Part shown: in pieces, positions 1-64,000 of the stretch
Numbering within the stretch: the stretch's first letter is position 1
How the letters are laid out: every line of letters starts with the position of its first letter
Assembly: GCA_016342755.1 (NCBI GenBank)
Contig: JAEINS010000003.1
Coordinates: 124,001-188,000 of the forward strand
Source: Melioribacteraceae bacterium
GTDB taxonomy: Bacteria; Bacteroidota; Ignavibacteria; Ignavibacteriales; Melioribacteraceae
Length of the DNA: 64,000 bases
Reading direction: 5' to 3'
Program-made: the position numbers and the translations under genes
The notes under the pieces: model-generated
Databases searched by the model: none
What the model was told of the DNA's origin: nothing
The model's input: only the letters and a program-made list of their open reading frames with translations

Positions 1-367
1 CTTTTTGAACTAATGCTGAATAACCGGCCAGAAAATCGATTCCGATTTCAGCGGCAGCTTTATCAAGAACTTTTGCAACTTCAACAAATTCATCAGCTTT
101 TAACGCATCAAACGGAATTGCGGCAGGCGTAATTGATACACGTTTATTGGCGATTGAAACTCCATATTGAGCTTCAACTTCTTCCGCGTACTTAACATGA
201 TTTTTACCATACTTAAGAATCTTCTCATATATCTTTTGTTTGGTCACTTCTATATTTCTATCAAAACAATCACGGAGACTGATACCAAGCGTAACAGTAC
301 GAATATCGAAATGTTCGATCTCCGTCATTTTTATCGTTTCAAGAATTTCTTCAAATTCGTATTGCAT
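1..367 (-). CDS. UPF0210 (DUF711, PFL) family protein, N-terminal part
   Basis: The first 122 codons of a gene that runs off the left edge are seen. Translation from the ATG at 367 gives MQYEFEEILETIKMTEIEHF and then DIRTVTLGISLRDCFD, ITPAAIPFDAL and GIDFLAGYSALVQK, which are recognisable N-terminal blocks of the DUF711/UPF0210 family. Members are about 450 residues, so roughly a quarter is present. The biochemical function is unsettled. The gene lies 26 bases downstream of an ACT-domain gene on the same strand, a pairing known from many bacteria and often taken to mean that the ACT protein senses a ligand for the UPF0210 partner. Family assignment is firm; function is unknown. Confidence 0.85.
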   Translation of the reverse strand, partial: MQYEFEEILETIKMTEIEHFDIRTVTLGISLRDCFDRNIEVTKQKIYEKILKYGKNHVKYAEEVEAQYGVSIANKRVSITPAAIPFDALKADEFVEVAKVLDKAAAEIGIDFLAGYSALVQK

Positions 368-393
368 TTTTTCCTCGTTTAGTAAACTTCAGA

Positions 394-819
394 TTAAATT
401 CTGTGCATCGATCTAAAAAGATCTTCATGCTGCAGATAAACCTTAACATGTAATTCTGCGGCAACATTATTTAGTTTCTCTTGAATTTCTTTAAGACTTT
501 TTGGCGAACTTGTAATATCAAGAATCATTATCATTGTATAAAATTCACTCATAATTTTTTGACTAATATCTTTGATATCACATTTTGTTTCGCTTAAAGC
601 AGAAGTAATACCAGCAACAATTCCCGGATGATTTAGACCAAACGATGTTAGTATAACTTTACCGGAATCTGAAATAACATCTGGTATTGAAGTTGAGGAT
701 TCTAAATTTGCAACGGTCTTTGAAACAACCTCTTTTACTATTCCCGGATTAGCTCTGTCGCCAAGTTCAGCAATAGCATTTAAGGTTATTTTTCTAATTT
801 CTTCTTCTGTAATTCTCAC
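394..819 (-). CDS. ACT domain-containing protein (UPF0237-like)
   Basis: This 141-residue protein has a C-terminal ACT domain from about residue 53: VILTSFGLNHPGIVAGITSA is the typical first strand and ligand loop, followed by the second beta-alpha-beta unit (FYTMIMILDI). The first 50 residues form a helical extension that is longer than in the minimal 90-residue UPF0237 proteins. The start is GTG at 819 and overlaps the stop of the upstream gene as GTGA, so translation is probably coupled. It precedes the UPF0210 gene. ACT domains usually bind amino acids or similar small molecules; the ligand here cannot be read from sequence. Confidence 0.8.
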   Translation of the reverse strand: MRITEEEIRKITLNAIAELGDRANPGIVKEVVSKTVANLESSTSIPDVISDSGKVILTSFGLNHPGIVAGITSALSETKCDIKDISQKIMSEFYTMIMILDITSSPKSLKEIQEKLNNVAAELHVKVYLQHEDLFRSMHRI

Positions 820-1622
820 GGCTTATCACCTATAAAGTTTTTTTGCAAATATTCTAATTGCTTGTTATATAATTTATTGTTTTTATTTTTAGCAAATTTT
901 TCGGCGTTCTGATAATTTCCACGGTAAAATCTAAACCAAAGTAAGTTGGAAATTACAATTCCATCAAACACTCTTTCTTCAACAAAGGCATTTATAGAAT
1001 AATAGCCCAATAGAAAATTCCACGCTAAAGACATGGTTCCGGATAAATATTCACCGGTATAAAATTGTCCTGAGCCGGGTAAAATATAAGAAATAAGTTT
1101 TGCAAATAACACCGAATATTTTTCACCTTCAACAAATTCACATATATTAATTAACTCTTTACAGTTATCTAGTTTTTGAAATTCTATTGATGCTAAAGCC
1201 CATTCATTCTGAAAAATATAAGTCCATCCCTTCCAGTATGTTATTTTATTTCTCTTTTCTGTTGTCCGGAAACTACTCTCTAAATCCTTTAATAATTCAA
1301 AAGCTCTTAAAGTTGTTCTCCGTAAAATATTAACTTTTATAATTTCAATCTTAGTATTAAACTCAAGTTCTCTTTCATTACTGTTTTGTAAGGCTATTGA
1401 AAAATATTTTATTGATTCATCAAGTTTGGCACCGGCTTTATAACTTTGCCCAATCTTAAAGTTTGCTTCATAAGAATATTTTTTTTCTGAATCAAAAAAG
1501 ATTAAACGCTTATATTCTGTAATTGCATCATAATAATCGCCAGCCGTAAAAAGCCTTTCGGCAAGATTGTACTGATATTCCAAATTATACTGGGCTGAAA
1601 TTGAACTGATCAATAAAAACAA
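816..1622 (-). CDS. TPR-repeat protein with PGSG-type C-terminal membrane domain (paralogue B)
   Basis: This 268-residue protein begins with a hydrophobic export signal, has TPR-like helices at roughly residues 15-150 (AERLFTAGDYYDAITEYKRL, then ANFKIGQSYKAGAKLDESIK), and ends with a hydrophobic domain that opens with LPGSGQFYTGEYLSG near residue 180. That C-terminal pattern is shared with the next gene upstream (PGAGKIYTG), so the two are paralogues. The only standard start is TTG at 1622. Extending seven codons upstream would give a complete signal peptide, IKKIIIILFLLISSISAQ, but it would start with ATA at 1643 (see findings). The protein probably acts at the envelope; its function is unknown. 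Confidence 0.7.
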   Translation of the reverse strand: MFLLISSISAQYNLEYQYNLAERLFTAGDYYDAITEYKRLIFFDSEKKYSYEANFKIGQSYKAGAKLDESIKYFSIALQNSNERELEFNTKIEIIKVNILRRTTLRAFELLKDLESSFRTTEKRNKITYWKGWTYIFQNEWALASIEFQKLDNCKELINICEFVEGEKYSVLFAKLISYILPGSGQFYTGEYLSGTMSLAWNFLLGYYSINAFVEERVFDGIVISNLLWFRFYRGNYQNAEKFAKNKNNKLYNKQLEYLQKNFIGDKP

Positions 1623-1639
1623 TATGATTATAATTTTTT

Positions 1640-2527
1640 TTATTTCAAAAACCCAAATTCTGGCAGAAAATAATTTACACTATTTAAGAATTGTTCCAGA
1701 TCGGATTTATATGTAAAATTAACATCAGCGTTATAAATATGAGCAGATGCAGCTGAGCCATAAATATTTCCCGCGTAAAAATAACCCGCTAAACCGGTGA
1801 ATACCCATGCTCTTGTTTTATGATCATTATCAAAGTTTGTATATGATAAATAAGAAAGTACTCCGGTAAACAGTAATGATGTAATACCATCGCCAATATT
1901 TCCAGTATAAATTTTTCCGGCTCCGGGAATTATTGCTGATAAAATGGACGCATACACGGGTGATTTATATTCGGGATGTAACTTTCTGTTATAGAAATTT
2001 TCTATATCCGTTCTATAGTTTTGAGGAAAAGATTCAATAAATTCGTTTCTTTCCGGGAGAAATGTATTATCTAACAAATAGGTTATGTTTTTTAATCTAA
2101 ATATTTCATGGGTATATTTTTCGGCAAAATTAGTTTTTTGCACAACTAGATTTCTAAATGACGCAAACTGCCGTTCATCAAATTTTGATTTTATATAAGC
2201 TAACCTGGCTTCTGACATTAAAGTAGAATTGAAAAATAATCCCTTATAATTATCGGCAGCTTCATCAAGCCTTCCCATCTTGTGAAAACAATCTGCTGCT
2301 TTAAATCTGATTGTATCGTTATTCTCAAATCTCAAATAATCATGAAACTCATTTATTGCTCTTAGATAATCATGTTCTTTATATAGATAATTCCCAAACA
2401 TCAATCTGTTTTCTAAGGTCAGAACGTTAATCTCTGAAACATTGTTCTGACAAATACCCTTAACAGAAGATATTAGAAATAATAGAGCTATATACAGAAT
2501 AATTGGATACTTGATTTTATTTTTCAA
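1640..2527 (-). CDS. TPR-repeat protein with PGAG-type C-terminal membrane domain (paralogue A)
   Basis: This 295-residue protein starts at TTG 2527 inside the last codons of the yidD-like gene. It has a signal peptide or anchor (KIKYPIILYIALLFLISSVK), TPR-like repeats at about residues 40-130 (LMFGNYLYKEHDYLRAINEF, then AADCFHKMGRLDEAADNYKG), and a C-terminal hydrophobic domain from about residue 198 opening with IIPGAGKIYTG and ending in FYAGNIYGSAASAHIYN. The neighbour downstream has the same architecture. Gene order yidD-like, A, B with tight overlaps suggests one envelope complex. No enzyme motif is visible. Its link to membrane-protein insertion is inference from context only. Confidence 0.7.
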   Translation of the reverse strand: MKNKIKYPIILYIALLFLISSVKGICQNNVSEINVLTLENRLMFGNYLYKEHDYLRAINEFHDYLRFENNDTIRFKAADCFHKMGRLDEAADNYKGLFFNSTLMSEARLAYIKSKFDERQFASFRNLVVQKTNFAEKYTHEIFRLKNITYLLDNTFLPERNEFIESFPQNYRTDIENFYNRKLHPEYKSPVYASILSAIIPGAGKIYTGNIGDGITSLLFTGVLSYLSYTNFDNDHKTRAWVFTGLAGYFYAGNIYGSAASAHIYNADVNFTYKSDLEQFLNSVNYFLPEFGFLK

Positions 2528-2945
2528 AGTTAAACTTTACACTTTCGGTTTTTAATAAATAATTTTCAACTGGATCATATAAATGATTATGTATCACTAG
2601 TTTATACTGATTCCGGCTTTTAAATAAATTTGAATCACGTACAAACCTATCGGCAAACATTAAGGCTCCGGTAATTATATTGGTCTTTTGAACCGACTGA
2701 ATAAAAAAGCCGGAACAAGTTGGACTAAAAGGACAATTATCACCATCCAAATCTGAAATAAAAAAAGAGTAAGTCCCTTTTAATGCTGATAAAATAAAAC
2801 CTGAACCTCCTGAAACATATTCATGTTCATGATTTTCAGCAGCATTAGATTGATACGAAACTTCCTTTGCTTCCCAGCGTTCCCAATCAGTTTGCGCATA
2901 TAATCCAACGTTACACAACAATATTAAAATTAATATCCGTTTCAT
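2517..2945 (-). CDS. yidD: YidD-like membrane protein insertion efficiency factor, exported variant
   Basis: The core CPFSPTCSGFFIQSVQKTN at about residues 76-94, followed by GALMFADRFVRDS, matches the YidD (DUF37) signature of the form CxFxPTCSxYAxxAxxxxG with a downstream Arg-rich stretch. Ordinary YidD is about 70-90 residues, cytosolic, and encoded in the rnpA-yidC region. This one has 142 residues, begins with a signal peptide (MKRILILILLCNVGLYAQ) and has a roughly 50-residue linker before the core. It sits between DUF2442 and two TPR/PGAG proteins. The export signal makes a classical cytosolic YidD role unlikely. Family membership is well supported; the cellular role is open. Confidence 0.75.
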   Translation of the reverse strand: MKRILILILLCNVGLYAQTDWERWEAKEVSYQSNAAENHEHEYVSGGSGFILSALKGTYSFFISDLDGDNCPFSPTCSGFFIQSVQKTNIITGALMFADRFVRDSNLFKSRNQYKLVIHNHLYDPVENYLLKTESVKFNFEK

Positions 2946-3217
2946 TAATCCAGTTTAATTTTTAATCTGTTCATCAAACTTCTTAATTCAAGCTGTTTAT
3001 AAATCGCGTCCTTACATAACACAATTTTATTGTTCCAGCAAATGTCTTTACTTTTTTCATCAATATATACTTTTGAAAAAAAATTTTCATCTTTTAAACA
3101 ATCATATTCATCCCTTTTTAACAACTTAGTAATATCAAGTTCTCCTTTCATACCGTCGTTATACTCTATGAATACTTTGTAATTTGATAAAGGTTCTACA
3201 ATTATAGGTTCAATCAT
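2945..3217 (-). CDS. DUF2442 domain-containing protein
   Basis: This 90-residue protein fits the DUF2442 fold: an N-terminal strand pair (VEPLSNYKVFIEYNDGMKGE), then LDITKLL, FFSKVYIDEKSKDICWNNKI and a final acidic turn. DUF2442 proteins are often small partners of DUF4160 proteins and have been discussed as antitoxin-like. No DUF4160 gene is adjacent here; the downstream neighbour is the yidD-like gene, overlapping by one base (TAATG). It is the first gene of the operon, with a good promoter just upstream (3243-3273). Confidence 0.75.
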   Translation of the reverse strand: MIEPIIVEPLSNYKVFIEYNDGMKGELDITKLLKRDEYDCLKDENFFSKVYIDEKSKDICWNNKIVLCKDAIYKQLELRSLMNRLKIKLD

Positions 3218-3242
3218 TTCTTTATATATTATAATTTAACAG

Positions 3243-3273
3243 TAAAGATAAGTATATATAGGATTGTTGACAA
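3243..3273 (-). promoter_or_regulatory. Bacteroidota-type promoter for the DUF2442-yidD operon
   Basis: On the minus strand TTG (3273-3271) is followed by exactly 20 bases and then TATCTTTA (3250-3243), close to the Bacteroidota sigma-70 consensus TTTG-N19..21-TAnnTTTG. The start codon at 3217 lies about 20 bases beyond the predicted transcription start. Confidence 0.6.
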
Positions 3274-3365
3274 AACCTTTGGTAATAATTTTGATCATTT
3301 TGAATTAAAAAAGGAGAAAATTATTTTACATTTTTTTTGACCGGTGTTTCTTATATTTACCAGCT

Positions 3366-4451
3366 ATGAAAAATGATTTAAGTAAAAAAACAGAACTTAA
3401 AAATCTTACTCTAAGTGAGATTGAAGATCATCTTGTTGAATTGGGAAGTCAAAAATTCCGGGGGAAACAAGTATTTAACTGGATGTATAATAATCTTGCA
3501 ACCAGTTTTGATGAGATGCAGAATCTGCCTAAAGAGTTAAGAGCAGATCTTGATGAAAAATATTCGCTTAAAACTCTTGAAGTTTTAGAAGTTCAAAATT
3601 CTGCGGAATCAAATACAAGAAAATTTTTATTTGAAACTTCAGATAAACGAAAAATTGAATCTGTAATTATTCCGGATAAAGATAGAAATACTCTTTGTTT
3701 ATCTACACAGGTTGGCTGTCCGCTCGATTGTAAATTCTGTGCTACCGGAGTTCTGGGATTTAAAAGAAATTTAACAGTCGGCGAAATAATTGATCAATAC
3801 ATGCTTGTATCAAAGGAGTTTGGTAAAGAATACATCACAAACTTAGTTTACATGGGCATGGGAGAACCTTTGATAAATTTCAAAGGAACAATTGGTTCAT
3901 TAAATATTTTTACAAGTGAGTTTAACAAGTCTTTGAGCCGTACAAGAATAACCGTGTCTACATCAGGTATTCCGGGAAAGATTAAGGAGTTAGCCGATAA
4001 TAACTTTAGAGTTAAGCTGGCTCTTTCACTACATTCCCCTTTTGAAGATATACGAAGCAAGATAATGCCTATCAATAGGAAGTATTCGCTTAAAGATACT
4101 CTTGATGCTGTGCATTACTATTCCAGAGTTACCAAAACACGTATTACATTTGAATACACAATGCTGAAGGGGATAAACGACCGGCAGGAAGATTTGGAAG
4201 CATTAACAAAAATTTCACGTGCGCTTCCTTCTAAGGTTAATATAATTCCATTTAACAGTATTGCCCATATGGTGCCAACCGGACTTTCGGCTGAACTGGA
4301 GCCAACTTCTTCTGCTGATATTGAAAAATTTGCAGACGGACTTAGAGACAATAATATAACAGTAATGGTTCGCGATACACAGGGAAGCGATATAGCAGCC
4401 GCATGCGGACAATTAGCAGCTAAAACAGAAAATAATCTAGAACAGAATTAA
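3366..4451 (+). CDS. rlmN: 23S rRNA (adenine2503-C2)/tRNA A37 methyltransferase RlmN
   Basis: This radical-SAM enzyme installs 2-methyladenosine at A2503 of 23S rRNA and at A37 of some tRNAs. Length 361 is usual for the family. The radical-SAM cluster motif CxxxCxxC lies at C118, C122 and C125 (GCPLDCKFCATG). MGMGEPL follows, and the C-terminal RDTQGSDIAAACGQLA contains the conserved mechanistic cysteine. The N-terminal LGSQKFRGKQVFNWMYNN matches the accessory domain. The stop overlaps the next gene's start by one base, so the two RNA-modification genes are translationally coupled. Confidence 0.97.
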   Translation: MKNDLSKKTELKNLTLSEIEDHLVELGSQKFRGKQVFNWMYNNLATSFDEMQNLPKELRADLDEKYSLKTLEVLEVQNSAESNTRKFLFETSDKRKIESVIIPDKDRNTLCLSTQVGCPLDCKFCATGVLGFKRNLTVGEIIDQYMLVSKEFGKEYITNLVYMGMGEPLINFKGTIGSLNIFTSEFNKSLSRTRITVSTSGIPGKIKELADNNFRVKLALSLHSPFEDIRSKIMPINRKYSLKDTLDAVHYYSRVTKTRITFEYTMLKGINDRQEDLEALTKISRALPSKVNIIPFNSIAHMVPTGLSAELEPTSSADIEKFADGLRDNNITVMVRDTQGSDIAAACGQLAAKTENNLEQN

Positions 4452-4990
4452 TGAGAAAATTAACACACGCCGAAATATCTGACACCCGGCCAGAATTAGA
4501 AAACATAGACGAAGTAAAAAAACTGCCCGTATTTGTTGTTTTAAATAACATCCGCAGCAGTTACAATGTTGGAAGTATTTTCCGTACATCGGACGGAGTA
4601 ATGATAGAAAAATTATTCCTATGCGGATTTACACCGGCTCCGCCAAAGAAAGAAATTCTTAAAACAGCACTTGGCTCTACTGAAAGTGTAACTTGGGAAT
4701 ATGCTGAAGATGCAAAAGAAGTGATTAGCAAATTAAAATCTGAAGGTGTTAAAATTGCGGCTTTGGAACTGACCGAGGGAAGCATACCGCATCACGACCT
4801 TCCTAAAAGCGAATTCCCGGTTTGTCTTATAGTAGGTAATGAAATTAAAGGTGTTGATCAGGAACTTTTAGATCTTTGTGATTTTGCGCTTGAAATTCCT
4901 CAATACGGAATTAAACAATCTTTAAATGTTGGTGTTGCTTACGGAATAGCGATCTTCGAATTGAGAAAAATTTTTGAGCAGAAAACTTAA
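4451..4990 (+). CDS. TrmH/SpoU-family RNA 2'-O-methyltransferase
   Basis: This 179-residue SPOUT-class methyltransferase has motif 1 VVLNNIRSSYNVGSIFRTSD near residues 29-48, motif 2 LIVGNEIKGV and motif 3 PQYGIKQSLNVGVAYGIAIFEL at the C-terminus, which together form the SAM-binding trefoil knot. It has no extra N-terminal RNA-binding domain. The RNA target cannot be named from sequence; tRNA is likely by family. It is coupled to rlmN, and its stop codon directly abuts the stop of the convergent gene at 4991. Confidence 0.9.
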   Translation: MRKLTHAEISDTRPELENIDEVKKLPVFVVLNNIRSSYNVGSIFRTSDGVMIEKLFLCGFTPAPPKKEILKTALGSTESVTWEYAEDAKEVISKLKSEGVKIAALELTEGSIPHHDLPKSEFPVCLIVGNEIKGVDQELLDLCDFALEIPQYGIKQSLNVGVAYGIAIFELRKIFEQKT

Positions 4991-5647
4991 TCAGCCTCTG
5001 TAAGTAAAATACTCTTCTCCGTTATCTTTAGTATGAATAAGTATCATACCGGCTCTAACAAGTTTAACCAACGTTCTGGAAGCCCTTCTCGCAGATGTAT
5101 TGGCAGCATTACATAATTCCTTTACCGAAACACTTTCATGTTCATCCAAATATTCAAATACAGCTTTTTCAAGCTTCCCTATGGAATACTTATATAACTT
5201 CTTTTCTTCCGAATGAGCTTTTAAAATACGAATCATTTCTTTGCTTGCAGGAACACTTTTATCATTTACCCTGACATAAACCTGAGCTTTATTTATAAGC
5301 AGTTCACTCTCATAATCCTGCAAACGGTGCGGTTTAACCTTAGCTTCATTTATTGTACAGCAGACTATTTCTTTTTCATCAACATCAAAATATTCTATTA
5401 AATAACTTATGGGAGGTTCACAAAATTTTTCCGCGGCTTCTTTAATTAGTCCGGCTTCCCCCTTTTCACTTTCAACACCCTGAATTTTACCGTTGTCTCT
5501 AATACCAAAAATGATCACTCCGCCTTTAGTGTTAGCAAACGCAACCATTTCTTTGGCAATTTTTTCATGACTGGAAAATTTCTGCTTGAATTCGATTTGC
5601 AACCCTTCACCAGATTCAATCAACTTAAATAATTCTCTTCTAGTCAA
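4991..5647 (-). CDS. AlbA_2 (Schlafen-like) domain and winged-helix protein
   Basis: The N-terminal part, about residues 1-120, is an AlbA_2/divergent AAA-4 domain: EGLQIEFKQKFS, then EMVAFANTKGGVIIFGIRDN, which is the family's hallmark, and VYVRVNDKSVPAS. The C-terminal 75 residues (VFEYLDEHESVSVKELCNAA then ARRASRTLVKLVRAGMI) look like a winged helix. Such proteins are usually annotated as putative transcriptional regulators with an ATP-binding domain. The start is TTG at 5647 with AAAGGG upstream. It is the last gene of the secA-glnB operon direction, 18 bases after the TPR lipoprotein. Confidence 0.85.
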   Translation of the reverse strand: MTRRELFKLIESGEGLQIEFKQKFSSHEKIAKEMVAFANTKGGVIIFGIRDNGKIQGVESEKGEAGLIKEAAEKFCEPPISYLIEYFDVDEKEIVCCTINEAKVKPHRLQDYESELLINKAQVYVRVNDKSVPASKEMIRILKAHSEEKKLYKYSIGKLEKAVFEYLDEHESVSVKELCNAANTSARRASRTLVKLVRAGMILIHTKDNGEEYFTYRG

Positions 5648-5665
5648 GGATTTACCCTTTCTATA

Positions 5666-7963
5666 TTATTTTTCTATTTGGGGTTCTTCTTTTTTTGGCT
5701 CTTCTTTTTTCGGTTCTTCTTTCTTTAGCTCTTCGTTTTGCTTTTTAATTGCATTTTGGAACATTTGTTCAGCTTCAGAAATTTCCTCTTCCTTAATAAT
5801 TTGCTTCTTCTGTGTTGAATCGGTTACTTCCTTAATAGGAGCCACAGCAGTTGAATCACCTTCTCCAAACTCATCTGTTTTTAGTGAATCTGAAACAACA
5901 CCAACGCTATCAAATACTTCGGGAATAGTTGTCTTTTTCAAACTATCGGGAGGCATATTTGCCATTTTAATAGAATCCTGAATCGCTTTTTCTTTTGCTA
6001 CAATTTCTCTTTTCCAGACTTTAAATTCTTTTAGCTTTGGAGAAGCTTCTTTAGCATATTTTGTTGTACCGTATTTTACCGTTAAGGAATCGTATACAAC
6101 TGATGCGGAATCCGGAAGTTCAAGATCATTTTCTAAAATCCATCCAACCGTATAAAGTGCTTTTGGCGCGTAATCTGATTCCGGATGTTCTTTGGCTATC
6201 CGGTACAATCTTAAAATTGCTGAAGTAAAATTAGAATCAAGCATCTCTTTTTCGGCAACATAAAAAGAATCTGCCACAGGATTCGATTCTTTATAAACAA
6301 CTTCAAGACCTAATTTTTTTGCAGCTTCATTAGCTACTTCCTGCCCTGTATATTTCTCATAAACAATTGTGAACAAACTATCAGATAACTGTTTATTTTC
6401 TATGGATGAATAAAATGAACCTAATGAAAATAATTGCGAAGCGGTATATAACGAATCCGGATATTCACGAATAACCGCATCATAATAATATTTAGCGGAA
6501 TCAATAACATTTAACTCAGCAAAAAACAGATTTCCCATTTCAAACTTTAATTTTGTACATAACGTGTGTAATGAATCAGAAGATAAAACAGGGTATTTAG
6601 GAGGAAGCATTTTTTTCTTTGTGCTTGATGCTCTGGTAGTTGTTGTATTTGCTCCGCCTCTTGTACCGGAAGTTCTACTTTCTCCAGATACATCGTCAAC
6701 TCCTTGCGAAGTAGTCTTTGTAAATTCCGCGTTTTTTATAGAATCCTGATATTTCCATTCTTCATAATCTATAGAATCCTGAACGTAAGCCATAGAGTCA
6801 CGGGAATAAAGAAATTGTGTTAATTGATCATCAAGTTCGTGTCTGATTTTCAAATATTCTGTTAATAGTTTATCCTTTGTTCTGGCTTCATATACATACT
6901 CTTCAGGAGCTTTTGTTTTTAATACTTTGCTGTAAAAAACTTGTGAACTGTCATAATCCCGTAGTACATCTTCCAAAATTTTTGCTTTCATAAAAATAGC
7001 AATACCGGTGCTTTCACTGGTTTTATAAGTTGTATCTACAATTGTAAATTTATCAATCGCTTTTTCATAATCTTTAAGATCATAAAAGTTCATACCAATT
7101 TCTAATTCTATTTGGTCTAGAAAATCTACATATTTGTCTTCATCATAAAGTTCATCTAATATTCTCTGACTTTCCTCGTTTTGCTCAAGTTCACGTTTTA
7201 ATCTGGCTACTTCAATTTTACTGTTAAACTCAATTTCAAAAGTAGGAGAATAATCGTTTACTTTTGCGAATGCCGCGGCAGCTTTTTCAGTTTTTTTAAG
7301 CTCTTTATACATTTTACCAATTTCGTAAGTAACTTCTGCATTTAATTCTTCAGAACTTGAAACCTCAATTAATTCTTCACATTTTTTTACAGATTCTTCA
7401 AAGTCTTCTCTATAAACATAGTAGCTTATTTGCGAACTCAATGCATCAACCGCAATTTCTTCTTCATCTAATAAAATAGCCTTTTCTTTAACATCTTCAA
7501 GTTCTTCCAAACCCTTTTCAAAATCCCTTAATTGCAGATTAGTTTTTCCAATCCACAATTCAGCCATTAAAACTAAATCTTCATCATTTCTGCTAAATAA
7601 TTCTTGAAATTTTCTCTCAGCCTTTAGATAGTTAGTCTGGTAATAAAGCGATTTTCCCGTTAAAAAAAGCGCGTCATCAAAATAAGATGATTCGCTATCA
7701 TACTGCAATATTTTTGAACATTTCTCAATTACCTTTTCAAAATTCTCATCAGCTTTTTTCGGAGTTTTTTCAAACCTAAATTGAAATAACTCTTCCTTGC
7801 TTTCCATTAAAGTTTGGAATCCTTCATCGTAAAGTTCAGTCGCATTGTAGAATCTGTTAAAATATGTTGTAAAATTACTCCACACTCCGCAACTGCTTAC
7901 AAAAAATAAAAGGACTATAAATGCCGCATTTAACTTATTTCTATTTGATAATTTAATGTTCAT
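5666..7963 (-). CDS. Large TPR-repeat outer-membrane lipoprotein
   Basis: I place the start at ATG 7963, not at the upstream in-frame ATG 8005, because this yields a lipoprotein signal (NAAFIVLLFFVSSCG, lipobox FVSSC) and leaves glnB non-overlapped. The mature protein of about 745 residues has many TPR-like helix pairs (SSYFDDALFLTGKSLYYQTN, AEVTYEIGKMYKELKKTEKA, DYAPKALYTVGWILENDLEL), a Ser/Thr/Gly-rich linker around residues 420-445 and an acidic C-terminus ending in repeated KEEPKKEEP. It resembles the large TPR proteins of Bacteroidota such as the SprE/PorW type, but I cannot establish orthology. It is co-directional with glnB, 16 bases downstream. Confidence 0.8.
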   Translation of the reverse strand: MNIKLSNRNKLNAAFIVLLFFVSSCGVWSNFTTYFNRFYNATELYDEGFQTLMESKEELFQFRFEKTPKKADENFEKVIEKCSKILQYDSESSYFDDALFLTGKSLYYQTNYLKAERKFQELFSRNDEDLVLMAELWIGKTNLQLRDFEKGLEELEDVKEKAILLDEEEIAVDALSSQISYYVYREDFEESVKKCEELIEVSSSEELNAEVTYEIGKMYKELKKTEKAAAAFAKVNDYSPTFEIEFNSKIEVARLKRELEQNEESQRILDELYDEDKYVDFLDQIELEIGMNFYDLKDYEKAIDKFTIVDTTYKTSESTGIAIFMKAKILEDVLRDYDSSQVFYSKVLKTKAPEEYVYEARTKDKLLTEYLKIRHELDDQLTQFLYSRDSMAYVQDSIDYEEWKYQDSIKNAEFTKTTSQGVDDVSGESRTSGTRGGANTTTTRASSTKKKMLPPKYPVLSSDSLHTLCTKLKFEMGNLFFAELNVIDSAKYYYDAVIREYPDSLYTASQLFSLGSFYSSIENKQLSDSLFTIVYEKYTGQEVANEAAKKLGLEVVYKESNPVADSFYVAEKEMLDSNFTSAILRLYRIAKEHPESDYAPKALYTVGWILENDLELPDSASVVYDSLTVKYGTTKYAKEASPKLKEFKVWKREIVAKEKAIQDSIKMANMPPDSLKKTTIPEVFDSVGVVSDSLKTDEFGEGDSTAVAPIKEVTDSTQKKQIIKEEEISEAEQMFQNAIKKQNEELKKEEPKKEEPKKEEPQIEK
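5682..5741 (-). repeat. 15-bp tandem repeats encoding KEEPK units
   Basis: Four contiguous 15-base units lie at 5682-5696, 5697-5711, 5712-5726 and 5727-5741, the last degenerate. They code for the charged C-terminal tail of the TPR lipoprotein. The copies differ mainly at synonymous sites. Confidence 0.75.
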
Positions 7964-7979
7964 ATTTCTCTTTATTATT

Positions 7980-8330
<351 letters not shown>

Positions 8331-11300
8331 CTACTTTCCATGACACTGTTTATACTTTTTGCCGCTTCCACATGGACATGGATCATTTCTACCAATTTTT
8401 TCTTCAACTTTAACCGGCTGCTGCTTTCCGCGTTTTGAACCTTCATCATCCAAGGGAGCCGTGCCGCGCAATCCCATACCGGTATCACTTTCTTTTATTA
8501 CCTGCATTCTTGCGGGTTGTCTTCTTTTAGTTTGAACTTCTTCTGGTTCATGCGGGAAGAATTTGAAGCAGAATGTTACTACATCATCACGAATTTGATC
8601 TAATAAAGAAACAAATAAATTATAGCCTTCAGCTTTATATTCAATTAATGGATCTTTCTGTCCGTATGCACGAAGCCCGATACCTTCCTTAAGATCGTCC
8701 ATTTCGCGCAAGTGTTCTTTCCATTTCTCATCAATAACACTTAATACAGCGTAACGTTCCAAACGTCCCATTAATTCTGAACCGATCATCTCTTCTTTTC
8801 GCTTGTAAAACTCGTGGGCGCCTTCAATTATTCTATCTGCCAATCCACTCTGACCAAGATCTTCCAACTCTTCAATTTCTATTTTAACATCAACTAATAA
8901 ATGCTGAAGAATCTCTTCGCGTATAGCATCAATATTAGCCTCATCAAAATACTTGTTAACTACATTATCAACGTATTCATCAAGCATTTCTAGTATTTCA
9001 CTTTTTAGTCGTTCACCTTCCAATGCTTGTTTTCTTCTATCATAAATAACTTCGCGCTGCTGGTTCATTACATCATCATACTCCAGCAAACGTTTTCTTA
9101 TTGCAAAGTTATTTTCCTCTACTTTCTTTTGCGCTCTTCCAACAGATTTAGTAATCAATGGATGCTGAATTACTTCACCTTCCTCAATTCCAATTCTACT
9201 CATCACGCTCGAAATTCTATCACTTCCAAAAAGACGCATTAAATCATCTTCAAGTGAGAGGAAAAACTTAGTTGAACCGGGATCACCCTGACGACCGGAA
9301 CGACCGCGCAACTGTCTATCAATACGACGTGATTCATGACGCTCGGTACCAAGTATATACAAACCGCCCTTTTCTTTTACTCCGGCACCAAGTTTAATAT
9401 CTGTACCACGACCAGCCATGTTTGTAGCTATTGTTACCGCACCCGGCTGTCCGGCATGGGCAACAACATCTGCTTCACTCTGATGCTGTTTAGCATTTAA
9501 TACGTTGTGAGGAATACCTTGTCTCTTAAGCATTCTACTAATTGTTTCAGAAACCTCGACACTTGTTGTACCAACTAATATAGGTCTTTTTTCTTCACGA
9601 AGCTCTTTAACTCTTTCTACAACCGCATTATATTTCTCACGTTTAGATCTAAAAACAGAATCATCCATATCATCTCTTGTAATAGGTCTGTTTGTGGGAA
9701 TTACAACAACATCAAGTTTATATATATCTAAGAATTCAGATTCTTCTGTTTCAGCGGTACCGGTCATACCGGCAAGTTTTTTATATAATCTAAAGTAATT
9801 CTGAAGTGTAATTGTAGCTAAAGTCTGAGTATCTCTTTCCACTTTAACCTGCTCTTTAGCTTCTATAGCCTGGTGAAGTCCGTCAGAATATCTTCTTCCG
9901 GGTAAAACACGACCGGTAAATTCATCAACTATTGCTATTTTACCTTCTTCTGTAATTACATATTCGTCATCTTTCTCGAATAAACAATAAGCTTTTAAAA
10001 GCTGATTAAGTGTATGAATTCTATCACTTCTTTCTCCATAAAGATGATATAATTCATCCTTTTTCTTAATCCTTTCTTCTTCGGTTAAGTTTTCATCATT
10101 TTCCATCTTACTTATTTCAGTGCCCAGATCCGGCAATATAAAAAATTCAGCACCTTCTCCCGAACCTTTCGATAAATCGTCTCTGCCTTTTTCTGTAAGA
10201 TCAATTGAATTGGCTTTTTCATCTATAGCAAAATAAAGTTCTTCATCAATTTCAGGCATTCTTTTGCCTTTTTCTCTCAAGAACTCTAATTCTGTTTGCT
10301 GCATTAATTTTTTGCTTTCACCATCAGAAAATATTTTTAGAAGTCTTTTACTTTTAGGTAAACCGCGATGCGCTCTAAATAATAAAACACCGGCTTGTGT
10401 TCTGTCTTTTGGATCGCCCGATTTTAATAAGTTTTCGGCTTCCTGAACAAAACTGGCAACAAGTTTACTCTGCGATCTGTAAAGCCTTTCAACTTTAGGT
10501 TTCATTTCATCAAATTTCTGATCGGTAGATCCAACCGGACCTGAAATGATTAAAGGAGTTCTTGCTTCGTCAATTAAAACTGAGTCAACCTCATCCACAA
10601 TTGTGTAGTTATGCGGACGCTGAACTCTGTTCTCGGTAGAAATTGCCATATTATCGCGGAGATAATCGAAGCCAAATTCATTGTTAGTTCCGTAAGTTAT
10701 ATCCTGAGCGTAAATTTCTTTTCTCTTATCCGGATCCATAGTATTAAGAATACAGCCGACTGTTAACCCGTGAAATTTAAATACTTCGCCCATCCATTGA
10801 CTATCACGCAGTGCCAGATAATCGTTTACAGTTACAACATGAACTCCGCGCCCGGTTAAAGCATTTAAATAAATTGGAAGTGTTGCTACAAGAGTTTTAC
10901 CTTCACCAGTTGCCATTTCGGCAATACGCCCCTGATGAAGTACCATTCCGCCAATTAGCTGTACATCGTAAGGAATCATGTTCCATGAAATTTTATCACT
11001 AGCGGCAGTCCAGCTTTTGCCACAAAGTCTTCTACAAGTATCTTTTACAACTGCAAAGGCTTCCGGCAATAATTTATCTAATATCTCTTCATATTTATCA
11101 TCAAGTTCATTTTCAATTTTTTCAAGCTCATCATAAAACTTATGTCTGTCACCCTCAAAATTATCCGATTTTAACTCAGAATGAATACTTTCAATTTCAC
11201 TTTTTAAATCTTTAGTACCTTCTGCAATTATATTTTTAAATTTTTCGGTTTTTGCTATTAACTCATCGTCACTTAAATTTGCAAGCTTTTCGTATTCATT

Positions 11301-11387
11301 ATTTATCTCCTCAACAACCGGATAAAGATCTTTAAGAGCCTTACTATTCCTATCACCAAAAACTTTCTTTAAAAAATCACCAAGCAT
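8331..11387 (-). CDS. secA: Preprotein translocase ATPase SecA
   Basis: This is the ATPase motor of Sec secretion. It has 1018 residues; E. coli SecA has 901. Walker A is in EMATGEGKTLVATLP near residue 160, the Walker B/DEAD-like box is VDEVDSVLIDEARTPLI, followed by NBD2 (TIATNMAGRGTDIKLG; RQLRGRSGRQGDPG) and the helical scaffold and wing domains (IDEKWKEHLREMDDLKEGIG). The C-terminus ends in a SEC-C zinc site (RNDPCPCGSGKKYKQCHGK). The extra length includes about 90 residues after DEARTPLIISGP (roughly 300-390), as in other Bacteroidota SecA. A good promoter and a GGGAG Shine-Dalgarno lie upstream. Confidence 0.98.
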   Translation of the reverse strand: MLGDFLKKVFGDRNSKALKDLYPVVEEINNEYEKLANLSDDELIAKTEKFKNIIAEGTKDLKSEIESIHSELKSDNFEGDRHKFYDELEKIENELDDKYEEILDKLLPEAFAVVKDTCRRLCGKSWTAASDKISWNMIPYDVQLIGGMVLHQGRIAEMATGEGKTLVATLPIYLNALTGRGVHVVTVNDYLALRDSQWMGEVFKFHGLTVGCILNTMDPDKRKEIYAQDITYGTNNEFGFDYLRDNMAISTENRVQRPHNYTIVDEVDSVLIDEARTPLIISGPVGSTDQKFDEMKPKVERLYRSQSKLVASFVQEAENLLKSGDPKDRTQAGVLLFRAHRGLPKSKRLLKIFSDGESKKLMQQTELEFLREKGKRMPEIDEELYFAIDEKANSIDLTEKGRDDLSKGSGEGAEFFILPDLGTEISKMENDENLTEEERIKKKDELYHLYGERSDRIHTLNQLLKAYCLFEKDDEYVITEEGKIAIVDEFTGRVLPGRRYSDGLHQAIEAKEQVKVERDTQTLATITLQNYFRLYKKLAGMTGTAETEESEFLDIYKLDVVVIPTNRPITRDDMDDSVFRSKREKYNAVVERVKELREEKRPILVGTTSVEVSETISRMLKRQGIPHNVLNAKQHQSEADVVAHAGQPGAVTIATNMAGRGTDIKLGAGVKEKGGLYILGTERHESRRIDRQLRGRSGRQGDPGSTKFFLSLEDDLMRLFGSDRISSVMSRIGIEEGEVIQHPLITKSVGRAQKKVEENNFAIRKRLLEYDDVMNQQREVIYDRRKQALEGERLKSEILEMLDEYVDNVVNKYFDEANIDAIREEILQHLLVDVKIEIEELEDLGQSGLADRIIEGAHEFYKRKEEMIGSELMGRLERYAVLSVIDEKWKEHLREMDDLKEGIGLRAYGQKDPLIEYKAEGYNLFVSLLDQIRDDVVTFCFKFFPHEPEEVQTKRRQPARMQVIKESDTGMGLRGTAPLDDEGSKRGKQQPVKVEEKIGRNDPCPCGSGKKYKQCHGK

Positions 11388-11413
11388 TAAATTCTCCCAT
11401 TAATTCAGAATTG

Positions 11414-11444
11414 TAAAGTTAAATAAAGCCATTCTGAAATGCAA
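11414..11444 (-). promoter_or_regulatory. Bacteroidota-type promoter for secA-glnB
   Basis: On the minus strand TTG (11444-11442), a 20-base spacer and TAACTTTA (11421-11414) fit the Bacteroidota sigma-70 consensus. The expected leader to the secA ATG at 11387 is about 20 bases and contains GGGAGAA. Confidence 0.6.
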
Positions 11445-11576
11445 TTTAAGGATGCCTATACTAAATATTTGACCTAAATTGATTTCATTTATCTGATTTT
11501 ATCTACTTATAAATTCATTTAATTTTTGAATCAACTTTTAACATTGATTATATTAGTTTTTAATTCCTAAAAAATA

Positions 11577-14384
11577 TTGATTCTAATTTTGAAGCGAATA
11601 AAATATAAATTTCCTAAAGATATAATTAATGAGCTTGTTCAAATTTCAGAAGGTTTTTTATCACCGGAAAAATTTGAAGAACTGCTGCAAAGTTTTGAAT
11701 CGGAAATTTCTAATCATTACTTTACTACATCGTCAGAAGCAAATTTACTCCGCATTATAAAATCAATATTCGATAAAGTTTCATTTTTTTACGATTGTTT
11801 AAAATATCCCCATCATGTTGAAATTACTGTTGCCATTGCTGCCCATAGTAATTATCTGACAGATATTGTTGTTAGAAATCCGGAATATCTTCATCTGACA
11901 TTTAATCCTGAGTTTCTTGAAAGAAAGCTTTCAGTTGAAATTTTAGAAAAAGAGCTGAATGAGTTTATAAGCCGGTATAAAACGTTTAATTCTAAAACAA
12001 ATCTGATTAGACTTTTCAAAAGGCGATATTTACTGCTTGTGGGAATAAATGATATTATTGGCAATTATAAATTAAAAACAACAACAGAATATATTTCACA
12101 TATAGCTGTTGCTGTTAACAGAACACTTTTTGATTTATGCCATAAAGAAATTGAGCGCAAATATTTTCTTAACTTTAAAAAACAGCGTTACTGCTTAATA
12201 TCGCTTGGTAAACTTGGCGGACACGAATTAAACTACAGTTCTGATGCCGACTTTATAGTTATCTATGATAAAAACTCGAAAGTCGGGAAAGAAACAAAAA
12301 GAGAATATTTTGAAATATTATCGGGAACCATCGAGCTTTTTACGCAAGTATCGACTGATATGACTGAAAAAGGGTTTATTTATCGTGTCGATTTCAGACT
12401 TCGTCCTGATGGGAAAAACTCTCCTTTATGCCGGACAATAAATGATACGATAAGATATTATGAAACACGGGGCGAAGATTGGGAAAAGCAGATGCTTCTT
12501 AAAGCAAACTATGTTTGCGGAAGTAAAAACCTTTACAATCAGTTTGCAGATTTTCTAACATTATATATTTATAAAACTTCGTTTTCTGTTTCGCCTCTTC
12601 AGCAAGTTGCCAGAATGAAACTTAATATAGAAAAGCAAATTGGTGATTCTCATGATATTAAAAGAGTAGAAGGCGGAATTAGAGATATTGAATTTTCAAT
12701 TCAGGCATTACAGCTTATAAACGGCAGTAAATTTAATGAATTAAGAAACGGAAATACTCAGGAAGTTGTTCGTTTATTAAACGAGTTAAATTTTCTTTCG
12801 GATAATGAAAGTAAAACTTACGATGAAGCTTACGTTTTTTACAGACGTATTGAACACTATATTCAGTTAATGAACGACAGACAAACACACGAAATACCTA
12901 AGAATGGCGAACTTCTGGAGAAACTATCATCTTATTTTAATTTCCCCACATCCAAACACTTTCTAAACAAAGTTTCTAAATCTAGAAAAGAAGTTCGAAA
13001 TGTCTATAACTCAATAATTAATATTGGCGAAAAACAAAAAACTTCTGAAAATAGATTAATTGATGAAAATTTATATGAAGATAAAATTAAAGCTAAAAAA
13101 AATTACAAGTTTCTTCAAAGCGGAATGGGTTTACTTGGTCAGAAACAATTTGATAACAGAACAATTGCACTCTTTAATAAAATATCAACAACACTTTACA
13201 AATATTTGTGCAATTCAATTTCGCCTGATAAAGTATTAGACAATTTTTCAAGAATTATAAAAACTATCCACTTCCCTTCCATCTGGTATTCCGAATTTCA
13301 AAATGAAAAATTCTTTTTGAGATTTCTTGAAATTTGTGAATACTCACAGAGAGCTGTTGATATGCTTGTTCTTGATAAAGCACTGGGTGAGTTTTTTATC
13401 TCGCGTAAAACATTCACAAAAAATCTGCGGGAAATATTTGATGAACTTTCTCCTAAAGAGTTAATCTTCATTTTGTCAATCCAGTTCTCATTAAAATTGG
13501 TTAATCACGCAGAACTATCTTCTATACTTGCTGATTATATTAAATACATTTTAAAGGACTGTTTCATACATCTCGAAAAAGAATATCGGTTTTTCATTAT
13601 TGGTCAGGGAAGTTTTGGTTCAAAAGAAATTAGCTTTACATCCGATCTTGATATAATAATAGTATCCGATTATGACGGAGATTTTTCGAAGCTAATATCG
13701 GACTTTGAGGATACAGTACAAAAGGCAAAAGAAAAAATTGCTCCTTTTGAATTAGATTTAAGATTGAGGCCGGAAGGTAATAACGGTCCGTTAGTTTGGG
13801 ATATAAAAAAGTATGAAGAGTATTTTGAGAAAAGAGCAAGAGTCTGGGAACTGCAATCTTTAACAAAATCAGATTTAATCTGCGGAAACGAAAAGCTATT
13901 TGAGCGTTTCAAAAAATCGTTTTACAAAACGGTTAAAACTATTGATCAGAATGAACTTATAAAAACAGTTCATGAAATGCGTAATGCTCTTTGCGGGAAA
14001 AAAGGAGCGTTCATAAAAACTGTTGATGTTAAAAAAGATAAGGGAAGCATTGTTGATATAGATTTTATAGAACAATTTCTGCTGCTTCAAAATAAAGATA
14101 CGCTAAAAAAACCTCATGGAATAAATTCAATTGGAGTATTAAAACTTTTAAAAAACCAATTGAAAGAATCAGATGAATTGATTGAAAACTTCAATCTTCT
14201 AAAAACCACTGAACATGCTATAAAAAACATATTCAACGTAAATAACGCAACTATACCTAACGATAAAACAAAAGAAAATCTTTTATCTAATTTCCTTGAA
14301 TTTAAGGATGCAGATCAGTTCATGAAAAAAATATTTAAAGTATTAAATAAGAATAGAATTTTATTTGACAAAATTTGTAAATAA
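11577..14384 (+). CDS. glnE: Bifunctional glutamine synthetase adenylyltransferase/deadenylase GlnE
   Basis: GlnE adds or removes AMP on glutamine synthetase under P-II control. The 935 residues are close to the E. coli length (946). Two nucleotidyltransferase-fold halves are visible: LGKLGGHELNYSSDADFIV at about residues 208-226 with VDFRLRPDGKNSPLCR after it, and GQGSFGSKEISFTSDLDIII at about 676-695 with LDLRLRPEGNNGPLVWD. The helical partner segment GGIRDIEFSIQALQL follows the first half. The start is TTG at 11577, the first possible start after an in-frame stop at 11568; no in-frame ATG exists nearby, so the exact N-terminus is uncertain. It precedes purU by 12 bases. Confidence 0.92.
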   Translation: MILILKRIKYKFPKDIINELVQISEGFLSPEKFEELLQSFESEISNHYFTTSSEANLLRIIKSIFDKVSFFYDCLKYPHHVEITVAIAAHSNYLTDIVVRNPEYLHLTFNPEFLERKLSVEILEKELNEFISRYKTFNSKTNLIRLFKRRYLLLVGINDIIGNYKLKTTTEYISHIAVAVNRTLFDLCHKEIERKYFLNFKKQRYCLISLGKLGGHELNYSSDADFIVIYDKNSKVGKETKREYFEILSGTIELFTQVSTDMTEKGFIYRVDFRLRPDGKNSPLCRTINDTIRYYETRGEDWEKQMLLKANYVCGSKNLYNQFADFLTLYIYKTSFSVSPLQQVARMKLNIEKQIGDSHDIKRVEGGIRDIEFSIQALQLINGSKFNELRNGNTQEVVRLLNELNFLSDNESKTYDEAYVFYRRIEHYIQLMNDRQTHEIPKNGELLEKLSSYFNFPTSKHFLNKVSKSRKEVRNVYNSIINIGEKQKTSENRLIDENLYEDKIKAKKNYKFLQSGMGLLGQKQFDNRTIALFNKISTTLYKYLCNSISPDKVLDNFSRIIKTIHFPSIWYSEFQNEKFFLRFLEICEYSQRAVDMLVLDKALGEFFISRKTFTKNLREIFDELSPKELIFILSIQFSLKLVNHAELSSILADYIKYILKDCFIHLEKEYRFFIIGQGSFGSKEISFTSDLDIIIVSDYDGDFSKLISDFEDTVQKAKEKIAPFELDLRLRPEGNNGPLVWDIKKYEEYFEKRARVWELQSLTKSDLICGNEKLFERFKKSFYKTVKTIDQNELIKTVHEMRNALCGKKGAFIKTVDVKKDKGSIVDIDFIEQFLLLQNKDTLKKPHGINSIGVLKLLKNQLKESDELIENFNLLKTTEHAIKNIFNVNNATIPNDKTKENLLSNFLEFKDADQFMKKIFKVLNKNRILFDKICK

Positions 14385-14396
14385 TTGGGGGGATAA

Positions 14397-15260
14397 ATGG
14401 ATAACAATGTAACAGCAATTTTATTGATTCACTGTCCGGATAAAAAAGGGATAATTGCCGAAGTTACTAATTACATTAATAACAACAATGGAAATATTGT
14501 TTACCTTGATCAGTATGTTGATCAAAATAACAATCAGTTTTTTATGAGAATTGAATGGGAGTTAGAAAACTTCAATATTGTTAGGGAAGAAATTGCCGCT
14601 AATATAAAAAACAGTATTGCCCAAAGGTTTAATATGCATTGGGAATTATATTTCTCCGATATAAAACCGCGAATGGCTATTTTTGTTTCAAAACTTTCCC
14701 ACTGTCTTTTTGATATACTTTCCAGGCATAATACCGGCGAATGGAATATTGAGATTCCGCTTATCATTAGTAACCATGATGAAATGCGTTCTGTATCTGA
14801 AAAATTTGGTATCCCCTATTATCACATCCCAATTACAAAAGAATCAAAAACTGAAGCTGAGAAAAAGGAATTAGAATTATTAAAAGAGCACAACATTGAT
14901 TTTATAGTGCTCGCGAGATATATGCAAATCATTTCTGAAGACCTGATAAATAATTACACAAATAAAATCATCAATATTCATCATTCTTTTCTACCGGCAT
15001 TCCCGGGAGCAAAGCCGTATCACTCGGCCTATGAGCGTGGTGTAAAAATTATTGGCGCAACAAGTCATTATGTAACATCCGATCTTGATGCCGGACCAAT
15101 TATAGAGCAGGATGTTGTAAGAGTTACTCATCATGATGCCGTAAAAGATCTTATTAGGAAAGGCCGTGATATTGAAAAGATGGTTTTAGCACGCGCTATT
15201 AGACAGCATTTTAGACGGAAGGTATTGTCATTCAATAATAGAACAGTTGTATTTGCATAA
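14397..15260 (+). CDS. purU: Formyltetrahydrofolate deformylase
   Basis: PurU hydrolyses 10-formyl-THF to THF and formate, balancing one-carbon pools and supplying formate for purine synthesis. The 287 residues comprise an N-terminal ACT domain (TAILLIHCPDKKGIIAEVTN) and a C-terminal formyltransferase domain. The catalytic Asn-His-Asp set is visible as INIHHSFLPAFPGAKPYHSA and SHYVTSDLDAGPIIEQD. A strong ribosome-binding site, GGGGGGATAA, precedes the ATG. It is expressed with glnE upstream and the symporter downstream (23 bases). Confidence 0.95.
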   Translation: MDNNVTAILLIHCPDKKGIIAEVTNYINNNNGNIVYLDQYVDQNNNQFFMRIEWELENFNIVREEIAANIKNSIAQRFNMHWELYFSDIKPRMAIFVSKLSHCLFDILSRHNTGEWNIEIPLIISNHDEMRSVSEKFGIPYYHIPITKESKTEAEKKELELLKEHNIDFIVLARYMQIISEDLINNYTNKIINIHHSFLPAFPGAKPYHSAYERGVKIIGATSHYVTSDLDAGPIIEQDVVRVTHHDAVKDLIRKGRDIEKMVLARAIRQHFRRKVLSFNNRTVVFA

Positions 15261-15283
15261 TATTAATAACTCTGGATCATTTT

Positions 15284-16603
15284 ATGAAAAAATTATTTAG
15301 GCTTTATTTTTCCACATCACTTTTATTAAGAATATTTCTGGCATTTATTATTGGTTCAATACTTGGCGGTGTACTTTGGTATTACTCCGGGCAAGGAAAT
15401 GAGGGTTTTGTAACTGATTTAATTTCTTACATTTCGCCATTTGGATTAGTATTTGTAAATATGTTAAAAATGATTGTTATACCTGTGATTTTCTTTTCAC
15501 TTATAACGGGTGCTGCCAGTCTTCCTATAAAACGTTTTGGAAGAATTGGTGTAAAGGTGATTGCATGGTATTTTTTATGTTCATTTTTAGCAGCTATTGT
15601 AGGAACTCTTTTAGCAGTAATAATAAATCCCGGCAGTGGAAGTGATCTGCAAGGATGGGAAAAGATAGCAGAAACTGTATCATCCCAGGCGCAGGAACTT
15701 GGCGGAAAAACTACAGGAGGCGGCTTCACAAATATGATTATGCAGATGTTTCAGAATCCATTTGAAGCCTTATCATCCGGGAATTTCCTTGCTATAATTA
15801 TTTTTTCTGTAATGTTCGGATTAGCCATAAGAGTATTAATTGAGACTAACAAAAGTGAAAAACATGTTAAGGATCTAGAAAATCTATTAAGCATTTTCAC
15901 ATCAATTAGAGACGCAATATTCAAACTTGTTGATTGGATATTAGAATATTCTCCAATAGGAGTTTTTGTACTTTCAATTGTAAACTTTGGTCTATACGGA
16001 CCAAATATAGTTGGCCCGTATATAAGCGTTGCAGTCGGGATTATAATTGGAATACTTGGAATGGTGTTTATTGTTTATCCGTTATTATTAGTTATTACAA
16101 CTAAAAAAAATCCTTATAAAATTATTAAGAGTATGCAGGAAGCTATTATTACTGCCTTTATTACAAGAAGCAGTGCCGCAACTTTACCCGTATCAATTAA
16201 AACAATTGAGAGTGAATTAAAAGTTAAAAATGAACTTGCCAGTTTTTCACTTCCGCTTGGCGCAACAATAAACATGGACGGTGTTTGTGTTCATCTGCCA
16301 ATGTTTGCTATGCTTGCCGCTAATATGTTCTTTATTGATCTTTCCATATCATCGCTAATTATACTGGTGATTACTACTGTACTGGCTTCAATTGGTGCCG
16401 GAGGCGTTCCTGGCGGAAGCTTAATGCTTCTGTTTATTATTCTCGAATCGATGGGATTATCCGGTTCTCAAGTTTCAATTATTATTGCGCTGGCTCTTGG
16501 AATAAATCCTATTCTTGATATGTTTGAAACGGCAAATAATGTTACGGGTGATATGGTTTGTACTTATGCTGTTGCCGATATAGAGGGATTAATAGAAGAT
16601 TAA
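15284..16603 (+). CDS. Dicarboxylate/amino acid:cation symporter (DAACS family)
   Basis: This 439-residue membrane protein belongs to the GltP/DctA (SLC1) family, which imports glutamate, aspartate or C4-dicarboxylates with Na+ or H+. Visible family marks are MIVIPVIFFSLITGAASLP in TM2-3, the serine-rich hairpin-1 loop (ITRSSAATLPVSIK), the TM7 motif LGATINMDG, and IGAGGVPGGSLMLL with NPILDMFETANNVTGD in hairpin 2/TM8. Substrate cannot be fixed. Following glnE-purU, glutamate uptake would suit the nitrogen context, but this is inference. A terminator follows immediately. Confidence 0.92.
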   Translation: MKKLFRLYFSTSLLLRIFLAFIIGSILGGVLWYYSGQGNEGFVTDLISYISPFGLVFVNMLKMIVIPVIFFSLITGAASLPIKRFGRIGVKVIAWYFLCSFLAAIVGTLLAVIINPGSGSDLQGWEKIAETVSSQAQELGGKTTGGGFTNMIMQMFQNPFEALSSGNFLAIIIFSVMFGLAIRVLIETNKSEKHVKDLENLLSIFTSIRDAIFKLVDWILEYSPIGVFVLSIVNFGLYGPNIVGPYISVAVGIIIGILGMVFIVYPLLLVITTKKNPYKIIKSMQEAIITAFITRSSAATLPVSIKTIESELKVKNELASFSLPLGATINMDGVCVHLPMFAMLAANMFFIDLSISSLIILVITTVLASIGAGGVPGGSLMLLFIILESMGLSGSQVSIIIALALGINPILDMFETANNVTGDMVCTYAVADIEGLIED

Positions 16604-16619
16604 AAAATGTTTTTTCAAT

Positions 16620-16650
16620 AAGCCCCGCATTAAGTCATGCGGGGTTTATC
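16620..16650 (+). terminator. Rho-independent terminator after the symporter gene
   Basis: CCCCGCAT (16623-16630) pairs with ATGCGGGG (16637-16644) across a 6-base loop, flanked by A-rich sequence and a short T run. It lies between convergent genes and may serve both. Confidence 0.8.
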
Positions 16651-16678
16651 AATTTTATTTTAAATTTTTCACATTAAA

Positions 16679-17776
16679 CTATTCTAAAGCTTCTTTGAAT
16701 CTTTCTTTTTGTTCGGCTGTTAATTCATATTCAGGAATCCACGATCTTAGAAGTACATCAACTTGCTGAATAATATTGCGTTTGTAAAATTTTGGGAAAT
16801 AGATCGATCCATCAATCATATATAATCTTTTAGTTTTAACATCATAAAAAGTATAAGATAAAAATGGTCCGCCCATAGCCTGATCATTCATTCTCCAAAG
16901 ACCAGTTGTCATAAGACAATATCTTCCTTTGTAATCAACTTCCTTTACAGAGAGATAATTATCGTCATGAATAACATAAGTACTGTCTTCTGTTCCAGTA
17001 TAGAATTTTTTAGTAATTCTATTTCTTATTGCAAGAACAGAATCCTTATTCATTAAATCGGGAGACGCATTCTCAATCCAGTGAACAAATATCCATCTTT
17101 CCCTGTCACTGTTAGTGCCTCTTCTAATCCAAAGAAAATTATCTTCATCATTATTCATCGCAAGTTTAAAATCAGAATCTATATAAAAGATAAATCCATG
17201 CTTCTCAAGTATACCGGCTTCTATTCCAACTTGTTCATATTTGGGATGATAAAGCATTTCCATTAAACGTTTATCCGACGCATTCTGAAAATGATATAAT
17301 AAGTTTTCATGTTCAGCTAATATTTTTTGTTTTAACTCATCCATTGTTGGTGAAGTTAAAATCATTACTAATTGATTTTTTGACCAAAGATCGTATTTGT
17401 TAAAAACAAATGCCGAATCATTTATCACTTTGTTTTTAACAGTTGAATCGAGTAAACTATTTATATATTTGGATGTAAACGATCCGGAGTTTAACGGGGC
17501 AATTATAATAACATTTTTAGTACGGCCAATATTTTTAAGATGATTATGACCATATTGTTTTAGATGAAATAAGTTCTCAGGCTGTGGTGTATATATAACT
17601 TTACTGAATACTTGCTGTAAAATTGGTTCCAGCTCATAATATTCAGCCGAATCAGCAATGACTGTTATTTGGTCTTCCGGTCCCTTTGCTTTTGGCAATG
17701 TCTGAGAACATGAACTAATAACCATTGTTATGCCTAAAAATAGGAGTGCAATTATTCCAGTGTATGTTTTTTTCAT
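16679..17776 (-). CDS. DUF4837 family lipoprotein
   Basis: This 365-residue protein has a lipoprotein signal (GIIALLFLGITMVISSCSQ, cleavage before the Cys). The body has the DUF4837 pattern: PKAKGPEDQITVIADSAEYY, KNVIIIAPL, LVMILTSPTMDELKQKI, FLWIRRGTNSDRERWIFVHW and YCLMTTGLWRMNDQAMGGPF. The family is widespread in Bacteroidota and has no known function. The gene has no close co-directional neighbour downstream, and its 3' end faces the symporter terminator. Upstream, 67 bases separate it from the kinase-like gene, so it may belong to the ftsH operon. Confidence 0.85.
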   Translation of the reverse strand: MKKTYTGIIALLFLGITMVISSCSQTLPKAKGPEDQITVIADSAEYYELEPILQQVFSKVIYTPQPENLFHLKQYGHNHLKNIGRTKNVIIIAPLNSGSFTSKYINSLLDSTVKNKVINDSAFVFNKYDLWSKNQLVMILTSPTMDELKQKILAEHENLLYHFQNASDKRLMEMLYHPKYEQVGIEAGILEKHGFIFYIDSDFKLAMNNDEDNFLWIRRGTNSDRERWIFVHWIENASPDLMNKDSVLAIRNRITKKFYTGTEDSTYVIHDDNYLSVKEVDYKGRYCLMTTGLWRMNDQAMGGPFLSYTFYDVKTKRLYMIDGSIYFPKFYKRNIIQQVDVLLRSWIPEYELTAEQKERFKEALE

Positions 17777-17843
17777 TTTATAAATCCGTTGATTTTTGAA
17801 TTCCGCTTATACAATTCATATTTAATTAAGTTTCTTTTGTTTT

Positions 17844-18494
17844 TTACAAAGAAATGAAATACCCGGGCAAAAATATTGAATACATAATCCACATTGCTCC
17901 GCCAATAGAAAACGGGATCAGCAGATTATCATCAGCCCATCCATAAGAAATATTTTCTGCAATTGCTCCTATTGCAACTGCAATAAACCCTATTATATAT
18001 TCTAAAAACAGACCATCATATTTGGGAGTAAGTAAAACTACTATACATGCCGATACAAAAAAAGCTGAAGTTCCCTCTAGACTTTTAAATAGGAATTTAT
18101 GCTTTCCAAATCTGCGCCCAATTAGTGCTGCCGTTAAATCGCTAACTATAAGTACGGCAAATCCGGTAATTACAAATAATTTGGGAAATATTAGAACAAC
18201 AACAACTGCTGATATAAAAACCCAGCTTGCCCCGCTAAGATTAAAATTGCCTTTTTGCTTTTCATGATCTCTCATCATAAAACCAAAAAATTTATCGAGC
18301 AGGTTAAAAATGAAAGGACTGAATCTGCGGCCAACATCTAAGATTAAACTGAAGATAGCCAAGGGAACCAATACATACAGCATCAGTTCCCTTGAAACAA
18401 AATTATATGAGATAGGAATAGACAATGAACAAAGGTGAATACTTTTCCTAAGTAATTCGCTTTTATAATCGATGGAATTATTCTGTAATGTCAT
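17844..18494 (-). CDS. SEC59/DGK1/VTE5-family CTP-dependent lipid kinase-like protein
   Basis: This membrane protein of about 216 residues has 6-7 hydrophobic segments. The family signature is at [20 protein letters not shown] near residues 135-155, preceded by [13 protein letters not shown], and it ends with [19 protein letters not shown]. It matches the dolichol/phytol/diacylglycerol kinase group (related to phosphatidate cytidylyltransferases), which phosphorylates lipid alcohols using CTP. I chose ATG 18494, which overlaps the ftsH stop, over an upstream start at 18533. The substrate in bacteria of this group is unknown; a role in lipid recycling is inference. Confidence 0.8.
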
Positions 18495-20559
18495 CCTTCG
18501 ATTCAGGCTTAGTACTTCTTTGTTCTTTATCATCTATTAATTTTTTTACATGTTCAGGAACTTCGCCATTCCCGTTTCCATTTTTCTTCATTGGCGGTAA
18601 TTCTTCACCCGCAATTATCTTATCAATTTCTTCAGAATCTAAAATTTCTCTTTCAAGTAATTCTTCAGATAATTTATGAAGTATATCTAAATTTTCACGT
18701 AATATTTTCTCAGCTCTTTCAAGTCCAGCGTCAACAATCGATTTAATTTCTGCATCAATCAATTCAGCAGTCTTTTCACTATACTCTTTATGTTTGGTTA
18801 CTTCTCTGCCAAGGAATAATTCCTGTTCATTGCTTCCATAAGAAAGCGGACCAAGTTTTTCACTCATACCCCATTCGCAAACCATTTTACGCGCCAAAGA
18901 AGTAGCTTTTTCAATATCATTGCCGGCACCCGTTGTAAAGCTGTCAAACACAACAAGCTCAGCCGAACGCCCGCCAAGCGCATAAGCAATTGTAGCTTCT
19001 AAATATTCTTTTGAATATGTATGTTTTTCATCTACCGGTAGATAAGTTGTAACTCCTAACGCTCTTCCTCTTGGAATAATTGTTACTTTATGAACCGGAT
19101 CTGATTCGGGAATTTTTTTTGCAACAAGTACGTGTCCTATTTCATGGTAAGAAGTAAGTCTTTTCTCCTTATCAGAAATTATCATGCTCTTGCGTTCCAT
19201 ACCCATCATTACTTTATCTTTAGCTTCTTCAAAGTCAGACATATCAACTGTAGTCTTGTTTTTCCTTGCGGCTAACAATGCAGCTTCGTTAACAAGATTT
19301 GCTAAATCGGCACCAGCTAATCCCGGTGTACCCTTGGCTAATGTTTTTAACTGAACGGTTTTATCTAAAGGAATTTTTCTTGTATGAACTTTCAATATAC
19401 CTTCGCGTCCTTTAACATCCGGGCGATCGACAACAACTTGTCTATCAAAACGACCAGGACGTAATAACGCAGGATCAAGTACATCGGGACGGTTTGTAGC
19501 AGCAATAATAATTACACCGCTGTTTTGTTCAAATCCATCCATTTCTACTAATAACTGGTTTAAAGTTTGTTCGCGTTCATCGTGACCGCCACCAATTCCT
19601 GCACCTCTATGACGACCTACAGCATCAATTTCATCTATGAATATTATACATGGAGCACTTTTTTTACCCTGTTCAAATAAATCACGAACACGGCTGGCAC
19701 CAACACCAACAAACATTTCAACAAAATCAGCACCACTTATTGAGAAGAAAGGTACACCCGCTTCTCCGGCAACAGCTCTTGCCAATAAAGTTTTTCCGGT
19801 TCCGGGAGGACCCAGCAATAAAACACCGCGCGGAATTTTACCGCCAAGTTTTTGAAATTTTGTAGGCTCTTTCAAAAATTCTATAATCTCTTCTAGTTCT
19901 TGTTTTGCTTCATCAGCTCCGGCCACATCTTTGAAAGTTACTTTGGAAGCTGATTCAGATATCAGTTTTGCTTTACTTTTTCCAAAGTTAAAAATTCCAC
20001 GGCTTCCGCCGCCACCGCCGCCACCGCCTTGCATTCTGCGCATAAAAAGAACCCAGACACCTATAATCAATATCCATGGAACAATACTAAGTATTACTGT
20101 AAGCCATTCGTTCGATTCTCTTTCATAAGTGAACTTAACCTTTTGCTCACGCCATCTGGCTTCTTCCATTTCAAGCATTCTTTCAACAATAATTACTGAA
20201 AATGTCTGAAGATTAACTTCATTGTTTTTTACTAAAACACCTTCCGGTGTCTTTAGAGTTCCTTCAAACGTATAATCGTTAATATCTGTTTTAATAATTT
20301 TAGCTTCAGCAATTTTACCATTATTCAACAAATATTCGTAAACATCATAATCAATTTCAGTTGCTGCTGTATTGCCAGTATTCATAAGCTGCATAAAAAT
20401 TACAGCTGCAATAATAACGGCTCCCCAGCTAAAAACTGCTTTTAAAATTTTAGACCAGTCAAAATCGCCGTTTGGTTTTTGCGATCCGCCAGAACTTTTT
20501 TTCTCTGTTTTTTTATTTGAATTATCACTCATTTGAAAATTTTCTATTTTATTGAACAT
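18478..20559 (-). CDS. ftsH: ATP-dependent zinc metalloprotease FtsH
   Basis: This membrane-anchored AAA+ protease degrades misfolded membrane and regulatory proteins. The order is two N-terminal TM segments flanking a periplasmic domain, a Gly-rich run after the second TM, Walker A ([19 protein letters not shown]), Walker B ([17 protein letters not shown]), the second region of homology ([20 protein letters not shown]), and the zinc site HEIGH near residue 470, a variant of the usual HEAGH. I place the start at ATG 20559, with GGAG upstream, because earlier candidates overlap hpt. The tilS-hpt-ftsH order is a widely conserved arrangement. Confidence 0.97.
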
Positions 20560-20575
20560 TTTTTTACTAACTCCA

Positions 20576-21139
20576 TTATTCACTTAGTGAGTAGATTGAA
20601 CGAAGATTACGATATTTTTGCGCATAATCTAAACCGTATCCCAGAACAAACTCATCCGGAATTTCAAACCCAATATAGTCAATTTTAACATCATATTTAA
20701 TGCTGCCAGGTTTAACCAGAAGCGATGCTACTTTCATACTGGCAGGATTATGCGAATTTATTAATTCCTCTATATACTTAACCGATAATCCGCTGTCCAC
20801 TATATCTTCAACTATAACTATATGTCTTCCCTCAATATCAGCGTTTAATTCTTTTAACATCTTCACTTTACCCGAAGATATTTTTGAATCGCCATAACTT
20901 GATAACTTAAAAAAATCAATTTCACATTTAACATGAACATTCTTTATTAGATCTGATAAGAATAAGAATGAACCGTTTAAAATACCGATAAATATTGGCA
21001 ATTTATCTTTGTACTCTTCGTTTATCTCTTCGGCAAGCTCTTTAATTCTGGCTTGAATTTTTTCTTCCGGGAGATATTTAACAAACTTTTCACTTCCAAC
21101 GTAAATTACGTCTTTGTCTAGCTTATTTTCATTGTCCAT
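20576..21139 (-). CDS. hpt: Hypoxanthine phosphoribosyltransferase
   Basis: Hpt salvages hypoxanthine and guanine with PRPP to give IMP and GMP. This 187-residue protein has the PRPP-binding loop [18 protein letters not shown], the flexible loop with [10 protein letters not shown], and the C-terminal purine-contact region [20 protein letters not shown]. Its ATG lies 22 bases inside the tilS 3' end, so translation is coupled. It represents purine salvage, whereas the island at 30-50 kb encodes purine breakdown. Confidence 0.95.
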
Positions 21140-22482
21140 AGTTTATATACTCTTTTTGTTATATCTGTAATTTTAACTCTGTTATCTATTCTGCAATTTA
21201 GAAGAGCAACAATCTTGCTGTCATTTTCCAAAACAAGCTGCTCCCTTTTTTTTAATGATGATACTTTTTGATCGGTTAAAAAATCGGAGACCGACTTAAA
21301 ATTTGCCATCCCTAATGGAATAAATCTATCACCATTTTTCCATCTTCGTAATATAAAGAACTCTGTTAAATTATCAGCAGAAAACAACTCAAATTCTTTA
21401 GAAAATTTCAAATTATTAATATGATTTTCAACTTCTTCCAGAAAAAATTTCTTTCCTTCGAATATAACTTCGTCTCCAATCTTTAATTTAACTAACTCAG
21501 TTTCATCCACTGTTTTTTTTACAAACACAATTTTATCACGGTCGTTTATTACCACAGTATTATTTTTAAGTTCCAGTTTACTGCCGGCATTTCCTTTAGA
21601 AAGGCTAAGTATGTGTTGTATATCACTAAAAGTAACTTCAATATCTAAATGTTTATCAACCGCTTTCCTTATCACTTCACTAAAAAGTTCATCAGAAATA
21701 TTTCTATTTATTTTAATCGAAAAAGAATCATCGTTTTCATCAACCAGTCTTTGATATTCAGTTTCAGCCAAAGAATTAACTATTTCTATGGAATTTGATA
21801 AAATCTCGGAGTTCCTTAAAACAGCTTCATCAAAATTTGGATTTATCTCTTCTTTAATTTTAGGAATTATCTCATTCCTCAAAAAATTTCTTTTAAATTT
21901 CTGATCATCATTCGATTTATCCAGGCAAAAATCTGAATCAGTCAATTTCAAATAATTCACTATTTCATCTTTAGATAAACAAAGAAATGGTCTTATTATA
22001 TTTTCTCTTTGAACCGGAATACCTCGTAAACCTTTTATACCGGTACCTTTGAAAAGATTAAAAAGAACAGTTTCAGAATTATCACTCATGTTATGAGCTG
22101 TTACTATTTTTGTATATCCAAATTCAATTGCAATTTTCTGAAACTCTTCATATCTAATTTTTCTGGCAGCTTCTTCAAGCGACAAAGAATTATCACTTGC
22201 AAATGAAGTTACATCAAACGAAGCTGTGTGAAGCTCTACATTGTTTTCTTCACAAAAAATTCTGCAGAATAATTGATCGTTATCAGAATCTTTTCCGCGT
22301 AACTGATGATTGATATGACATGCACCCAGAGTTATTTTTAACCTTGATAAATATTTTAGCAAAAATTTTAACGCAAACACAGAATCGGGACCACCGCTGA
22401 ACGCAACTAATAACTTATCATTTTCATTTATCAGCTTTAGCCGATCAATAAATTTTAGTACTTTTTGTTCGGTAGTTTTCAT
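21118..22482 (-). CDS. tilS: tRNA(Ile)-lysidine synthetase
   Basis: TilS converts the wobble cytidine of the CAU-anticodon tRNA-Ile to lysidine using ATP and lysine. The PP-loop motif LLVAFSGGPDSVFALKFLL lies near the N-terminus, followed by ACHINHQLRGKDSDND and KIVTAHNMSDNSETVLFNLF. The C-terminal substrate-binding domain ends in RRWKNGDRFIPLGM and VSDFLTDQKVSSLKKREQL. I chose ATG 22482 (MKTTEQKVLKF) rather than the longer start at 22512. It is followed by hpt with overlap and preceded by greA. Confidence 0.95.
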   Translation of the reverse strand: MKTTEQKVLKFIDRLKLINENDKLLVAFSGGPDSVFALKFLLKYLSRLKITLGACHINHQLRGKDSDNDQLFCRIFCEENNVELHTASFDVTSFASDNSLSLEEAARKIRYEEFQKIAIEFGYTKIVTAHNMSDNSETVLFNLFKGTGIKGLRGIPVQRENIIRPFLCLSKDEIVNYLKLTDSDFCLDKSNDDQKFKRNFLRNEIIPKIKEEINPNFDEAVLRNSEILSNSIEIVNSLAETEYQRLVDENDDSFSIKINRNISDELFSEVIRKAVDKHLDIEVTFSDIQHILSLSKGNAGSKLELKNNTVVINDRDKIVFVKKTVDETELVKLKIGDEVIFEGKKFFLEEVENHINNLKFSKEFELFSADNLTEFFILRRWKNGDRFIPLGMANFKSVSDFLTDQKVSSLKKREQLVLENDSKIVALLNCRIDNRVKITDITKRVYKLWTMKIS

Positions 22483-22561
22483 TTTGCAACTAAGATTATT
22501 GGGATTAAACAAGAAAGGCCGGAAATTCCGACCCTCGACATATAGAATTTAATTTTTTATT

Positions 22562-23032
22562 TTATTCAATTTCTAAAATTTCGAATTTCATAATACCAAC
22601 CGGAACCTTTGCTTCAACAATTTCGCCAAGTTTTTTACCCATAAATGCTGCGCCAACAGGAGAATTGACTGCAATTTTGCCGGCCTGTAAATCAGCTTCT
22701 TCCTGAGAGACTAATGTATATTTGAATGTTTTTGAATTATTCAGATTTTTAACTGAAATTGTTGAAAGAATATGCACAGAATCTTTTGGCATTGATGATG
22801 TGTCAACAACCTGCGCTCTTGATAACAATCCTTCCAGTTTACTTATCTTCAATTCTAATAAGCCCTGAGCATCTTTTGCAGCATCATATTCAGCATTTTC
22901 AGATAAATCTCCATGAGCTCTTGCTTCCGCGATAGTCTGCGCCATTTCTTTACGACCGCTTGTTTTTAACTCACTTAATTCTTGCTCTAGCTCTCTTAAT
23001 CTTTCCTTGCTCAAATAAACTAAATTTGACAC
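22562..23032 (-). CDS. greA: Transcription elongation factor GreA
   Basis: GreA enters the RNA polymerase secondary channel and stimulates transcript cleavage in backtracked complexes. The 156 residues match the family length. The N-terminal coiled coil carries the acidic tip (GDLSENAEYDAAKDAQ), and the C-terminal FKBP-like domain ends in VNSPVGAAFMGKKLGEIVEAKVP. The start is GTG at 23032 with AGAGG 10-12 bases upstream. An unusual hairpin sits in the region just upstream (see findings). Confidence 0.95.
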   Translation of the reverse strand: MSNLVYLSKERLRELEQELSELKTSGRKEMAQTIAEARAHGDLSENAEYDAAKDAQGLLELKISKLEGLLSRAQVVDTSSMPKDSVHILSTISVKNLNNSKTFKYTLVSQEEADLQAGKIAVNSPVGAAFMGKKLGEIVEAKVPVGIMKFEILEIE

Positions 23033-23056
23033 TTACTAAACCTCTTTTCCGTTATT

Positions 23057-23087
23057 TAAAAAAAATTACCACTGCTTTTGCAGTGGC
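23057..23087 (-). terminator. Hairpin with U-tract between the nuclease gene and greA
   Basis: On the minus strand CCACTGC and GCAGTGG form a perfect 7-bp stem (23086-23069) with an AAAA loop, followed by TAATTTTTTT. It is well placed to end the upstream CYTH/AddB-like operon, whose last stop is at 23232. It could also be a greA leader element. Confidence 0.7.
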
Positions 23088-23092
23088 ACCTC

Positions 23093-23123
23093 AAAAATTA
23101 ACAAAATCATTTCTTCTTTTCAA
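23093..23123 (-). promoter_or_regulatory. Candidate greA promoter
   Basis: TTG (23123-23121), 20 bases, then TAATTTTT (23100-23093) on the minus strand resembles the promoters seen at 3243, 11414, 29151 and 50614. If used, transcription would begin at the base of the hairpin at 23086. Confidence 0.4.
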
Positions 23124-23231
23124 CTAAAAACGACATTTGAAAAAGATACATTAATTTTGACACTTCATAAAATAATATTTCTTCTTATTCACTTTCGCAA
23201 TTGTTTCCCTAAAATATAATCCAGGATCAGC

Positions 23232-26200
23232 TCATTTTTTTTTAATATCTTTTATTCTGCAAACAGATTTAAACTTACACCATTTACAGGCTTTTTCCTC
23301 ATTATCAGTAAGACTAAACTTACCTTCTGCAATATTCTCTACATATACTTGTATTTTTTCAATTAACGAACTTATCAATTCTTCATTCATTTGAATGAGA
23401 TCATCATCGTCCAGTTTTTTTCTTGTCAGATTTACATTATCAAACCCAAAACTCTTTTCCTGCTGTTTTAACGAAAAAATCTGCATTAGCACTGGCTTTA
23501 GCTCATTTTCATCATCAGATAAAATTTGCTTTACAACATACATGTAAATTGGAAGCTGAAGTTTTAATCCTTCATATAACTCTTCTTTAGTTGGCTTTTT
23601 ACCGCTTAATTTGTAATCAACAACGTTAAAAAGCTTTTCATCACTGTTTATATCAACTCTGTCAATTTTACCGCGCAGATTTATATTCCCCGCTTTAATC
23701 GGTTTTATATCCTGATATTTTTCATCTGTCTCAGATCTATCAACCGAACCAAAACTCAACTCAAAAAAATCCGGCTCATAATTATCTTCACGGTTTCTTT
23801 CAAACTCCAGGAAATTATAAAGCAACGATCTCTTTTTATTCCCTTCCAGACCAAATATTTTCTCTTTCTCTATAAATGAAAAGCTGCTGTTTTCATCTGT
23901 TGGAAATTTTTCTTCAGCTATTTCTAATATTAATTTCTCTGCTATTTCAAAATCTGAATCATTACAATACTTAAGTCTGATTTTCTTTTCTCTAAGTTTT
24001 ATAAAAAATGCAAAAAAGATTGAATGCAGAATTGAACCTAATTCCATTGCTTCCATATCTTCAGTCGGATCAGATGGAATATCCAGTTTAAGTATTCGTT
24101 CAATAAAAAACTTAAACGGGCAAGCGGCAAAAGTTTCCAGCTGAGAAATTGAATACTCTCTTTCTCTATATTTTTCAAGATCACTTTCTATTTCACTGTT
24201 CTGAAGATCAAGATGACCTCTATAATCCCCGAACCTTTCATCACCAGTAATTCTCGACTCCTCTATCTGTAATACTTTTTCTAATACTTCCAGATTAAGC
24301 TGAACGTATTTTTCATATTCTTTGTATATCGCTTTAAACGAATCAATTCCTAGTAAACCGGCTTCAATTTGTAATTCATCATCAGAAAAAATTTTATTTT
24401 CAAATTCATTATTCCCTTTTTCAGTTACTTCAAAATGAGAACAAAGTTCAGTCGCAAAGGTCGATTCAGATAATTCCTTTTGTTCATCTAAAGCAGGAAT
24501 TGATATAAATAGTTTTTTCGTCCAGCAGCATAAAGTCTGATAAAATAAATATCTTTCTTGTGTCTGATGATCTCGCTCCTTTTTAGAAAAAGAACCGGAG
24601 AAAAATATTTCGGGAGTAAATTTAGTTGGGAAATCGCCGTCAGTTAATCCGGCCATAAAAAGGTAATCAAATTTTAATCCGCGAATCTCATTGTTCGAAG
24701 TTATCTGAACACCGTAATCGGCTCTTTCTTTAATATTGAATCTTGCCCAGTTACAAACCGTTCTAATCTGATCAAGATAGTAAGTAAGCAGATTCTTTTT
24801 ATCTTTTCCATCTTCAATTTCAATCAGTTCAAAAACTTCTTTTATTGTTTCAAAGAAATACGTAAATCCTTTTATATACTCCTCTTCCTTACCGTCGGCT
24901 TTTTGTAAAACTAAATATGGAATTTTTAACTGATGAGCTAAGTTTTTTAGTTTTTCATAAAACTCTTTAATTGTAAGATTTTCTTCAAACGGCTTTAATA
25001 AATCAGAAATTATTTTAATATCTCTCAATGCCTTATTATAACTATCCAGTCTCCAATTCTTCCTTGCCGGATCTACTTCAAACTTAACTTTTTTACGAGC
25101 ATCTTTTAAAGTGAATTCCCAATTTTTGTAACCAGAAATAATATTCAGTTCCTTTGATACAGTATTTAAATTTCCAAAATCAACTTTTTCCAAATCTATA
25201 AATCCGCTGCTTAAAGCTCTAAAAATGTTTTTATGAAAAAAGTTGTTTTCGCTAATCTCAATAAAATTTACAAGTGCTGTAACCGGCAAAGAATTTTCTA
25301 AAGCCAGCCTGTCAGTTAGATTAAACGGAATTTTATACTTACGGAACGAATCTCTAATTATACCGGAATATTTTTGAATCTGATTAAACGAAACACAAAT
25401 TTTGTGAGGCTCTGTTTTTTCACTTATAATCAGTTTTTTAATCTGCTTTGCAATCAGTTCAATTTCATTCTCCCGATTCTTAGCTGAGATTCTAACTATT
25501 TTATCTAAAAAAGACTTATTCTTTTCCGCTGATTTAGTCTTAAAAAATCTGTGTTTAACTATATCTTCAAATTGATTTGAACCGGAAATTGAAATATCAT
25601 CTACTCTTTTAAAACCAAGTTCAGCAAATCTATCGTAACATTTATCAAGATGAGCAAAAATTTCGTTGTTATAATTATTGTAATCAAAATTTAAAAACAG
25701 ACTTGTATTTTCTCTGGTGCTCAAAACATCAATTATATCTATCTCAGGAGAAGTAAACTCATCAAAGCCATTTATTATTATTCGGTTTACCGAAGGATAA
25801 AGTTTAGCAAGTATCTCTAATATTTTATCCTTCCCAATATTTAGAACCGCATTATAGATATCGCCAATTTCAAAAGCATTTTTCTTAGAACTTCTGTTCA
25901 GATACTCTTCATAGATATTTGCAATATCAAGAGCTTTTAATTTTTCACTTCCTTCAAGTTTTTCAGATTCATTTCTTAATGTTGAGGGCGATATGTTATG
26001 CTTTTTATATTCAGTAATTACGTTTTTTACTTTTTCTAAAGTTCCTCTCGGAATTTCTCCTTCATTCATCGAAAAATATTTAAGATCTGCTTTACCGCTG
26101 CTTGCTTTTATAAACAGAGTTGCCGCTGCTTCGCTCAGTTCAACAAAACTCTTATGCTCCTTTAGAATTTTTGTAGTAAGCGTTCCAATTGTTTCTATGT

Positions 26201-26375
26201 TGAATTCGGTTACAGCCTGCCCGGGAATTTGCAAAATTATTTCTTTTTTTATTTTACGGGCTTTTCTGTTGGTTGGCACAACTAATAGAAGTTCATTAAT
26301 CTTTTTTTCAGATACCAAAGAATCTACCAGTTGATTCAAATCAACTTTAGAAATAGATGCTTTAGTCAGAATCAT
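23232..26375 (-). CDS. AddB-like PD-(D/E)XK nuclease with Fe-S cluster (double-strand break repair)
   Basis: This 1047-residue protein resembles the AddB/RecC-like subunit of AddAB helicase-nucleases. The N-terminal part starts LLLVVPTNRKARKIKKEI and shows helicase-fold remnants but no Walker A. The C-terminal nuclease domain begins YSISQLETFAACPFKFFIER near residue 741 and has GSILHSIF, then INLRGKIDRVD and FNVVDYKLSGKKPT with the catalytic D and K. C752, C1030, C1033 and C1039 are positioned like the AddB/Cas4 4Fe-4S ligands. No AddA gene is in the window. Start ATG at 26375 overlaps the CYTH gene's stop. Confidence 0.82.
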   Translation of the reverse strand: MILTKASISKVDLNQLVDSLVSEKKINELLLVVPTNRKARKIKKEIILQIPGQAVTEFNIETIGTLTTKILKEHKSFVELSEAAATLFIKASSGKADLKYFSMNEGEIPRGTLEKVKNVITEYKKHNISPSTLRNESEKLEGSEKLKALDIANIYEEYLNRSSKKNAFEIGDIYNAVLNIGKDKILEILAKLYPSVNRIIINGFDEFTSPEIDIIDVLSTRENTSLFLNFDYNNYNNEIFAHLDKCYDRFAELGFKRVDDISISGSNQFEDIVKHRFFKTKSAEKNKSFLDKIVRISAKNRENEIELIAKQIKKLIISEKTEPHKICVSFNQIQKYSGIIRDSFRKYKIPFNLTDRLALENSLPVTALVNFIEISENNFFHKNIFRALSSGFIDLEKVDFGNLNTVSKELNIISGYKNWEFTLKDARKKVKFEVDPARKNWRLDSYNKALRDIKIISDLLKPFEENLTIKEFYEKLKNLAHQLKIPYLVLQKADGKEEEYIKGFTYFFETIKEVFELIEIEDGKDKKNLLTYYLDQIRTVCNWARFNIKERADYGVQITSNNEIRGLKFDYLFMAGLTDGDFPTKFTPEIFFSGSFSKKERDHQTQERYLFYQTLCCWTKKLFISIPALDEQKELSESTFATELCSHFEVTEKGNNEFENKIFSDDELQIEAGLLGIDSFKAIYKEYEKYVQLNLEVLEKVLQIEESRITGDERFGDYRGHLDLQNSEIESDLEKYREREYSISQLETFAACPFKFFIERILKLDIPSDPTEDMEAMELGSILHSIFFAFFIKLREKKIRLKYCNDSDFEIAEKLILEIAEEKFPTDENSSFSFIEKEKIFGLEGNKKRSLLYNFLEFERNREDNYEPDFFELSFGSVDRSETDEKYQDIKPIKAGNINLRGKIDRVDINSDEKLFNVVDYKLSGKKPTKEELYEGLKLQLPIYMYVVKQILSDDENELKPVLMQIFSLKQQEKSFGFDNVNLTRKKLDDDDLIQMNEELISSLIEKIQVYVENIAEGKFSLTDNEEKACKWCKFKSVCRIKDIKKK

Positions 26376-26911
26376 AATTCTTCAATAAGGTTTTTATACG
26401 ATTTTTTAATCTGTTTACTTATATCTAATTTTAGAAGATTCACAACTTCATCAAATTCCAACTTTGAGGAATCTCTATCAATATGAACAACTGTTTCCAG
26501 TTCCAGATAATCACCAAGTTTTTCTACTGCATCTAAATGAATACGGGTGTTTTTATAAAGATAAAGCTGCCTGACTTTTACAACTTTCGTTTCTACCTTA
26601 AATATCTTTGATAAAAAATCCTCAGCGTTTTCATCAGATATATTAAGTATTTCATAATGGCTCCACCTATCTTTACATTCCTCTTCTCTTAAATATTGAA
26701 TCAGTTTATGTTTTCCGTTTTCAATTCTAAGTTTTATAAGCCCAATTTTATTCTCGTAATAAACATCCTTCTGATTTAGAATTTCTGTTTTCTCTGCACC
26801 AATTTTATCGAGGAGTTCTATTATATCGGATTTTGATTCAAGTTTGATTTTAAGTTCCAGATTAACAGCCATTTCTAATTTATCCTTTTTGTCACTGAAC
26901 ATGTTTTCCAC
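26372..26911 (-). CDS. CYTH domain protein (class IV adenylate cyclase/triphosphatase fold)
   Basis: This 179-residue protein has the CYTH tunnel-fold pattern: NLELKIKLESKSDIIELL in place of the ExExK strand, QKDVYYENKIGLIKLRIENG, then RIHLDAVEKLGDYLELETVV near the C-terminus. CYTH enzymes cleave triphosphates or cyclise ATP. The class IV CyaB-like subgroup fits best by the length and the KLGDYLELE motif. The start is GTG 26911, just after AGGGGG; ATG 26902 and ATG 26875 (MAVNLELK) are alternatives. It overlaps the nuclease gene by four bases. Confidence 0.8.
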   Translation of the reverse strand: MENMFSDKKDKLEMAVNLELKIKLESKSDIIELLDKIGAEKTEILNQKDVYYENKIGLIKLRIENGKHKLIQYLREEECKDRWSHYEILNISDENAEDFLSKIFKVETKVVKVRQLYLYKNTRIHLDAVEKLGDYLELETVVHIDRDSSKLEFDEVVNLLKLDISKQIKKSYKNLIEEL

Positions 26912-27036
26912 TTTGCCCCCTAAACAATACTATTTTTTTACTCTTTTTCTTATTAGTAAAAATAATTATTAAATTGTTTAAGAATTTGTAACTTTAAATA
27001 TTTAATATAACAAACTAAGAAATTAGGTAATAAAAT

Positions 27037-27693
27037 ATGAAAAAAATAATTCTCTTACTTTTGATTTTACCTATTATAAGCATAAATGCTCAGCGTATTG
27101 GCGAAATGGCACCGGAACAACCGCCAGAAAAGTTTCCTGCTAATCAGTTTGGCGCAGATCTTATGTTCAGTGACGGCGGATTTGGGTTAGGAACTTTTTA
27201 CGGAAGATCGATAAATGAATATTTAACAGCTTTTGTTGATTTCTCAATTTCGGAAACTAAAGATGACCGTGAAATAGAATACATTGATTATTGGGGAATG
27301 CCGATAAGTATTAATAAAAAAAACCGATCACTTTTAGCTCCTTTGAACTTTGGATTAAAACAACGAATTTTTTCTAGTACAGTAACAGAAAATTTGCGCC
27401 CGTATATAAGTCTGGCAATCGGTCCTTCCATGGTTGTTACTTCTCCATACGTTAAAAACGGCGAGAGAATAGAGTTTTTCAATTCCTTAAAATATGCGAA
27501 AGCTCATTTTACAGTTGGCGGTTATATTGGTTTTGGTGCTGATTTTGGTATTAGTAAAAAAAGTTTAGCCGGACTAAGTGTTAAATATTACACAGCCCGT
27601 TTTTTTAATAAGGGTATTGAAAACCTTACCGGCAAGTTTAGAAAAACTGTTGGCGGAATTTTCTTAACTATAAAAATTGGCATGATGTACTAA
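27037..27693 (+). CDS. Outer-membrane beta-barrel protein, unknown function
   Basis: This 218-residue protein has a clear Sec signal (MKKIILLLLILPIISINAQ). The rest shows alternating hydrophobic strands with aromatic girdles (QFGADLMFSDGGFGLGTFYG, LTAFVDFSISE, AHFTVGGYIGFGADFG, FLTIKIGMMY), typical of an 8-10-stranded outer-membrane barrel. I recognise no specific family. It is transcribed divergently from the CYTH gene; the 125-base intergenic region is AT-rich and includes TAACTTTA at 26989-26996 as a possible -7 element. Confidence 0.75.
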   Translation: MKKIILLLLILPIISINAQRIGEMAPEQPPEKFPANQFGADLMFSDGGFGLGTFYGRSINEYLTAFVDFSISETKDDREIEYIDYWGMPISINKKNRSLLAPLNFGLKQRIFSSTVTENLRPYISLAIGPSMVVTSPYVKNGERIEFFNSLKYAKAHFTVGGYIGFGADFGISKKSLAGLSVKYYTARFFNKGIENLTGKFRKTVGGIFLTIKIGMMY

Positions 27694-27852
27694 AAATCAA
27701 GTTGATATTAAATTGATTCCGGTGCGGAAATATTTTGCTGCCGGAATCTAAACTCAGCATTTCAAAACTTTCCTGACCTAAAATTAAATTTCATTTATTT
27801 ACAATTTATTATATTTGCCGAATAATTTTAATTCATATGAAAGGAAATTATC

Positions 27853-29145
27853 TTGGATTTAAAAAACTTAACCGCTCAATTATTAAGTGAATATGAAAAT
27901 TTCGAAGAAAATGGAATTAAACATCGCAGATTTAAACATACCGATCTACAGCCGCTTATTTCAAAATTAAAAGAAAATAATTTATTTGATGTAGAAAAAA
28001 TTGGTGAATCGGTTGAAGGAAGAGAAATAAGTTTAATAAAAGTTGGCAAAGGTTCTAAAAAAATATTGGCATGGAGTCAGATGCATGGCGATGAACCAAC
28101 TGCTACAATGGCATTATTCGATTTCTTTAATTTTCTTCATATATCTGAATCTTATTCAGAAATTATTGATCTGCTACTTAATAACATTACTATGTACTTT
28201 ATTCCAATGTTAAATCCTGATGGAGCGGAAAAATACACCCGCAGAAATGCTTTAGATATTGACCTAAATCGTGATGCCGGCAGATTAGTTTCTCCAGAAG
28301 CACAAATATTAAAAAAACTGCGAGATAAAATTGAACCGGATTTGGGATTGAATCTTCACAATCAGAATACCAGATATACAGTTGGAAAAACAAATCAGCA
28401 GGTTGCAATTTCATTCTTATCCCCTTCTTATAATTTTGCTAAAGATATAAATGATGTCCGGTCAAAAACTATGCAATTAATTGTTGAGGTAAAAAAGGTT
28501 TTGGATAATTATATTGGCGGTCACATTGCTAAATATGATGATGCGTTTGAACCTAGAGCTTACGGCGATAATATGATTAAATGGGGAACGCCAACTTTAC
28601 TTGTTGAAACCGGCGGCTGGCTTGGTGATGTTGAAGATAAGTTCCTTCGTAAAATAAATTTTATTATAATTTTATCCGGGCTAATCTCAATCATAAATGA
28701 ATCATATAAATCAGCTGATATAAAAGATTATTATGCAATCCCGAATAACGGACCATTAATGTTTGATCTTCTGCTTAGAAATTGTGTAATAAATTCAAAC
28801 GGTTCACAATATAAAATTGATATTGGAATTAACACTAATGAGTTAAATACAGCAGATTATAAATCTTTTTATTTTGAAGGAAAGATTGAAGACCTTGGCG
28901 ACTTATCTACTTTTAATGGATTAAAAGAAATTGATTGTTCAGGTCTTAAAGTTGTTTATGGAAATTCCATGTCGGAAGAAATGAAAAATACTGGCAATAA
29001 AAATCTGCCCAAAATACCCGATAAATTAAAAACAGATAATAAAAAAGTGAAAATCGGCAATTATGCAAATCTGCGTTTATTGGAAAATGGAAATGTTAAG
29101 TTTTCAATTATAAACGGTTTTGTTTTTGAACAAAATGAGAAATAA
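27853..29145 (+). CDS. M14-family zinc carboxypeptidase-like protein
   Basis: This 430-residue protein has the M14 zinc site: H78 and E81 in SQMHGDEPTATMAL and the third ligand H169 in LGLNLHNQNTRYT. Between them, PMLNPDGAEKYTRRNALDID with LNRDAGRLVSPEA forms the substrate-binding loop, and LLVETGGWLGD supplies the catalytic Glu region. The C-terminal 130 residues form an extra domain. There is no signal peptide, so it is probably cytoplasmic. The start is TTG 27853 with AAAGGAAA about 10 bases upstream; the nearby ATG at 27837 is out of frame. TATATTTG at 27810-27817 is a likely -7 element. Confidence 0.87.
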   Translation: MDLKNLTAQLLSEYENFEENGIKHRRFKHTDLQPLISKLKENNLFDVEKIGESVEGREISLIKVGKGSKKILAWSQMHGDEPTATMALFDFFNFLHISESYSEIIDLLLNNITMYFIPMLNPDGAEKYTRRNALDIDLNRDAGRLVSPEAQILKKLRDKIEPDLGLNLHNQNTRYTVGKTNQQVAISFLSPSYNFAKDINDVRSKTMQLIVEVKKVLDNYIGGHIAKYDDAFEPRAYGDNMIKWGTPTLLVETGGWLGDVEDKFLRKINFIIILSGLISIINESYKSADIKDYYAIPNNGPLMFDLLLRNCVINSNGSQYKIDIGINTNELNTADYKSFYFEGKIEDLGDLSTFNGLKEIDCSGLKVVYGNSMSEEMKNTGNKNLPKIPDKLKTDNKKVKIGNYANLRLLENGNVKFSIINGFVFEQNEK

Positions 29146-29150
29146 TTAAT

Positions 29151-29182
29151 TTTGCTTCATAAAAATGAAATTGTTAACTTTA
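29151..29182 (+). promoter_or_regulatory. Bacteroidota-type promoter for rpsU
   Basis: TTTG (29151-29154), a 20-base spacer and TAACTTTA (29175-29182) match the Bacteroidota consensus. The predicted leader is about 40 bases. Confidence 0.65.
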
Positions 29183-29212
29183 CTGATACAATTTTTAAAC
29201 TTAAACCCATAG

Positions 29213-29222
29213 AAGGTGGTGA
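29213..29222 (+). promoter_or_regulatory. Extended Shine-Dalgarno of rpsU
   Basis: AAGGTGGTGA differs at one base from the full anti-SD complement AAGGAGGTGA and lies six bases before the TTG start. It decides the start codon and is the longest SD match I noticed in the window. Confidence 0.75.
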
Positions 29223-29228
29223 ATTAAT

Positions 29229-29420
29229 TTGGTAGGCATTATTTTACAAGATAATGAAAACATTGACAGAGCTTTAAAAAGATTCAAGAAAAAATACGAA
29301 CGTTCTGGTGTTTTGAAAGAGTTCAAGAAAAGAACATTCTTTACAAAACCTTCAATAGAAAAAAGAATGACACGTATTAAAGCTCAGAGACGTGCTGCTA
29401 AAGAAAACCGAATGAAATAA
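29229..29420 (+). CDS. rpsU: 30S ribosomal protein bS21
   Basis: This 63-residue basic protein matches bS21: IILQDNENIDRALKRFKKKY, SGVLKEFKKRTFFTKPS and the Arg/Lys-rich tail KAQRRAAKENRMK. bS21 sits next to the 3' end of 16S rRNA near the anti-Shine-Dalgarno. The start is TTG at 29229, placed by a near-perfect SD six bases upstream. It has its own promoter and terminator, so it is a single-gene unit. In Flavobacterium, bS21 helps occlude the anti-SD and rpsU itself carries a strong SD; the same layout is seen here. Confidence 0.95.
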   Translation: MVGIILQDNENIDRALKRFKKKYERSGVLKEFKKRTFFTKPSIEKRMTRIKAQRRAAKENRMK

Positions 29421-29431
29421 TTTTAGTTTTC

Positions 29432-29465
29432 ACAAAGCCCCTTTTTATAAGGGGTTTTGTTTTTT
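29432..29465 (+). terminator. Rho-independent terminator of rpsU
   Basis: AAAGCCCC and GGGGTTTT form a stem with the bases CTTTTTATAA between them, followed by GTTTTTT. Confidence 0.85.
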
Positions 29466-29742
29466 AAACAGGTTTACTTTAAATCAAATTTACTGCCCAT
29501 TTTATTAAAACTCAAAATATTAATCTAATTACTTCATATTTGCTAAACTTCCCCGAAAATGGTGTCTTGTTTTATTTCTAATCTCCTAAAAACTATTGTT
29601 CTAAAAAGCGAATTCAGCTTTTAAATAAAAATAAACCACTTCCATTATTAACCCATTTTAGGATAATTTACTTTTTTTAATCAGATGTCTTACGTTTAAT
29701 AGAATTCACAGACTTGTCTTTTAATCAAGTTAAATTATGGGC
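29466..29742. other. AT-rich intergenic stretch without a recognisable gene
   Basis: Nothing codes convincingly in either strand between the rpsU terminator and the minus-strand terminator at 29743. I see no RNA motif or repeat. Confidence 0.5.
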
Positions 29743-29771
29743 AAAAAAAAGCCCAAACAAATGTTGGGCTT
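29743..29771 (-). terminator. Rho-independent terminator of the 57-residue membrane-protein gene
   Basis: On the minus strand AAGCCCAA (29771-29764) pairs with TTGGGCTT (29756-29749) across a seven-base loop and is followed by a T run (29748-29743). It lies 42 bases after the stop of the small gene. Confidence 0.85.
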
Positions 29772-29812
29772 AGAGGTACATGATTTCATCTATACTATTA
29801 ACTAACAAAGGG

Positions 29813-29986
29813 TCAATTTCTGAGGGGCTGAATTTCTTTTGAGAGTCCATTCTCTTTAACCATCAATTCGTTAAATTTTTCGTCACCAACTTTAGAAGCT
29901 ACTAAAAATGAAAAAACGAATAAGGTAAATAAAATTGATGCAAAAACTATAACTAACAATAAAGGTAACGATAATGTAAATTCCAT
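29813..29986 (-). CDS. Small single-pass membrane protein, unknown
   Basis: From ATG 29986 the product is 57 residues: MEFTLSLPLLLVIVFASILF continues into TLFVFSFLVASKV, one strong TM segment, and then a charged tail (GDEKFNELMVKENGLSKEI). A GTG at 29995 would add three residues. I recognise no family. It stands alone between rpsU and xdhC. The strong terminator directly downstream on the same strand supports real expression. Confidence 0.6.
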   Translation of the reverse strand: MEFTLSLPLLLVIVFASILFTLFVFSFLVASKVGDEKFNELMVKENGLSKEIQPLRN

Positions 29987-30185
29987 TTCACACACTCACG
30001 ATTATTTTTATTTTAACTATCGGTACAAGTCTGGAATAGTTTAGTATATAAATAAATTATTAATAGAAAATTAATTTTGATAGGATATTCTGTTATTTGG
30101 GATCTAAAATAGCGTTATTGTAAGATATCATGTCTGTCGGTAAACAAACTAAAAAAGAAAATTTTCGGAATATCCTTTATTTTAT

Positions 30186-31142
30186 TCAATTGCTATTTTT
30201 CACATCAATAATTTCTGCGGCAATACTGACCGCAATTTCATCGGGAGTTTCAGATTTTATCTTTACTCCTATTGGGGAATGTATATTCTCGAATATTTCT
30301 TCTTTAATGCCGGCTTTTAATAGATTTTCTTTAATTTCTTTAACTTTTCGTTTGCTTCCCATCATTCCAAGATATTTCAAATTTTTTCCTATTAAAGATT
30401 TTAACGCCTCCTCATCACCAGAATGTTCAAATGTTACAATCACAACATAAGAGTTTTCACCTTCCTCAAGAAACTGATCAACATTTACATACTTATCAAT
30501 TATTTGAAATTTTATCTCATTTTTGTTGATTGATGACAAATCCAAATCGTTTCTATGATCAAGAAGTATAACCTCAAAATTTAATAAATTAAGCAGATTT
30601 GCGGTTGCTAATCCAACATGACCAGCTCCAACAATATAAACTTTATCAGATATTCCCGCTTTTTCAGAATATTCCCAATCTTCATTTTCTAATGAAAAAA
30701 CATATTTCATGGTTTTTAAATTACATTTGGTAATTTCTAGTCTGTTATTATTAAAAGAAACAATTTTAGGAATGAAATTTTTCTCCGCTTCCAGCAACAC
30801 ATTTATATTTTCTATGTCATCTTCACAAAATTTCCAGATTATCACATCCTGGCTGCCACCACATATCATTCCGGAACTGTCTTTCTCAGATTGCTGATGA
30901 ACAAACTTTTTTAATTCTTTTACGGATTCATTTTCTGCAATTATCTTTTTCGAATATTCAACGAGATCGAACTCTATTTTGCCGCCGCCAATTGTTCCAA
31001 ATAATTCATTATCACCAGAGACAGCCATTTTAAAACCTTGTCGGCCAGGCGCAGAACCTTTTGATTGAGCAACAACTAAAAGCACAACTGATATATTTTT
31101 TTCAAGCTTTGTGAGGATGAACTTCCAGATATTTTTCTTCAT
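30186..31142 (-). CDS. xdhC: XdhC-family molybdenum cofactor maturation factor
   Basis: This 318-residue protein has an N-terminal XdhC/CoxI domain (LLVVAQSKGSAPGRQGFKMA, TIGGGKIEFDLVEYS, SGMICGGSQDVIIW) and a C-terminal Rossmann domain (KVYIVGAGHVGLATANLLNL, LGMMGSKRKVKEIK, IHSPIGVKIKSETPDEIAVS). XdhC binds Moco, promotes its sulfuration and inserts it into xanthine dehydrogenase. The order xdhA-xdhB-xdhC is the classic one; the gene starts 4 bases after the xdhB stop. It may also serve the second molybdoenzyme of the island. Confidence 0.92.
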   Translation of the reverse strand: MKKNIWKFILTKLEKNISVVLLVVAQSKGSAPGRQGFKMAVSGDNELFGTIGGGKIEFDLVEYSKKIIAENESVKELKKFVHQQSEKDSSGMICGGSQDVIIWKFCEDDIENINVLLEAEKNFIPKIVSFNNNRLEITKCNLKTMKYVFSLENEDWEYSEKAGISDKVYIVGAGHVGLATANLLNLLNFEVILLDHRNDLDLSSINKNEIKFQIIDKYVNVDQFLEEGENSYVVIVTFEHSGDEEALKSLIGKNLKYLGMMGSKRKVKEIKENLLKAGIKEEIFENIHSPIGVKIKSETPDEIAVSIAAEIIDVKNSN

Positions 31143-31146
31143 TTTA

Positions 31147-33402
31147 TTATTTACCGTATAATGACATTAAAACTTTCTCAGGTGTGATTGGTGCAGAATA
31201 ATTAATTTCTAATTTGGGATTGAAAGATTTAATTGCGTTGATAATAGAAAAGTATCCGCCAATTCCATACATAAACGGAGGCTCGCCAATTGCCTTAGAA
31301 TTCAAGGGTCCAAATCTGTTTTCTGAATCTTCAAGAAATTCAATTTCAATTTCATCCGGAGCAAAATAAATATCCGGCACTTTGTAAGTTGATAAAGTAT
31401 CCGATAACAATTTACCGTTAACATTATGCGCAATTTCTTCTATTGTTAACCAACCTAATCCCTGAACAACCGCTCCTTCAGTTTGCCCTTTATCCACAAC
31501 CGGATCAATACTTTTACCAAAATCGTGAACCAGTTTAACGCTTTCTATATTGTAAATTCCACGCACACAATCTACTTTTGAAGTTATAACCGCAGTTCCG
31601 TAAACATGATAAGCGAATGGATTTCCCTTGTTTGTCTCTTTATCAAAATAAATCTCCGGAGTTGTATATAGTGCCTGGGAACTTAGATTTACTCTATTAA
31701 AATAAGCCTGTTCAATTAAACCGTTCCATGCTAAATCCGTTTTTTCACCCGATATATATACTGTTCCATTTTTAATTGAAATCAATTTTGGATCAGTTAT
31801 ATTAAGAATTTCGGCAGCTCTATTTATCAATCTATCTAATAAATTATTACATGCAATAAAAACAGCATTCCCATTTAAATCGGCACCACTACTGGCTGCC
31901 GTTGGAGAAGTGTTTGCAACACGGGTTGTATTAGTAGATTCAACAGTAATCAGTTCAACCGGAATTGAAAACACATTAGCCGCAATTAATCTTAATTTCT
32001 GATTTACACCCTGTCCCATTTCCACAGCAGCTGCACTAATCTGAACAGATCCATCAGTATATATGTGAATTAATGCACTTCCCTGATTTAGAAACGAGTT
32101 AGTAAAACTAATTCCAAAACAGATAGGCATTATAGCAATACCCTTTTTATACTGATCATTCTCACTATTAAATTTCTTAACATCTAACTTTAGCTGATTA
32201 TAATTGTACAAATCAGTTGTTTGATTAAAACATTTTTGAGCATTACAATTATTTAACACTTGTCCATAATGTGTAACATCTTTTTCGCTAACAAGATTTT
32301 TCTTCTGAATTTCTTCTACATCAATACCCATTTCTTCTGCAGCTTTATGAATAGCTGCTTCAATCACAAACATTGCCTGTGGACCTCCAAACCCTCTAAA
32401 AGCAGTATTAGGAGCCAGATTTGTACGGCAGCAGTATCCAGTAGATTTAACATTAGGAATTGAATAACTATTTGTCGCATGAAATAATGAACGATCCAGA
32501 ATTGGAGTAGAAAGATCTGCGCATGCTCCGGAATTTTGATAATAAGAAACTTCGTATGCTAATATTTTTCCTTCTTTATTTAATCCAATTTTATAATCCG
32601 AAATATATGGATGACGTTTTCCGGTTATAACTAAATCGTCATGTCTGTTCAAAACAAGTTTCGCCGGTCTTTGAAGAATATATGCCGCTAAACCGGCCAT
32701 TGCTCCAAATGCTGTTGCCTGATCTTCTTTTCCGCCAAAAGCTCCGCCTAGCCTAAGAACATCAACCTCTACAAAATGCATTGGTATATTAAGCACTTTA
32801 GAAACTGCTTTCTGCACGTACGTTGGCCCCTGAGTTGAAGAAATGATTTTTATTTTTTTCCCTTCAACAGGAATTGCAATGGAACCCTGTGTTTCCAAAT
32901 ACAAATGTTCTTGTCCGCCGGTTTCTACTGTATCTTCGAAGATATAATCACAACAATCCCATGTATTATAAATATCCCCGCATGAAAAAATTCTGGGAGG
33001 AATTATCAATTCGCCTTTTTCACAAGCTTCTTTAGGATCAGTTATAACAGGCAATTCTTCATATTTAATATTAATCAGTGATTTTGCCTTGTGGGCAGTT
33101 CGCTTATCTTTAGCGGCAATAATTGCAATTGGTTCACCAATATATGTTACTTCATTCTCAGCCAGTAACGTTTCATCATGTATAATTCCGCCAATCTGAT
33201 TTTCACCAATTATATCTCCGGCAGTAATTATTTTTTTAACTCCGTCCAATTTTTCTGCTTCGGAATAATCTACACTCACAATTTTTGCATGTGCTACTGA
33301 GGAATAAAAAACATCCAGAATTAATGTTCCATCCGGAGTTGGGAAATCATCTATAAATAAAGATTTTCCTTTTATATGTTTTTCTGTATCAAGATTTTTC
33401 AT
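31147..33402 (-). CDS. xdhB: Xanthine dehydrogenase, molybdopterin-binding subunit
   Basis: This 751-residue large subunit of the two-subunit bacterial xanthine dehydrogenase hydroxylates hypoxanthine and xanthine to urate. Marks of the family are GSIAIPVEGKKIKIISSTQG, LGGAFGGKEDQATAFG, TAFRGFGGPQAMFVIE with the conserved Arg, AAVEMGQGVNQKL for the Moco contact, and KAIGEPPFMYGIG with the catalytic Glu at the C-terminus. It overlaps xdhA by four bases. Members of this superfamily also act on other N-heterocycles, so xanthine is the likely but not proven substrate. Confidence 0.92.
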   Translation of the reverse strand: MKNLDTEKHIKGKSLFIDDFPTPDGTLILDVFYSSVAHAKIVSVDYSEAEKLDGVKKIITAGDIIGENQIGGIIHDETLLAENEVTYIGEPIAIIAAKDKRTAHKAKSLINIKYEELPVITDPKEACEKGELIIPPRIFSCGDIYNTWDCCDYIFEDTVETGGQEHLYLETQGSIAIPVEGKKIKIISSTQGPTYVQKAVSKVLNIPMHFVEVDVLRLGGAFGGKEDQATAFGAMAGLAAYILQRPAKLVLNRHDDLVITGKRHPYISDYKIGLNKEGKILAYEVSYYQNSGACADLSTPILDRSLFHATNSYSIPNVKSTGYCCRTNLAPNTAFRGFGGPQAMFVIEAAIHKAAEEMGIDVEEIQKKNLVSEKDVTHYGQVLNNCNAQKCFNQTTDLYNYNQLKLDVKKFNSENDQYKKGIAIMPICFGISFTNSFLNQGSALIHIYTDGSVQISAAAVEMGQGVNQKLRLIAANVFSIPVELITVESTNTTRVANTSPTAASSGADLNGNAVFIACNNLLDRLINRAAEILNITDPKLISIKNGTVYISGEKTDLAWNGLIEQAYFNRVNLSSQALYTTPEIYFDKETNKGNPFAYHVYGTAVITSKVDCVRGIYNIESVKLVHDFGKSIDPVVDKGQTEGAVVQGLGWLTIEEIAHNVNGKLLSDTLSTYKVPDIYFAPDEIEIEFLEDSENRFGPLNSKAIGEPPFMYGIGGYFSIINAIKSFNPKLEINYSAPITPEKVLMSLYGK

Positions 33403-34805
33403 AACAAATCCCCCATTTTAATCTGTTGGGGATAAAATTTTAGGAAGTGAGCTTTAAGAAGTTGTTTAAAGAGAAGTCTTTTATAATCGGCACTTCCGCG
33501 CACATCACTAATTGGGGAAATTTCAGTCTCCGCGATTTCTATTGTCCGGATTATATTTTCTTTATTAATTTCCTTCCCGGTTAAAAATTCACATGCTCTT
33601 TTTAAGAACAATGGAATTGGTGCCACTCCTCCGCCAGAAATATAAACAGTTTTAACAATTCCCTCTTCATCATCAATATACATTGCGCTATTAACCGAAG
33701 CTATATCTAAGTGTCGTCTTTTAGAAACCTTTTCAAAATTAAATTTACCGTTAGGAAGATTAAAAACTATCCACTCAATAATATCATCTTTTTCCATGTT
33801 TAACTTTTTGTAATCAAGAAAAAGATCTTTTAGATGAAATACTTTTTTCTCTTCTTTATTACTGATAATTATTGAAGCATTTAATGCTAGCAGAATTACA
33901 CTCATTCCGCCAATGGGCGAAGCGTTAACAATATTACCAGCTATTGTAGCACTATTACGTATCTGAAGTGATGCTACAAGTTTAAAATAATCGTCCATCA
34001 TTGGGAAATACTGCTGAAGCTCAGTAGAAGTCTTTATCATTTCGAAGGTTACTGTGCTGCCTAAAAAACACCTATTACCTTTAAAGTTAATTTCACACAT
34101 ATCATTTTGCGAAATAAATGTAAGATCGTGCTCAAAAAGTTCTTCAGGAGTTTGAACAAATAAGTCTGTTCCCCCGCCAATTATTTTATGATGTTTCTGA
34201 AGACACTCTGATCTTTCAGATATAAGTTCATTTATAGAGATTAATCGTTCTTTAATTCCTGGTAAATAATCTGGAACCAAACCTTTATTTATCAAATCAT
34301 CAAGTTCATAACTATTAGAAACAAACTCAGTTGTTAACTCTTTAATAGCTCGTTTAATTGAAGAATATCCGGTACATCTGCAAATATTTCCGGCAACAGA
34401 ATTAACAACTTCGTCATACATTAATTTATTGTGAGTTAAAAGGTGCGCGGTTAAAGACATAATAAAACCAGGCGTACAGAACCCGCATTGCGAAGCACCT
34501 TCATCGTAAAATAGTTTTTGGATTTTGTTTAACGAATCAGTATTAATTCCTTCAATCGTTAGAATGTGTTTGCCAGCGGCATTTCCAATTGGATAGAGAC
34601 AAGAATTTATAGCTCTATATTTTATCTTTCCATTTTTTAATTTACCAACAATAACAGTACATGCACCGCAATCACCCTCGCGGCAGCCTTCTTTAGTCCC
34701 GGTCAATTTTAATGTATCTCTTAATAAATCTAATAAAACAGAACCAGGATTTACTTCAACTTCAACCAATTCATTATTAACAATAAGGGAAATTTTTCTT
34801 TGCAT
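33399..34805 (-). CDS. xdhA: Xanthine dehydrogenase, Fe-S/FAD subunit
   Basis: This 468-residue electron-transfer subunit has a plant-type 2Fe-2S domain (C41, C46, C49 in GCREGDCGACTVIVG), a second 2Fe-2S domain (CGFCTPGFIM; CRCTGYSSIKRA) and an FAD-binding domain (HHKIIGGGTDLFVQ; RNSATIAGNIVNASPIGGMS), ending in a CO-dehydrogenase-flavoprotein C-terminal domain. It passes electrons from Moco to NAD+ or another acceptor. The start overlaps the mocA-like stop as TAATG. Size and domain order match Rhodobacter XdhA. Confidence 0.93.
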   Translation of the reverse strand: MQRKISLIVNNELVEVEVNPGSVLLDLLRDTLKLTGTKEGCREGDCGACTVIVGKLKNGKIKYRAINSCLYPIGNAAGKHILTIEGINTDSLNKIQKLFYDEGASQCGFCTPGFIMSLTAHLLTHNKLMYDEVVNSVAGNICRCTGYSSIKRAIKELTTEFVSNSYELDDLINKGLVPDYLPGIKERLISINELISERSECLQKHHKIIGGGTDLFVQTPEELFEHDLTFISQNDMCEINFKGNRCFLGSTVTFEMIKTSTELQQYFPMMDDYFKLVASLQIRNSATIAGNIVNASPIGGMSVILLALNASIIISNKEEKKVFHLKDLFLDYKKLNMEKDDIIEWIVFNLPNGKFNFEKVSKRRHLDIASVNSAMYIDDEEGIVKTVYISGGGVAPIPLFLKRACEFLTGKEINKENIIRTIEIAETEISPISDVRGSADYKRLLFKQLLKAHFLKFYPQQIKMGDLL

Positions 34806-35482
34806 TAATTAGATTCCACCTCTAAATCAATTTTCATTATTCTGTTGTAATCCGATATAGTATCAATATCATCAAGAGCTTGAGGAAACGGGCTCTCATA
34901 ATACCGTTTCATAACAACAAAATCTCTAATAACTTCGCGCAGATTTGTTTTTTTATCTGATTCCAGGATTTGATTAAACAGACTTCTATTAATTAAGATT
35001 GGATGTCCTTTAACGCCTTCATATTTCGGCTGAATCCAATCAACATCATTGTAAGTCAGGCTTATAAATTCATCATAAAACGATCTTGGTAATGTAGGCT
35101 GATCAACAAAGTGATAAAGAACCCACTCGGAATCAGAAACTGTTCTTAATCCGGCTTGAAAGGAAGTAAACATCCCATCTTCATAAAGAGTATTTTCAAC
35201 AAACTCGAGTTTGTTTTTCAAATGATCAATCATAACAGAATTAAGCTCAATATCACTTTCATTAGCAAGTGTTTCTTTATCATTAAGCAATTCATTTAAT
35301 TTTTCTTTAATCAGCCCGCCCTGATGACCGGTTACAACAATTAGCTTGTTGCAGACCCTGCTCATCTTAAATAAAATGTTTAAAGCAAATGGTAACCCTT
35401 CATATTGCATTAAGGGTTTAAATTCGCCCATCCGTTTAGAAAACCCACCACAAATTAAAATGCCATTTGTCTCGCCAAACAT
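34805..35482 (-). CDS. MocA-like molybdenum cofactor nucleotidyltransferase
   Basis: This 225-residue nucleotidyltransferase has the signature GILICGGFSKRMGEFKPLMQ, matching the GxxxRMGxxK loop of MobA/MocA/IspD-like enzymes, followed by NKLIVVTGHQGG and LYHFVDQPTL (Asp for metal binding). MocA cytidylylates Moco to MCD for xanthine-dehydrogenase-family enzymes, and E. coli YgfJ occupies the corresponding place in its selenium/molybdenum locus. It directly precedes xdhAB with a one-base overlap, supporting a cofactor role. A promoter candidate (TTTG-N18-TAACTTGG) lies just upstream. Confidence 0.85.
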   Translation of the reverse strand: MFGETNGILICGGFSKRMGEFKPLMQYEGLPFALNILFKMSRVCNKLIVVTGHQGGLIKEKLNELLNDKETLANESDIELNSVMIDHLKNKLEFVENTLYEDGMFTSFQAGLRTVSDSEWVLYHFVDQPTLPRSFYDEFISLTYNDVDWIQPKYEGVKGHPILINRSLFNQILESDKKTNLREVIRDFVVMKRYYESPFPQALDDIDTISDYNRIMKIDLEVESN

Positions 35483-35574
35483 AATTGCACCAAGTTAGTT
35501 AGTTTTTTAATATAACAAATTTTGATTCAAAAACATCTTCATAGAATTATTTTTCTATTCCGATTAATAAAATA

Positions 35575-36843
35575 TTAGATATTCAACAAACTTCGTTTAA
35601 TTTTTTCTTCACTTTTAGGAGTAATTTCATTAATCCATTTTTTAATAGAAGCACTATCTTTTAATCCGGTTCCCGTTATTAAAAGTAAACCTTTCCAGTT
35701 CTTATCAATTAAACCTTTATCAAGCCCTAGTTTTAATCCGGCAAAAGATGCAGCAGCAGCCGGTTCCGCTAAAACACCGTAATTCTGAGCAAATTCCTTT
35801 TGAGCTATCAGTATATCTTCGTCCTTCACTCCAATTGGAAATCCGTTTGTTTCCTTAACTGCTTTTGATGCCATATATAAATTTCTTGGCGCGCCGGCAC
35901 AAATACTGTCTGCTATTGTGTTTGCACTTTCAAATTTAAATTGATCTGTTTCTAAATATCGTACTAAAGCATTGCTTCCCTCGGCCTGAACCGCAATAAG
36001 CATAGGTATTTTTTCGATCCATCCAAGTTGCAATAAATCAGAAAAGCCTTTATATATTCCCGATATAATAACTCCGTCACCTACCGGAACTACTATGAAA
36101 TCTGGTAATTTCCCTTTGTACCGAATAAACATATCAATTGCGGCCGATTTTTTCCCTTCAATTGTAAGCGGATTATAAGCTGTATTCCGGTTTAGCCAAT
36201 TATATTTTTCTGATAACTCCAAACATAAATCGTAAGCCTGGTCATAATCGCCATCTACTAAAAATGTTTCGGCTCCATAAGCCATTATCTGATTCAGCTT
36301 TTCACGGGGAATGTTTTTAGGAACAATTAGTTTTGATTTTAATCCAAGTCGCGAACAAATTCCGGCAAGTGAAGACCCGGCATTCCCAGTTGAAGCAGCA
36401 GCTATTTCATTAACTCCCAACTCAATCGCTTTTATTGCAACTAAGCTAGAGGCCCTATCCTTAAAAGAATAAGTAGGGTTTCGTGTTTCATCCCAGAAAT
36501 CGACTTCTATACCTTTATAATTGTTAGTTAACAGCGGATCTTCTAATAAGATTAATTTATTATAAACTGATTCTGATATTTTACTGAACTTTCCTTTATT
36601 AATTTTTAACGGCCATAGATAGGGATATTCCCAGAATCTCCCTATTCTCTTTCCCAATAAACCGGATCTGGAAATATTCTGTTTTATAAAATCTGTATCA
36701 TACTTTATTAATAAAACACCTTTCAGCGGTGTATTCTTTTTCGATTCCCCGCATTCAGGACAAAGATATATTTGGTTATCTTCTATCTTTTCAGCAGGAA
36801 ATTCAGAATCACAATCGAAACATTTATAATAATAATGAGTCAT
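35575..36843 (-). CDS. Threonine synthase-like PLP-dependent enzyme with N-terminal zinc ribbon
   Basis: This 422-residue fold-type II PLP enzyme begins with a zinc ribbon (CFDCDSEF then YLCPECGESK). The PLP lysine lies in NPTYSFKDRASSL, the phosphate-binding loop is AASTGNAGSSLAG, and FIVVPVGDGVIISGIYKG precedes the C-terminal LLLITGTGLKD. This is the ThrC architecture, yet the gene is inside the purine island, 3 bases after ygeW. In E. coli the place near ygeW is held by YgeX, diaminopropionate ammonia-lyase. I infer that this enzyme may deaminate a diamino- or amino-acid product of ring opening; ordinary threonine synthesis is the alternative. Confidence 0.8.
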   Translation of the reverse strand: MTHYYYKCFDCDSEFPAEKIEDNQIYLCPECGESKKNTPLKGVLLIKYDTDFIKQNISRSGLLGKRIGRFWEYPYLWPLKINKGKFSKISESVYNKLILLEDPLLTNNYKGIEVDFWDETRNPTYSFKDRASSLVAIKAIELGVNEIAAASTGNAGSSLAGICSRLGLKSKLIVPKNIPREKLNQIMAYGAETFLVDGDYDQAYDLCLELSEKYNWLNRNTAYNPLTIEGKKSAAIDMFIRYKGKLPDFIVVPVGDGVIISGIYKGFSDLLQLGWIEKIPMLIAVQAEGSNALVRYLETDQFKFESANTIADSICAGAPRNLYMASKAVKETNGFPIGVKDEDILIAQKEFAQNYGVLAEPAAAASFAGLKLGLDKGLIDKNWKGLLLITGTGLKDSASIKKWINEITPKSEEKIKRSLLNI

Positions 36844-36846
36844 GAT

Positions 36847-37851
36847 CTACATCGTTAATGACATTATTGATTTTGCAGTGTGCAGACGATTCTCAGCTTC
36901 ATCAAATACAATAGATATATCCGGGTTATCCAGTATCTCATCTGTTACTTCGTTTCCTCTATCGGCCGGAAGCGCATGCATAAGTTTTACATTCTTATCA
37001 GCTAAAGCAATTCTTTTATCGTTACAAATCCAGTTATGATATTTCTCTAAGTTTACTTTCATTTCTTTTTTACATTCATCTTCATTATCCAAATAATCCT
37101 GAACACCGTAATGGCCAAATCCTCCCCAGTTTTTTGGAATAACAATATGCGCCCCTTCAAATGCTTCATCCATATCATTAGTGAATTTTAGACTTCCACC
37201 ACCGTCTTTTGCATTCTTCTCAGCTTTTTCAACAATGTCCTTGCTTAAAGGAAATTCTTTTGGATGCGCGACTGTAACATCAATTCCATATCTGGGAAAT
37301 AACAGAATTTGTGTTTGCGGAACTGATAATGGTTTTGAATGTGTATCGGCATAAGCCCATGAAACCGTGACTTTAAGATTTTTAGTATCAGAGCCGCAAT
37401 GTTCAAATATCGTCATTAAATCTGCAAGCCCCTGGAATGGATGATATATATCATCCTGTAATGACATAATAGGCTTTGTAGAGTTCTCTGCCATTTCGGT
37501 TAAATACTTATTACCGATTCCATAAAAACAATTTCTGGATGCAATTCCGTGTCCCATACGCGAAAGGATAATTGCAGTATCTTTAGGAGCTTCGCCATGC
37601 GATAGCTGCATTTTATCGGCTGTTAAATCGTGTGCATGTCCGCCTAGCTGAGTCATACCGGCTTCCATAGAATTTCTTGTTCTGGTTGACTGTTCAAAAA
37701 ATATCATGAACAATGTTTTGTAAGGAAGGTCTAAAGTTAATTCCTCTTTATAAAATTTTTCTTTTAACTCTTTTGCTTTTTCAAATACTGTATCTAATTC
37801 TTCTTTTGTCCAATCATCACAAGTTAAAAAATGTTTCCCTTTTAAATCCAT
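36847..37851 (-). CDS. ygeW: YgeW-family knotted carbamoyltransferase
   Basis: This 334-residue transcarbamoylase-fold protein has the carbamoyl-phosphate site FEQSTRTRNSMEAGM near residues 53-67 and the HPFQGLADL motif near 138. The amino-substrate loop is HALPADRGNEVTDEIL, not the HCLP of ornithine transcarbamoylase. Insertions such as GHAHDLTADKMQLSHGEAPK fit the YgeW/unknown-carbamoyltransferase group. In the purine pathway it is thought to work towards carbamoyl phosphate, removing carbamoyl groups from ureido products. It lies between ygeY (43 bases) and the ThrC-like gene (3 bases). Confidence 0.88.
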   Translation of the reverse strand: MDLKGKHFLTCDDWTKEELDTVFEKAKELKEKFYKEELTLDLPYKTLFMIFFEQSTRTRNSMEAGMTQLGGHAHDLTADKMQLSHGEAPKDTAIILSRMGHGIASRNCFYGIGNKYLTEMAENSTKPIMSLQDDIYHPFQGLADLMTIFEHCGSDTKNLKVTVSWAYADTHSKPLSVPQTQILLFPRYGIDVTVAHPKEFPLSKDIVEKAEKNAKDGGGSLKFTNDMDEAFEGAHIVIPKNWGGFGHYGVQDYLDNEDECKKEMKVNLEKYHNWICNDKRIALADKNVKLMHALPADRGNEVTDEILDNPDISIVFDEAENRLHTAKSIMSLTM

Positions 37852-37894
37852 AACATCTCCTATTGATAAATCAAATGAAGCCGATGAAATCTAT

Positions 37895-39088
37895 TTATTC
37901 GTTTAAATAATTTGCAGCAAACATTGCATAAAACGCCGAAGCTTTTACTAAATGCTCAACCGAAACTTTTTCATTTGGTGCATGAGCTAAAACCTCATTG
38001 CCGGGACCAAAACCAATTGTCGGGATTCCGTAAATTCCATTTATAGTTACAGCATTTGTTGAGAATGTCCATTTATCAACCTTGGGATCTTCTCCAAATA
38101 ACTCTTTATATGCTGCAACCCCTTTTTGAACTATTGTATTATTTTCTTCCAATTTCCATGTCGGATAATATTTCTCCATCCCATATTTCAAACCGGTGAA
38201 GGATTCTTCATTATAATTAAGCACTTTAACTTTAGCGTTAAACTCAGCCACAATTTTTTCAATCTGGTTTACAGCAAGCTCTTTATCTTCACCCCAGGTA
38301 AGTCTTCTATCCAAATGCATTTTACAATAATCTGAAACAGCACACAGCGAGGGACTTTTAGATTGCATGTCTGTTACAGTAACAGTTCCTTTGCCAAGAA
38401 AAGGATCTGCTAAAAGATTTTCATTTAGCTTTTCAATTTCTAATGCCGCTTTAGAAGCCATATATATTGCGTTCTTTCCACGTTCAGGAGCCGAACCATG
38501 CGAGGATACGCCAAAAAATTCAACTTCCATTTCCATTCTTCCGCGATGCCCGCGGTAAAGATTCATATTAGTCGGTTCCGTTATAACTACACATTCCGGC
38601 TTAATCTTTTCTTCTTCAATTATATACTTCCAGCAAAGGCCATCGCAATCTTCTTCAATTACAGAACCAACAAAATAGATTGTTAAGTCCTTACTTATTC
38701 CTAACTCTTTTATAATCCTTCCTGCAGTAACAAAAGCAGCCGGACCACCTTTCTGATCAACTGTTCCGCGTCCGAGAACAAATCCATCTTTAATTTCGCC
38801 TCCAAGCGGATCAAAATCCCAATTCTCTAAATTACCCATATCTACAGTGTCAATATGTCCATCAAATGCTATAACCCTTTTACCATTACCAATTCTGCCA
38901 ATTACATTTCCTAAACCATCAATTCTAACTTCATCAAAACCAGCTTCTTCCATCTGCTGCTTAAGTTCATTAACAACTTCTTTTTCTTGTAAGCTAAGAG
39001 ATTTTTTAGTTATTAAGTTTGAAAGATTTTGCGAAGTATAGTTTTGATATTCATTTGCTAATTTAAGGACTTCTGAATTTATACTCAT
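37895..39088 (-). CDS. ygeY: YgeY-family M20 metallohydrolase (selenium/purine-linked)
   Basis: This 397-residue M20 peptidase-like hydrolase has metal-site motifs IAFDGHIDTVDMG and GRGTVDQKGGPAAF, the catalytic Glu pair SVIEEDCDGL, then CVVITEPTNMNLYRGHRGRM and a C-terminal GFGPGNEVLAHAPNE with the last histidine ligand. These match YgeY, a hydrolase genetically linked to selenium-dependent molybdenum hydroxylases and required in urate catabolic clusters. It likely cleaves an amide or ureido intermediate. It is the first gene of the ygeY-ygeW-thrC-like unit and is divergent from ygfK. Confidence 0.9.
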   Translation of the reverse strand: MSINSEVLKLANEYQNYTSQNLSNLITKKSLSLQEKEVVNELKQQMEEAGFDEVRIDGLGNVIGRIGNGKRVIAFDGHIDTVDMGNLENWDFDPLGGEIKDGFVLGRGTVDQKGGPAAFVTAGRIIKELGISKDLTIYFVGSVIEEDCDGLCWKYIIEEEKIKPECVVITEPTNMNLYRGHRGRMEMEVEFFGVSSHGSAPERGKNAIYMASKAALEIEKLNENLLADPFLGKGTVTVTDMQSKSPSLCAVSDYCKMHLDRRLTWGEDKELAVNQIEKIVAEFNAKVKVLNYNEESFTGLKYGMEKYYPTWKLEENNTIVQKGVAAYKELFGEDPKVDKWTFSTNAVTINGIYGIPTIGFGPGNEVLAHAPNEKVSVEHLVKASAFYAMFAANYLNE

Positions 39089-39220
39089 TTGAATACCGTT
39101 ATAATTTGGTCAAATTTGTTTTCCAGAATGAATTTAAAAAAAACAAAATTTTAATTCAATAATATCTTATATTTAAAATAAATTTTGCTTTAGAGGAATT
39201 GCTAATAATAAGGGGTTAAA
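39089..39220. promoter_or_regulatory. Divergent ygeY/ygfK regulatory region
   Basis: These 132 AT-rich bases hold the promoters of both arms. A -7-like TATATTTA at 39168-39175 points towards ygfK and AGGGGTT precedes its ATG. No clear operator is seen. Confidence 0.5.
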
Positions 39221-42200
39221 ATGTCAGATAAAATGGGAACTTTCAGTTTTTCGGGACTCTTAAACTGGATTATTGATGAATACCTCAACAGTAAAACCAC
39301 TTTTAATATTCCCGAATCCAAATTTGTTAAAGCAAATTCTGACAATTATAATGTATTTAATCAATCAATTGATTTTCCAATTGGACCCGCTGCCGGACCT
39401 CATACACAAATGGCGCATAATATTATTACTTCCTATCTCTGCGGCGGTAGATTCTTCGAATTGAAAACAGTCCAGATTATGGATGAACTTGAAATAGACA
39501 AACCTTGTATTTATGCAGCCGAGGAAGGTTATAACGTTGAGTGGTCACAAGAACTAAAATTAAATGAATCGTACGATGAATATTTAAAGGCATGGTTATT
39601 AATTCATCTTTTGCAAGAAGTTGTTTCGCCAAGTGATAATAGGGGTTTTATATTCAACATGAGCGTTGGTTACGATTTGAAAGGAATAAAATCGGATCCA
39701 ATTGATTCGTTCATAAATAATTTAATTGATTCAGGTTCAAATAATTTATTTCATAAATACAAAAATGAACTTATAGAATTTTTTGAAAATAAAAATTTTA
39801 AAAAGTTCGCACAAATCTTGCAAATTGAAATCCCTAAATTAAAAAGCAGAATTGAAAACATTTCTCCTATTATCTCAAATTCAGTTACCCTGTCAACAAT
39901 GCACGGATGTCCCCCGAAAGATATAGAATCAATTGCTAAGTATCTTATCGAAGAAAAACGGCTTCATACTTATGTAAAATTAAATCCCACATTATTAGGA
40001 TTTGAAAAGGTTAATCAGATTCTTAGAAAACACGGATATGACCATATAGAGTTGGAAAAAGAATCGTTTGAACATGACATGCAATTTGAGGATTGCATTC
40101 CTATGCTTGGAAGATTAGTAAAGTTTTCTAAACAGCATAATAAAATTTTTGGAATTAAACTTTCTAATACTTTGGGAGTTTCAAATAAGGGTGATAAACT
40201 GCCTGGCGGAGAAATGTACATGTCAGGAAAAGCGTTATTCCCATTAACAATTAATCTTGCCGCCAAAATTAAACAACATTTTATAGAAGCAATACCAATC
40301 TCCTATTCAGGCGGAGCTTCTATTCATAACATTATAGATATTCTGGAAACAGGAATCACTCCGGTTACTTTTGCAACTGATTTGTTAAAGCCTGGAGGAT
40401 ATTTGAGACTGGCACAAATAGCTGAGAAAATAAAAAACCATAACCATAATTATTCATCTGTCATCGATATAGAAAAACTAAATCAGGTTGCTGTTGAAGC
40501 TTTAGAAAATAAATTTTATTCGAAGGAATTAGAGTTTAAGAATGAAATTAATCTTTTAAAGAAACTTCCTTTATTCGACTGCTATATTGCGCCCTGTGTT
40601 GAAGCATGCCCAATTCACCAGGATGTTTCTGAGTATATTCATTTTATAAAAAACGGGAACTTCAAAAAAGCGACTGAAATTATTCTGGATAAGAATCCTC
40701 TGCCTAATATAACTGGTCATATATGCGATCATCAATGTATGCATAATTGTACAAGGCTGAATTATGATAACCCGGTTGAAATACGGGAACTTAAAAAGTT
40801 TGCTATGGAAAAAGGATTTGATCAATTTATTAATAATATTAAACCAGTTAATAAATTATTAAATAAAAAAGTTGCCATAATTGGAGCGGGTCCATCAGGT
40901 TTAGCAGCGGCATATTTTCTTGCCAGGGAGGGATTAAGGGTAACTATATTTGAAAAAACAGAAAAGGCTGGCGGTACTGTTATTCAAACTATTCCCGAGT
41001 TTCGTATTCCTAAAGATATTATTGAAAAAGATATTGATTTGATTAAGAAAACAGGGGTTGAATTTAGATTTAACATTGATGAACATTTTAATATTTCAAA
41101 ATTAAAGGAAGCCGGATATGACTATATATATCTTGCCATCGGGGCTGGAATATCTCAGGAACTTGATCTGCATAATAATAAAAATGTTCTTGAAGCAATT
41201 AGTTTCTTAAAACAATTTAATAAAAAAGAAAAAATTGAATTAGGAAAGCGGGTAGCTATAATTGGCGGTGGAAACTCAGCAATGGATGCGGCCAGAGCTG
41301 CAAAGAGAATTGACGGTGTTGAAAAGGTTACAATAGTTTATAGAAGAACAAAAGAATATATGCCGGCTGATATGGAAGAATTCTATAACGCAATAAATGA
41401 AGGTATAATTTTCAGAGACTTACTACAGCCGGTTAAATTTGAAGATGGAACATTAATTTGTCAGGAAATGAAATTATCAGAAGTTGATTTTGATGGTAGA
41501 AGAAATGTAAATCCTATCCCCGATAAATTAGCTAAACTATCAATTGATACGATTATTACTGCTATCGGGGAGAAAGTTGATTATAATCTTTTGGATCAGA
41601 ATAATCTATTAAGCAATAATTATCTAAAAATTAATTCTGATACACTGCAGACAATTAAACCAAATGTCTTTATTGGAGGAGATGCCAAAAGTGGACCGGC
41701 AACGGTTGTAGAGGCTATTGCAGACGCAAAAAAAGTTTCTAATGCAATTTTTGAGCAACTTGGAATTAACATTACTGAAACTGAATTCTCTATTTCTGAT
41801 TATCAGGATCAGATAGAAAGAGTAAAAGGAAAAGTTTATAACAATGAAAATTATGACCTGGTTGAAAAAGCAAAACTATGTTTAAGCTGTAATTATAATT
41901 GCAATAAATGTGTTGAAGTATGTCCTAATAGAGCTAATATACTGATTAAAAGCCCGGCGGGCAGATTCAAAGATACTCATCAGATTATTCATATTGATCA
42001 GCTCTGCAACGAATGCGGCAACTGTACAACATTTTGCCCTTATAACGATTCACCGTATAAAAGTAAATTCACAATGTTTAATTCTGAATCTGAATTTAAG
42101 AACAGCAGTAATAATGGATTTCTAATTCAATATAATGAACAAGTAATACCAGGCTCTATATTTTTAAGAATAAATAATAAAGTAGAAACTCATAAGTTTG

Positions 42201-42286
42201 ATAGTGATTTTATTAATACAGATAGAAAAGAATTTTTACTGATTAATGAAATAATTTCAAATTATAATTATTTGGTTAAAAGTTAG
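39221..42286 (+). CDS. ygfK: YgfK-type iron-sulfur flavo-oxidoreductase
   Basis: This 1021-residue protein matches YgfK (about 1030 residues), historically called putative selenate reductase subunit and now part of the anaerobic uric-acid gene set. In order: a dihydropyrimidine-dehydrogenase-like flavin domain (FPIGPAAGPHTQMA; VTLSTMHGCPPKDIESIA), a GltD-like Fe-S segment near 453-520 (CIAPCVEACPIHQDVSEYI; HICDHQCMHNCTR), FAD and NADPH Rossmann motifs (IIGAGPSGLAAAYF near 553; IIGGGNSAMDAARA near 680), and a C-terminal ferredoxin domain (CLSCNYNCNKCVEVCP near 886; CNECGNCTTFCPYN near 928). It probably moves NAD(P)H electrons onto or off a purine ring. It is the only plus-strand gene of the island. 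Confidence 0.93.
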   Translation: MSDKMGTFSFSGLLNWIIDEYLNSKTTFNIPESKFVKANSDNYNVFNQSIDFPIGPAAGPHTQMAHNIITSYLCGGRFFELKTVQIMDELEIDKPCIYAAEEGYNVEWSQELKLNESYDEYLKAWLLIHLLQEVVSPSDNRGFIFNMSVGYDLKGIKSDPIDSFINNLIDSGSNNLFHKYKNELIEFFENKNFKKFAQILQIEIPKLKSRIENISPIISNSVTLSTMHGCPPKDIESIAKYLIEEKRLHTYVKLNPTLLGFEKVNQILRKHGYDHIELEKESFEHDMQFEDCIPMLGRLVKFSKQHNKIFGIKLSNTLGVSNKGDKLPGGEMYMSGKALFPLTINLAAKIKQHFIEAIPISYSGGASIHNIIDILETGITPVTFATDLLKPGGYLRLAQIAEKIKNHNHNYSSVIDIEKLNQVAVEALENKFYSKELEFKNEINLLKKLPLFDCYIAPCVEACPIHQDVSEYIHFIKNGNFKKATEIILDKNPLPNITGHICDHQCMHNCTRLNYDNPVEIRELKKFAMEKGFDQFINNIKPVNKLLNKKVAIIGAGPSGLAAAYFLAREGLRVTIFEKTEKAGGTVIQTIPEFRIPKDIIEKDIDLIKKTGVEFRFNIDEHFNISKLKEAGYDYIYLAIGAGISQELDLHNNKNVLEAISFLKQFNKKEKIELGKRVAIIGGGNSAMDAARAAKRIDGVEKVTIVYRRTKEYMPADMEEFYNAINEGIIFRDLLQPVKFEDGTLICQEMKLSEVDFDGRRNVNPIPDKLAKLSIDTIITAIGEKVDYNLLDQNNLLSNNYLKINSDTLQTIKPNVFIGGDAKSGPATVVEAIADAKKVSNAIFEQLGINITETEFSISDYQDQIERVKGKVYNNENYDLVEKAKLCLSCNYNCNKCVEVCPNRANILIKSPAGRFKDTHQIIHIDQLCNECGNCTTFCPYNDSPYKSKFTMFNSESEFKNSSNNGFLIQYNEQVIPGSIFLRINNKVETHKFDSDFINTDRKEFLLINEIISNYNYLVKS

Positions 42287-42365
42287 CTTTATCATTATAA
42301 TAATAGATTTCTCACCTCGTTAAACTAGGGATTAGAGATGATAGATTTTATAATCTGGAACAGTT

Positions 42366-42848
42366 CTATTGTGAGAGATCTGTTATCATATCAGTATCTG
42401 CCGTTGCTCTGGCAGCATCTATAATTTGTTTATAACCAGTACAGCGGCATAAATTACCGGCAATTGCTTCTTTTATTTCTTCATCAGCTGGATTGTTATT
42501 CTTCAATAATAATGCATAGATCGACATTATCATCCCCGGTGTACAGTAACCACACTGAACAGCTCCATACTTCAAAAAATTTTCTTGCAGTACATTTAAC
42601 TTCCCATTTTCCGAAACACCTTCTATAGTTAATATTTCAGAATCTATTAACTGTCCTGCTAACACAAGACATGAATTTACCGCTAGTTTATTCATAATTA
42701 TAGTACAGGCACCACATTCCCCAATGCTACAGCCTTCTTTTGTACCCGTAAGTGAAAAATCTTCACGAAGTATGTCTATCAATCGCCTGTTTTCATCAGT
42801 CTCTAATTTTACTTTTTTCCCATTGAGAATAAAACTAATTTGAATCAT
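42366..42848 (-). CDS. Molybdenum hydroxylase 2Fe-2S subunit (XdhD-associated)
   Basis: This 160-residue small subunit has two 2Fe-2S sites: C40, C45 and C48 in GCSIGECGACTIIMN and the C-terminal set in CGYCTPGMIMSIYA and NLCRCTGYKQI. It is the third gene of a three-subunit hydroxylase (large, FAD, Fe-S in transcription order) and would carry electrons from Moco to FAD. It ends convergent with ygfK, 79 bases apart. Confidence 0.93.
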   Translation of the reverse strand: MIQISFILNGKKVKLETDENRRLIDILREDFSLTGTKEGCSIGECGACTIIMNKLAVNSCLVLAGQLIDSEILTIEGVSENGKLNVLQENFLKYGAVQCGYCTPGMIMSIYALLLKNNNPADEEIKEAIAGNLCRCTGYKQIIDAARATADTDMITDLSQ

Positions 42849-42856
42849 TTCGTTTC

Positions 42857-43723
42857 CTAATTGTATAAAATTTTTCTTAACAACTGATATAATGACTGCT
42901 GAACAACCGGCAATTTATAATCACTGGACCAGCGAAGTCCGGTTATATCTAAAACTGTCTTACCAACTTTTTGCGATAAAGTAATAAGTAAATCTTTGTT
43001 TATTTTTTTAGAAGTACTAAAATTTTCAACTTCATCAAATCTTATTGCAACAGGCGCAATAGCACCACCAGCAATGCGCAAATCTTTGATGATATTATTT
43101 TCTGTATATATAAGAACCGATAGACTCAGTCTGCTTATCGCAACTCCCCGCCGTCTTCCAAGTTTATAAAAATCGCCTTTATAATTTTTCCTGAGTTTTG
43201 GAATTTGAATAAAAGTAATTATCTCATCATCACCAAGAAGTGTGCTATATGGTTTTTGAAGAAAATCTTTGAGCATAATCTGTTTTCTTAAATGTTTAGA
43301 CTGGATTATCAATGAAGCATCATAACATAATAATGGCGATAGTGAATCGGCACATGGTGCATTATTCACAATATTCCCCCCTATTGTAGCTCTATTTCTT
43401 ATTTGCAGACTTCCTACTTTTGAAGAAGCCTTACATAACAGAGGGAACTCCTGATTCAATAATTCATTTCCTACAATATCAGTAAAAGTTAATCCTGAAC
43501 CTATTAGAACATTGTTATTAGTTTCTTTTACGGATTCTAATTCACTTACAGCGTTAATATCAATTAGTCTTTTTACATTTGAAAATCTCGATGAACTTTG
43601 CATCATTCCGGGTATTACATCGGTTCCGCCGGAAATTATTTTTGTTTTAATTGAGGAATTACTTAAAAGTTGAAGCACTTCTTCAAGATTTTTTGCCTTT
43701 ATGAATTCAAAATTATTTAACAT
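42857..43723 (-). CDS. Molybdenum hydroxylase FAD-binding subunit
   Basis: This 288-residue medium subunit has the FAD-binding PCMH-type motifs TKIISGGTDVIPGM and RNRATIGGNIVNNAPCADSL and a C-terminal CO-dehydrogenase flavoprotein domain (KLGRRRGVAISRLSLSV). It corresponds to E. coli YgfM, found next to xdhD. It overlaps the large-subunit stop by one base and is 8 bases before the 2Fe-2S gene. Confidence 0.92.
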   Translation of the reverse strand: MLNNFEFIKAKNLEEVLQLLSNSSIKTKIISGGTDVIPGMMQSSSRFSNVKRLIDINAVSELESVKETNNNVLIGSGLTFTDIVGNELLNQEFPLLCKASSKVGSLQIRNRATIGGNIVNNAPCADSLSPLLCYDASLIIQSKHLRKQIMLKDFLQKPYSTLLGDDEIITFIQIPKLRKNYKGDFYKLGRRRGVAISRLSLSVLIYTENNIIKDLRIAGGAIAPVAIRFDEVENFSTSKKINKDLLITLSQKVGKTVLDITGLRWSSDYKLPVVQQSLYQLLRKILYN

Positions 43724-46113
43724 TATGCACTGCCTCTTTTTACTGATGCTGGAGATAACTTCCGATTCAAAACAATTTCCTCCAGATTTAACGGGAGATT
43801 TCTATACCTGACACCAGTTGCGTTATATATAGCATTACTTATTGCAGCCGAAGTCAGCTCAAGTGTTGGTTCTCCCAACGATTTAGCGCCCCAGGGACCA
43901 TACTCCTCTTCACCTTCAACAAAATGTACATCAATATTATCTATATCTTTACTTGTTGGGATTAATAATTCATCAAAATTTTGATGTTTAATTTTTCCGT
44001 CTATTGTATTAAGTTCTTCCCACAAACATAATCCTGCTCCTTGTGTAACACCACCGTAAACCTGTCCCTTTGCACCTAACAAATTAATCACCTTACCGGG
44101 ATCATGTACTGCTGTAATGTTTTCTATGTATACTTCTCCGGTTGTAATATTAACTTTTACTTCCGCAACCTGACATCCATATACATAAGTAAAATAAGCA
44201 TTGCCCTGACCTTTCTCTTCATCCCAGTCAACATTAGGGCCCGCATACCAGCCAACCGCCGAAATATTAACTCCCTTATTATAAGCCAGTTTACAAAGGT
44301 CTTTGAAACTCATTGAATATTTATCATAAGTAACCATTCCATTTGTAAATTCAACCCGGGCAATTTGGGGAATATTATAGTTTTCAATAAATACATCCAA
44401 TAAATTTCTTTTAATCTTTTCAGTCGCATCTTTTACAGCACCACCTCCCATTATAGTAGATCTGGAAGCCACTGTTGGACCACTATCCATAACATAGCCA
44501 GTGTCAATACCAAGATAAAACACATCTTCAAATGGAATTCCTAAAACCTCTGAAACTACTATGGAAAAAGTGGTTCGCAACCCCTGTCCATTTTCAGCTA
44601 ATCCTGAATGCAAATATACAGAGCCATCGTTTTGTAAGGAAACAAAAACTGAGGCAGCATCAATACCTTCGGCACCGAGAGAACATCCTCTAAAACTGCA
44701 TGATAATCCAATACCTCTTCTCCAGACATTTTCCGGTTCTATAAATTGTTCTTTATCAAGTATAAACTCTTTTTCTCTTTGTTCTGAACCAATAATAAAA
44801 TCTTTTTGAACTCTGTCCTTAGAAAACTTTTCCCACTTATCATTAAATCCTGATTCATCGGATGCTTTAGCTAATACTTTTTTTAATGTTACTTCATGCG
44901 AGTTTAATATTTGTCCGCTTGCTGTTACTGATCCGGAGTTATATCCATTGATTTCACGAAGCTTAAAGGGAGATATTTTTAATTCTTCCGCTATCTCGTC
45001 CATCAACGATTCTTGAGCAAAAACAGGCTGCGGGGAACCAAATCCGCGAAATGCACCAGTATATGGATTATTTGTATAAACACCTTTCACATTAGTTTCA
45101 ACATTTTCGATCTCATAAGACCCGGTTGCCTGAACAACTGATCGCCATGTTACAAAGGGAGTCATTGAAGCATAAGCACCGCCATCGGCAATAATATCAA
45201 TTTTCATCGCCTTTATTTTGCCATCCACATTAAACCCTGCCTTATATTTCATTTTATAAGGATGTCTTTTATACGATTCCAGAATAGAATCTTCCCGGTT
45301 ATATCTAATCTTTACCGGTCTATTACATTTTACCGCAGCAATAGAAGCTCTTGCAGCCAGCACATTCATTGTATCATCTTTTCCGCCAAATGAGCCGCCT
45401 AATTCTGCTTGTTCAACACGCACTTTTGCTAAAGGCCATCCAAGTACCGAAGCGGCAACACTTCTTGTTGTATGAGGATTTTGAATACTTCCAATTATCT
45501 TTACACCTTTATTTCCTTCTAGCGGAATTGCGATAACAGCTTCAGGTTCAATATATGCATGCTCCTGATAAGATGTAGAGTAACTTCTCTCTATCACATA
45601 ATCACTGTTTTTAAACCCTTCTTCAACATTCCCTTTTCTCAAAGGATATTCACAAATAAGATTATTTGAAGATTCTTCATGTATAACCGGGGCATCTTCA
45701 TTCATTGCTAAAGATGAATTAGATAAAATCGGGAGTTCACTATATTCAACTTTTATTTTCGTCAGCAGTTTTTTTATTTCTTTTTCATTATTGCCGACTA
45801 ACATTGCCAAAACATCACCTGAAGTTCTAACTTTATCGAAACAAAAAATAGGCTGATCTTTTTTAATAGCTCCAACTTTTTTTGCTCCGGGAATATCTTC
45901 AGAAGTTATAATTGCAGTTAAGTTTTTATTATCTGCAATCTCTGAAAAATCAATACTCTTAATTTCAGCGTGTACAACTGTTGTTCTGAGCATTACCCCA
46001 TATAATATATCTTTCAATACAATATCATCCGCAAACATTGCAGTACCGGTTACTTTTTCTAATCCGTCTTGTCTTATAACTTCTTTGCCAACAATTGAAA
46101 AATCTTTTTTCAT
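43723..46113 (-). CDS. Molybdopterin-binding subunit, XdhD-like hydroxylase
   Basis: This 796-residue molybdenum hydroxylase large subunit has YIEPEAVIAIPLEGNKGVKI, ELGGSFGGKDDTMNVLAARA, GAFRGFGSPQPVFAQ, the Moco contact GLAENGQGLRTTFSIV and the C-terminal GAKSLGEPTLELTSA with the catalytic Glu. The ENGQG loop (not EMGQG as in XdhB here) and the three-gene layout resemble the XdhD/selenium-dependent branch. Substrate is likely a purine other than that of XdhAB, or the same ring at another position; that is inference. The stop-start junction with the ssnA gene overlaps by four bases. Confidence 0.9.
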   Translation of the reverse strand: MKKDFSIVGKEVIRQDGLEKVTGTAMFADDIVLKDILYGVMLRTTVVHAEIKSIDFSEIADNKNLTAIITSEDIPGAKKVGAIKKDQPIFCFDKVRTSGDVLAMLVGNNEKEIKKLLTKIKVEYSELPILSNSSLAMNEDAPVIHEESSNNLICEYPLRKGNVEEGFKNSDYVIERSYSTSYQEHAYIEPEAVIAIPLEGNKGVKIIGSIQNPHTTRSVAASVLGWPLAKVRVEQAELGGSFGGKDDTMNVLAARASIAAVKCNRPVKIRYNREDSILESYKRHPYKMKYKAGFNVDGKIKAMKIDIIADGGAYASMTPFVTWRSVVQATGSYEIENVETNVKGVYTNNPYTGAFRGFGSPQPVFAQESLMDEIAEELKISPFKLREINGYNSGSVTASGQILNSHEVTLKKVLAKASDESGFNDKWEKFSKDRVQKDFIIGSEQREKEFILDKEQFIEPENVWRRGIGLSCSFRGCSLGAEGIDAASVFVSLQNDGSVYLHSGLAENGQGLRTTFSIVVSEVLGIPFEDVFYLGIDTGYVMDSGPTVASRSTIMGGGAVKDATEKIKRNLLDVFIENYNIPQIARVEFTNGMVTYDKYSMSFKDLCKLAYNKGVNISAVGWYAGPNVDWDEEKGQGNAYFTYVYGCQVAEVKVNITTGEVYIENITAVHDPGKVINLLGAKGQVYGGVTQGAGLCLWEELNTIDGKIKHQNFDELLIPTSKDIDNIDVHFVEGEEEYGPWGAKSLGEPTLELTSAAISNAIYNATGVRYRNLPLNLEEIVLNRKLSPASVKRGSA

Positions 46114-47459
46114 AATAAAGCCTGGTTAGATTTCAAAATCTCATAAAGGCTGTTACCAGCTTTGTATATTTGTTTAGAAAATAATTCCATATCTGGTACT
46201 TTAGTTCTAAAGTTATTCATCAAAAATTCGCCACCGGAAATTGACGATTTAACACTTCGTTCTATTATTCCGTATAAATAATGCCCCATAAAATTATCTT
46301 CTGTTAAAGGAGTCGGAGGGACATAATCCCAGACAATAAAATCGGCACTATCATTTTCTTTTAGATTTGAATAATGTGGATAATACTTTTTAATAAATTC
46401 AATTTGATCAAAATACACCCGGTTTATAAGCCTAAAAGATTCTTCAAAACTTTTTCCATTACAACGCAGCATTAAAAATAATTGTTTCATCGATTTTGCA
46501 ACATTAGCATGCATACCATCGGTGCCTAATAAAAACATCTGATTCTCTGAAAACTCACTTATACAAGGAAATCCGACAGAATTATTCATATTAGAATCAG
46601 GATTAAAAACTATTGCGCATTTATAATTGTCCAACAATTCATAATCGTCTTTATTTAAATAAACCGCGTGTGATAATATGCTTCTGTCATTTACCAGATT
46701 ATAATTTATTAACCGTTCTAAAGGTCTGGCTCCATATTTGTCTTTACTGATTATATTATCCGATTCATCTTCACTTAGATGAATATGTATACCTATCTCA
46801 GAACCTTTTATATATTTTTCAACATGTCTTAGAGTATCATTATTTAAAGTAAAAGAAGCATGTAATCCGTACATGCCTTTAAAATCATCATCACAATAAT
46901 CAACTAAAAATGAATTGTTTTCAAGAAGAGCATCCTGCTTTAATTTATCCCCGTTTCTATCAGAGGTTTCAAATGCCAAAACTCCTTTTAGTCCATATTC
47001 TCTTAATACTGATTTAATACATTCTAAACTGCCCTCTGTTACGCCAGGAGAAGCATGATGATCAAATATATATTGCACACCGTTTAATATGGACTCATAC
47101 GCAGCCATATGAGCTGAAGCAACTATCATATCTTTGTCTAAAGCAAGATCAAGTTTCCACCACAGATTTTTCAGAATATTTTGAAAATTATCCATTGGCC
47201 CATTAAGAGGTAAACCTTTTGCAAGCCTGGAATAGATATGATCATGAAAATTCACATTTGGAACAGTTATAACCGCACCCTGAACATCATAACAGTCGGA
47301 ATCAATTATATCATACTCAAGCTCCGTAAATTCATTAAAATTCCGCTCAAAGATATTTTTGTTTTTACCTTCTTCAATTGTAAAATCGCAAAATATAGGT
47401 TTTACTGAACGATTTTCAATTTGGCATAACCATGCGTTTTTTACTTTCATAGCAAACAA
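46110..47459 (-). CDS. ssnA: SsnA-family amidohydrolase
   Basis: This 449-residue amidohydrolase-superfamily protein has its metal-binding HxH at H72 and H74 (VPNVNFHDHIYSRLAKGLP), followed by YIFDHHASPGV, IGIHIHLSED, ILSHAVYLN and the Asp of LLGTDGMHANVAKSM. This matches SsnA, related to chlorohydrolase/guanine-deaminase-type enzymes and encoded with ygfK and xdhD in E. coli. In the urate pathway it is expected to open or deaminate a ring intermediate. It is placed between the hydantoinase-like gene (directly abutting) and the XdhD-like gene. Confidence 0.9.
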   Translation of the reverse strand: MFAMKVKNAWLCQIENRSVKPIFCDFTIEEGKNKNIFERNFNEFTELEYDIIDSDCYDVQGAVITVPNVNFHDHIYSRLAKGLPLNGPMDNFQNILKNLWWKLDLALDKDMIVASAHMAAYESILNGVQYIFDHHASPGVTEGSLECIKSVLREYGLKGVLAFETSDRNGDKLKQDALLENNSFLVDYCDDDFKGMYGLHASFTLNNDTLRHVEKYIKGSEIGIHIHLSEDESDNIISKDKYGARPLERLINYNLVNDRSILSHAVYLNKDDYELLDNYKCAIVFNPDSNMNNSVGFPCISEFSENQMFLLGTDGMHANVAKSMKQLFLMLRCNGKSFEESFRLINRVYFDQIEFIKKYYPHYSNLKENDSADFIVWDYVPPTPLTEDNFMGHYLYGIIERSVKSSISGGEFLMNNFRTKVPDMELFSKQIYKAGNSLYEILKSNQALL

Positions 47460-48905
47460 TTATTTTGTTAACAAATTTCCATGATAATCAGGTGAATATA
47501 TTTTTCCTCTATCTACTATTTTACGGCCTCTTAAAAACACTTCTGAGATTGATGATTTCAGTTCTATACCATTAAACGGTGTATATTTACCCTTGCAAAG
47601 CATTTCTTTCGAGTTTATTTTTTGGTTTTTATACAGATCAACTAAAGTAATATCCGCATCAAACCCTTTTAATATCGTGCCTTTATCAGTAAGCCCAAAT
47701 ATTTCGGCAACACCGGCTGATAAAAGATGAACCGTTGTCTGAAGATCAATTTTTCCTTTAAAGAACCCTTCGCTCAACATATAATTTACTCTATGCTGAA
47801 CTCCGGGAATTCCGCCATAAACTTCCCAGAAATCATCTGATATTTTTTCCTTTAATGGATCACATCCCGCATGATCAGTAGTTACAAATGAAATAGTTCC
47901 GTCTTTAAGTCCATTCCATAAGGCATCTCTATCAGTTTCAAACTTTACTGGCGGAGCGGTTTTTAGAAGTTTTGTAATTTTAGGATCATCAAAATCTATT
48001 TGTGTAAACTGTAAATAATGAGGACAAGTTTCTGTGGTAACTCTGACACCCTGTTTCTGAGCTTTCCTAATCAGACCTAATCCAAGCGCTGAACTTAGAT
48101 GAACAATATGAATATGACAACCGGTTTCGGCAGCTATATTTATTACATTGAATACAGCTTTCGCTTCAGCCTGATCATCTCTGGCACCGCAATAAGCTCC
48201 CCAGTCACTTTTTAAGTTCATCCTCGCAGACTTTTCTCTGTCTGTTACCAACTTCTTATCTTCGGCATGAACCGCAAGAATTGAATTATTTTCTTTCACT
48301 ACCTGAGCGGCAATTTTAATCTGTTCATAAGTCAGATCAGTAAAAGACTGCATACCAGAAATTGTATAAACTTTGAATCCGGCAACGCCTGATTCACATA
48401 ATTCTTTAACTTGTTTTTTTAATTTGTTAATCTCTTCAAAATCATTCCCGGAAATTCCGCCCCAGAATTTGTAATCAATAAAGGCTTTACCGGATAAAGC
48501 TTTTTGTTTTATACTAAAATTTTCCTTAGAAGTAACCGGAGGAATCGAGGTACAGGGCATATCAAAAATTGTTGTAGTTCCGCCGACTGCGGCAGATTTG
48601 CTGGCATATTCGAATTCATCTCTAAACTCAAACCCGGGAGTATTAAAATGTACATGTGCATCAATTGCTCCAGGTATAGCTAGCTTAAACCCGCCATCAA
48701 AAACTTGAATACTCTCAGAATAATTTTTGCTTTCAACTTGACTTATAAATAAATCAAACTGTTCTTTGTTTTCAATTTCCAGCCAATCAATTTCCTTATT
48801 AAATGCGGGCTCTACACTTGTTATCCTTTCATCAAAATAGATATCAACTAATTGAAGTTTGTTAAATCTAGTAGATATTAAAACATTTTTAATCACTTTC
48901 TGCAT
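47460..48905 (-). CDS. hyuA: Allantoinase/dihydropyrimidinase-type cyclic amidohydrolase (HyuA-like)
   Basis: This 481-residue cyclic-amide hydrolase has metal ligands H84 and H86 in IDAHVHFNTPG, a carbamylatable Lys in SGVAGFKVYTISGM, LAVHAED, HIHIVHLSSA, TTETCPHYLQF and the catalytic Asp in FVTTDHAGCD. The motifs are nearer to allantoinase than to D-hydantoinase. About 25 extra residues lie between the N-terminal beta domain strands (roughly 35-65). In the island it would hydrolyse a five- or six-membered ureide ring; allantoin, a hydantoin or a reduced purine product are candidates. It is contiguous with ssnA and the PLP-enzyme gene. Confidence 0.9.
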   Translation of the reverse strand: MQKVIKNVLISTRFNKLQLVDIYFDERITSVEPAFNKEIDWLEIENKEQFDLFISQVESKNYSESIQVFDGGFKLAIPGAIDAHVHFNTPGFEFRDEFEYASKSAAVGGTTTIFDMPCTSIPPVTSKENFSIKQKALSGKAFIDYKFWGGISGNDFEEINKLKKQVKELCESGVAGFKVYTISGMQSFTDLTYEQIKIAAQVVKENNSILAVHAEDKKLVTDREKSARMNLKSDWGAYCGARDDQAEAKAVFNVINIAAETGCHIHIVHLSSALGLGLIRKAQKQGVRVTTETCPHYLQFTQIDFDDPKITKLLKTAPPVKFETDRDALWNGLKDGTISFVTTDHAGCDPLKEKISDDFWEVYGGIPGVQHRVNYMLSEGFFKGKIDLQTTVHLLSAGVAEIFGLTDKGTILKGFDADITLVDLYKNQKINSKEMLCKGKYTPFNGIELKSSISEVFLRGRKIVDRGKIYSPDYHGNLLTK

Positions 48906-50369
48906 CTATAACAATCCTACCGCATTATTAAATTCGCTTATTTTTTTATCCCATTCCGGTACTATAGAAAATCTCTCGTCCCAATAATCTTCGTTGTACC
49001 ATTGCTGATTCAGTTCATCAACATCTTTTCCTTGCTGTTCAACCCATGTAAAATACTTTAAGTTATGAATTGCTTTTTTATCATAATAACTTAATTCTTT
49101 AAAGTTATCAGTTCCCTGCTTAAAAATTGATGCATTCAAATCTACATTAGCATGCAGCTCAGTATATTCACCTAACTCGTTATTCATTTCATCTAATCTT
49201 GAATTATACATTTCCACAGAATCAGTGAATATTGTAAATATGATATCATTTTCATTAAACTCATAATACTTTGCAAGTTTTATTGAAGCCAGTAAATTAC
49301 ATATAGATGAAATTCCTAATAAAGGAAGTTTTTTCAGAGTAGTTTCTGAAATTCCCATTTTAGCTAAAACTTCCTGTCCATTCTTTTCATTAAAAAGCCT
49401 TAATACTTTAAGAGTATCCAAATCATCAATTGCTGCAACGGTATCTGTGTTTTTTACATTGTGAACCCATGGAATATGCTTATCACCTATTCCTTCTATT
49501 CTATGTCCGCCATAACCGTTTAATAACAAGGTTGGGCATTGCAGTGCTTCAGTTGCTGTTATTTTAAGCAATGGATTTATCTTTCGCAAATAATCACCGG
49601 CACCAATAGTTCCGGCAGAACCGGTTGCACTTACATATCCTGATAATCTTTGATCACCTTTTTTTACACTATTAAACAGTTCTTCAATATTACTGCCTGT
49701 TATTTCATAGTGCCAGACTGGATTTCCGAACTGATCAAATTGATTAAAAATAAAATACTTATCTGATTTAGCTTCAAGTTCATGACATTTATCATAAATT
49801 TCTTTTACATTACTTTCACAACCCGGAGTTGCAAAAACCTCTTCAGCCCTTTCTCTAAGCCAGTCAAATCTTTCCTGACTCATTTCTTCGGGTAATATAG
49901 CTACAGAATCTACTGCTAATAAATTAGAATTAAAAACTCCACCACGACAGTAGTTTCCAGTAGAAGGCCAAACTGCCTTGTGATACTCAGGATTAAAGCG
50001 ACCGGTTGCCAAATAAGGTGCCAGACAGCCGTAAGTAGCTCCAACTTTATGAGCTCCGGTTGGGAAATGTTTTCCAACTAATCCAATTATTCTAGCTTTA
50101 ACTCCGGTTATCTCAGGCGGGATTTCAAAATAATTGATGTCACCAATCCCTTTATCAATGGGGTTATTTCTCCAGTTTATTCTAAATAAATTTAGAGGAT
50201 GAGTATCTTGGAAATCGATTTTTTTTAGTTTTTCTAAAATATTTGAAGGTATAGACTGTGGATTTTTAAGCTGCTCAAAAGTAGGAAGAATTATATTTCT
50301 TTCTCTACAACGTTTAATAGTATTTTCTAAATAATCAGAATTGAATACATCCCATTTCCATTCTTGCAT
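48906..50369 (-). CDS. Fold-type II PLP-dependent lyase-like enzyme of the purine island
   Basis: This 487-residue PLP enzyme has a TrpB-like lysine motif FPTGAHKVGATYGCLAPYLA and a phosphate-binding loop region SGYVSATGSAGTIGAGDYLR, then KITATEALQCPTLLLNGYGG. It is longer than cysteine synthase (about 310) and than E. coli YgeX (398) and has its own N- and C-terminal extensions. I recognise the superfamily but no precise function. As first gene of the hyuA-ssnA-xdhD transcription unit it is a second candidate for the final deaminating or beta-eliminating step that yields a keto acid and ammonia. Confidence 0.82.
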   Translation of the reverse strand: MQEWKWDVFNSDYLENTIKRCRERNIILPTFEQLKNPQSIPSNILEKLKKIDFQDTHPLNLFRINWRNNPIDKGIGDINYFEIPPEITGVKARIIGLVGKHFPTGAHKVGATYGCLAPYLATGRFNPEYHKAVWPSTGNYCRGGVFNSNLLAVDSVAILPEEMSQERFDWLRERAEEVFATPGCESNVKEIYDKCHELEAKSDKYFIFNQFDQFGNPVWHYEITGSNIEELFNSVKKGDQRLSGYVSATGSAGTIGAGDYLRKINPLLKITATEALQCPTLLLNGYGGHRIEGIGDKHIPWVHNVKNTDTVAAIDDLDTLKVLRLFNEKNGQEVLAKMGISETTLKKLPLLGISSICNLLASIKLAKYYEFNENDIIFTIFTDSVEMYNSRLDEMNNELGEYTELHANVDLNASIFKQGTDNFKELSYYDKKAIHNLKYFTWVEQQGKDVDELNQQWYNEDYWDERFSIVPEWDKKISEFNNAVGLL

Positions 50370-50385
50370 AAGAGGCCTCGGTCAG

Positions 50386-50466
50386 TTTGCCAAAATATAT
50401 ATCAACAGATTTGATAATAATAATTTCAGTTTAATATATCAATAGCTCTGAAGGCTATTTGGCAAA
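50386..50466. repeat. Pair of inverted TTTGCCAAA/TTTGGCAAA 9-mers upstream of the island
   Basis: TTTGCCAAA at 50386-50394 and its reverse complement TTTGGCAAA at 50458-50466 lie 63 bases apart in the region before the first gene of the hyuA/ssnA/xdhD unit. They could be two sites for one regulator. Confidence 0.35.
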
Positions 50467-50613
50467 GTAATTTCCAGCATTCGCAATTTAACGATGATAT
50501 TTATAAATACTTTTAACAAAATCATTCAATCTCAATAATTATTCCGAAGAACATAATTTAATAGTCTAAAATAATTCTATCAGCACTGGTCTTTATCTTT
50601 TAAAATAATTCCA

Positions 50614-50645
50614 TTTGACATATACAATCATTTTTTTTAGCTTTG
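50614..50645 (+). promoter_or_regulatory. Bacteroidota-type promoter for trpR-trpB
   Basis: TTTG (50614-50617; continuing as TTGACA), 20 bases, then TAGCTTTG (50638-50645), a perfect TAnnTTTG. Predicted start of transcription is near 50652. Confidence 0.7.
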
Positions 50646-50662
50646 TTACTATTGATAGAAAC
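50645..50662. promoter_or_regulatory. Candidate TrpR operator
   Basis: GTTACTATTGATAGAAAC is an 18-base imperfect palindrome (seven of nine pairs) starting at the last base of the -7 element and covering the expected transcription start, the usual place for an autoregulatory repressor site. Confidence 0.4.
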
Positions 50663-50679
50663 AGTTGAGAAAATTAACT

Positions 50680-50946
50680 ATGAGTGAAATGAAAGAATTG
50701 ATAGAGGTTTTTACAAAAATTTCAGAATCTAAAGAGATGGACAAACTTTTTTCTGAAATATTTACGGAAGCCGAACGCGATGATTTTGCCTCTAGATGGG
50801 GACTTATGAAAGATCTTCAAAATGGAATGAGTCAGCGCAGTATTGCAAAAAAACGGCACATCAGTTTATGCAAGATAACCCGTGGAGCAAAATTATTAAA
50901 AGATGATAAATCAATTACAAAAAATTTAATTAAAACATATTGTTAA
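50680..50946 (+). CDS. trpR: TrpR/YerC-family repressor
   Basis: This helical DNA-binding protein of about 88 residues follows the TrpR pattern: [20 protein letters not shown], then the helix-turn-helix [20 protein letters not shown] and RGAKLLKDD. TrpR binds tryptophan and represses trp genes. I chose ATG 50680 ([11 protein letters not shown]), with GAGAA upstream; an in-frame TTG at 50665 is possible. trpB follows after 10 bases, so tryptophan-dependent autoregulation of both is likely. Whether it responds to tryptophan or belongs to the broader YerC group cannot be told for certain. Confidence 0.85.
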
Positions 50947-50956
50947 TGGAGAAATT

Positions 50957-52180
50957 ATGACGGAATTAATTGCTGCTCAAGTACTGCCTGATACTAAAGG
51001 ATATTTTGGAGAATTTGGAGGAAGTTTTATTCCCCCGCAGCTCCAGGAAATTATGGATGAAATTACAGCTGAATATTTAAAATTTAAAGACGATAAAGAA
51101 TTTCAAGATGAACTGCATTATCTTTACAAACATTTTGTTGGAAGACCAAGTCCAATATTCTTTGCAGAAAACCTGACTAAAAAAGTTGGCGGCGCTAAAA
51201 TATATTTTAAACGCGAAGATCTTAATCATACCGGAGCTCATAAGATTAATCACTGCCTTGGCGAAGCAATGCTGGCTAAAAGAATGGGCAAGAAAAAAAT
51301 TATAGCAGAAACCGGTGCCGGACAGCATGGAGTTGCCCTGGCTACTGCCGCTGCCCAATATGAATTAGAATGCGATATTTACATGGGCGAAGTTGATATT
51401 TATAAAGAAAGACCAAATGTTTTAAGAATGAAAGCACTTGGCGCAAATGTAATTCCAGTAACAGTAGGAGCTAAAACTCTTAAAGAAGCTGTAGATGTTG
51501 CTTTCCAGGCTTATCTGCAGGATCCTGTTACACAGCTTTACGCAATTGGCTCTGTTGTTGGTCCTCATCCGTTTCCTATGATGGTAAGGGATTTCCAAAG
51601 TATAGTTGGTATTGAAGCTAAAGAACAATTTTTTGAAATGACTGGTAAACTTCCGGATAATCTTGTTGCATGTGTTGGCGGCGGATCTAATTCACTAGGA
51701 TTATTTTCAAACTTCCTTGAAGATTTAGATGTTAATATTTACGGAGTTGAACCTGCTGGTTTAAGTTTTAAAACCGGAGAACATGCGTCAACTCTTACTT
51801 ATGGAACTCCCGGAGTTATTCATGGTTTTAGATGTTATCTATTACAAGATGAAAATGGTGAACCCGGTCCGGTTTATTCAGTTGCAAGCGGTTTGGATTA
51901 TCCTGGCGTTGGACCTCAGCACAGTTATCTTAAAGATATAAAACGTGTTAAATATGAAACTTGCTCAGATCATGAAGCTATAAGCGCGTTTTTCGAACTT
52001 TCAAAGATTGAAGGTATTATACCGGCTCTTGAAAGCGCACACGCTGTAGCTTATGCAATGAAACTTGCCCAGACTTTATCAGCAGAAGATACTATTTTAG
52101 TGAACCTTTCTGGTCGTGGTGATAAAGATATAGATTTTGTTTTTGAAAAATATGGCAAGCAGTTTGGTGTTGAAGTTTAG
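50957..52180 (+). CDS. trpB: Tryptophan synthase beta subunit
   Basis: TrpB condenses indole with serine to tryptophan using PLP. The 407 residues have K96 in [13 protein letters not shown] as the PLP lysine, [16 protein letters not shown], the phosphate loop VGGGSNSLG and C-terminal [12 protein letters not shown]. By these motifs it is TrpB1-like. TGGAGAAATT precedes the ATG. No trpA or other trp gene is in the window; pairing with trpR alone suggests indole salvage or separate control, while a complete trp operon elsewhere cannot be excluded. Confidence 0.95.
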
Positions 52181-52192
52181 TTTTAATCTATT

Positions 52193-52222
52193 ATTAACCA
52201 ACGGATTAATCCGTTGGTTAAT
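52193..52222. repeat. 30-nt perfect palindrome after trpB
   Basis: The arm ATTAACCAACGGATT is followed immediately by its exact reverse complement. It begins 13 bases after the trpB stop and lies between convergent units. It could be a terminator stem without the usual T run or a dispersed palindromic repeat. Confidence 0.75.
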
Positions 52223-52266
52223 TAAATATCAATATTATTTTGCCGGAAGTATTTTTACGAAATCAA

Positions 52267-52627
52267 CTAAAGAGTAATCCACTCGAAATAATTTTTCTGA
52301 TTTATTAACTTAAATTCTGCTTCAGGATATGCTTTTCTACATCCTTTGGGAATATTAACTTTCAATTAAATTAGAATAATTCTGTACAGTTCTTCTTTTT
52401 AATAATTCCTGAACCGCAATATCTTCACCGTTCCAGAATAACAGTTTTTCATTTGTTTCATCTTTTATTTGATTGAGGAGAAAAGTTTTTTCAACCCTTC
52501 TTGAACCGAGTAATAAAATTACTTTATTGGATATTAATTTTGAATGAATTTGGTTTAAAGCTGTTCTTTTTATTTCCATTTTCGTTAATTGCGTCAATAA
52601 GTCAACGGAATTCTTATTTATTTGCAT
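52267..52627 (-). pseudogene. Decayed AAA_14/DUF4143-type ATPase (internal deletion)
   Basis: The first 90 codons (52627-52355) encode an AAA_14-like N-terminus: KVILLLGSRRVEKTFLLNQI then LFWNGEDIAVQELL. The P-loop Gly is replaced by Glu (VEKT for VGKT), and the frame stops after 90 residues; intact relatives have about 370-400. Shortly after, in a different frame, 52345-52267 encodes RKAYPEAEFKLINQKNYFEW and a stop, which looks like the C-terminal end of the same family. Most of the gene is missing, so I call it a pseudogene. It starts 5 bases after the hydrolase stop. Confidence 0.7.
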
Positions 52628-52631
52628 TCAT

Positions 52632-53408
52632 CTACAAAAACCTTGCAATCTCTTTCCAATATTCCGGATAACTCTGAATATCATTATGCCCGGCATCTTT
52701 TATAAAAACAGTTTTACAGCTATCGCCCAGTTTTTCTGCCAAATTGTAAGAACTTTTATTAGGAATAATTTTATCTGTTCCGGCAATAAAAACCAGACTT
52801 CTATTTTTATAATCTTTTATATTTTCAACTGAATCAAATTTTTGAGTTATTAATAAGTTTACCGGTAAATATGGATAATAGCTTTGTGCAACATTTGCCA
52901 AACAATCAAAAGGAGTTACAAGAATATTTTTAGACGGATTTCTCTTTCCTGCAACATAACTTGCAACTCCGGTTCCTAAACTCCGGCCAAATAGAATAAC
53001 TTCTTCATAATCTTCTGAAAATCTGTCATAAATAAAAAGTGCATCCTCAAAAATTGCGTCTTGATCGGGTGAACCTTCACTTTTACCGTAACCACGATAA
53101 TTTAGCAGAAGAATTGAATAATTTTTGAACCTTGAAAGATCATTTAAATTGTGCGAAACTTCTTCCCCGTTTCCGCCGTAATAAATTATTAACTTCGATT
53201 TCCCGGAATTAAGCAGCCAGCCATGAAGATTAATATCCTCATGGTTTATAATAATTTCGCTATTCTTATATTCTGCAATGTAAGACTTCGATTCATCAAT
53301 CGGTCCTGGATAATAAATAAAACTATTCTGAATAATGTACATTAAAATACAGACTGCTAAATATCCTAGAAAAATAAATGCTAAAAGTGACAATCCAATT
53401 TTTTTCAT
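52632..53408 (-). CDS. Membrane-anchored alpha/beta hydrolase (BEM46/ABHD13-like)
   Basis: This 258-residue serine hydrolase starts with an N-terminal TM anchor (LSLLAFIFLGYLAVCILMYI), then FIYYPGP, LHGWLLNSG, the oxyanion-side IIYYGGNGEE, LLNYRGYGKSEGSP, the nucleophile elbow LFGRSLGTGVASYVA (Ser), and C-terminal Asp and His in IAGTDKIIPNKSS and KDAGHNDIQSYPEYW. The substrate is unknown; esterase or lipase-like activity is usual. It is 17 bases after the arylsulfotransferase-like gene on the same strand. Confidence 0.88.
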   Translation of the reverse strand: MKKIGLSLLAFIFLGYLAVCILMYIIQNSFIYYPGPIDESKSYIAEYKNSEIIINHEDINLHGWLLNSGKSKLIIYYGGNGEEVSHNLNDLSRFKNYSILLLNYRGYGKSEGSPDQDAIFEDALFIYDRFSEDYEEVILFGRSLGTGVASYVAGKRNPSKNILVTPFDCLANVAQSYYPYLPVNLLITQKFDSVENIKDYKNRSLVFIAGTDKIIPNKSSYNLAEKLGDSCKTVFIKDAGHNDIQSYPEYWKEIARFL

Positions 53409-53425
53409 AACTGTTTAGCCAGTCG

Positions 53426-56314
53426 CTATTTAAGTATCATTAATTTTTTACTTGCAGAAAAATTACCAGTTTCAAGCTTGTAAATATAAATTCCGCTCGC
53501 AAAATCTGAAGCATCAAAAGTAACATGATAATTACCCGATGTCTGTACTTTATCTACAAGTGTTTTTATTTTTTGTCCAAGCATATTGTAAATATTTAAT
53601 TTTACAGTCGATGCATTCATTGATTCTGCTATTGGAATAGAATATTCTATAACCGTTGTTGGATTAAACGGATTTGGATAATTTTGATAAAGTACATATT
53701 TACCCGGAATTTCATCCGCATTTGTAATGCTTGTAACTGTGTCTATAATGGAAAATACATTTTCGCTAATGCTTTTTATTGATGAAGAAGATTCGCTTGT
53801 AATCTGAATTTTGTAATTCTCTCTGGCAATTAAATCCTCCGGCAAATTCCATGAATAAGCCTGAAATACAGCAGAAACTGTATCTAAAGAAAAGATATTA
53901 TTGTTATCATTTATCAGATCAATATGAACATTTTCAAGAATATTAGTTTCCCATCTAATTACTTCCAAACTTCCATTTGCCCAGACTTCACCGCCGTTTG
54001 GCGAAATTATTTTTACATAAGGATCAGTTATGTTAAAACTGTAAATATCAGACCATTCACTTTCTTCAGAACCTAATTCTGAATTAACACGCCAGTAATA
54101 TTTTGTGTTATTGGTTAATCCGGAAACCGCCAAATTTGAGAGATTTGTATTTGTTTCAGTAAAAATTGTAGAGAAAGTAGTATCTTCTGAGACCTGAACA
54201 TTAAAGGCATTATACATCCCTTTACCAGTCCATTTAACCAAAATTGAATCTTGCAGTACTAATTTCTGATTATTTAACGGCTCATATAGAATTGGAGAAT
54301 TACTTTTTAGGCTATCCTTAGAAACTCCAAACACAATTTCTCCAAAACTGTCTAAAACGACAATTAGTTCATTTTTATCACTATCATATATTGTTGATTT
54401 AGGAACAAATAATCCTTGATTTGGGAATTCGCGAAAACAAACAATTGTATTTACCGGATTTTTTATTTCAGGATAATATTCCAAATCAATATGAAATTCA
54501 GCATTTTGCGAGTTAATTGCAAAACCTTCATAAACTATAGAAACCGGATTTACAGAAATTATAATATCAATAAACTGAGGCTTAACCGGTCCGTATGGCA
54601 GTCGTGTAATTTTTGATTCATTATAATCAGCAGCACCTAAACCATTATATTTTATTTCAATTCCGGTCTTAATCGATTCATTATTAAAAGAATAAGTATT
54701 TCCTTCTTTTACTTCAAAATTTGTAAAACTTGGTTTTTTAACCGATTTATTCCAAGGCAGTTTAGTAGCTCTGTAAGCCAAAATTCCGTTTGGTAACGAA
54801 ATTTCTAGCGCAATTGTTCCATCAGGATGAACTTCTACAACATTCCGTTTAACAAATTGCGGATTTGGAACACCATAACCAATAAACCATCCACCGTTAG
54901 GAAGAGGTTCAGCATTACCGGCCGTAACGCAGAAAATATTTCCTTCAGGATATCTCCAATCAGAAACCAATGTTGCAATTTTATTTTCTTCATCTATTGC
55001 ATATTCTACCGCTCTTGAGTAAGGAGGCTGATGGAATTGACCGTTATCAAACATAGTAATATTTCCATTTGGCCGTCTTCTAATATTATGCTGACGTGAA
55101 TGATAAAAAGGTGCATTTTCTTCATGTTCGCCAACATAAGTAAATTCGCCGTGCAGTCCGCCCATTCTCCAGATAACTTCACCGGTTTCTCTGCTTATTT
55201 TCATTATTTCACTATGATTACGGAAAGAAGCTAAAATATTGCCATCGTCATCAATATCAAAAGCATTTAATGTTCCATAATTAATACGCGAATCTGTTAA
55301 AGCCAGATCTGTATCGGTAATAGGAATATAATCTATATTACGCCATTCAAACACAACATTTTTATCTTTGTCCTGTTCCTGAATTATATTTATAACTAAT
55401 TCTGTATCAGTTTTACCGCCTTCAATAATTTTACTCATATCATAAATAATAGTATGATAAGACATCATTATAGCATGACCGTTTGGAAGCAGCTTAAATT
55501 CGTGAAAATCTGTAGTATAACCGTTTTTCATTTTGAACGAATCAACAACAGTTAAATCTGAATTTAGAACAATATGCCTAAGATCTTCACCAGGTAAAGG
55601 TACATTTACAGAAAAATCGCCAAGAGCATAAGATAAAAGTCCGTTTTGCTGAACCTGGAAATCAAAAGGAGCTCCATTTACTCTTACCGAATCTAGTATA
55701 ACTCCGCTGCTGTCGAGTATAAAAATAAAATTCCCAAATTTAGCAGGAACATTACGATCCCATGTAGCCATAAAAATATTTCCGGAGCCCGGATTATCAA
55801 TTGAGTTAATTGTTATTTCGGGAGCCGGAAGTAATAAACTATTTGTATTTTTATGTAATACCGCCGAAAATTCATTTTCTATTTCAGAAAGATCATCATT
55901 TATTGAAGCATTTCTTAGTTGCGGAATGCCGGAAGAAATTGTCTTAAAACTGTAATTAAGTCCGGGTATGTATTTCCCGGAATCTGTTTTAATTCCTGCT
56001 AAAATTTCGACATTTACTTCTTCTTCATATGCAAATGGAACATTAGGATTAAATAGAATTGTTCTGCCGTCTTCTGCTAAAATTACTTTTCCAGCATGAA
56101 TTCCGCTTTTTACACCTTCAACTTTAAATAATTCAGCAGACAAAGTTGTTTGGTCAATTGTGCCTGTATAACGCAGAATTATATTTGTCTGGTTTGAAAC
56201 CATTATTGAAGATGGTTTTGGACTAATAAATTTGTATGGAATATTCTCTTGTGCTACCAGATTAGTAACTAAAAGAACACAAAAACTAATCAATAAAATC
56301 CTTGTGAATTTCAT
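53426..56314 (-). CDS. Secreted arylsulfotransferase-family protein with type IX sorting domain (A)
   Basis: This 962-residue protein has a signal peptide (ILLISFCVLLVTNLVAQ), an N-terminal Ig-like domain (about 30-125), an ASST beta-propeller-like domain (about 165-530; RINYGTLNAFDIDDDGNILA, EVIWRMGGLHGEF, YHSRQHNIRRRPNGNITMFD), FN3/Ig-like domains, and a T9SS type A domain (YQNYPNPFNPTTVIEYSIP to the end, KKLMILK). ASST enzymes move sulfate between phenols. An AGGAG site lies 8 bases before the ATG and TAACTTTG (56355-56348) gives a perfect -7 element. The sorting domain implies export and surface attachment. Real sulfotransferase activity is not shown. Confidence 0.82.
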   Translation of the reverse strand: MKFTRILLISFCVLLVTNLVAQENIPYKFISPKPSSIMVSNQTNIILRYTGTIDQTTLSAELFKVEGVKSGIHAGKVILAEDGRTILFNPNVPFAYEEEVNVEILAGIKTDSGKYIPGLNYSFKTISSGIPQLRNASINDDLSEIENEFSAVLHKNTNSLLLPAPEITINSIDNPGSGNIFMATWDRNVPAKFGNFIFILDSSGVILDSVRVNGAPFDFQVQQNGLLSYALGDFSVNVPLPGEDLRHIVLNSDLTVVDSFKMKNGYTTDFHEFKLLPNGHAIMMSYHTIIYDMSKIIEGGKTDTELVINIIQEQDKDKNVVFEWRNIDYIPITDTDLALTDSRINYGTLNAFDIDDDGNILASFRNHSEIMKISRETGEVIWRMGGLHGEFTYVGEHEENAPFYHSRQHNIRRRPNGNITMFDNGQFHQPPYSRAVEYAIDEENKIATLVSDWRYPEGNIFCVTAGNAEPLPNGGWFIGYGVPNPQFVKRNVVEVHPDGTIALEISLPNGILAYRATKLPWNKSVKKPSFTNFEVKEGNTYSFNNESIKTGIEIKYNGLGAADYNESKITRLPYGPVKPQFIDIIISVNPVSIVYEGFAINSQNAEFHIDLEYYPEIKNPVNTIVCFREFPNQGLFVPKSTIYDSDKNELIVVLDSFGEIVFGVSKDSLKSNSPILYEPLNNQKLVLQDSILVKWTGKGMYNAFNVQVSEDTTFSTIFTETNTNLSNLAVSGLTNNTKYYWRVNSELGSEESEWSDIYSFNITDPYVKIISPNGGEVWANGSLEVIRWETNILENVHIDLINDNNNIFSLDTVSAVFQAYSWNLPEDLIARENYKIQITSESSSSIKSISENVFSIIDTVTSITNADEIPGKYVLYQNYPNPFNPTTVIEYSIPIAESMNASTVKLNIYNMLGQKIKTLVDKVQTSGNYHVTFDASDFASGIYIYKLETGNFSASKKLMILK
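53603..53630 (-). repeat. Diverged copy of the palindromic repeat in the sorting domain of protein A
   Basis: The segment coding AESMNAST lies at exactly the position where protein B has a near-perfect palindrome and agrees with it at 18 of 28 bases. It keeps only partial dyad symmetry. Common origin is inferred. Confidence 0.4.
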
Positions 56315-56399
56315 CTAAAATCTCCTAATATTATTATAAATATAGTCCAAAGTTAAAACTTAGTTTGGCTATTTTACATTTCTGAGGCAACATTTATAG

Positions 56400-58610
56400 C
56401 TATTTAATTAATAACATTTTTTTCGAAACTGAATATTCTTCATAATTTAACTGATAAATATAAATTCCGCTTGCCAAATAAGAGGCATCAAATTCAATTT
56501 TATAATTGCCAGGTTTCTGATATTCATTTACAAGTGTTTTAATTTTTCTGCCTAGAATATCAAAAAGTTCTAACCGTAGAGACGAGGCATGCCTAGTCTC
56601 TACATTTGGTAATGTATATTCAATTGTAGTTGCCGGATTAAACGGATTTGGATAATTTTGCTTTAAATTAAATTCCATTATACTTTCAGTTTCAGAAACT
56701 GCCGTACCCTGACTCTTCTTTAAACTGATATTATTTAAAGTTATGTCATCAGAAGCTGCTCCAAGCTGGAAATACAAATTAGTCTCATAATCAGTTTTGT
56801 CATTCATTTTAAATTCAAACCCGTAATGTTTTTTTACCTTTTCAAGCAAAACAGTTCCAATTTTTGCATAATCTACGGAAGCAGATCCTAATTTAATTTT
56901 TATTAAACTATTTTCTTCAGCCGTTGCGTCAAATTCAAAAATATAATTTACATCATTAATTAGTGTTATATTTTCCTGAGTTAAAAGAATGTCCAGATAA
57001 TTAGAAACTGTTTTTTCAATATTGATAGTTAAACCATTATCATCAAACAAATTAGTAATATTTTTTGCCGAATCAGATTCAAAATTCCAATAATTTAACT
57101 TTTCAGAAAAATCTCCATTTTTCACCAAATTACTTTCAGAATCAAATCCGCTTAAATATATTTCTACAATATTCGATTTCGCGCTTTCATTTCCCTCAAA
57201 ATTAACAGCCGTTACGGCAAAACTATATTTTCCGGGTGTATCAATTTTGTTAATATTGTAAAATGGATTGTTGGATTTATCTAATAGATTAAACTGATTT
57301 TCATCATTTTTTGTATAAATATTATATGAATCAACTTTTTTATCACCAAACTTATTGAATAAAAGTGTTAAACGATCAGCAAAAGGTTCAACAATTAAAT
57401 AAGGTTTATCAGCAATTCCGCTCCATTTATAACGATGAGTTCTATAACTATTATAATCTTCATCAAAGCCGGCTTCATAAACAATATTGCCTTCCGGTTC
57501 AACTTCTGTAGCAGCCGGATCTGTTGTATTTGCCCAGTTTATTAGCGTATTTCCATTCTGCAATCTTTGTGTGCTTCCCATTAAACTTGTAAAAATATCC
57601 GGTTTTGCTCTATATTCCCAAACTTTTTTGGCTGTCATGTTCTCAGAATCAATTATATATTCAACTGATCTGGAAAATTTTGGATTTCGTAAGTTACCGT
57701 TATCAAGCATTAAATAATGTCCCGGTTTTCCATCAACAGGTCTTACATCATGCTGATAGGAAAATGTAATATCATCATCAATAAGAAACTGATTATTTTT
57801 CCCGCCAAATCTCCAGATAATATTACCGGTTTGTCTGTCTATTTTAGTAACTTCCGATAAATGTCTGCTAGAAATTATAATATTGGAATCATAATCAACC
57901 GCAATTGAGTTAATATGAACATAATCAATTTTTGATGAAGTTAAACTTTGCCCTTCAGAATCAAAAACATCAAAATGATCGGAGGTTTTCCATTCAAGTA
58001 CTAAATTATGATCTTTATCATATTCCTGAAAAACATTCTCCAAAATTATTGCCTCTGATTTCCCGCCATCAATCAACTCACTCATATCAACAATTCTATA
58101 ATCATCGCAAATTACAAAATAGTTGCCATTTTCCAGAATTGTAATTTCATGAAAATCTGTATTATAACCTGTAGTACATCTAAATGTATCAACAGCGTTA
58201 AAATTTGAGTCTAATCCAATAAATCCATAAACATCTTCGCCCAGCCAATAAGTAAGTATATTATTTGGATGAAGTTTTAGATCACCGCCAATATTATCCA
58301 TTTCTTTATAAAAGTAGGGTGTTCCGTCATTTTTATAGATCAGCAAAAAAGTGTTATCCGTTCTGCCGTTTATTAAAAACAGCTTTTTATCCGAGGCCAG
58401 ATTTGAATTGATTGAAGGATTAAAATTTGGGAAATAACTGGGAACTGAAACTCCGTTTATTACCCTGATTGAATTTTCGGTTTTAAGAGTTTTATTTAGC
58501 TCCGGGTCAAAAAAACTCTCATTTTGCGATAAGTTTGTCTTTGTAATTAAAAAGGTTAATAAAAGTGCCCAAATTATTTTTTGGCTCAATCTACCAAACT
58601 GTATTTGCAT
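56400..58610 (-). CDS. Secreted arylsulfotransferase-family protein with type IX sorting domain (B)
   Basis: This paralogue of the neighbouring gene has about 736 residues from ATG 58610 (an in-frame ATG at 58628 is possible). It has a signal peptide (IIWALLLTFLITKTNLSQ), an ASST-like domain (TGYNTDFHEITILENGNYFV, HINSIAVDYDSNIIISSRHL, RQTGNIIWRFGGKNNQF, FSYQHDVRPVDG, GNTLINWANT), a carbohydrate-binding-like beta domain near 510-640, and a T9SS domain from KQNYPNPFNPATTIEYTLP to KKMLLIK. It lacks protein A's first Ig domain. The two genes are 85 bases apart and arose by duplication or joint transfer. Substrate unknown. Confidence 0.82.
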   Translation of the reverse strand: MQIQFGRLSQKIIWALLLTFLITKTNLSQNESFFDPELNKTLKTENSIRVINGVSVPSYFPNFNPSINSNLASDKKLFLINGRTDNTFLLIYKNDGTPYFYKEMDNIGGDLKLHPNNILTYWLGEDVYGFIGLDSNFNAVDTFRCTTGYNTDFHEITILENGNYFVICDDYRIVDMSELIDGGKSEAIILENVFQEYDKDHNLVLEWKTSDHFDVFDSEGQSLTSSKIDYVHINSIAVDYDSNIIISSRHLSEVTKIDRQTGNIIWRFGGKNNQFLIDDDITFSYQHDVRPVDGKPGHYLMLDNGNLRNPKFSRSVEYIIDSENMTAKKVWEYRAKPDIFTSLMGSTQRLQNGNTLINWANTTDPAATEVEPEGNIVYEAGFDEDYNSYRTHRYKWSGIADKPYLIVEPFADRLTLLFNKFGDKKVDSYNIYTKNDENQFNLLDKSNNPFYNINKIDTPGKYSFAVTAVNFEGNESAKSNIVEIYLSGFDSESNLVKNGDFSEKLNYWNFESDSAKNITNLFDDNGLTINIEKTVSNYLDILLTQENITLINDVNYIFEFDATAEENSLIKIKLGSASVDYAKIGTVLLEKVKKHYGFEFKMNDKTDYETNLYFQLGAASDDITLNNISLKKSQGTAVSETESIMEFNLKQNYPNPFNPATTIEYTLPNVETRHASSLRLELFDILGRKIKTLVNEYQKPGNYKIEFDASYLASGIYIYQLNYEEYSVSKKMLLIK
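56576..56603. repeat. 28-nt inverted repeat inserted in frame in a sorting domain
   Basis: GTAGAGACGAGGCA is followed by TGCCTAGTCTCTAC, its reverse complement with one mismatch. On the coding strand it adds VETRHASSL in the loop between the first two strands of the T9SS domain, where typical domains are about five residues shorter. It has the look of a mobile palindromic element. Confidence 0.7.
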
Positions 58611-58726
58611 GAATATCTGATAATCCATAATTATATAAAAATTATTCTAAAGATAGAATAATTATGTTTAATATATAAGTACAAAATTTATAGTACAGAG
58701 ATTCTAATGCCGCAAATTTCTTTTAA

Positions 58727-60172
58727 TTATGGTGCTTTATAAAAATAGACCAGCTTAGTATTACTGAACTTACTGAAAAAATCAGAATGATTAGATATCT
58801 GATCTAAATAATATTTCCCGGTATCACGATTTTTATGTAAAACCATCATTTTCTCGAATGTTGGCATTATATTAGAAAACTTAGCATTACAAACCCGGTA
58901 AATTACATCTCCATGTTTTACTTCCAAATCTTCTTTTATATTCTCAATTTCTTCTTCGCCAATATCTTGTCTGCTGTCTAAAAATTTAAGTTTTTCTCTA
59001 TAAATAAGCTTAGCAGATGCTGAATTCGCGTTTTCTTGCGCAATCTTTCTAAATTCCTCCCAAAAATAAGTATCGGTAAAATTTTGAAATTTATCTACAT
59101 TACTCATGCAGATTTTTACATGTTCAAGATTTTCGGGAATTGCCAACACTTCATCCATAGCTTTTTCAAGAAGCCATGTAAATCCCACACATGTTTTATG
59201 ATTGTACATCATTAAATATAATTTATAGCGCGAATGAACAAATTCCTCTAATGCTCCCAGACCTTTAGAGATTACAGCTAAAGAAAATCTTGGCTTTTTT
59301 GCACGAAATGCTGATTTTTTCCAGGTCACACGTAAATTATTTATTATGTGATCAAGATTATAAATACCGTGCATTGCTCCCGAAAAGTATGAATCTCGTA
59401 GTAAATAATCCATTTTATCTACATCAACTTCACCAGAGATCATATCTCTTAGCACCAGTATAATTGAACGTCCAATTTCAGAATCATCATATTTTCCAAT
59501 TTCCGATTTATCCAATACAATTTCGAACAACTTTACTGCATGTTTTATCATCTTTTCCGAAGGAATTGCAGAAGTAGTTTCCATTATTGCCAGTACATCC
59601 GAAACTTCAATTCCAAATTTATCAATCTCTATATCAGTCAAAATCTTGTTTGCAACCGCAACCGAGTAATATTCATGTTTTATCTTTTTAGGAGCATTAT
59701 TATAAAACCTCTCAAAATTACTGTTTTTCCAAAGATTTGAGAAAATGTCTTTATCTTTTAAGATTCTCTTAACTGCTTCGGAATACTCAAACTGATGTGA
59801 AAACGGAGCATGACCGGAATCATGCAAAAGTGAAGCTAATCTTAAACAGATATGAATATATTGAATTGCCTTAAAATGCTCAGGCTTAAAATTTAATTCT
59901 AAGTCGCCAACCAGTTCAAGTTGTACCGAGCGGATAACCTTTTTAAACAACCTGCCGGACAAATGCATTGTACCAAGTGAATGTAAAAATCGTGAATGCG
60001 ATGCTCCCGGAAAAACGTACGTTAAAATATCTGTTTGCGAAATGCTCCGAAGTCTTTGGAAGAGAGGATGATCAATAACTTTGCTTTCATGATCAAAATA
60101 GGAAATTGCTCCGTGAACAGGATCCATAACAAAATTTTGTGGATTTCCAAAAAGTTCAGGACTGTTAAACAT
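58727..60172 (-). CDS. HD-domain phosphohydrolase (dNTPase/SAMHD1-like)
   Basis: This 481-residue HD-superfamily protein starts at ATG 60172, fixed by GGGAG five bases upstream; a longer TTG start at 60196 would put that site inside the gene. It has DPVHGAISYFDHESKVIDHP, then FQRLRSISQTDILTYVFPGA with SRFLHSLGTMHLSGR (first His), LASLLHDSGHAPFSHQFE (the HD pair) and DVDKMDYLLRDSYFSG (final Asp). Relatives hydrolyse dNTPs or remain uncharacterised. It is divergent from the CoA-transferase gene. Confidence 0.88.
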   Translation of the reverse strand: MFNSPELFGNPQNFVMDPVHGAISYFDHESKVIDHPLFQRLRSISQTDILTYVFPGASHSRFLHSLGTMHLSGRLFKKVIRSVQLELVGDLELNFKPEHFKAIQYIHICLRLASLLHDSGHAPFSHQFEYSEAVKRILKDKDIFSNLWKNSNFERFYNNAPKKIKHEYYSVAVANKILTDIEIDKFGIEVSDVLAIMETTSAIPSEKMIKHAVKLFEIVLDKSEIGKYDDSEIGRSIILVLRDMISGEVDVDKMDYLLRDSYFSGAMHGIYNLDHIINNLRVTWKKSAFRAKKPRFSLAVISKGLGALEEFVHSRYKLYLMMYNHKTCVGFTWLLEKAMDEVLAIPENLEHVKICMSNVDKFQNFTDTYFWEEFRKIAQENANSASAKLIYREKLKFLDSRQDIGEEEIENIKEDLEVKHGDVIYRVCNAKFSNIMPTFEKMMVLHKNRDTGKYYLDQISNHSDFFSKFSNTKLVYFYKAP

Positions 60173-60196
60173 AAATGCTCCCAGAAAATAATTCAA

Positions 60197-60671
60197 TTTT
60201 AATTTAATAAATCAAGTTACAAAGTTTAAATTTTAATAAAAAGAATAATCTAAATTCAAAAAAATACATTACAAAACAGCATTAATATTGTGCTTAACAA
60301 CACAAATAATGATTTGTTTACTGACTTTATAAAACCAGTGTAACTTGTTATTTTTATTTAAGTTACAGTATTCATTTTATTCATTGCTCTCAGTGAGGCA
60401 ATAAAAACGGCAAAACAGTAATTTTAGATCATTTTCGACTTATTTATTTTATATGCTCCCGTATATCATTTTCAGTAAACCTTATAACTTATTATTTTAT
60501 AACAAATTCATCAATATCACTAAACCTCTAATTTTAAACCTAAAATTTAGTTTTAAAATTTAACTTTACAAATAGCAATAAATAAATTTTTCTCGATTTT
60601 GTTATTCAATAATATTATATTTGAAACCTTAGATTTTAAATTGATCAATGTAAAATATAGAGGTAAATTTT
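60197..60671. other. 475-bp AT-rich divergent intergenic region
   Basis: There is no gene here. AAGTTACA or its complement occurs three times (60214-60221, 60339-60346 reversed, 60360-60367); the last two form an inverted repeat with a 13-base spacer. TATATTTG at 60616-60623 is a perfect -7 element for the CoA-transferase, with TTTG at 60598-60601 at a short 14-base spacing. Confidence 0.5.
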
Positions 60672-62171
60672 ATGGCTTTAAAATTCATAACTGCTGAGGA
60701 GGCTGCTAATTTTGTTTCCAATGGAGACGTGATAGGATTCAGCGGATTTACAGCAGCCGGAGCAGCAAAAGCAATTCCGACAGCAATAGCCCAAAAAGCT
60801 AAAGCTGAACACAAAATTGGAAACCCTTTTAAAATTGGTGTTATTACCGGAGCATCAACAGGCGATTCTTTAGACGGCGAATTAGCCAGAGCAGAAGCAA
60901 TATCTTTCAGAACTCCTTATCAGTCGCATCCTGACTTAAGAAAGCTAATTAATGCCGGAAAAGCTGATTTTTTTGATTCTCACCTTTCAATTGTCGCCCA
61001 AAATATTAGATACGGATTTTACGGAAAGTTGGATTTTGCTGTAATTGAAGCCTGTGATGTAACAGAAGACGGTGAAATTGTGCCAACATCTTCAGTTGGT
61101 GTTTCCCCAACTATTTGCAATAAAGCTAATAAGATTATTATTGAACTTAACACAGCACACCCAAAAGAACTTAGAGGTATGCACGATATTTATGAACCAA
61201 AAGATCCACCGCATAGAAAAGAAATTCCTATCTATAAATCGAACGATAGAATTGGTTCTGATGTTATTAAAGTAGATCCGTCTAAAATTGTAGGTATTGT
61301 AGAAACAAACAGACCTGATGAAGTGGGAGCATTTTCAGAATTAAACGAAACTACTAAACAAATTGGTAAAAACGTTGCCGACTTTTTAGCGCATGAGCTA
61401 AGAACCGGAAGAATCCCAAAAGAATTCCTTCCCATTCAGTCTGGTGTTGGTAATATTGCAAATGCAGTACTTACCGCTTTAGGCGAAAATGAAAGCATTC
61501 CGGCATTTGAAATGTACACAGAAGTTATTCAGGATTCTGTTATTGATATGATGAAAGCAGGACACGTAACTTTCGCAAGTGGTTGTAGTTTAACGGTTTC
61601 GCCTCCTATGCTTAAAGATATTTATGAAAACTTGGACTTCTTCCATCCAAGATTGGTTCTTCGTCCGCAAGAAATTACTAACCATCCCGAAGTTGCCAGA
61701 AGAATTGGTATTATATCAATTAATACAGCAATTGAAGTTGATTTGTTTGGTAACGTAAACAGTACAAATGTTCTTGGAACAACAATTATGAACGGTATTG
61801 GCGGTTCTGGTGATTTCACCAGGAATGCTTATGTATCGATGTTTACCTGTCCTTCTGTGGCAAAAGGCGGAGCAATCAGTGCTATTGTTCCAATGGTTTC
61901 TCATGTTGATCATAGTGAACATTCAGTTCAGATTATTGTTACGGAGCAGGGTGTAGCGGATCTTAGAAATAAATCGCCTAAAGCTAAAATGGAAGCAATA
62001 ATAGAAAATTGCGCACATCCTGATTATAAAGAGCAATTATGGGATTATGTTAAGATTGGCGGCGAAAAACACACTCCGCAAACTCTTGCTGCCGCATTTG
62101 GAATGCACAATAAGTTTGCTAAAACTAAAGATATGAAAAATGTTGACTGGAGAGAATATCTTCACGATTAA
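60672..62171 (+). CDS. Succinyl-CoA:acetate CoA-transferase (acetyl-CoA hydrolase/transferase family)
   Basis: This 499-residue class I CoA-transferase has FSGFTAAGAAKAIPTAIA, PIQSGVGNIANAVLTALG, the catalytic Glu at about residue 284 in AFEMYTEVIQDSVID, and NSTNVLGTTIMNGIGGSGDF. It fits the AarC/Cat1 group, which exchanges CoA between succinyl-CoA or acetyl-CoA and acetate/succinate, used in acetate-forming fermentation or a modified TCA cycle. AGAGG lies upstream of the ATG. It is a single-gene unit with a strong terminator. Confidence 0.92.
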   Translation: MALKFITAEEAANFVSNGDVIGFSGFTAAGAAKAIPTAIAQKAKAEHKIGNPFKIGVITGASTGDSLDGELARAEAISFRTPYQSHPDLRKLINAGKADFFDSHLSIVAQNIRYGFYGKLDFAVIEACDVTEDGEIVPTSSVGVSPTICNKANKIIIELNTAHPKELRGMHDIYEPKDPPHRKEIPIYKSNDRIGSDVIKVDPSKIVGIVETNRPDEVGAFSELNETTKQIGKNVADFLAHELRTGRIPKEFLPIQSGVGNIANAVLTALGENESIPAFEMYTEVIQDSVIDMMKAGHVTFASGCSLTVSPPMLKDIYENLDFFHPRLVLRPQEITNHPEVARRIGIISINTAIEVDLFGNVNSTNVLGTTIMNGIGGSGDFTRNAYVSMFTCPSVAKGGAISAIVPMVSHVDHSEHSVQIIVTEQGVADLRNKSPKAKMEAIIENCAHPDYKEQLWDYVKIGGEKHTPQTLAAAFGMHNKFAKTKDMKNVDWREYLHD

Positions 62172-62192
62172 TCTCTAAATTATATAAAACTC

Positions 62193-62221
62193 AAAAAACC
62201 CGTCTTTTGGCGGGTTTTTTT
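62193..62221 (+). terminator. Rho-independent terminator of the CoA-transferase gene
   Basis: AAAAAACCCGTC, loop TTTT, GGCGGGTTTTTTT: a stem of CCCG(T)C with G(G)CGGG and a long T run. Confidence 0.9.
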
Positions 62222-62376
62222 GTGCTTCTTAATAAATCAACTCATTCTGCAGTGTAACCCCGAACGGTTTTTGGTGAGGGATATATTCAAATATTATAAC
62301 AAACAAATTTTTTTAATAATATATTTTGTCACTTACATTCTTCGCTGCATACGCTTCACAAAATTACTCAGATTGA

Positions 62377-63261
62377 CTACTTAACATTCAAACTCTTTAC
62401 TTCCCTGTCAGCCGCTTCTTTGCTGAGTAAAAAATCACCGATTCTATTTTTAGCCAGACTTGTTAACTCATTTAATTCTAACCATTTAGACTCATCTACC
62501 GGAGGGTATTTTGCTATTTTTGCCAGATCATTATTTCTTATAACCTTAAAAACCGGCACATCGTTTTCTTTTGCAATATGCTCCCGTAATTCATAAAAAT
62601 GTTTCAAATAAACGGTGGCTCTTCTATTTAATTTTTGAGATCTCTTAATTGATAAATGCGGATGCTTCACTTCAGCAAATCTTACGTTTTCAATTGATTT
62701 ATTCGTTTTTATAAGATTTTTCATAAACCCGTTATTTTCTAATTCCGGGAGCATTCTATTTTTTAGATCAAAAAGAAAATAAACATCCGCTGCGGCATAT
62801 TCCAGCAAAGATAATCTTAGCGGTCTTAAACTCCAGTTTGACTGCTGTTTTTTCTTACTCTTAGGAACCTGAATATCTATAAAAGTTTCAAGAGCATTTT
62901 TAAGTGACAGCTTTTCAAGACCCAAAAGTTTAGCAGCCATTTGTAAATCAAATAAACCCTTTAATTCAATCTTGTGTGTAAAAAAGAGTAATTTCACATC
63001 AAATTCCGCAGCATACATCATCTTTTGTATCGATTCGTCTTCAAATATTCTTTTAACCCCGGAAAGATCATCAATTGCCAAAGGATCAATTAAATAACAA
63101 TCAATACAGGTTTTTATTTGAATTAGGCAAAGATGAAATCCATATCTGTGGAGATTTGATTCCCCTTCTAAATCGACAGCTATTTCTTTGCAATTTGAAC
63201 TATATATTTCTTCTATAACTTTGTCCAAATCAGACTGGTTCTCAATTAGGGAGTATTTCAA
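62377..63261 (-). CDS. rnd: Ribonuclease D
   Basis: This 294-residue DEDDy 3'-5' exonuclease has D30 and E32 in EIAVDLEGESNLHRYG, the second Asp in MYAAEFDVKLLFF, and the Tyr-Asp of LLEYAAADVYFLFDLKNRM. An HRDC domain follows (YLKHFYELREHIAKENDVPV to NRIGDFLLSKEA). It is shorter than E. coli RNase D (375) because one HRDC-like domain is present rather than two. RNase D trims tRNA 3' ends. AAAGGAAAA precedes the start. Confidence 0.92.
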   Translation of the reverse strand: MKYSLIENQSDLDKVIEEIYSSNCKEIAVDLEGESNLHRYGFHLCLIQIKTCIDCYLIDPLAIDDLSGVKRIFEDESIQKMMYAAEFDVKLLFFTHKIELKGLFDLQMAAKLLGLEKLSLKNALETFIDIQVPKSKKKQQSNWSLRPLRLSLLEYAAADVYFLFDLKNRMLPELENNGFMKNLIKTNKSIENVRFAEVKHPHLSIKRSQKLNRRATVYLKHFYELREHIAKENDVPVFKVIRNNDLAKIAKYPPVDESKWLELNELTSLAKNRIGDFLLSKEAADREVKSLNVK

Positions 63262-63427
63262 AAGTTTTCCTTTTTATATGAAGGCAGCTAAGTGTTTGTT
63301 TTAACAATATTTAAGGTTATTCTGAATATTCAGCATTTTTACTTTCATTCCGGTTTTCATAGAAATATTTAAACCTATGAATTAGAAACCGGCAAGGCAC
63401 TAAGAACATTTCAAAATAACTTTACTT

Positions 63428-64000
63428 CTAAATCCTGATATTTAATGCTCCCACATATCTGTCATTTAAATATTCGGACCATATATCAATACTTTCATTG
63501 TTTTGATTATCTTTATTATTAGGGTATTTTGAAGGCATTCCCTGATGTTTTAAACTGATTTTCATTCTATTCCACAATTCGTCCACAGCTTTCTCTTTAT
63601 CAATAATCTTCCAGCTTTCCGGATTTAAAGGTTTACTGAAAAATAACAATTTATCAGCTTTTAACTTGTATTCCCCTTTTTCGTCTCCGGTAAAAAGAAA
63701 ATATTCAATAAGTTTGCTTAAATGCTCCTTAGATCCTTTAAATGGCGAATTTTCACTATTATTCTCAATTTCTTCACCAATAGATCCATTTTCCCTTAAA
63801 TTCCAATATTTATCTATATATTTATCAATTGCCAGAATATCAGCATCCACCTTGGAGCACAGTAATTCAATTTTATCTCTGGTAATATTTTTTACAATTG
63901 GAATACTAGGCAGCTTAACATTTATCAACTTAAATCTGCAATCATTAATAATAATATCCGCGCTCGATCTATAAATGGAATTTTTTATTCCAGTTTCGTC
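63428..64000 (-). CDS. Unrecognised protein, C-terminal 190 residues
   Basis: The frame is open to the right edge, so the gene begins outside the window; the internal TTG at 63928 is not a convincing start. Visible are SADIIINDCRFKLINVKLP near the edge, a helical middle (ITRDKIELLCSKVDADILAI), LIEYFLFTGDEKGEYKLKAD, and the end SEYLNDRYVGALNIRI. The DIII...INVK spacing faintly resembles the D-x8-12-xxK part of PD-(D/E)XK nucleases, as in some restriction enzymes, but this is weak. No family is assigned. Confidence 0.55.
   Translation of the reverse strand, partial: DETGIKNSIYRSSADIIINDCRFKLINVKLPSIPIVKNITRDKIELLCSKVDADILAIDKYIDKYWNLRENGSIGEEIENNSENSPFKGSKEHLSKLIEYFLFTGDEKGEYKLKADKLLFFSKPLNPESWKIIDKEKAVDELWNRMKISLKHQGMPSKYPNNKDNQNNESIDIWSEYLNDRYVGALNIRI

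Follow-up and report, generated by a model that had tools for sequence, protein, structure and literature searches.

Fourteen open reading frames filling positions 30186–50369 of the window (the whole 64,000-nucleotide stretch of DNA analysed) are, judged from sequence, a reductive, oxygen-independent gene set for uric acid resembling that of gut bacteria, here in an environmental genome of Ignavibacteria type. With a probability of roughly two in three, we read this island as a variant reductive urate cluster in which a module of two poorly known vitamin-B6-dependent (PLP) enzymes, PLP1 and PLP2, would replace YgeX, the usual last enzyme, all reactions assigned to this organism being predicted ones. 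The absence of YgeX had been missed by the first-pass annotation; PLP1 and PLP2 stand in its place. The reductive pathway was described only in 2025, in E. coli and C. difficile and with gut-bacterial enzymes, and is relevant to gout (PMC12507026); YgeX is present in both clusters, and Ignavibacteria and Bacteroidota go unmentioned in the main text of that paper. A literature search, mostly outside subscription papers, returned no report of the pathway in Ignavibacteria or Melioribacter. A study of Black Sea genomes, one of them from Ignavibacteriota, found xanthine dehydrogenases in most, and the word 'uric' is absent from its text (PMC11129491).

The ORF positions and family scores bear out the 14-gene purine/urate set first annotated here, and named relatives agree with its assignment to an Ignavibacteria-type lineage (Table 1). 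Thirteen of the genes lie on the minus strand in two operons that flank ygfK, the only plus-strand gene, with gaps of −4 to 92 bases within both operons. The divergent gap between ygeY and ygfK is likely to be a promoter region. Matches to sigma-54 promoters in the window were at chance level (30 against 30.2 expected), and the idea of such promoters was dropped. The family calls held in full for YgfK and YgeY, which exceed NCBIfam curated cut-offs, while SsnA, the YgeW-like protein and both molybdenum hydroxylases are homologues that fall below them. Nor is the island a chance assembly: ygeW and ygeY lie in the same or an adjoining fetched stretch as ygfK in 15 of the 18 other YgfK genomes of the phylum (exceptions G156, G381 and G031).

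Table 1 Features of the island, in window coordinates, with the family evidence for each.
Feature	Position	Strand	Evidence
XdhC-type molybdenum hydroxylase maturation factor	30186..31142	-	Pfam XdhC_C and XdhC_CoxI above cut-off; NCBIfam XdhC-related, under curated cut-offs
XDH1 molybdenum subunit, xanthine dehydrogenase type	31147..33402	-	TIGR02965 762 bits, below cut-off 849.5
XDH1 fused 2Fe-2S and FAD subunit	33399..34805	-	TIGR02963 337 bits, below cut-off 467
MocA/YgfJ-like molybdenum cofactor cytidylyltransferase	34805..35482	-	TIGR03310 106 bits, below cut-off 186; NTP_transf_3 above cut-off
PLP1, threonine-synthase-like fold-type-II PLP enzyme	35575..36843	-	TIGR00260 159 bits, below cut-off 167
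YgeW-like carbamoyltransferase, short HALPAD form	36847..37851	-	in tree with E. coli YgeW; below NCBIfam YgeW cut-offs
YgeY, M20-family hydrolase for ureido group	37895..39088	-	PRK13004 545 bits, above cut-off 321
Divergent gap ygeY/ygfK	39089..39220		132 bases, intergenic distance
YgfK, NAD(P)H-dependent Fe-S flavoprotein for reductive dearomatisation	39221..42286	+	TIGR03315 1311 bits, above cut-off 835
XDH2 2Fe-2S subunit	42366..42848	-	XdhC/PucE family, below cut-offs
XDH2 FAD subunit	42857..43723	-	XdhB family, below cut-offs
XDH2 molybdenum subunit, proposed urate reductase in XdhD place	43723..46113	-	molybdenum hydroxylase
SsnA-like aminohydrolase	46110..47459	-	best family SsnA, 306/340 bits, below cut-offs 455/444
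Allantoinase-like cyclic amidohydrolase, in place of HyuA	47460..48905	-	TIGR03178 351 bits, below cut-off 358
PLP2, 487-aa cysteine-synthase-like fold-type-II PLP enzyme, unnamed family	48906..50369	-	no NCBIfam family above cut-off

YgfK and YgeY share 44% and 52% identity with their E. coli counterparts, YgfK with 17 Cys in common. In the SsnA-like protein, His 72, 74, 225, 227 and 264 and Asp 314 are invariant across 15 sequences including E. coli SsnA, the metal ligands of SsnA type among them. The cyclic amidohydrolase had been described as an 'allantoinase-like HyuA', of which the first half stands: it falls on the E. coli AllB and PyrC side of the tree, apart from E. coli HyuA (support 99/97), its own joining with AllB being weak (80/67). 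XDH1 has the canonical purine-binding and catalytic residues of xanthine dehydrogenase, keeping the equivalents of Glu802, Arg880, Phe914, Phe1009 and Glu1261 of the bovine enzyme. The 2Fe-2S subunit of XDH2 is 45% identical to E. coli XdhC, and the molybdenum subunit is 27% identical to XdhD and 29% to XdhA; this three-subunit enzyme has Asp at the place of bovine Glu802 and lacks the segment with XdhD Glu606. XDH2 is not an XdhD orthologue, and it is from its position that we propose it as a putative urate reductase. XdhD of C. difficile is itself only 25.6% identical to that of E. coli (PMC12507026).

The YgeW-like carbamoyltransferase clusters with E. coli YgeW, apart from OTC and ATC (97/98, in a tree that leaves out acetylornithine enzymes) and shares with YgeW the motif WAY-x5-KPLSVPQ, which differs from the KPLNTAV of the acetylornithine enzyme. 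Its NCBIfam YgeW scores are 177 and 184 bits (cut-offs 500 and 453), and the OTC and acetylornithine models give 232 and 201 bits against the 184 of the YgeW model. The genome encodes three PF02729 proteins, including a separate OTC and ATC, which rules out the cluster protein as its sole OTC. YqeA is not in the cluster, carbamate kinase being encoded on another contig; 18 of 19 YgfK genomes have a carbamate kinase above the cut-off.

From the gene content, order, co-occurrence, residues and predicted fold established here, a pathway can be drawn up, with putative roles for each of PLP1, PLP2 and XDH2. XDH1 would oxidise xanthine to urate, which XDH2 would reduce to 2,8-dioxopurine (yanthine); the next steps would be an NAD(P)H-dependent ring reduction by YgfK and ring opening by SsnA to ureidomethyl-hydantoin, the hydantoin being opened in turn by the allantoinase-like enzyme. 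The YgeW-like enzyme may remove one ureido group by phosphorolysis, yielding carbamoyl phosphate to be used by the carbamate kinase from the other contig, and YgeY the other, giving 2,3-diaminopropionate. PLP1, the likeliest substitute for YgeX, would act on this product as 2,3-diaminopropionate ammonia-lyase, with PLP2 as its constant partner.

The 4.73 Mb genome yielded no member of the YgeX family in a YgeX-model search (best score 54 bits, cut-off 532), in a search at E 1e-60 or in a survey of its ten PALP proteins: none of the eight scanned against NCBIfam is YgeX, and the remaining two (L004 and L005) look TdcB/racemase-like and CysK-like by sequence. On these searches, the idea of a YgeX hidden elsewhere was rejected. 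Across the phylum, YgeX relatives occur in 7 of 34 PLP2 genomes, all below the cut-off, against 3 of 361 others; as they are commoner with PLP2, YgeX and PLP1/PLP2 are not mutually exclusive. Five YgfK genomes with a YgeX relative also have PLP1 and PLP2, the relative lying on another contig or more than 100 kb from ygfK.

PLP1 carries a four-Cys motif at its N-terminus. Its best PDB profile matches are threonine synthase, to which it also scores closer than to YgeX, the match to YgeX extending over only 132 residues at 23% identity. It is 20% identical to the genome's own ThrC, a separate protein above the cut-off (298 bits) that rules out PLP1 as sole threonine synthase; a further threonine-synthase-family protein (L007) is also encoded. 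PLP1 is the leading candidate for a 2,3-diaminopropionate ammonia-lyase in place of YgeX.

PLP2 scores 92 bits with NCBIfam cysK (cut-off 351). Its family has members in 34 of the 395 genomes of the phylum and in those of at least 80 named species. An AF2 model from 51 sequences (pLDDT 90; an earlier one from 10 sequences, pLDDT 74, was left unused) predicts the fold of cysteine/beta-cyanoalanine synthase with an additional C-terminal part, with structural matches of Z up to 32.9 and rmsd 2.4 over 302 residues at 12–27% identity. K108 aligns with the PLP-lysine region of the genome's own CysK. PLP2, the regular companion of PLP1, would share its C3 amino acid substrates; it could be a further lyase, a racemase that supplies PLP1 or a beta-replacement enzyme. 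A more far-reaching reading, possible but rather doubtful, is that PLP2 catalyses a purine-breakdown reaction not yet described. Rather than a single lyase converting diaminopropionate into pyruvate at the end of the pathway in this lineage, PLP1 and PLP2 would then act jointly on the three-carbon diamino or ureido-amino acid, perhaps as racemase and stereospecific lyase or in a beta-replacement making, for instance, cysteine; urate carbon and nitrogen would leave as a different product, and reductive urate use in Bacteroidota sensu lato and several other phyla would mostly end with this pair.

As raw counts that ignore kinship, 33 of the 395 phylum genomes have both PLP1 and PLP2, one has PLP2 alone (G156, with YgfK), none PLP1 alone and 361 neither; PLP2 occurs in 19 of 19 YgfK genomes and in 15 of 376 without YgfK, again irrespective of kinship. 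The 19 comprise 18 above the cut-off and G082, in which two contigs each hold part of the gene (808 and 470 bits); they leave out 11 genomes with YgfK matches of 337–381 bits, among which the stretches of G140, G152, G255 and G093 hold half-length YgfK relatives. Stretches fetched from the 15 PLP2 genomes outside the YgfK count show other cluster genes in 14, the reductase, where identified, being a half-length YgfK or a DHO-dehydrogenase-type protein; the G326 stretch (5.3 kb, at a contig end) has no other cluster gene. Matches to PLP1 in G140 and G381 contain stops, and the PLP2 of G062 is split into two ORFs.

In 50 further genomes, all of them PLP2 carriers, PLP1 was found in 43 and SsnA in 46, and in the 24 of these named as phyla other than Bacteroidota/Ignavibacteria the figures were 19 and 23. 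PLP1 was called present when its best piece reached 269 bits, with G413 (pieces of 269.7 and 210.8 bits) included and G290 (221 bits) and G437 (182 bits) negative; for SsnA the best piece had to reach 248 bits (the match being in two pieces in G436 and G416), with G396 (151) and the matchless G412, G413 and G425 negative. Another core gene lies near PLP2 at 62 of 80 loci (L132 doubtful). The 18 loci without one suggested some other role for PLP2, but SsnA is encoded elsewhere in all 15 searched genomes with an isolated PLP2 locus (L107, L109 and L111 left out), and the urate link of PLP2 is therefore kept. In the Aminicenantes genome G419 (L144/L220), YgeX lies about 10 kb from PLP2 and PLP1 is absent, an arrangement suggesting that the exchangeable lyase is PLP1 and not PLP2; since PLP2 persists beside YgeX in this one genome, it may not belong to the replacement.

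PLP1 and YgeX are both fold-type-II PALP proteins, and in PMC12507026 every PALP protein close to SsnA was taken as YgeX, so that the island might be an ordinary E. coli-type urate cluster with PLP1 as a diverged YgeX and PLP2 as an unrelated passenger. We consider this unlikely, given the short match of PLP1 to YgeX and its nearness to threonine synthase, and given that PLP1 and PLP2 share the same 33 genomes and that SsnA accompanies PLP2 in most of the further ones. Still less probable is purine handling by an oxidative route through allantoin: it would account for a canonical XDH1 and a hydantoinase on the AllB side, but urate oxidase is absent from the best families of the 14 genes, and YgfK, SsnA and YgeY are enzymes of the reductive route (PMC12507026). 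Moreover, ureidomethyl-hydantoin is allantoin with one additional CH2, so an allantoinase-like enzyme would fit the reductive route.

That the YgeW-like protein, YgeY and PLP1 serve amino acid biosynthesis (as acetylornithine carbamoyltransferase, deacetylase and threonine synthase) and lie beside purine genes by chance is the reading to which we give least credence. The OTC and acetylornithine models do score as well as or better than the YgeW model, and PLP1 resembles threonine synthase; against this, OTC, ATC and ThrC are all encoded separately in the genome, YgeY exceeds its own cut-off, the carbamoyltransferase has the YgeW-type motif (acetylornithine enzymes being outside the tree), and the linkage recurs across the family. 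If the favoured reading of a PLP1-PLP2 module replacing YgeX is true, the same urate chemistry extends across environmental lineages, where its last step differs; a YgeX-based marker survey would miss the variant, and counting any PALP protein as YgeX would mislabel it. PLP2, a conserved PLP enzyme family for which NCBIfam has no curated model, now has a concrete substrate hypothesis.

The resemblance noted at first, to the yge/ygf locus of E. coli and to gut-anaerobe clusters, is upheld by gene content, an order kept in relatives, one tree and catalytic residues. The E. coli cluster comprises xdhA-C, ygeW-X-Y, hyuA, yqeA, mocA, ygfK, ssnA, ygfM and xdhD (L002), and the island shares with it YgfK, YgeY, SsnA, a YgeW-clade carbamoyltransferase, a cyclic amidohydrolase, two molybdenum hydroxylases and a MocA-like protein. 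The first-pass equation of the two family sets nevertheless has to be given up: the island is without YgeX, YqeA, XdhD-YgfM and the sigma-54 regulator YgeV, and has instead PLP1 and PLP2, an allantoinase-like enzyme for HyuA, the distant three-subunit XDH2 and a short HALPAD carbamoyltransferase. PLP1 belongs to the same fold-type-II PLP family as threonine synthase, though below the thrC cut-off. PLP2 is predicted to share its fold with cysteine, beta-cyanoalanine and O-ureido-L-serine synthases, a likeness that does not imply one of function, and at 487 aa against about 300–340 it has extra N- and C-terminal parts. The uricolytic cluster of C. difficile (UacX, UacY; PMC12507026) exemplifies the exchange of single steps between lineages; it keeps YgeX, unlike the island with its YgfK and YgeW-like enzyme, and is resembled by the clusters of the relatives G035, G055 and G172 in their DHO-dehydrogenase-type protein.

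The 14 open reading frames of the purine cluster are arranged as two operons and a lone ygfK (table), with intra-operon gaps of -4 to 92 bases and a divergent ygfK-ygeY gap of 132 bases. In family scans, YgfK and YgeY exceeded their curated cut-offs; the remaining pathway proteins scored under cut-off with the expected families nearest, except the carbamoyltransferase, for which OTC was nearer than the expected family and which was likewise under cut-off. Identities to E. coli K-12 proteins are 52% for YgeY, 44% for YgfK, 34% for YgeW, 32% for SsnA, 30% for HyuA and 27% for XDH2 (the three-subunit enzyme in XdhD place) against XdhD. The Ignavibacteria-like lineage proposed in the same annotation agrees with the names borne by relatives of PLP2, the cysteine-synthase-like PLP enzyme of the cluster: among the matches listed, 38 named loci share 66–78% identity, and 23 of them are named Ignavibacteria, Ignavibacteriales, Ignavibacteriaceae, Melioribacter(aceae) or Stygiobacter (the other 15 comprising 7 ‘Bacteroidetes/Bacteroidota bacterium’, 6 Calditrichota-type, 1 Caldisericaceae and 1 ‘bacterium’).

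Coordinates of the purine cluster, its neighbours and features of related loci
Feature	Sequence	Coordinates	Strand	Remark
Purine cluster	window	30186–50369		14 ORFs
Operon 1, ygeY (39088) to XdhC factor (30186)	window	30186–39088	-	ORF layout
ygfK	window		+	ORF layout; alone between both operons
Operon 2, PLP2 (50369) to XDH2 2Fe-2S subunit (42366)	window	42366–50369	-	ORF layout
Second TrpB	window	50957–52180		directly upstream of cluster; TIGR00263, 545 bits, over cut-off
Two similar large proteins, side by side	window	53426–58628		each with C-terminal secretion-sorting tail
Butyryl-CoA:acetate / succinate CoA-transferase	window	60672–62171		847 against NCBIfam cut-off of 740
Two purine permease-family genes, close together	L179 (G000:C30)	13403–16630		uacT-like (27%) and ghxQ-like (32%); near contig end, apart from cluster
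CpXC-domain protein (PF14353)	L128 (Elusimicrobia)	3124–3840		after PLP2
CpXC-domain protein (PF14353)	L153 (Elusimicrobia)	3398–4039		after PLP2
YhcG-type PDDEXK nuclease	L190 (genome G035)	16886–17950		within urate cluster; XDH2 subunits on one side, DHO-dehydrogenase gene on the other

Beside the cluster, the CoA-transferase hints at fermentative acyl-CoA metabolism, and the pair of large proteins appears aryl-sulfotransferase-like by eye; the other TrpB, on contig C43, scores 624 bits.

As described in the main text of PMC12507026, the reductive urate route was demonstrated using enzymes from E. coli and C. difficile: XdhD turns urate into yanthine, YgfK or UacX with SsnA carries out reduction and ring opening, HyuA opens the hydantoin, YgeW or UacY together with YgeY take off the two ureido groups, and YgeX, coloured in the neighbourhood maps by family PALP, finally converts diaminopropionate to pyruvate and ammonia. 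The phyla listed there are Pseudomonadota, Bacillota, Chloroflexota, Actinomycetota, Spirochaetota and Elusimicrobiota, and a word search of that main text returned neither Bacteroid- nor Ignavibacter-. We judge that the purine cluster described by the first-pass annotation is real and that purine use was correctly named there as its likely role; we put the probability that it functions in degrading urate reductively at about 0.85.

No YgeX was present among the 10 PALP proteins of the window's own genome, 8 of which were family-scanned: IlvA, ThrC and a second threonine-synthase-family protein (all over cut-off), two TrpB, a D-cysteine-desulfhydrase-type protein, PLP2 and the threonine-synthase-like PLP1; the other two, TdcB/racemase-like L004 and CysK-like L005, were judged by their sequence starts. 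Across the phylum sample, PLP2 occurs in 34 and PLP1 in 33 of 395 genomes, the sets being identical except for G156, and all 19 YgfK genomes fall within the 34, while YgeX relatives occur in 10 of the 395 and in 7 of the 34. Fisher values (2e-47 for PLP1 with PLP2, 2e-23 for YgfK with PLP2) are descriptive, since shared descent is uncorrected. PLP1 and PLP2 lie on separate contigs in several draft genomes (e.g. G116, G148 and G381), a hint that their pairing does not come from adjacency alone, although broken assemblies may equally have produced the separation.

Searching the species-genome collection beyond this sample (E 1e-3 or better) yielded at least 508 stretches encoding a PLP2 relative. 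Among the best 80 (at least 59% identity over the best segment), 62 contain at least one of ygfK, ssnA, ygeW, ygeY, hyuA and PLP1 (L132 being doubtful), 47 contain at least two, and one encodes YgeX. Fifty genomes from these 80, all PLP2 carriers (22 Bacteroidetes-type, 1 Ignavibacteriales, 24 of other named phyla and 3 without phylum), encode PLP1 in 43 cases and SsnA in 46, with 19 and 23, respectively, among the 24. PLP1 was absent from seven of the 50 (G402, G409, G410, G412, G419, G434 and G437), three of which are Aminicenantes. Four Calditrichota PLP2 stretches (L108, L115, L118 and L121) carry a YgeV-like sigma-54 regulator, and their genomes encode SsnA next to PLP1 elsewhere; L115 also has DUF364/DUF4213 and HAD-hydrolase genes after PLP2.

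Stretches were obtained for all 15 PLP2 genomes without full YgfK, and 14 show cluster genes; that of G326, 5.3 kb and reaching a contig end, holds no other cluster gene. In G140, G152, G093, G243 and G255 a half-length relative of YgfK takes the reductase position, and in G035, G055 and G172 the reductase is by Pfam a DHO-dehydrogenase with an Fe-S domain; G078 and G337 have a GltD-like protein, and no reductase was identified in the stretches of G333, G014, G228 and G251. The PLP pair is thus the constant element of these clusters and the reductase the variable one. Across L194, L195, L203, L205 and L068, molybdenum subunit type tracks reductase type: a separate form of 853–871 aa accompanies half-length YgfK and, in G124, a full YgfK that is more distant.

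YgeX has probably been replaced by PLP1 and/or PLP2. The predicted PLP2 model (pLDDT 90.4, pTM 0.92) resembles cysteine, beta-cyanoalanine and cystathionine synthases over approximately residues 42–400 (best match Z 32.9, rmsd 2.4, 302 residues; O-ureido-L-serine synthase Z 30.7, rmsd 2.8, 301 residues), and these matches, near-equal in Z, do not specify a function for the modelled protein. K108, aligned with the PLP-lysine region of the genome's own CysK, is invariant among 51 PLP2 sequences. We prefer PLP1 as the exchangeable lyase because G419, a single case, has YgeX approximately 10 kb from PLP2 and no PLP1, with the odds of PLP1 over PLP2 standing about even.

Compared with the known system, XDH1, the xanthine dehydrogenase-type enzyme, retains the canonical purine residues. 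XDH2 is a separate three-subunit enzyme lacking the Glu606 segment of XdhD, with Asp at the site that matches bovine Glu802. In a tree of 26 sequences the carbamoyltransferase joins YgeW rather than OTC and ATC (support 97/98) and shares the KPLSVPQ motif with E. coli YgeW, but reads HALPAD where E. coli has HCLPAD; the Ala form occurs in this tree only in five sequences of the window's own order, and the L098 and L151 enzymes have HPLPAD. In its tree the hydantoinase is placed to the AllB/PyrC side (99/97), and carbamate kinase adjoins the genome's own OTC instead of being linked to the cluster. A known pathway in a further lineage is a moderate advance; the new part is that YgeX is missing and the PLP1-PLP2 pair is present.

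Follow-up and report, generated by a model that had tools for sequence, protein, structure and literature searches.

REP-type palindromes recur in a loop of the type IX secretion sorting domain across a bacterial class

The REPs of TnpA_REP subclass 2.4 carry a 'double foot', GT[AG]G...C[TC]AC, and also sit inside the tnpAREP gene itself, where they leave the frame unbroken and lie between HuH and Y (Quentin et al., 2018; PMC6006769). The TnpA_REP enzymes tested so far, which represent other subclasses than the one concerned here, bind and cleave single-stranded REPs, and the GTAG foot takes part in recognition or in the choice of the cleavage site (PMC8266576). Intragenic GTAG and CGTC REPs have been described that lie entirely within ORFs and may be selectively neutral when they fall in a loop or linker (Di Nocera et al., 2013; PMC3733652). 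The Rickettsia palindromic elements (RPEs) measure ~150 nt and are located in unrelated genes (PMC10969869), while the short palindromes of Rickettsia carry a CGTC tag (PMC3733652).

In this study, we analyzed a stretch of 64,000 nucleotides (the window) from the genome of a member of the Melioribacteraceae. It encodes protein B (56400..58628, minus strand), a secreted protein of 742 amino acids resembling arylsulfotransferases (ASST; PF14269, E=2e-28) that ends in a type IX secretion C-terminal sorting domain (CTD; 56403..56654, minus strand; PF18962, E=3.4e-9; TIGR04183, E=1.6e-9). The C-terminus exceeds the curated cut-off for a T9SS type A sorting domain. Within this domain, a palindrome of 28 nt (56576..56603, minus strand; window sequence GTAGAGACGAGGCATGCCTAGTCTCTAC) has 13 of 14 complementary pairs and reads on the minus strand as GTA GAG ACT AGG CAT GCC TCG TCT CTA C, coding for VETRHASSL at residues 676-684; the single mismatched pair falls in a synonymous Thr codon. 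This agrees, coordinates included, with the in-frame inverted repeat that an earlier note on this DNA had proposed. Two phases of the palindrome are open, i.e., VETRHASSL (on either strand) and RDEACLVS, and the third runs into a TAG stop. The whole window contains two 28-nt palindromes that have no gap and no more than one mismatched pair, where base composition predicts 0.04. The other one (52194-52221) is a perfect palindrome, TTAACCAACGGATTAATCCGTTGGTTAA, directly after a trpB-like gene; it belongs to a separate repeat family, of which the genome contains three further, diverged copies.

According to an AlphaFold model (pLDDT 78), the CTD is a sandwich of seven strands whose fold matches include the T9SS CTD structures 8qb1 and 8glk. 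VETRHASSL occupies the first hairpin loop (beta1-beta2) of the domain, covering loop positions 35-42 of the modelled segment and the first residues of the strand that follows (43-45, SSL). The neighboring ASST-like paralogue, protein A (53426..56314, minus strand; 962 amino acids), has a CTD loop of 11 amino acids that contains a decayed relative of the palindrome (53602..53629, minus strand; peptide AESMNASTV), with 18 of 28 bases identical and 8 of 14 pairs retained, a similarity reached by none of 300 shuffled loops. The diverged equivalent that the earlier note saw in protein A is thus real, with its 18 of 28 bases, although its register has to be shifted by one base from 53603-53630.

The palindrome is one of a dispersed set. 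Twelve related copies are present in the genome at up to three mismatches and 14 with a looser pattern, while the reversed pattern has no match in the same genome. Ten of these 14 copies are intergenic, defined as having no open frame of at least 120 amino acids across the copy; two lie in frame in CTDs (VETRHASSL in protein B and VEAGHASSL in an 835-amino-acid frame of contig C48), one in a truncated CTD relic downstream of the C48 gene, and one inside the gene of a REP-associated tyrosine transposase (RAYT). GTAG...CTAC ends are shared by 13 of the 14, and the flanks of the copies that were compared contain no longer shared repeat apart from the duplicated domains. The arm is therefore not unique in the genome, and the notion that the element is palindromic, dispersed and able to enter coding frames holds. 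A copy number of 14 is low for a REP and below that of typical REP families. Elsewhere in the assembly, long intergenic repeats form a tandem array with spurious-looking ORFs (L077 4242-5321, G000:C34; FFMRDLFLKIPQSLRSFGMTNY...).

The RAYT gene (C20:48417-48983) looks intact and is embedded in a palindrome - RAYT gene - palindrome layout (C20:48353-49088), its flanking palindromes at 48353 and 49061 being two of the ten intergenic copies. A third palindrome lies in frame inside the gene (C20:48729-48756, peptide VETGHAPSL), after the PDHFH of the HUH domain and before the Y motif. When compared to the subclass 2.4 motifs NH[IFV]H, WQ and YIxNNP, the protein has WQ and the near matches DHFH and YISQNP. 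Its match to REP_Tyr_transpos (NF047646; E=3.9e-16, 59 bits) stays under the curated cut-off of 80, and its modelled fold resembles TnpA of IS608 and ISDra2 as well as the E. coli TnpA_REP-REP complex 4er8. The palindrome maps in this model to a low-confidence stretch between strand 81-88 and helix 121-139. The majority of 29 RAYT relatives examined in the class likewise contain a palindrome in frame at this position; the cores differ and two phases are used. Two RAYT genes seemingly between the same neighbors in two species of one genus (L293, G093:C2; L092, G145:C41) have internal palindromes of different sequence and phase, so that either the internal REP appears to have been turned over or the whole RAYT gene replaced.

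Based on the published description of in-frame REPs in tnpAREP, the palindrome of protein B can be identified as a double-foot GTAG REP residing in a coding sequence, most likely mobilized by a RAYT. Similar to subclass 2.4 REPs, it is a near-perfect palindrome with GTAG/CTAC ends that flanks an HUH transposase gene, lies in frame within that gene and is dispersed in multiple, mostly intergenic copies (10 of 14). The RAYT-internal copy had been considered as a novelty and was set aside, as such copies were already described (PMC6006769). What differs from the published REPs of this subclass is that the copies also recur in a sorting-domain loop across a bacterial class. Short tagged palindromes wholly within ORFs are shared with the REPs of Di Nocera et al. 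(2013), yet those are found in many genes, notably of DNA repair, whereas the present ones are concentrated in T9SS-exported domains and RAYTs. Like RPEs, the element is palindromic, lies in frame and adds a peptide to the protein. Yet, it is 28 nt long instead of ~150 nt, bears GTAG...CTAC instead of a CGTC tag and shows no sequence kinship with RPEs, and its in-frame copies, rather than being scattered over unrelated genes, are mainly confined to the CTD, a GFEIQR-type domain and the RAYT. Size, tag and target range hence rule out a Rickettsia-type element, and the kinship suggested in the earlier note gives way to a 28-nt double-foot REP with a resident RAYT that holds its own in-frame copy.

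In the window's genome, the loops of 53 CTDs, a non-random sample picked by similarity, fall into two length classes of 6-8 amino acids (34 of 53) and 10-13 amino acids (19 of 53), with none of nine, in line with the earlier remark that the loop of protein B is about five residues longer than typical. Since the net gain of five amino acids (15 nt) is smaller than the 28-nt palindrome, 'inserted' is shorthand here: the native loop was partly replaced or was later lost in part. The long loops are more palindrome-like than shuffled loops in 17 of 19 cases at p<=0.06, protein A included, and in 13 at p<0.01. As the DNA flanking the palindromes of protein B, the C48 gene and the C48 relic is 87% identical, these copies descend from one event followed by domain duplication; separate insertions within this genome are not supported by its clear CTD copies. 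Other palindrome types among the long loops (L065, GTAGGGACAAGTAGTGGCTTGTCCTTAC, 10 of 14 pairs; L064, 12 of 14 pairs) hint, by their sequences, at more than one arrival. A poorly resolved tree of the own-genome CTDs, comparing one with several origins, gave 15 changes versus 15.7 when shuffled.

A host benefit would be another reason for the palindrome to persist, as an mRNA hairpin near the 3' end of genes for secreted proteins, as a recombination point for CTD swapping or as a useful loop peptide. The placement of SSL, which opens the next strand in the structure model, would fit such a role, as would the relic downstream of the C48 gene (L076 3100-3215, G000:C48), in which similarity to the CTD of protein B ends ~15 nt beyond the palindrome, and a locus of a related genome (L335) where the palindrome replaces the loop at zero net change in length; in genome G019, moreover, palindromes are better conserved than their flanks. 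However, pairing is mostly lost among the long-loop copies of the window's genome, often down to 4-8 of 14 pairs, which is expected without selection, and most CTDs have no palindrome at all. The protein B orthologues in G073 and G198 do without it as well, having 6-amino-acid loops; at only 39-42% identity they are too distant to define the insertion target. We therefore regard a host benefit as quite improbable.

The earlier note mentioned VETRHASS-like inserts in other proteins of the group, and these are indeed present. A set of 163 distinct CTDs was assembled, drawn from the window's genome, other members of the family and a single marine MAG. In this set, 27 reach a palindrome score of at least 10, against none in ten rounds of protein-preserving synonymous recoding, and in 25 of the 27 the palindrome is centered in the loop; the CTDs were mostly picked by similarity to protein B, and hence 27 of 163 is not a base rate, while the comparison with recoding is independent of this selection. 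When 395 genomes from the phylum were searched for GTAGRG-N16-CYCTAC with the CTD motif after it, 36 places in 12 genomes matched, compared to none for the reversed control. True CTDs were recognized at 29 of the 30 loci that were read, all in this class, and the exception comes from the sole genome outside it. A separate contig scan with a strict CTD pattern added one case (L083). Of the inner eight pairs, which the pattern leaves unconstrained, 6.7 on average are complementary, a figure that drops to 3.1 once arms are exchanged among the sequences. The variable length of CTD loops as such might favor a chance palindrome or an ordinary variable loop, for which the probability is nonetheless negligible: it is ruled out by the exact motif being found in 0 of 100 shuffles, by the copies in the genome, by the empty reversed control and by the 27 versus 0 palindromic CTDs.

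The 20 distinct palindrome sequences recovered group into 13 clusters, so that, as judged from their sequences, about 13 palindrome types occupy the same CTD loop across the class. The palindromes within genes resemble the intergenic and RAYT copies of the genome in which they reside more than those found in other genomes (2.7 versus 5.7 mismatches, permutation p=0.007; seven genomes, hand-compiled sets). A RAYT is present in 18 of 23 genomes with the motif versus 84 of 174 others (Fisher p=0.008), an association that is in part circular, given that RAYTs themselves contain some of the copies, and five of the 23 have no RAYT match at E<=1e-10.

Residence in coding sequence extends beyond the first CTD loop. 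The second CTD loop harbors palindromes in G049 and G039 (FN-VETRHASSL-PSGVYFY and FN-VETRHGASL-HSGVYFY). Two CTDs of G049 (L091, G049:C87, 1501-1654; L303, 1014-1041) have two inserts each, one per loop and of different sequence types, the second insert of L303 being visible at the peptide level alone (VETRHASSL). A second recurrent target is the GFEIQR...W loop, which belongs to a different domain of secreted proteins and holds in-frame palindromes in G079 (L305 568-595, L311 1000-1027, L312 1014-1041) and G183 (L085 1501-1528); in G079 they match intergenic copies of the same genome exactly or almost exactly. Among 75 places with the exact pattern in eight genomes of the family, ten are in the first CTD loop, one in the second, three in GFEIQR-type loops and nine within RAYTs, the remainder being intergenic or at ORF edges. 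Rare in-frame palindromes of relatives within the class were also seen in a TrmH/SpoU-like methyltransferase gene (L101 1501-1528, G067:C46) and, in another phase, in a DNA methyltransferase-like gene (L088 1501-1528, G130:C90), both named by eye.

A single ancient CTD insertion could have been inherited and duplicated, with ends and phase fixed and cores renewed through compensatory substitutions or through gene conversion with the REP pool. Such a history would account for every CTD copy being in one phase and one loop although a second phase is open; the right arm supplying the strand start (SSL) may, on the structure model, also explain the single phase. It is also consistent with the one palindrome type that many CTDs have in common within each of G019, G106, G113 and G079, and with eleven copies in G019 that are 95.6% identical in the palindrome versus 81% in the flanks. 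We nevertheless deem it unlikely. The distance from the palindrome end to the [FY][DN] motif varies (5, 11, 17 or 20 nt), as does the net change in loop length, from 0 (L335) to about +9 amino acids as judged by eye, a spread from which neither a target duplication nor a fixed net length can be derived. Furthermore, two further sites are used (the second CTD loop and the GFEIQR...W loop), and most sampled CTDs of the window's genome have kept the short loop.

We consider it probable instead that a REP dispersed by a RAYT entered the CTD loop, spread by domain duplication and did so recurrently in relatives. A RAYT/TnpA_REP tyrosine transposase would disperse tiny, non-autonomous double-foot GTAG REPs, one of which would enter the beta1-beta2 loop of a T9SS CTD in the VETRHASSL phase and survive there since the loop is exposed and tolerant. 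Duplication of the CTD then copied the palindrome along, protein B keeping it while it decays in protein A and in the C48 descendants, and the same kind of element would reach the same loop repeatedly in related genomes. The mobilizing enzyme is presumably the C20 RAYT or a relative, and the different palindromes probably represent separate arrivals or replacements. We infer that the frequent hits on the loop reflect its tolerance and the abundance of CTDs (~150 per genome), and not the targeting of a particular sequence. A more speculative extension, which we hold to be rather doubtful, is that the CTD loop serves as a coding home for REPs, where palindromes are renewed out of the REP pool by a RAYT or by gene conversion and, for their part, promote the recombination and spread of CTDs.

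In summary, the new element is the recurrent residence of REPs in a sorting-domain loop across the class; our literature search found no report of REPs recurring in the loop of a protein-sorting domain. REPs are extragenic by name, yet here they repeatedly supply part of a domain that addresses proteins for export. As a caution for annotation, embedded REPs can make the loops of T9SS domains vary in length and can lower the HMM scores of some RAYTs. Ranging from intact to decayed, and with numerous palindromes sharing one homologous loop, these copies amount to a natural experiment in the conversion of transposon-derived DNA into protein sequence, and this system could reveal how RAYTs choose their targets and how diversity arises in large secreted-protein families.
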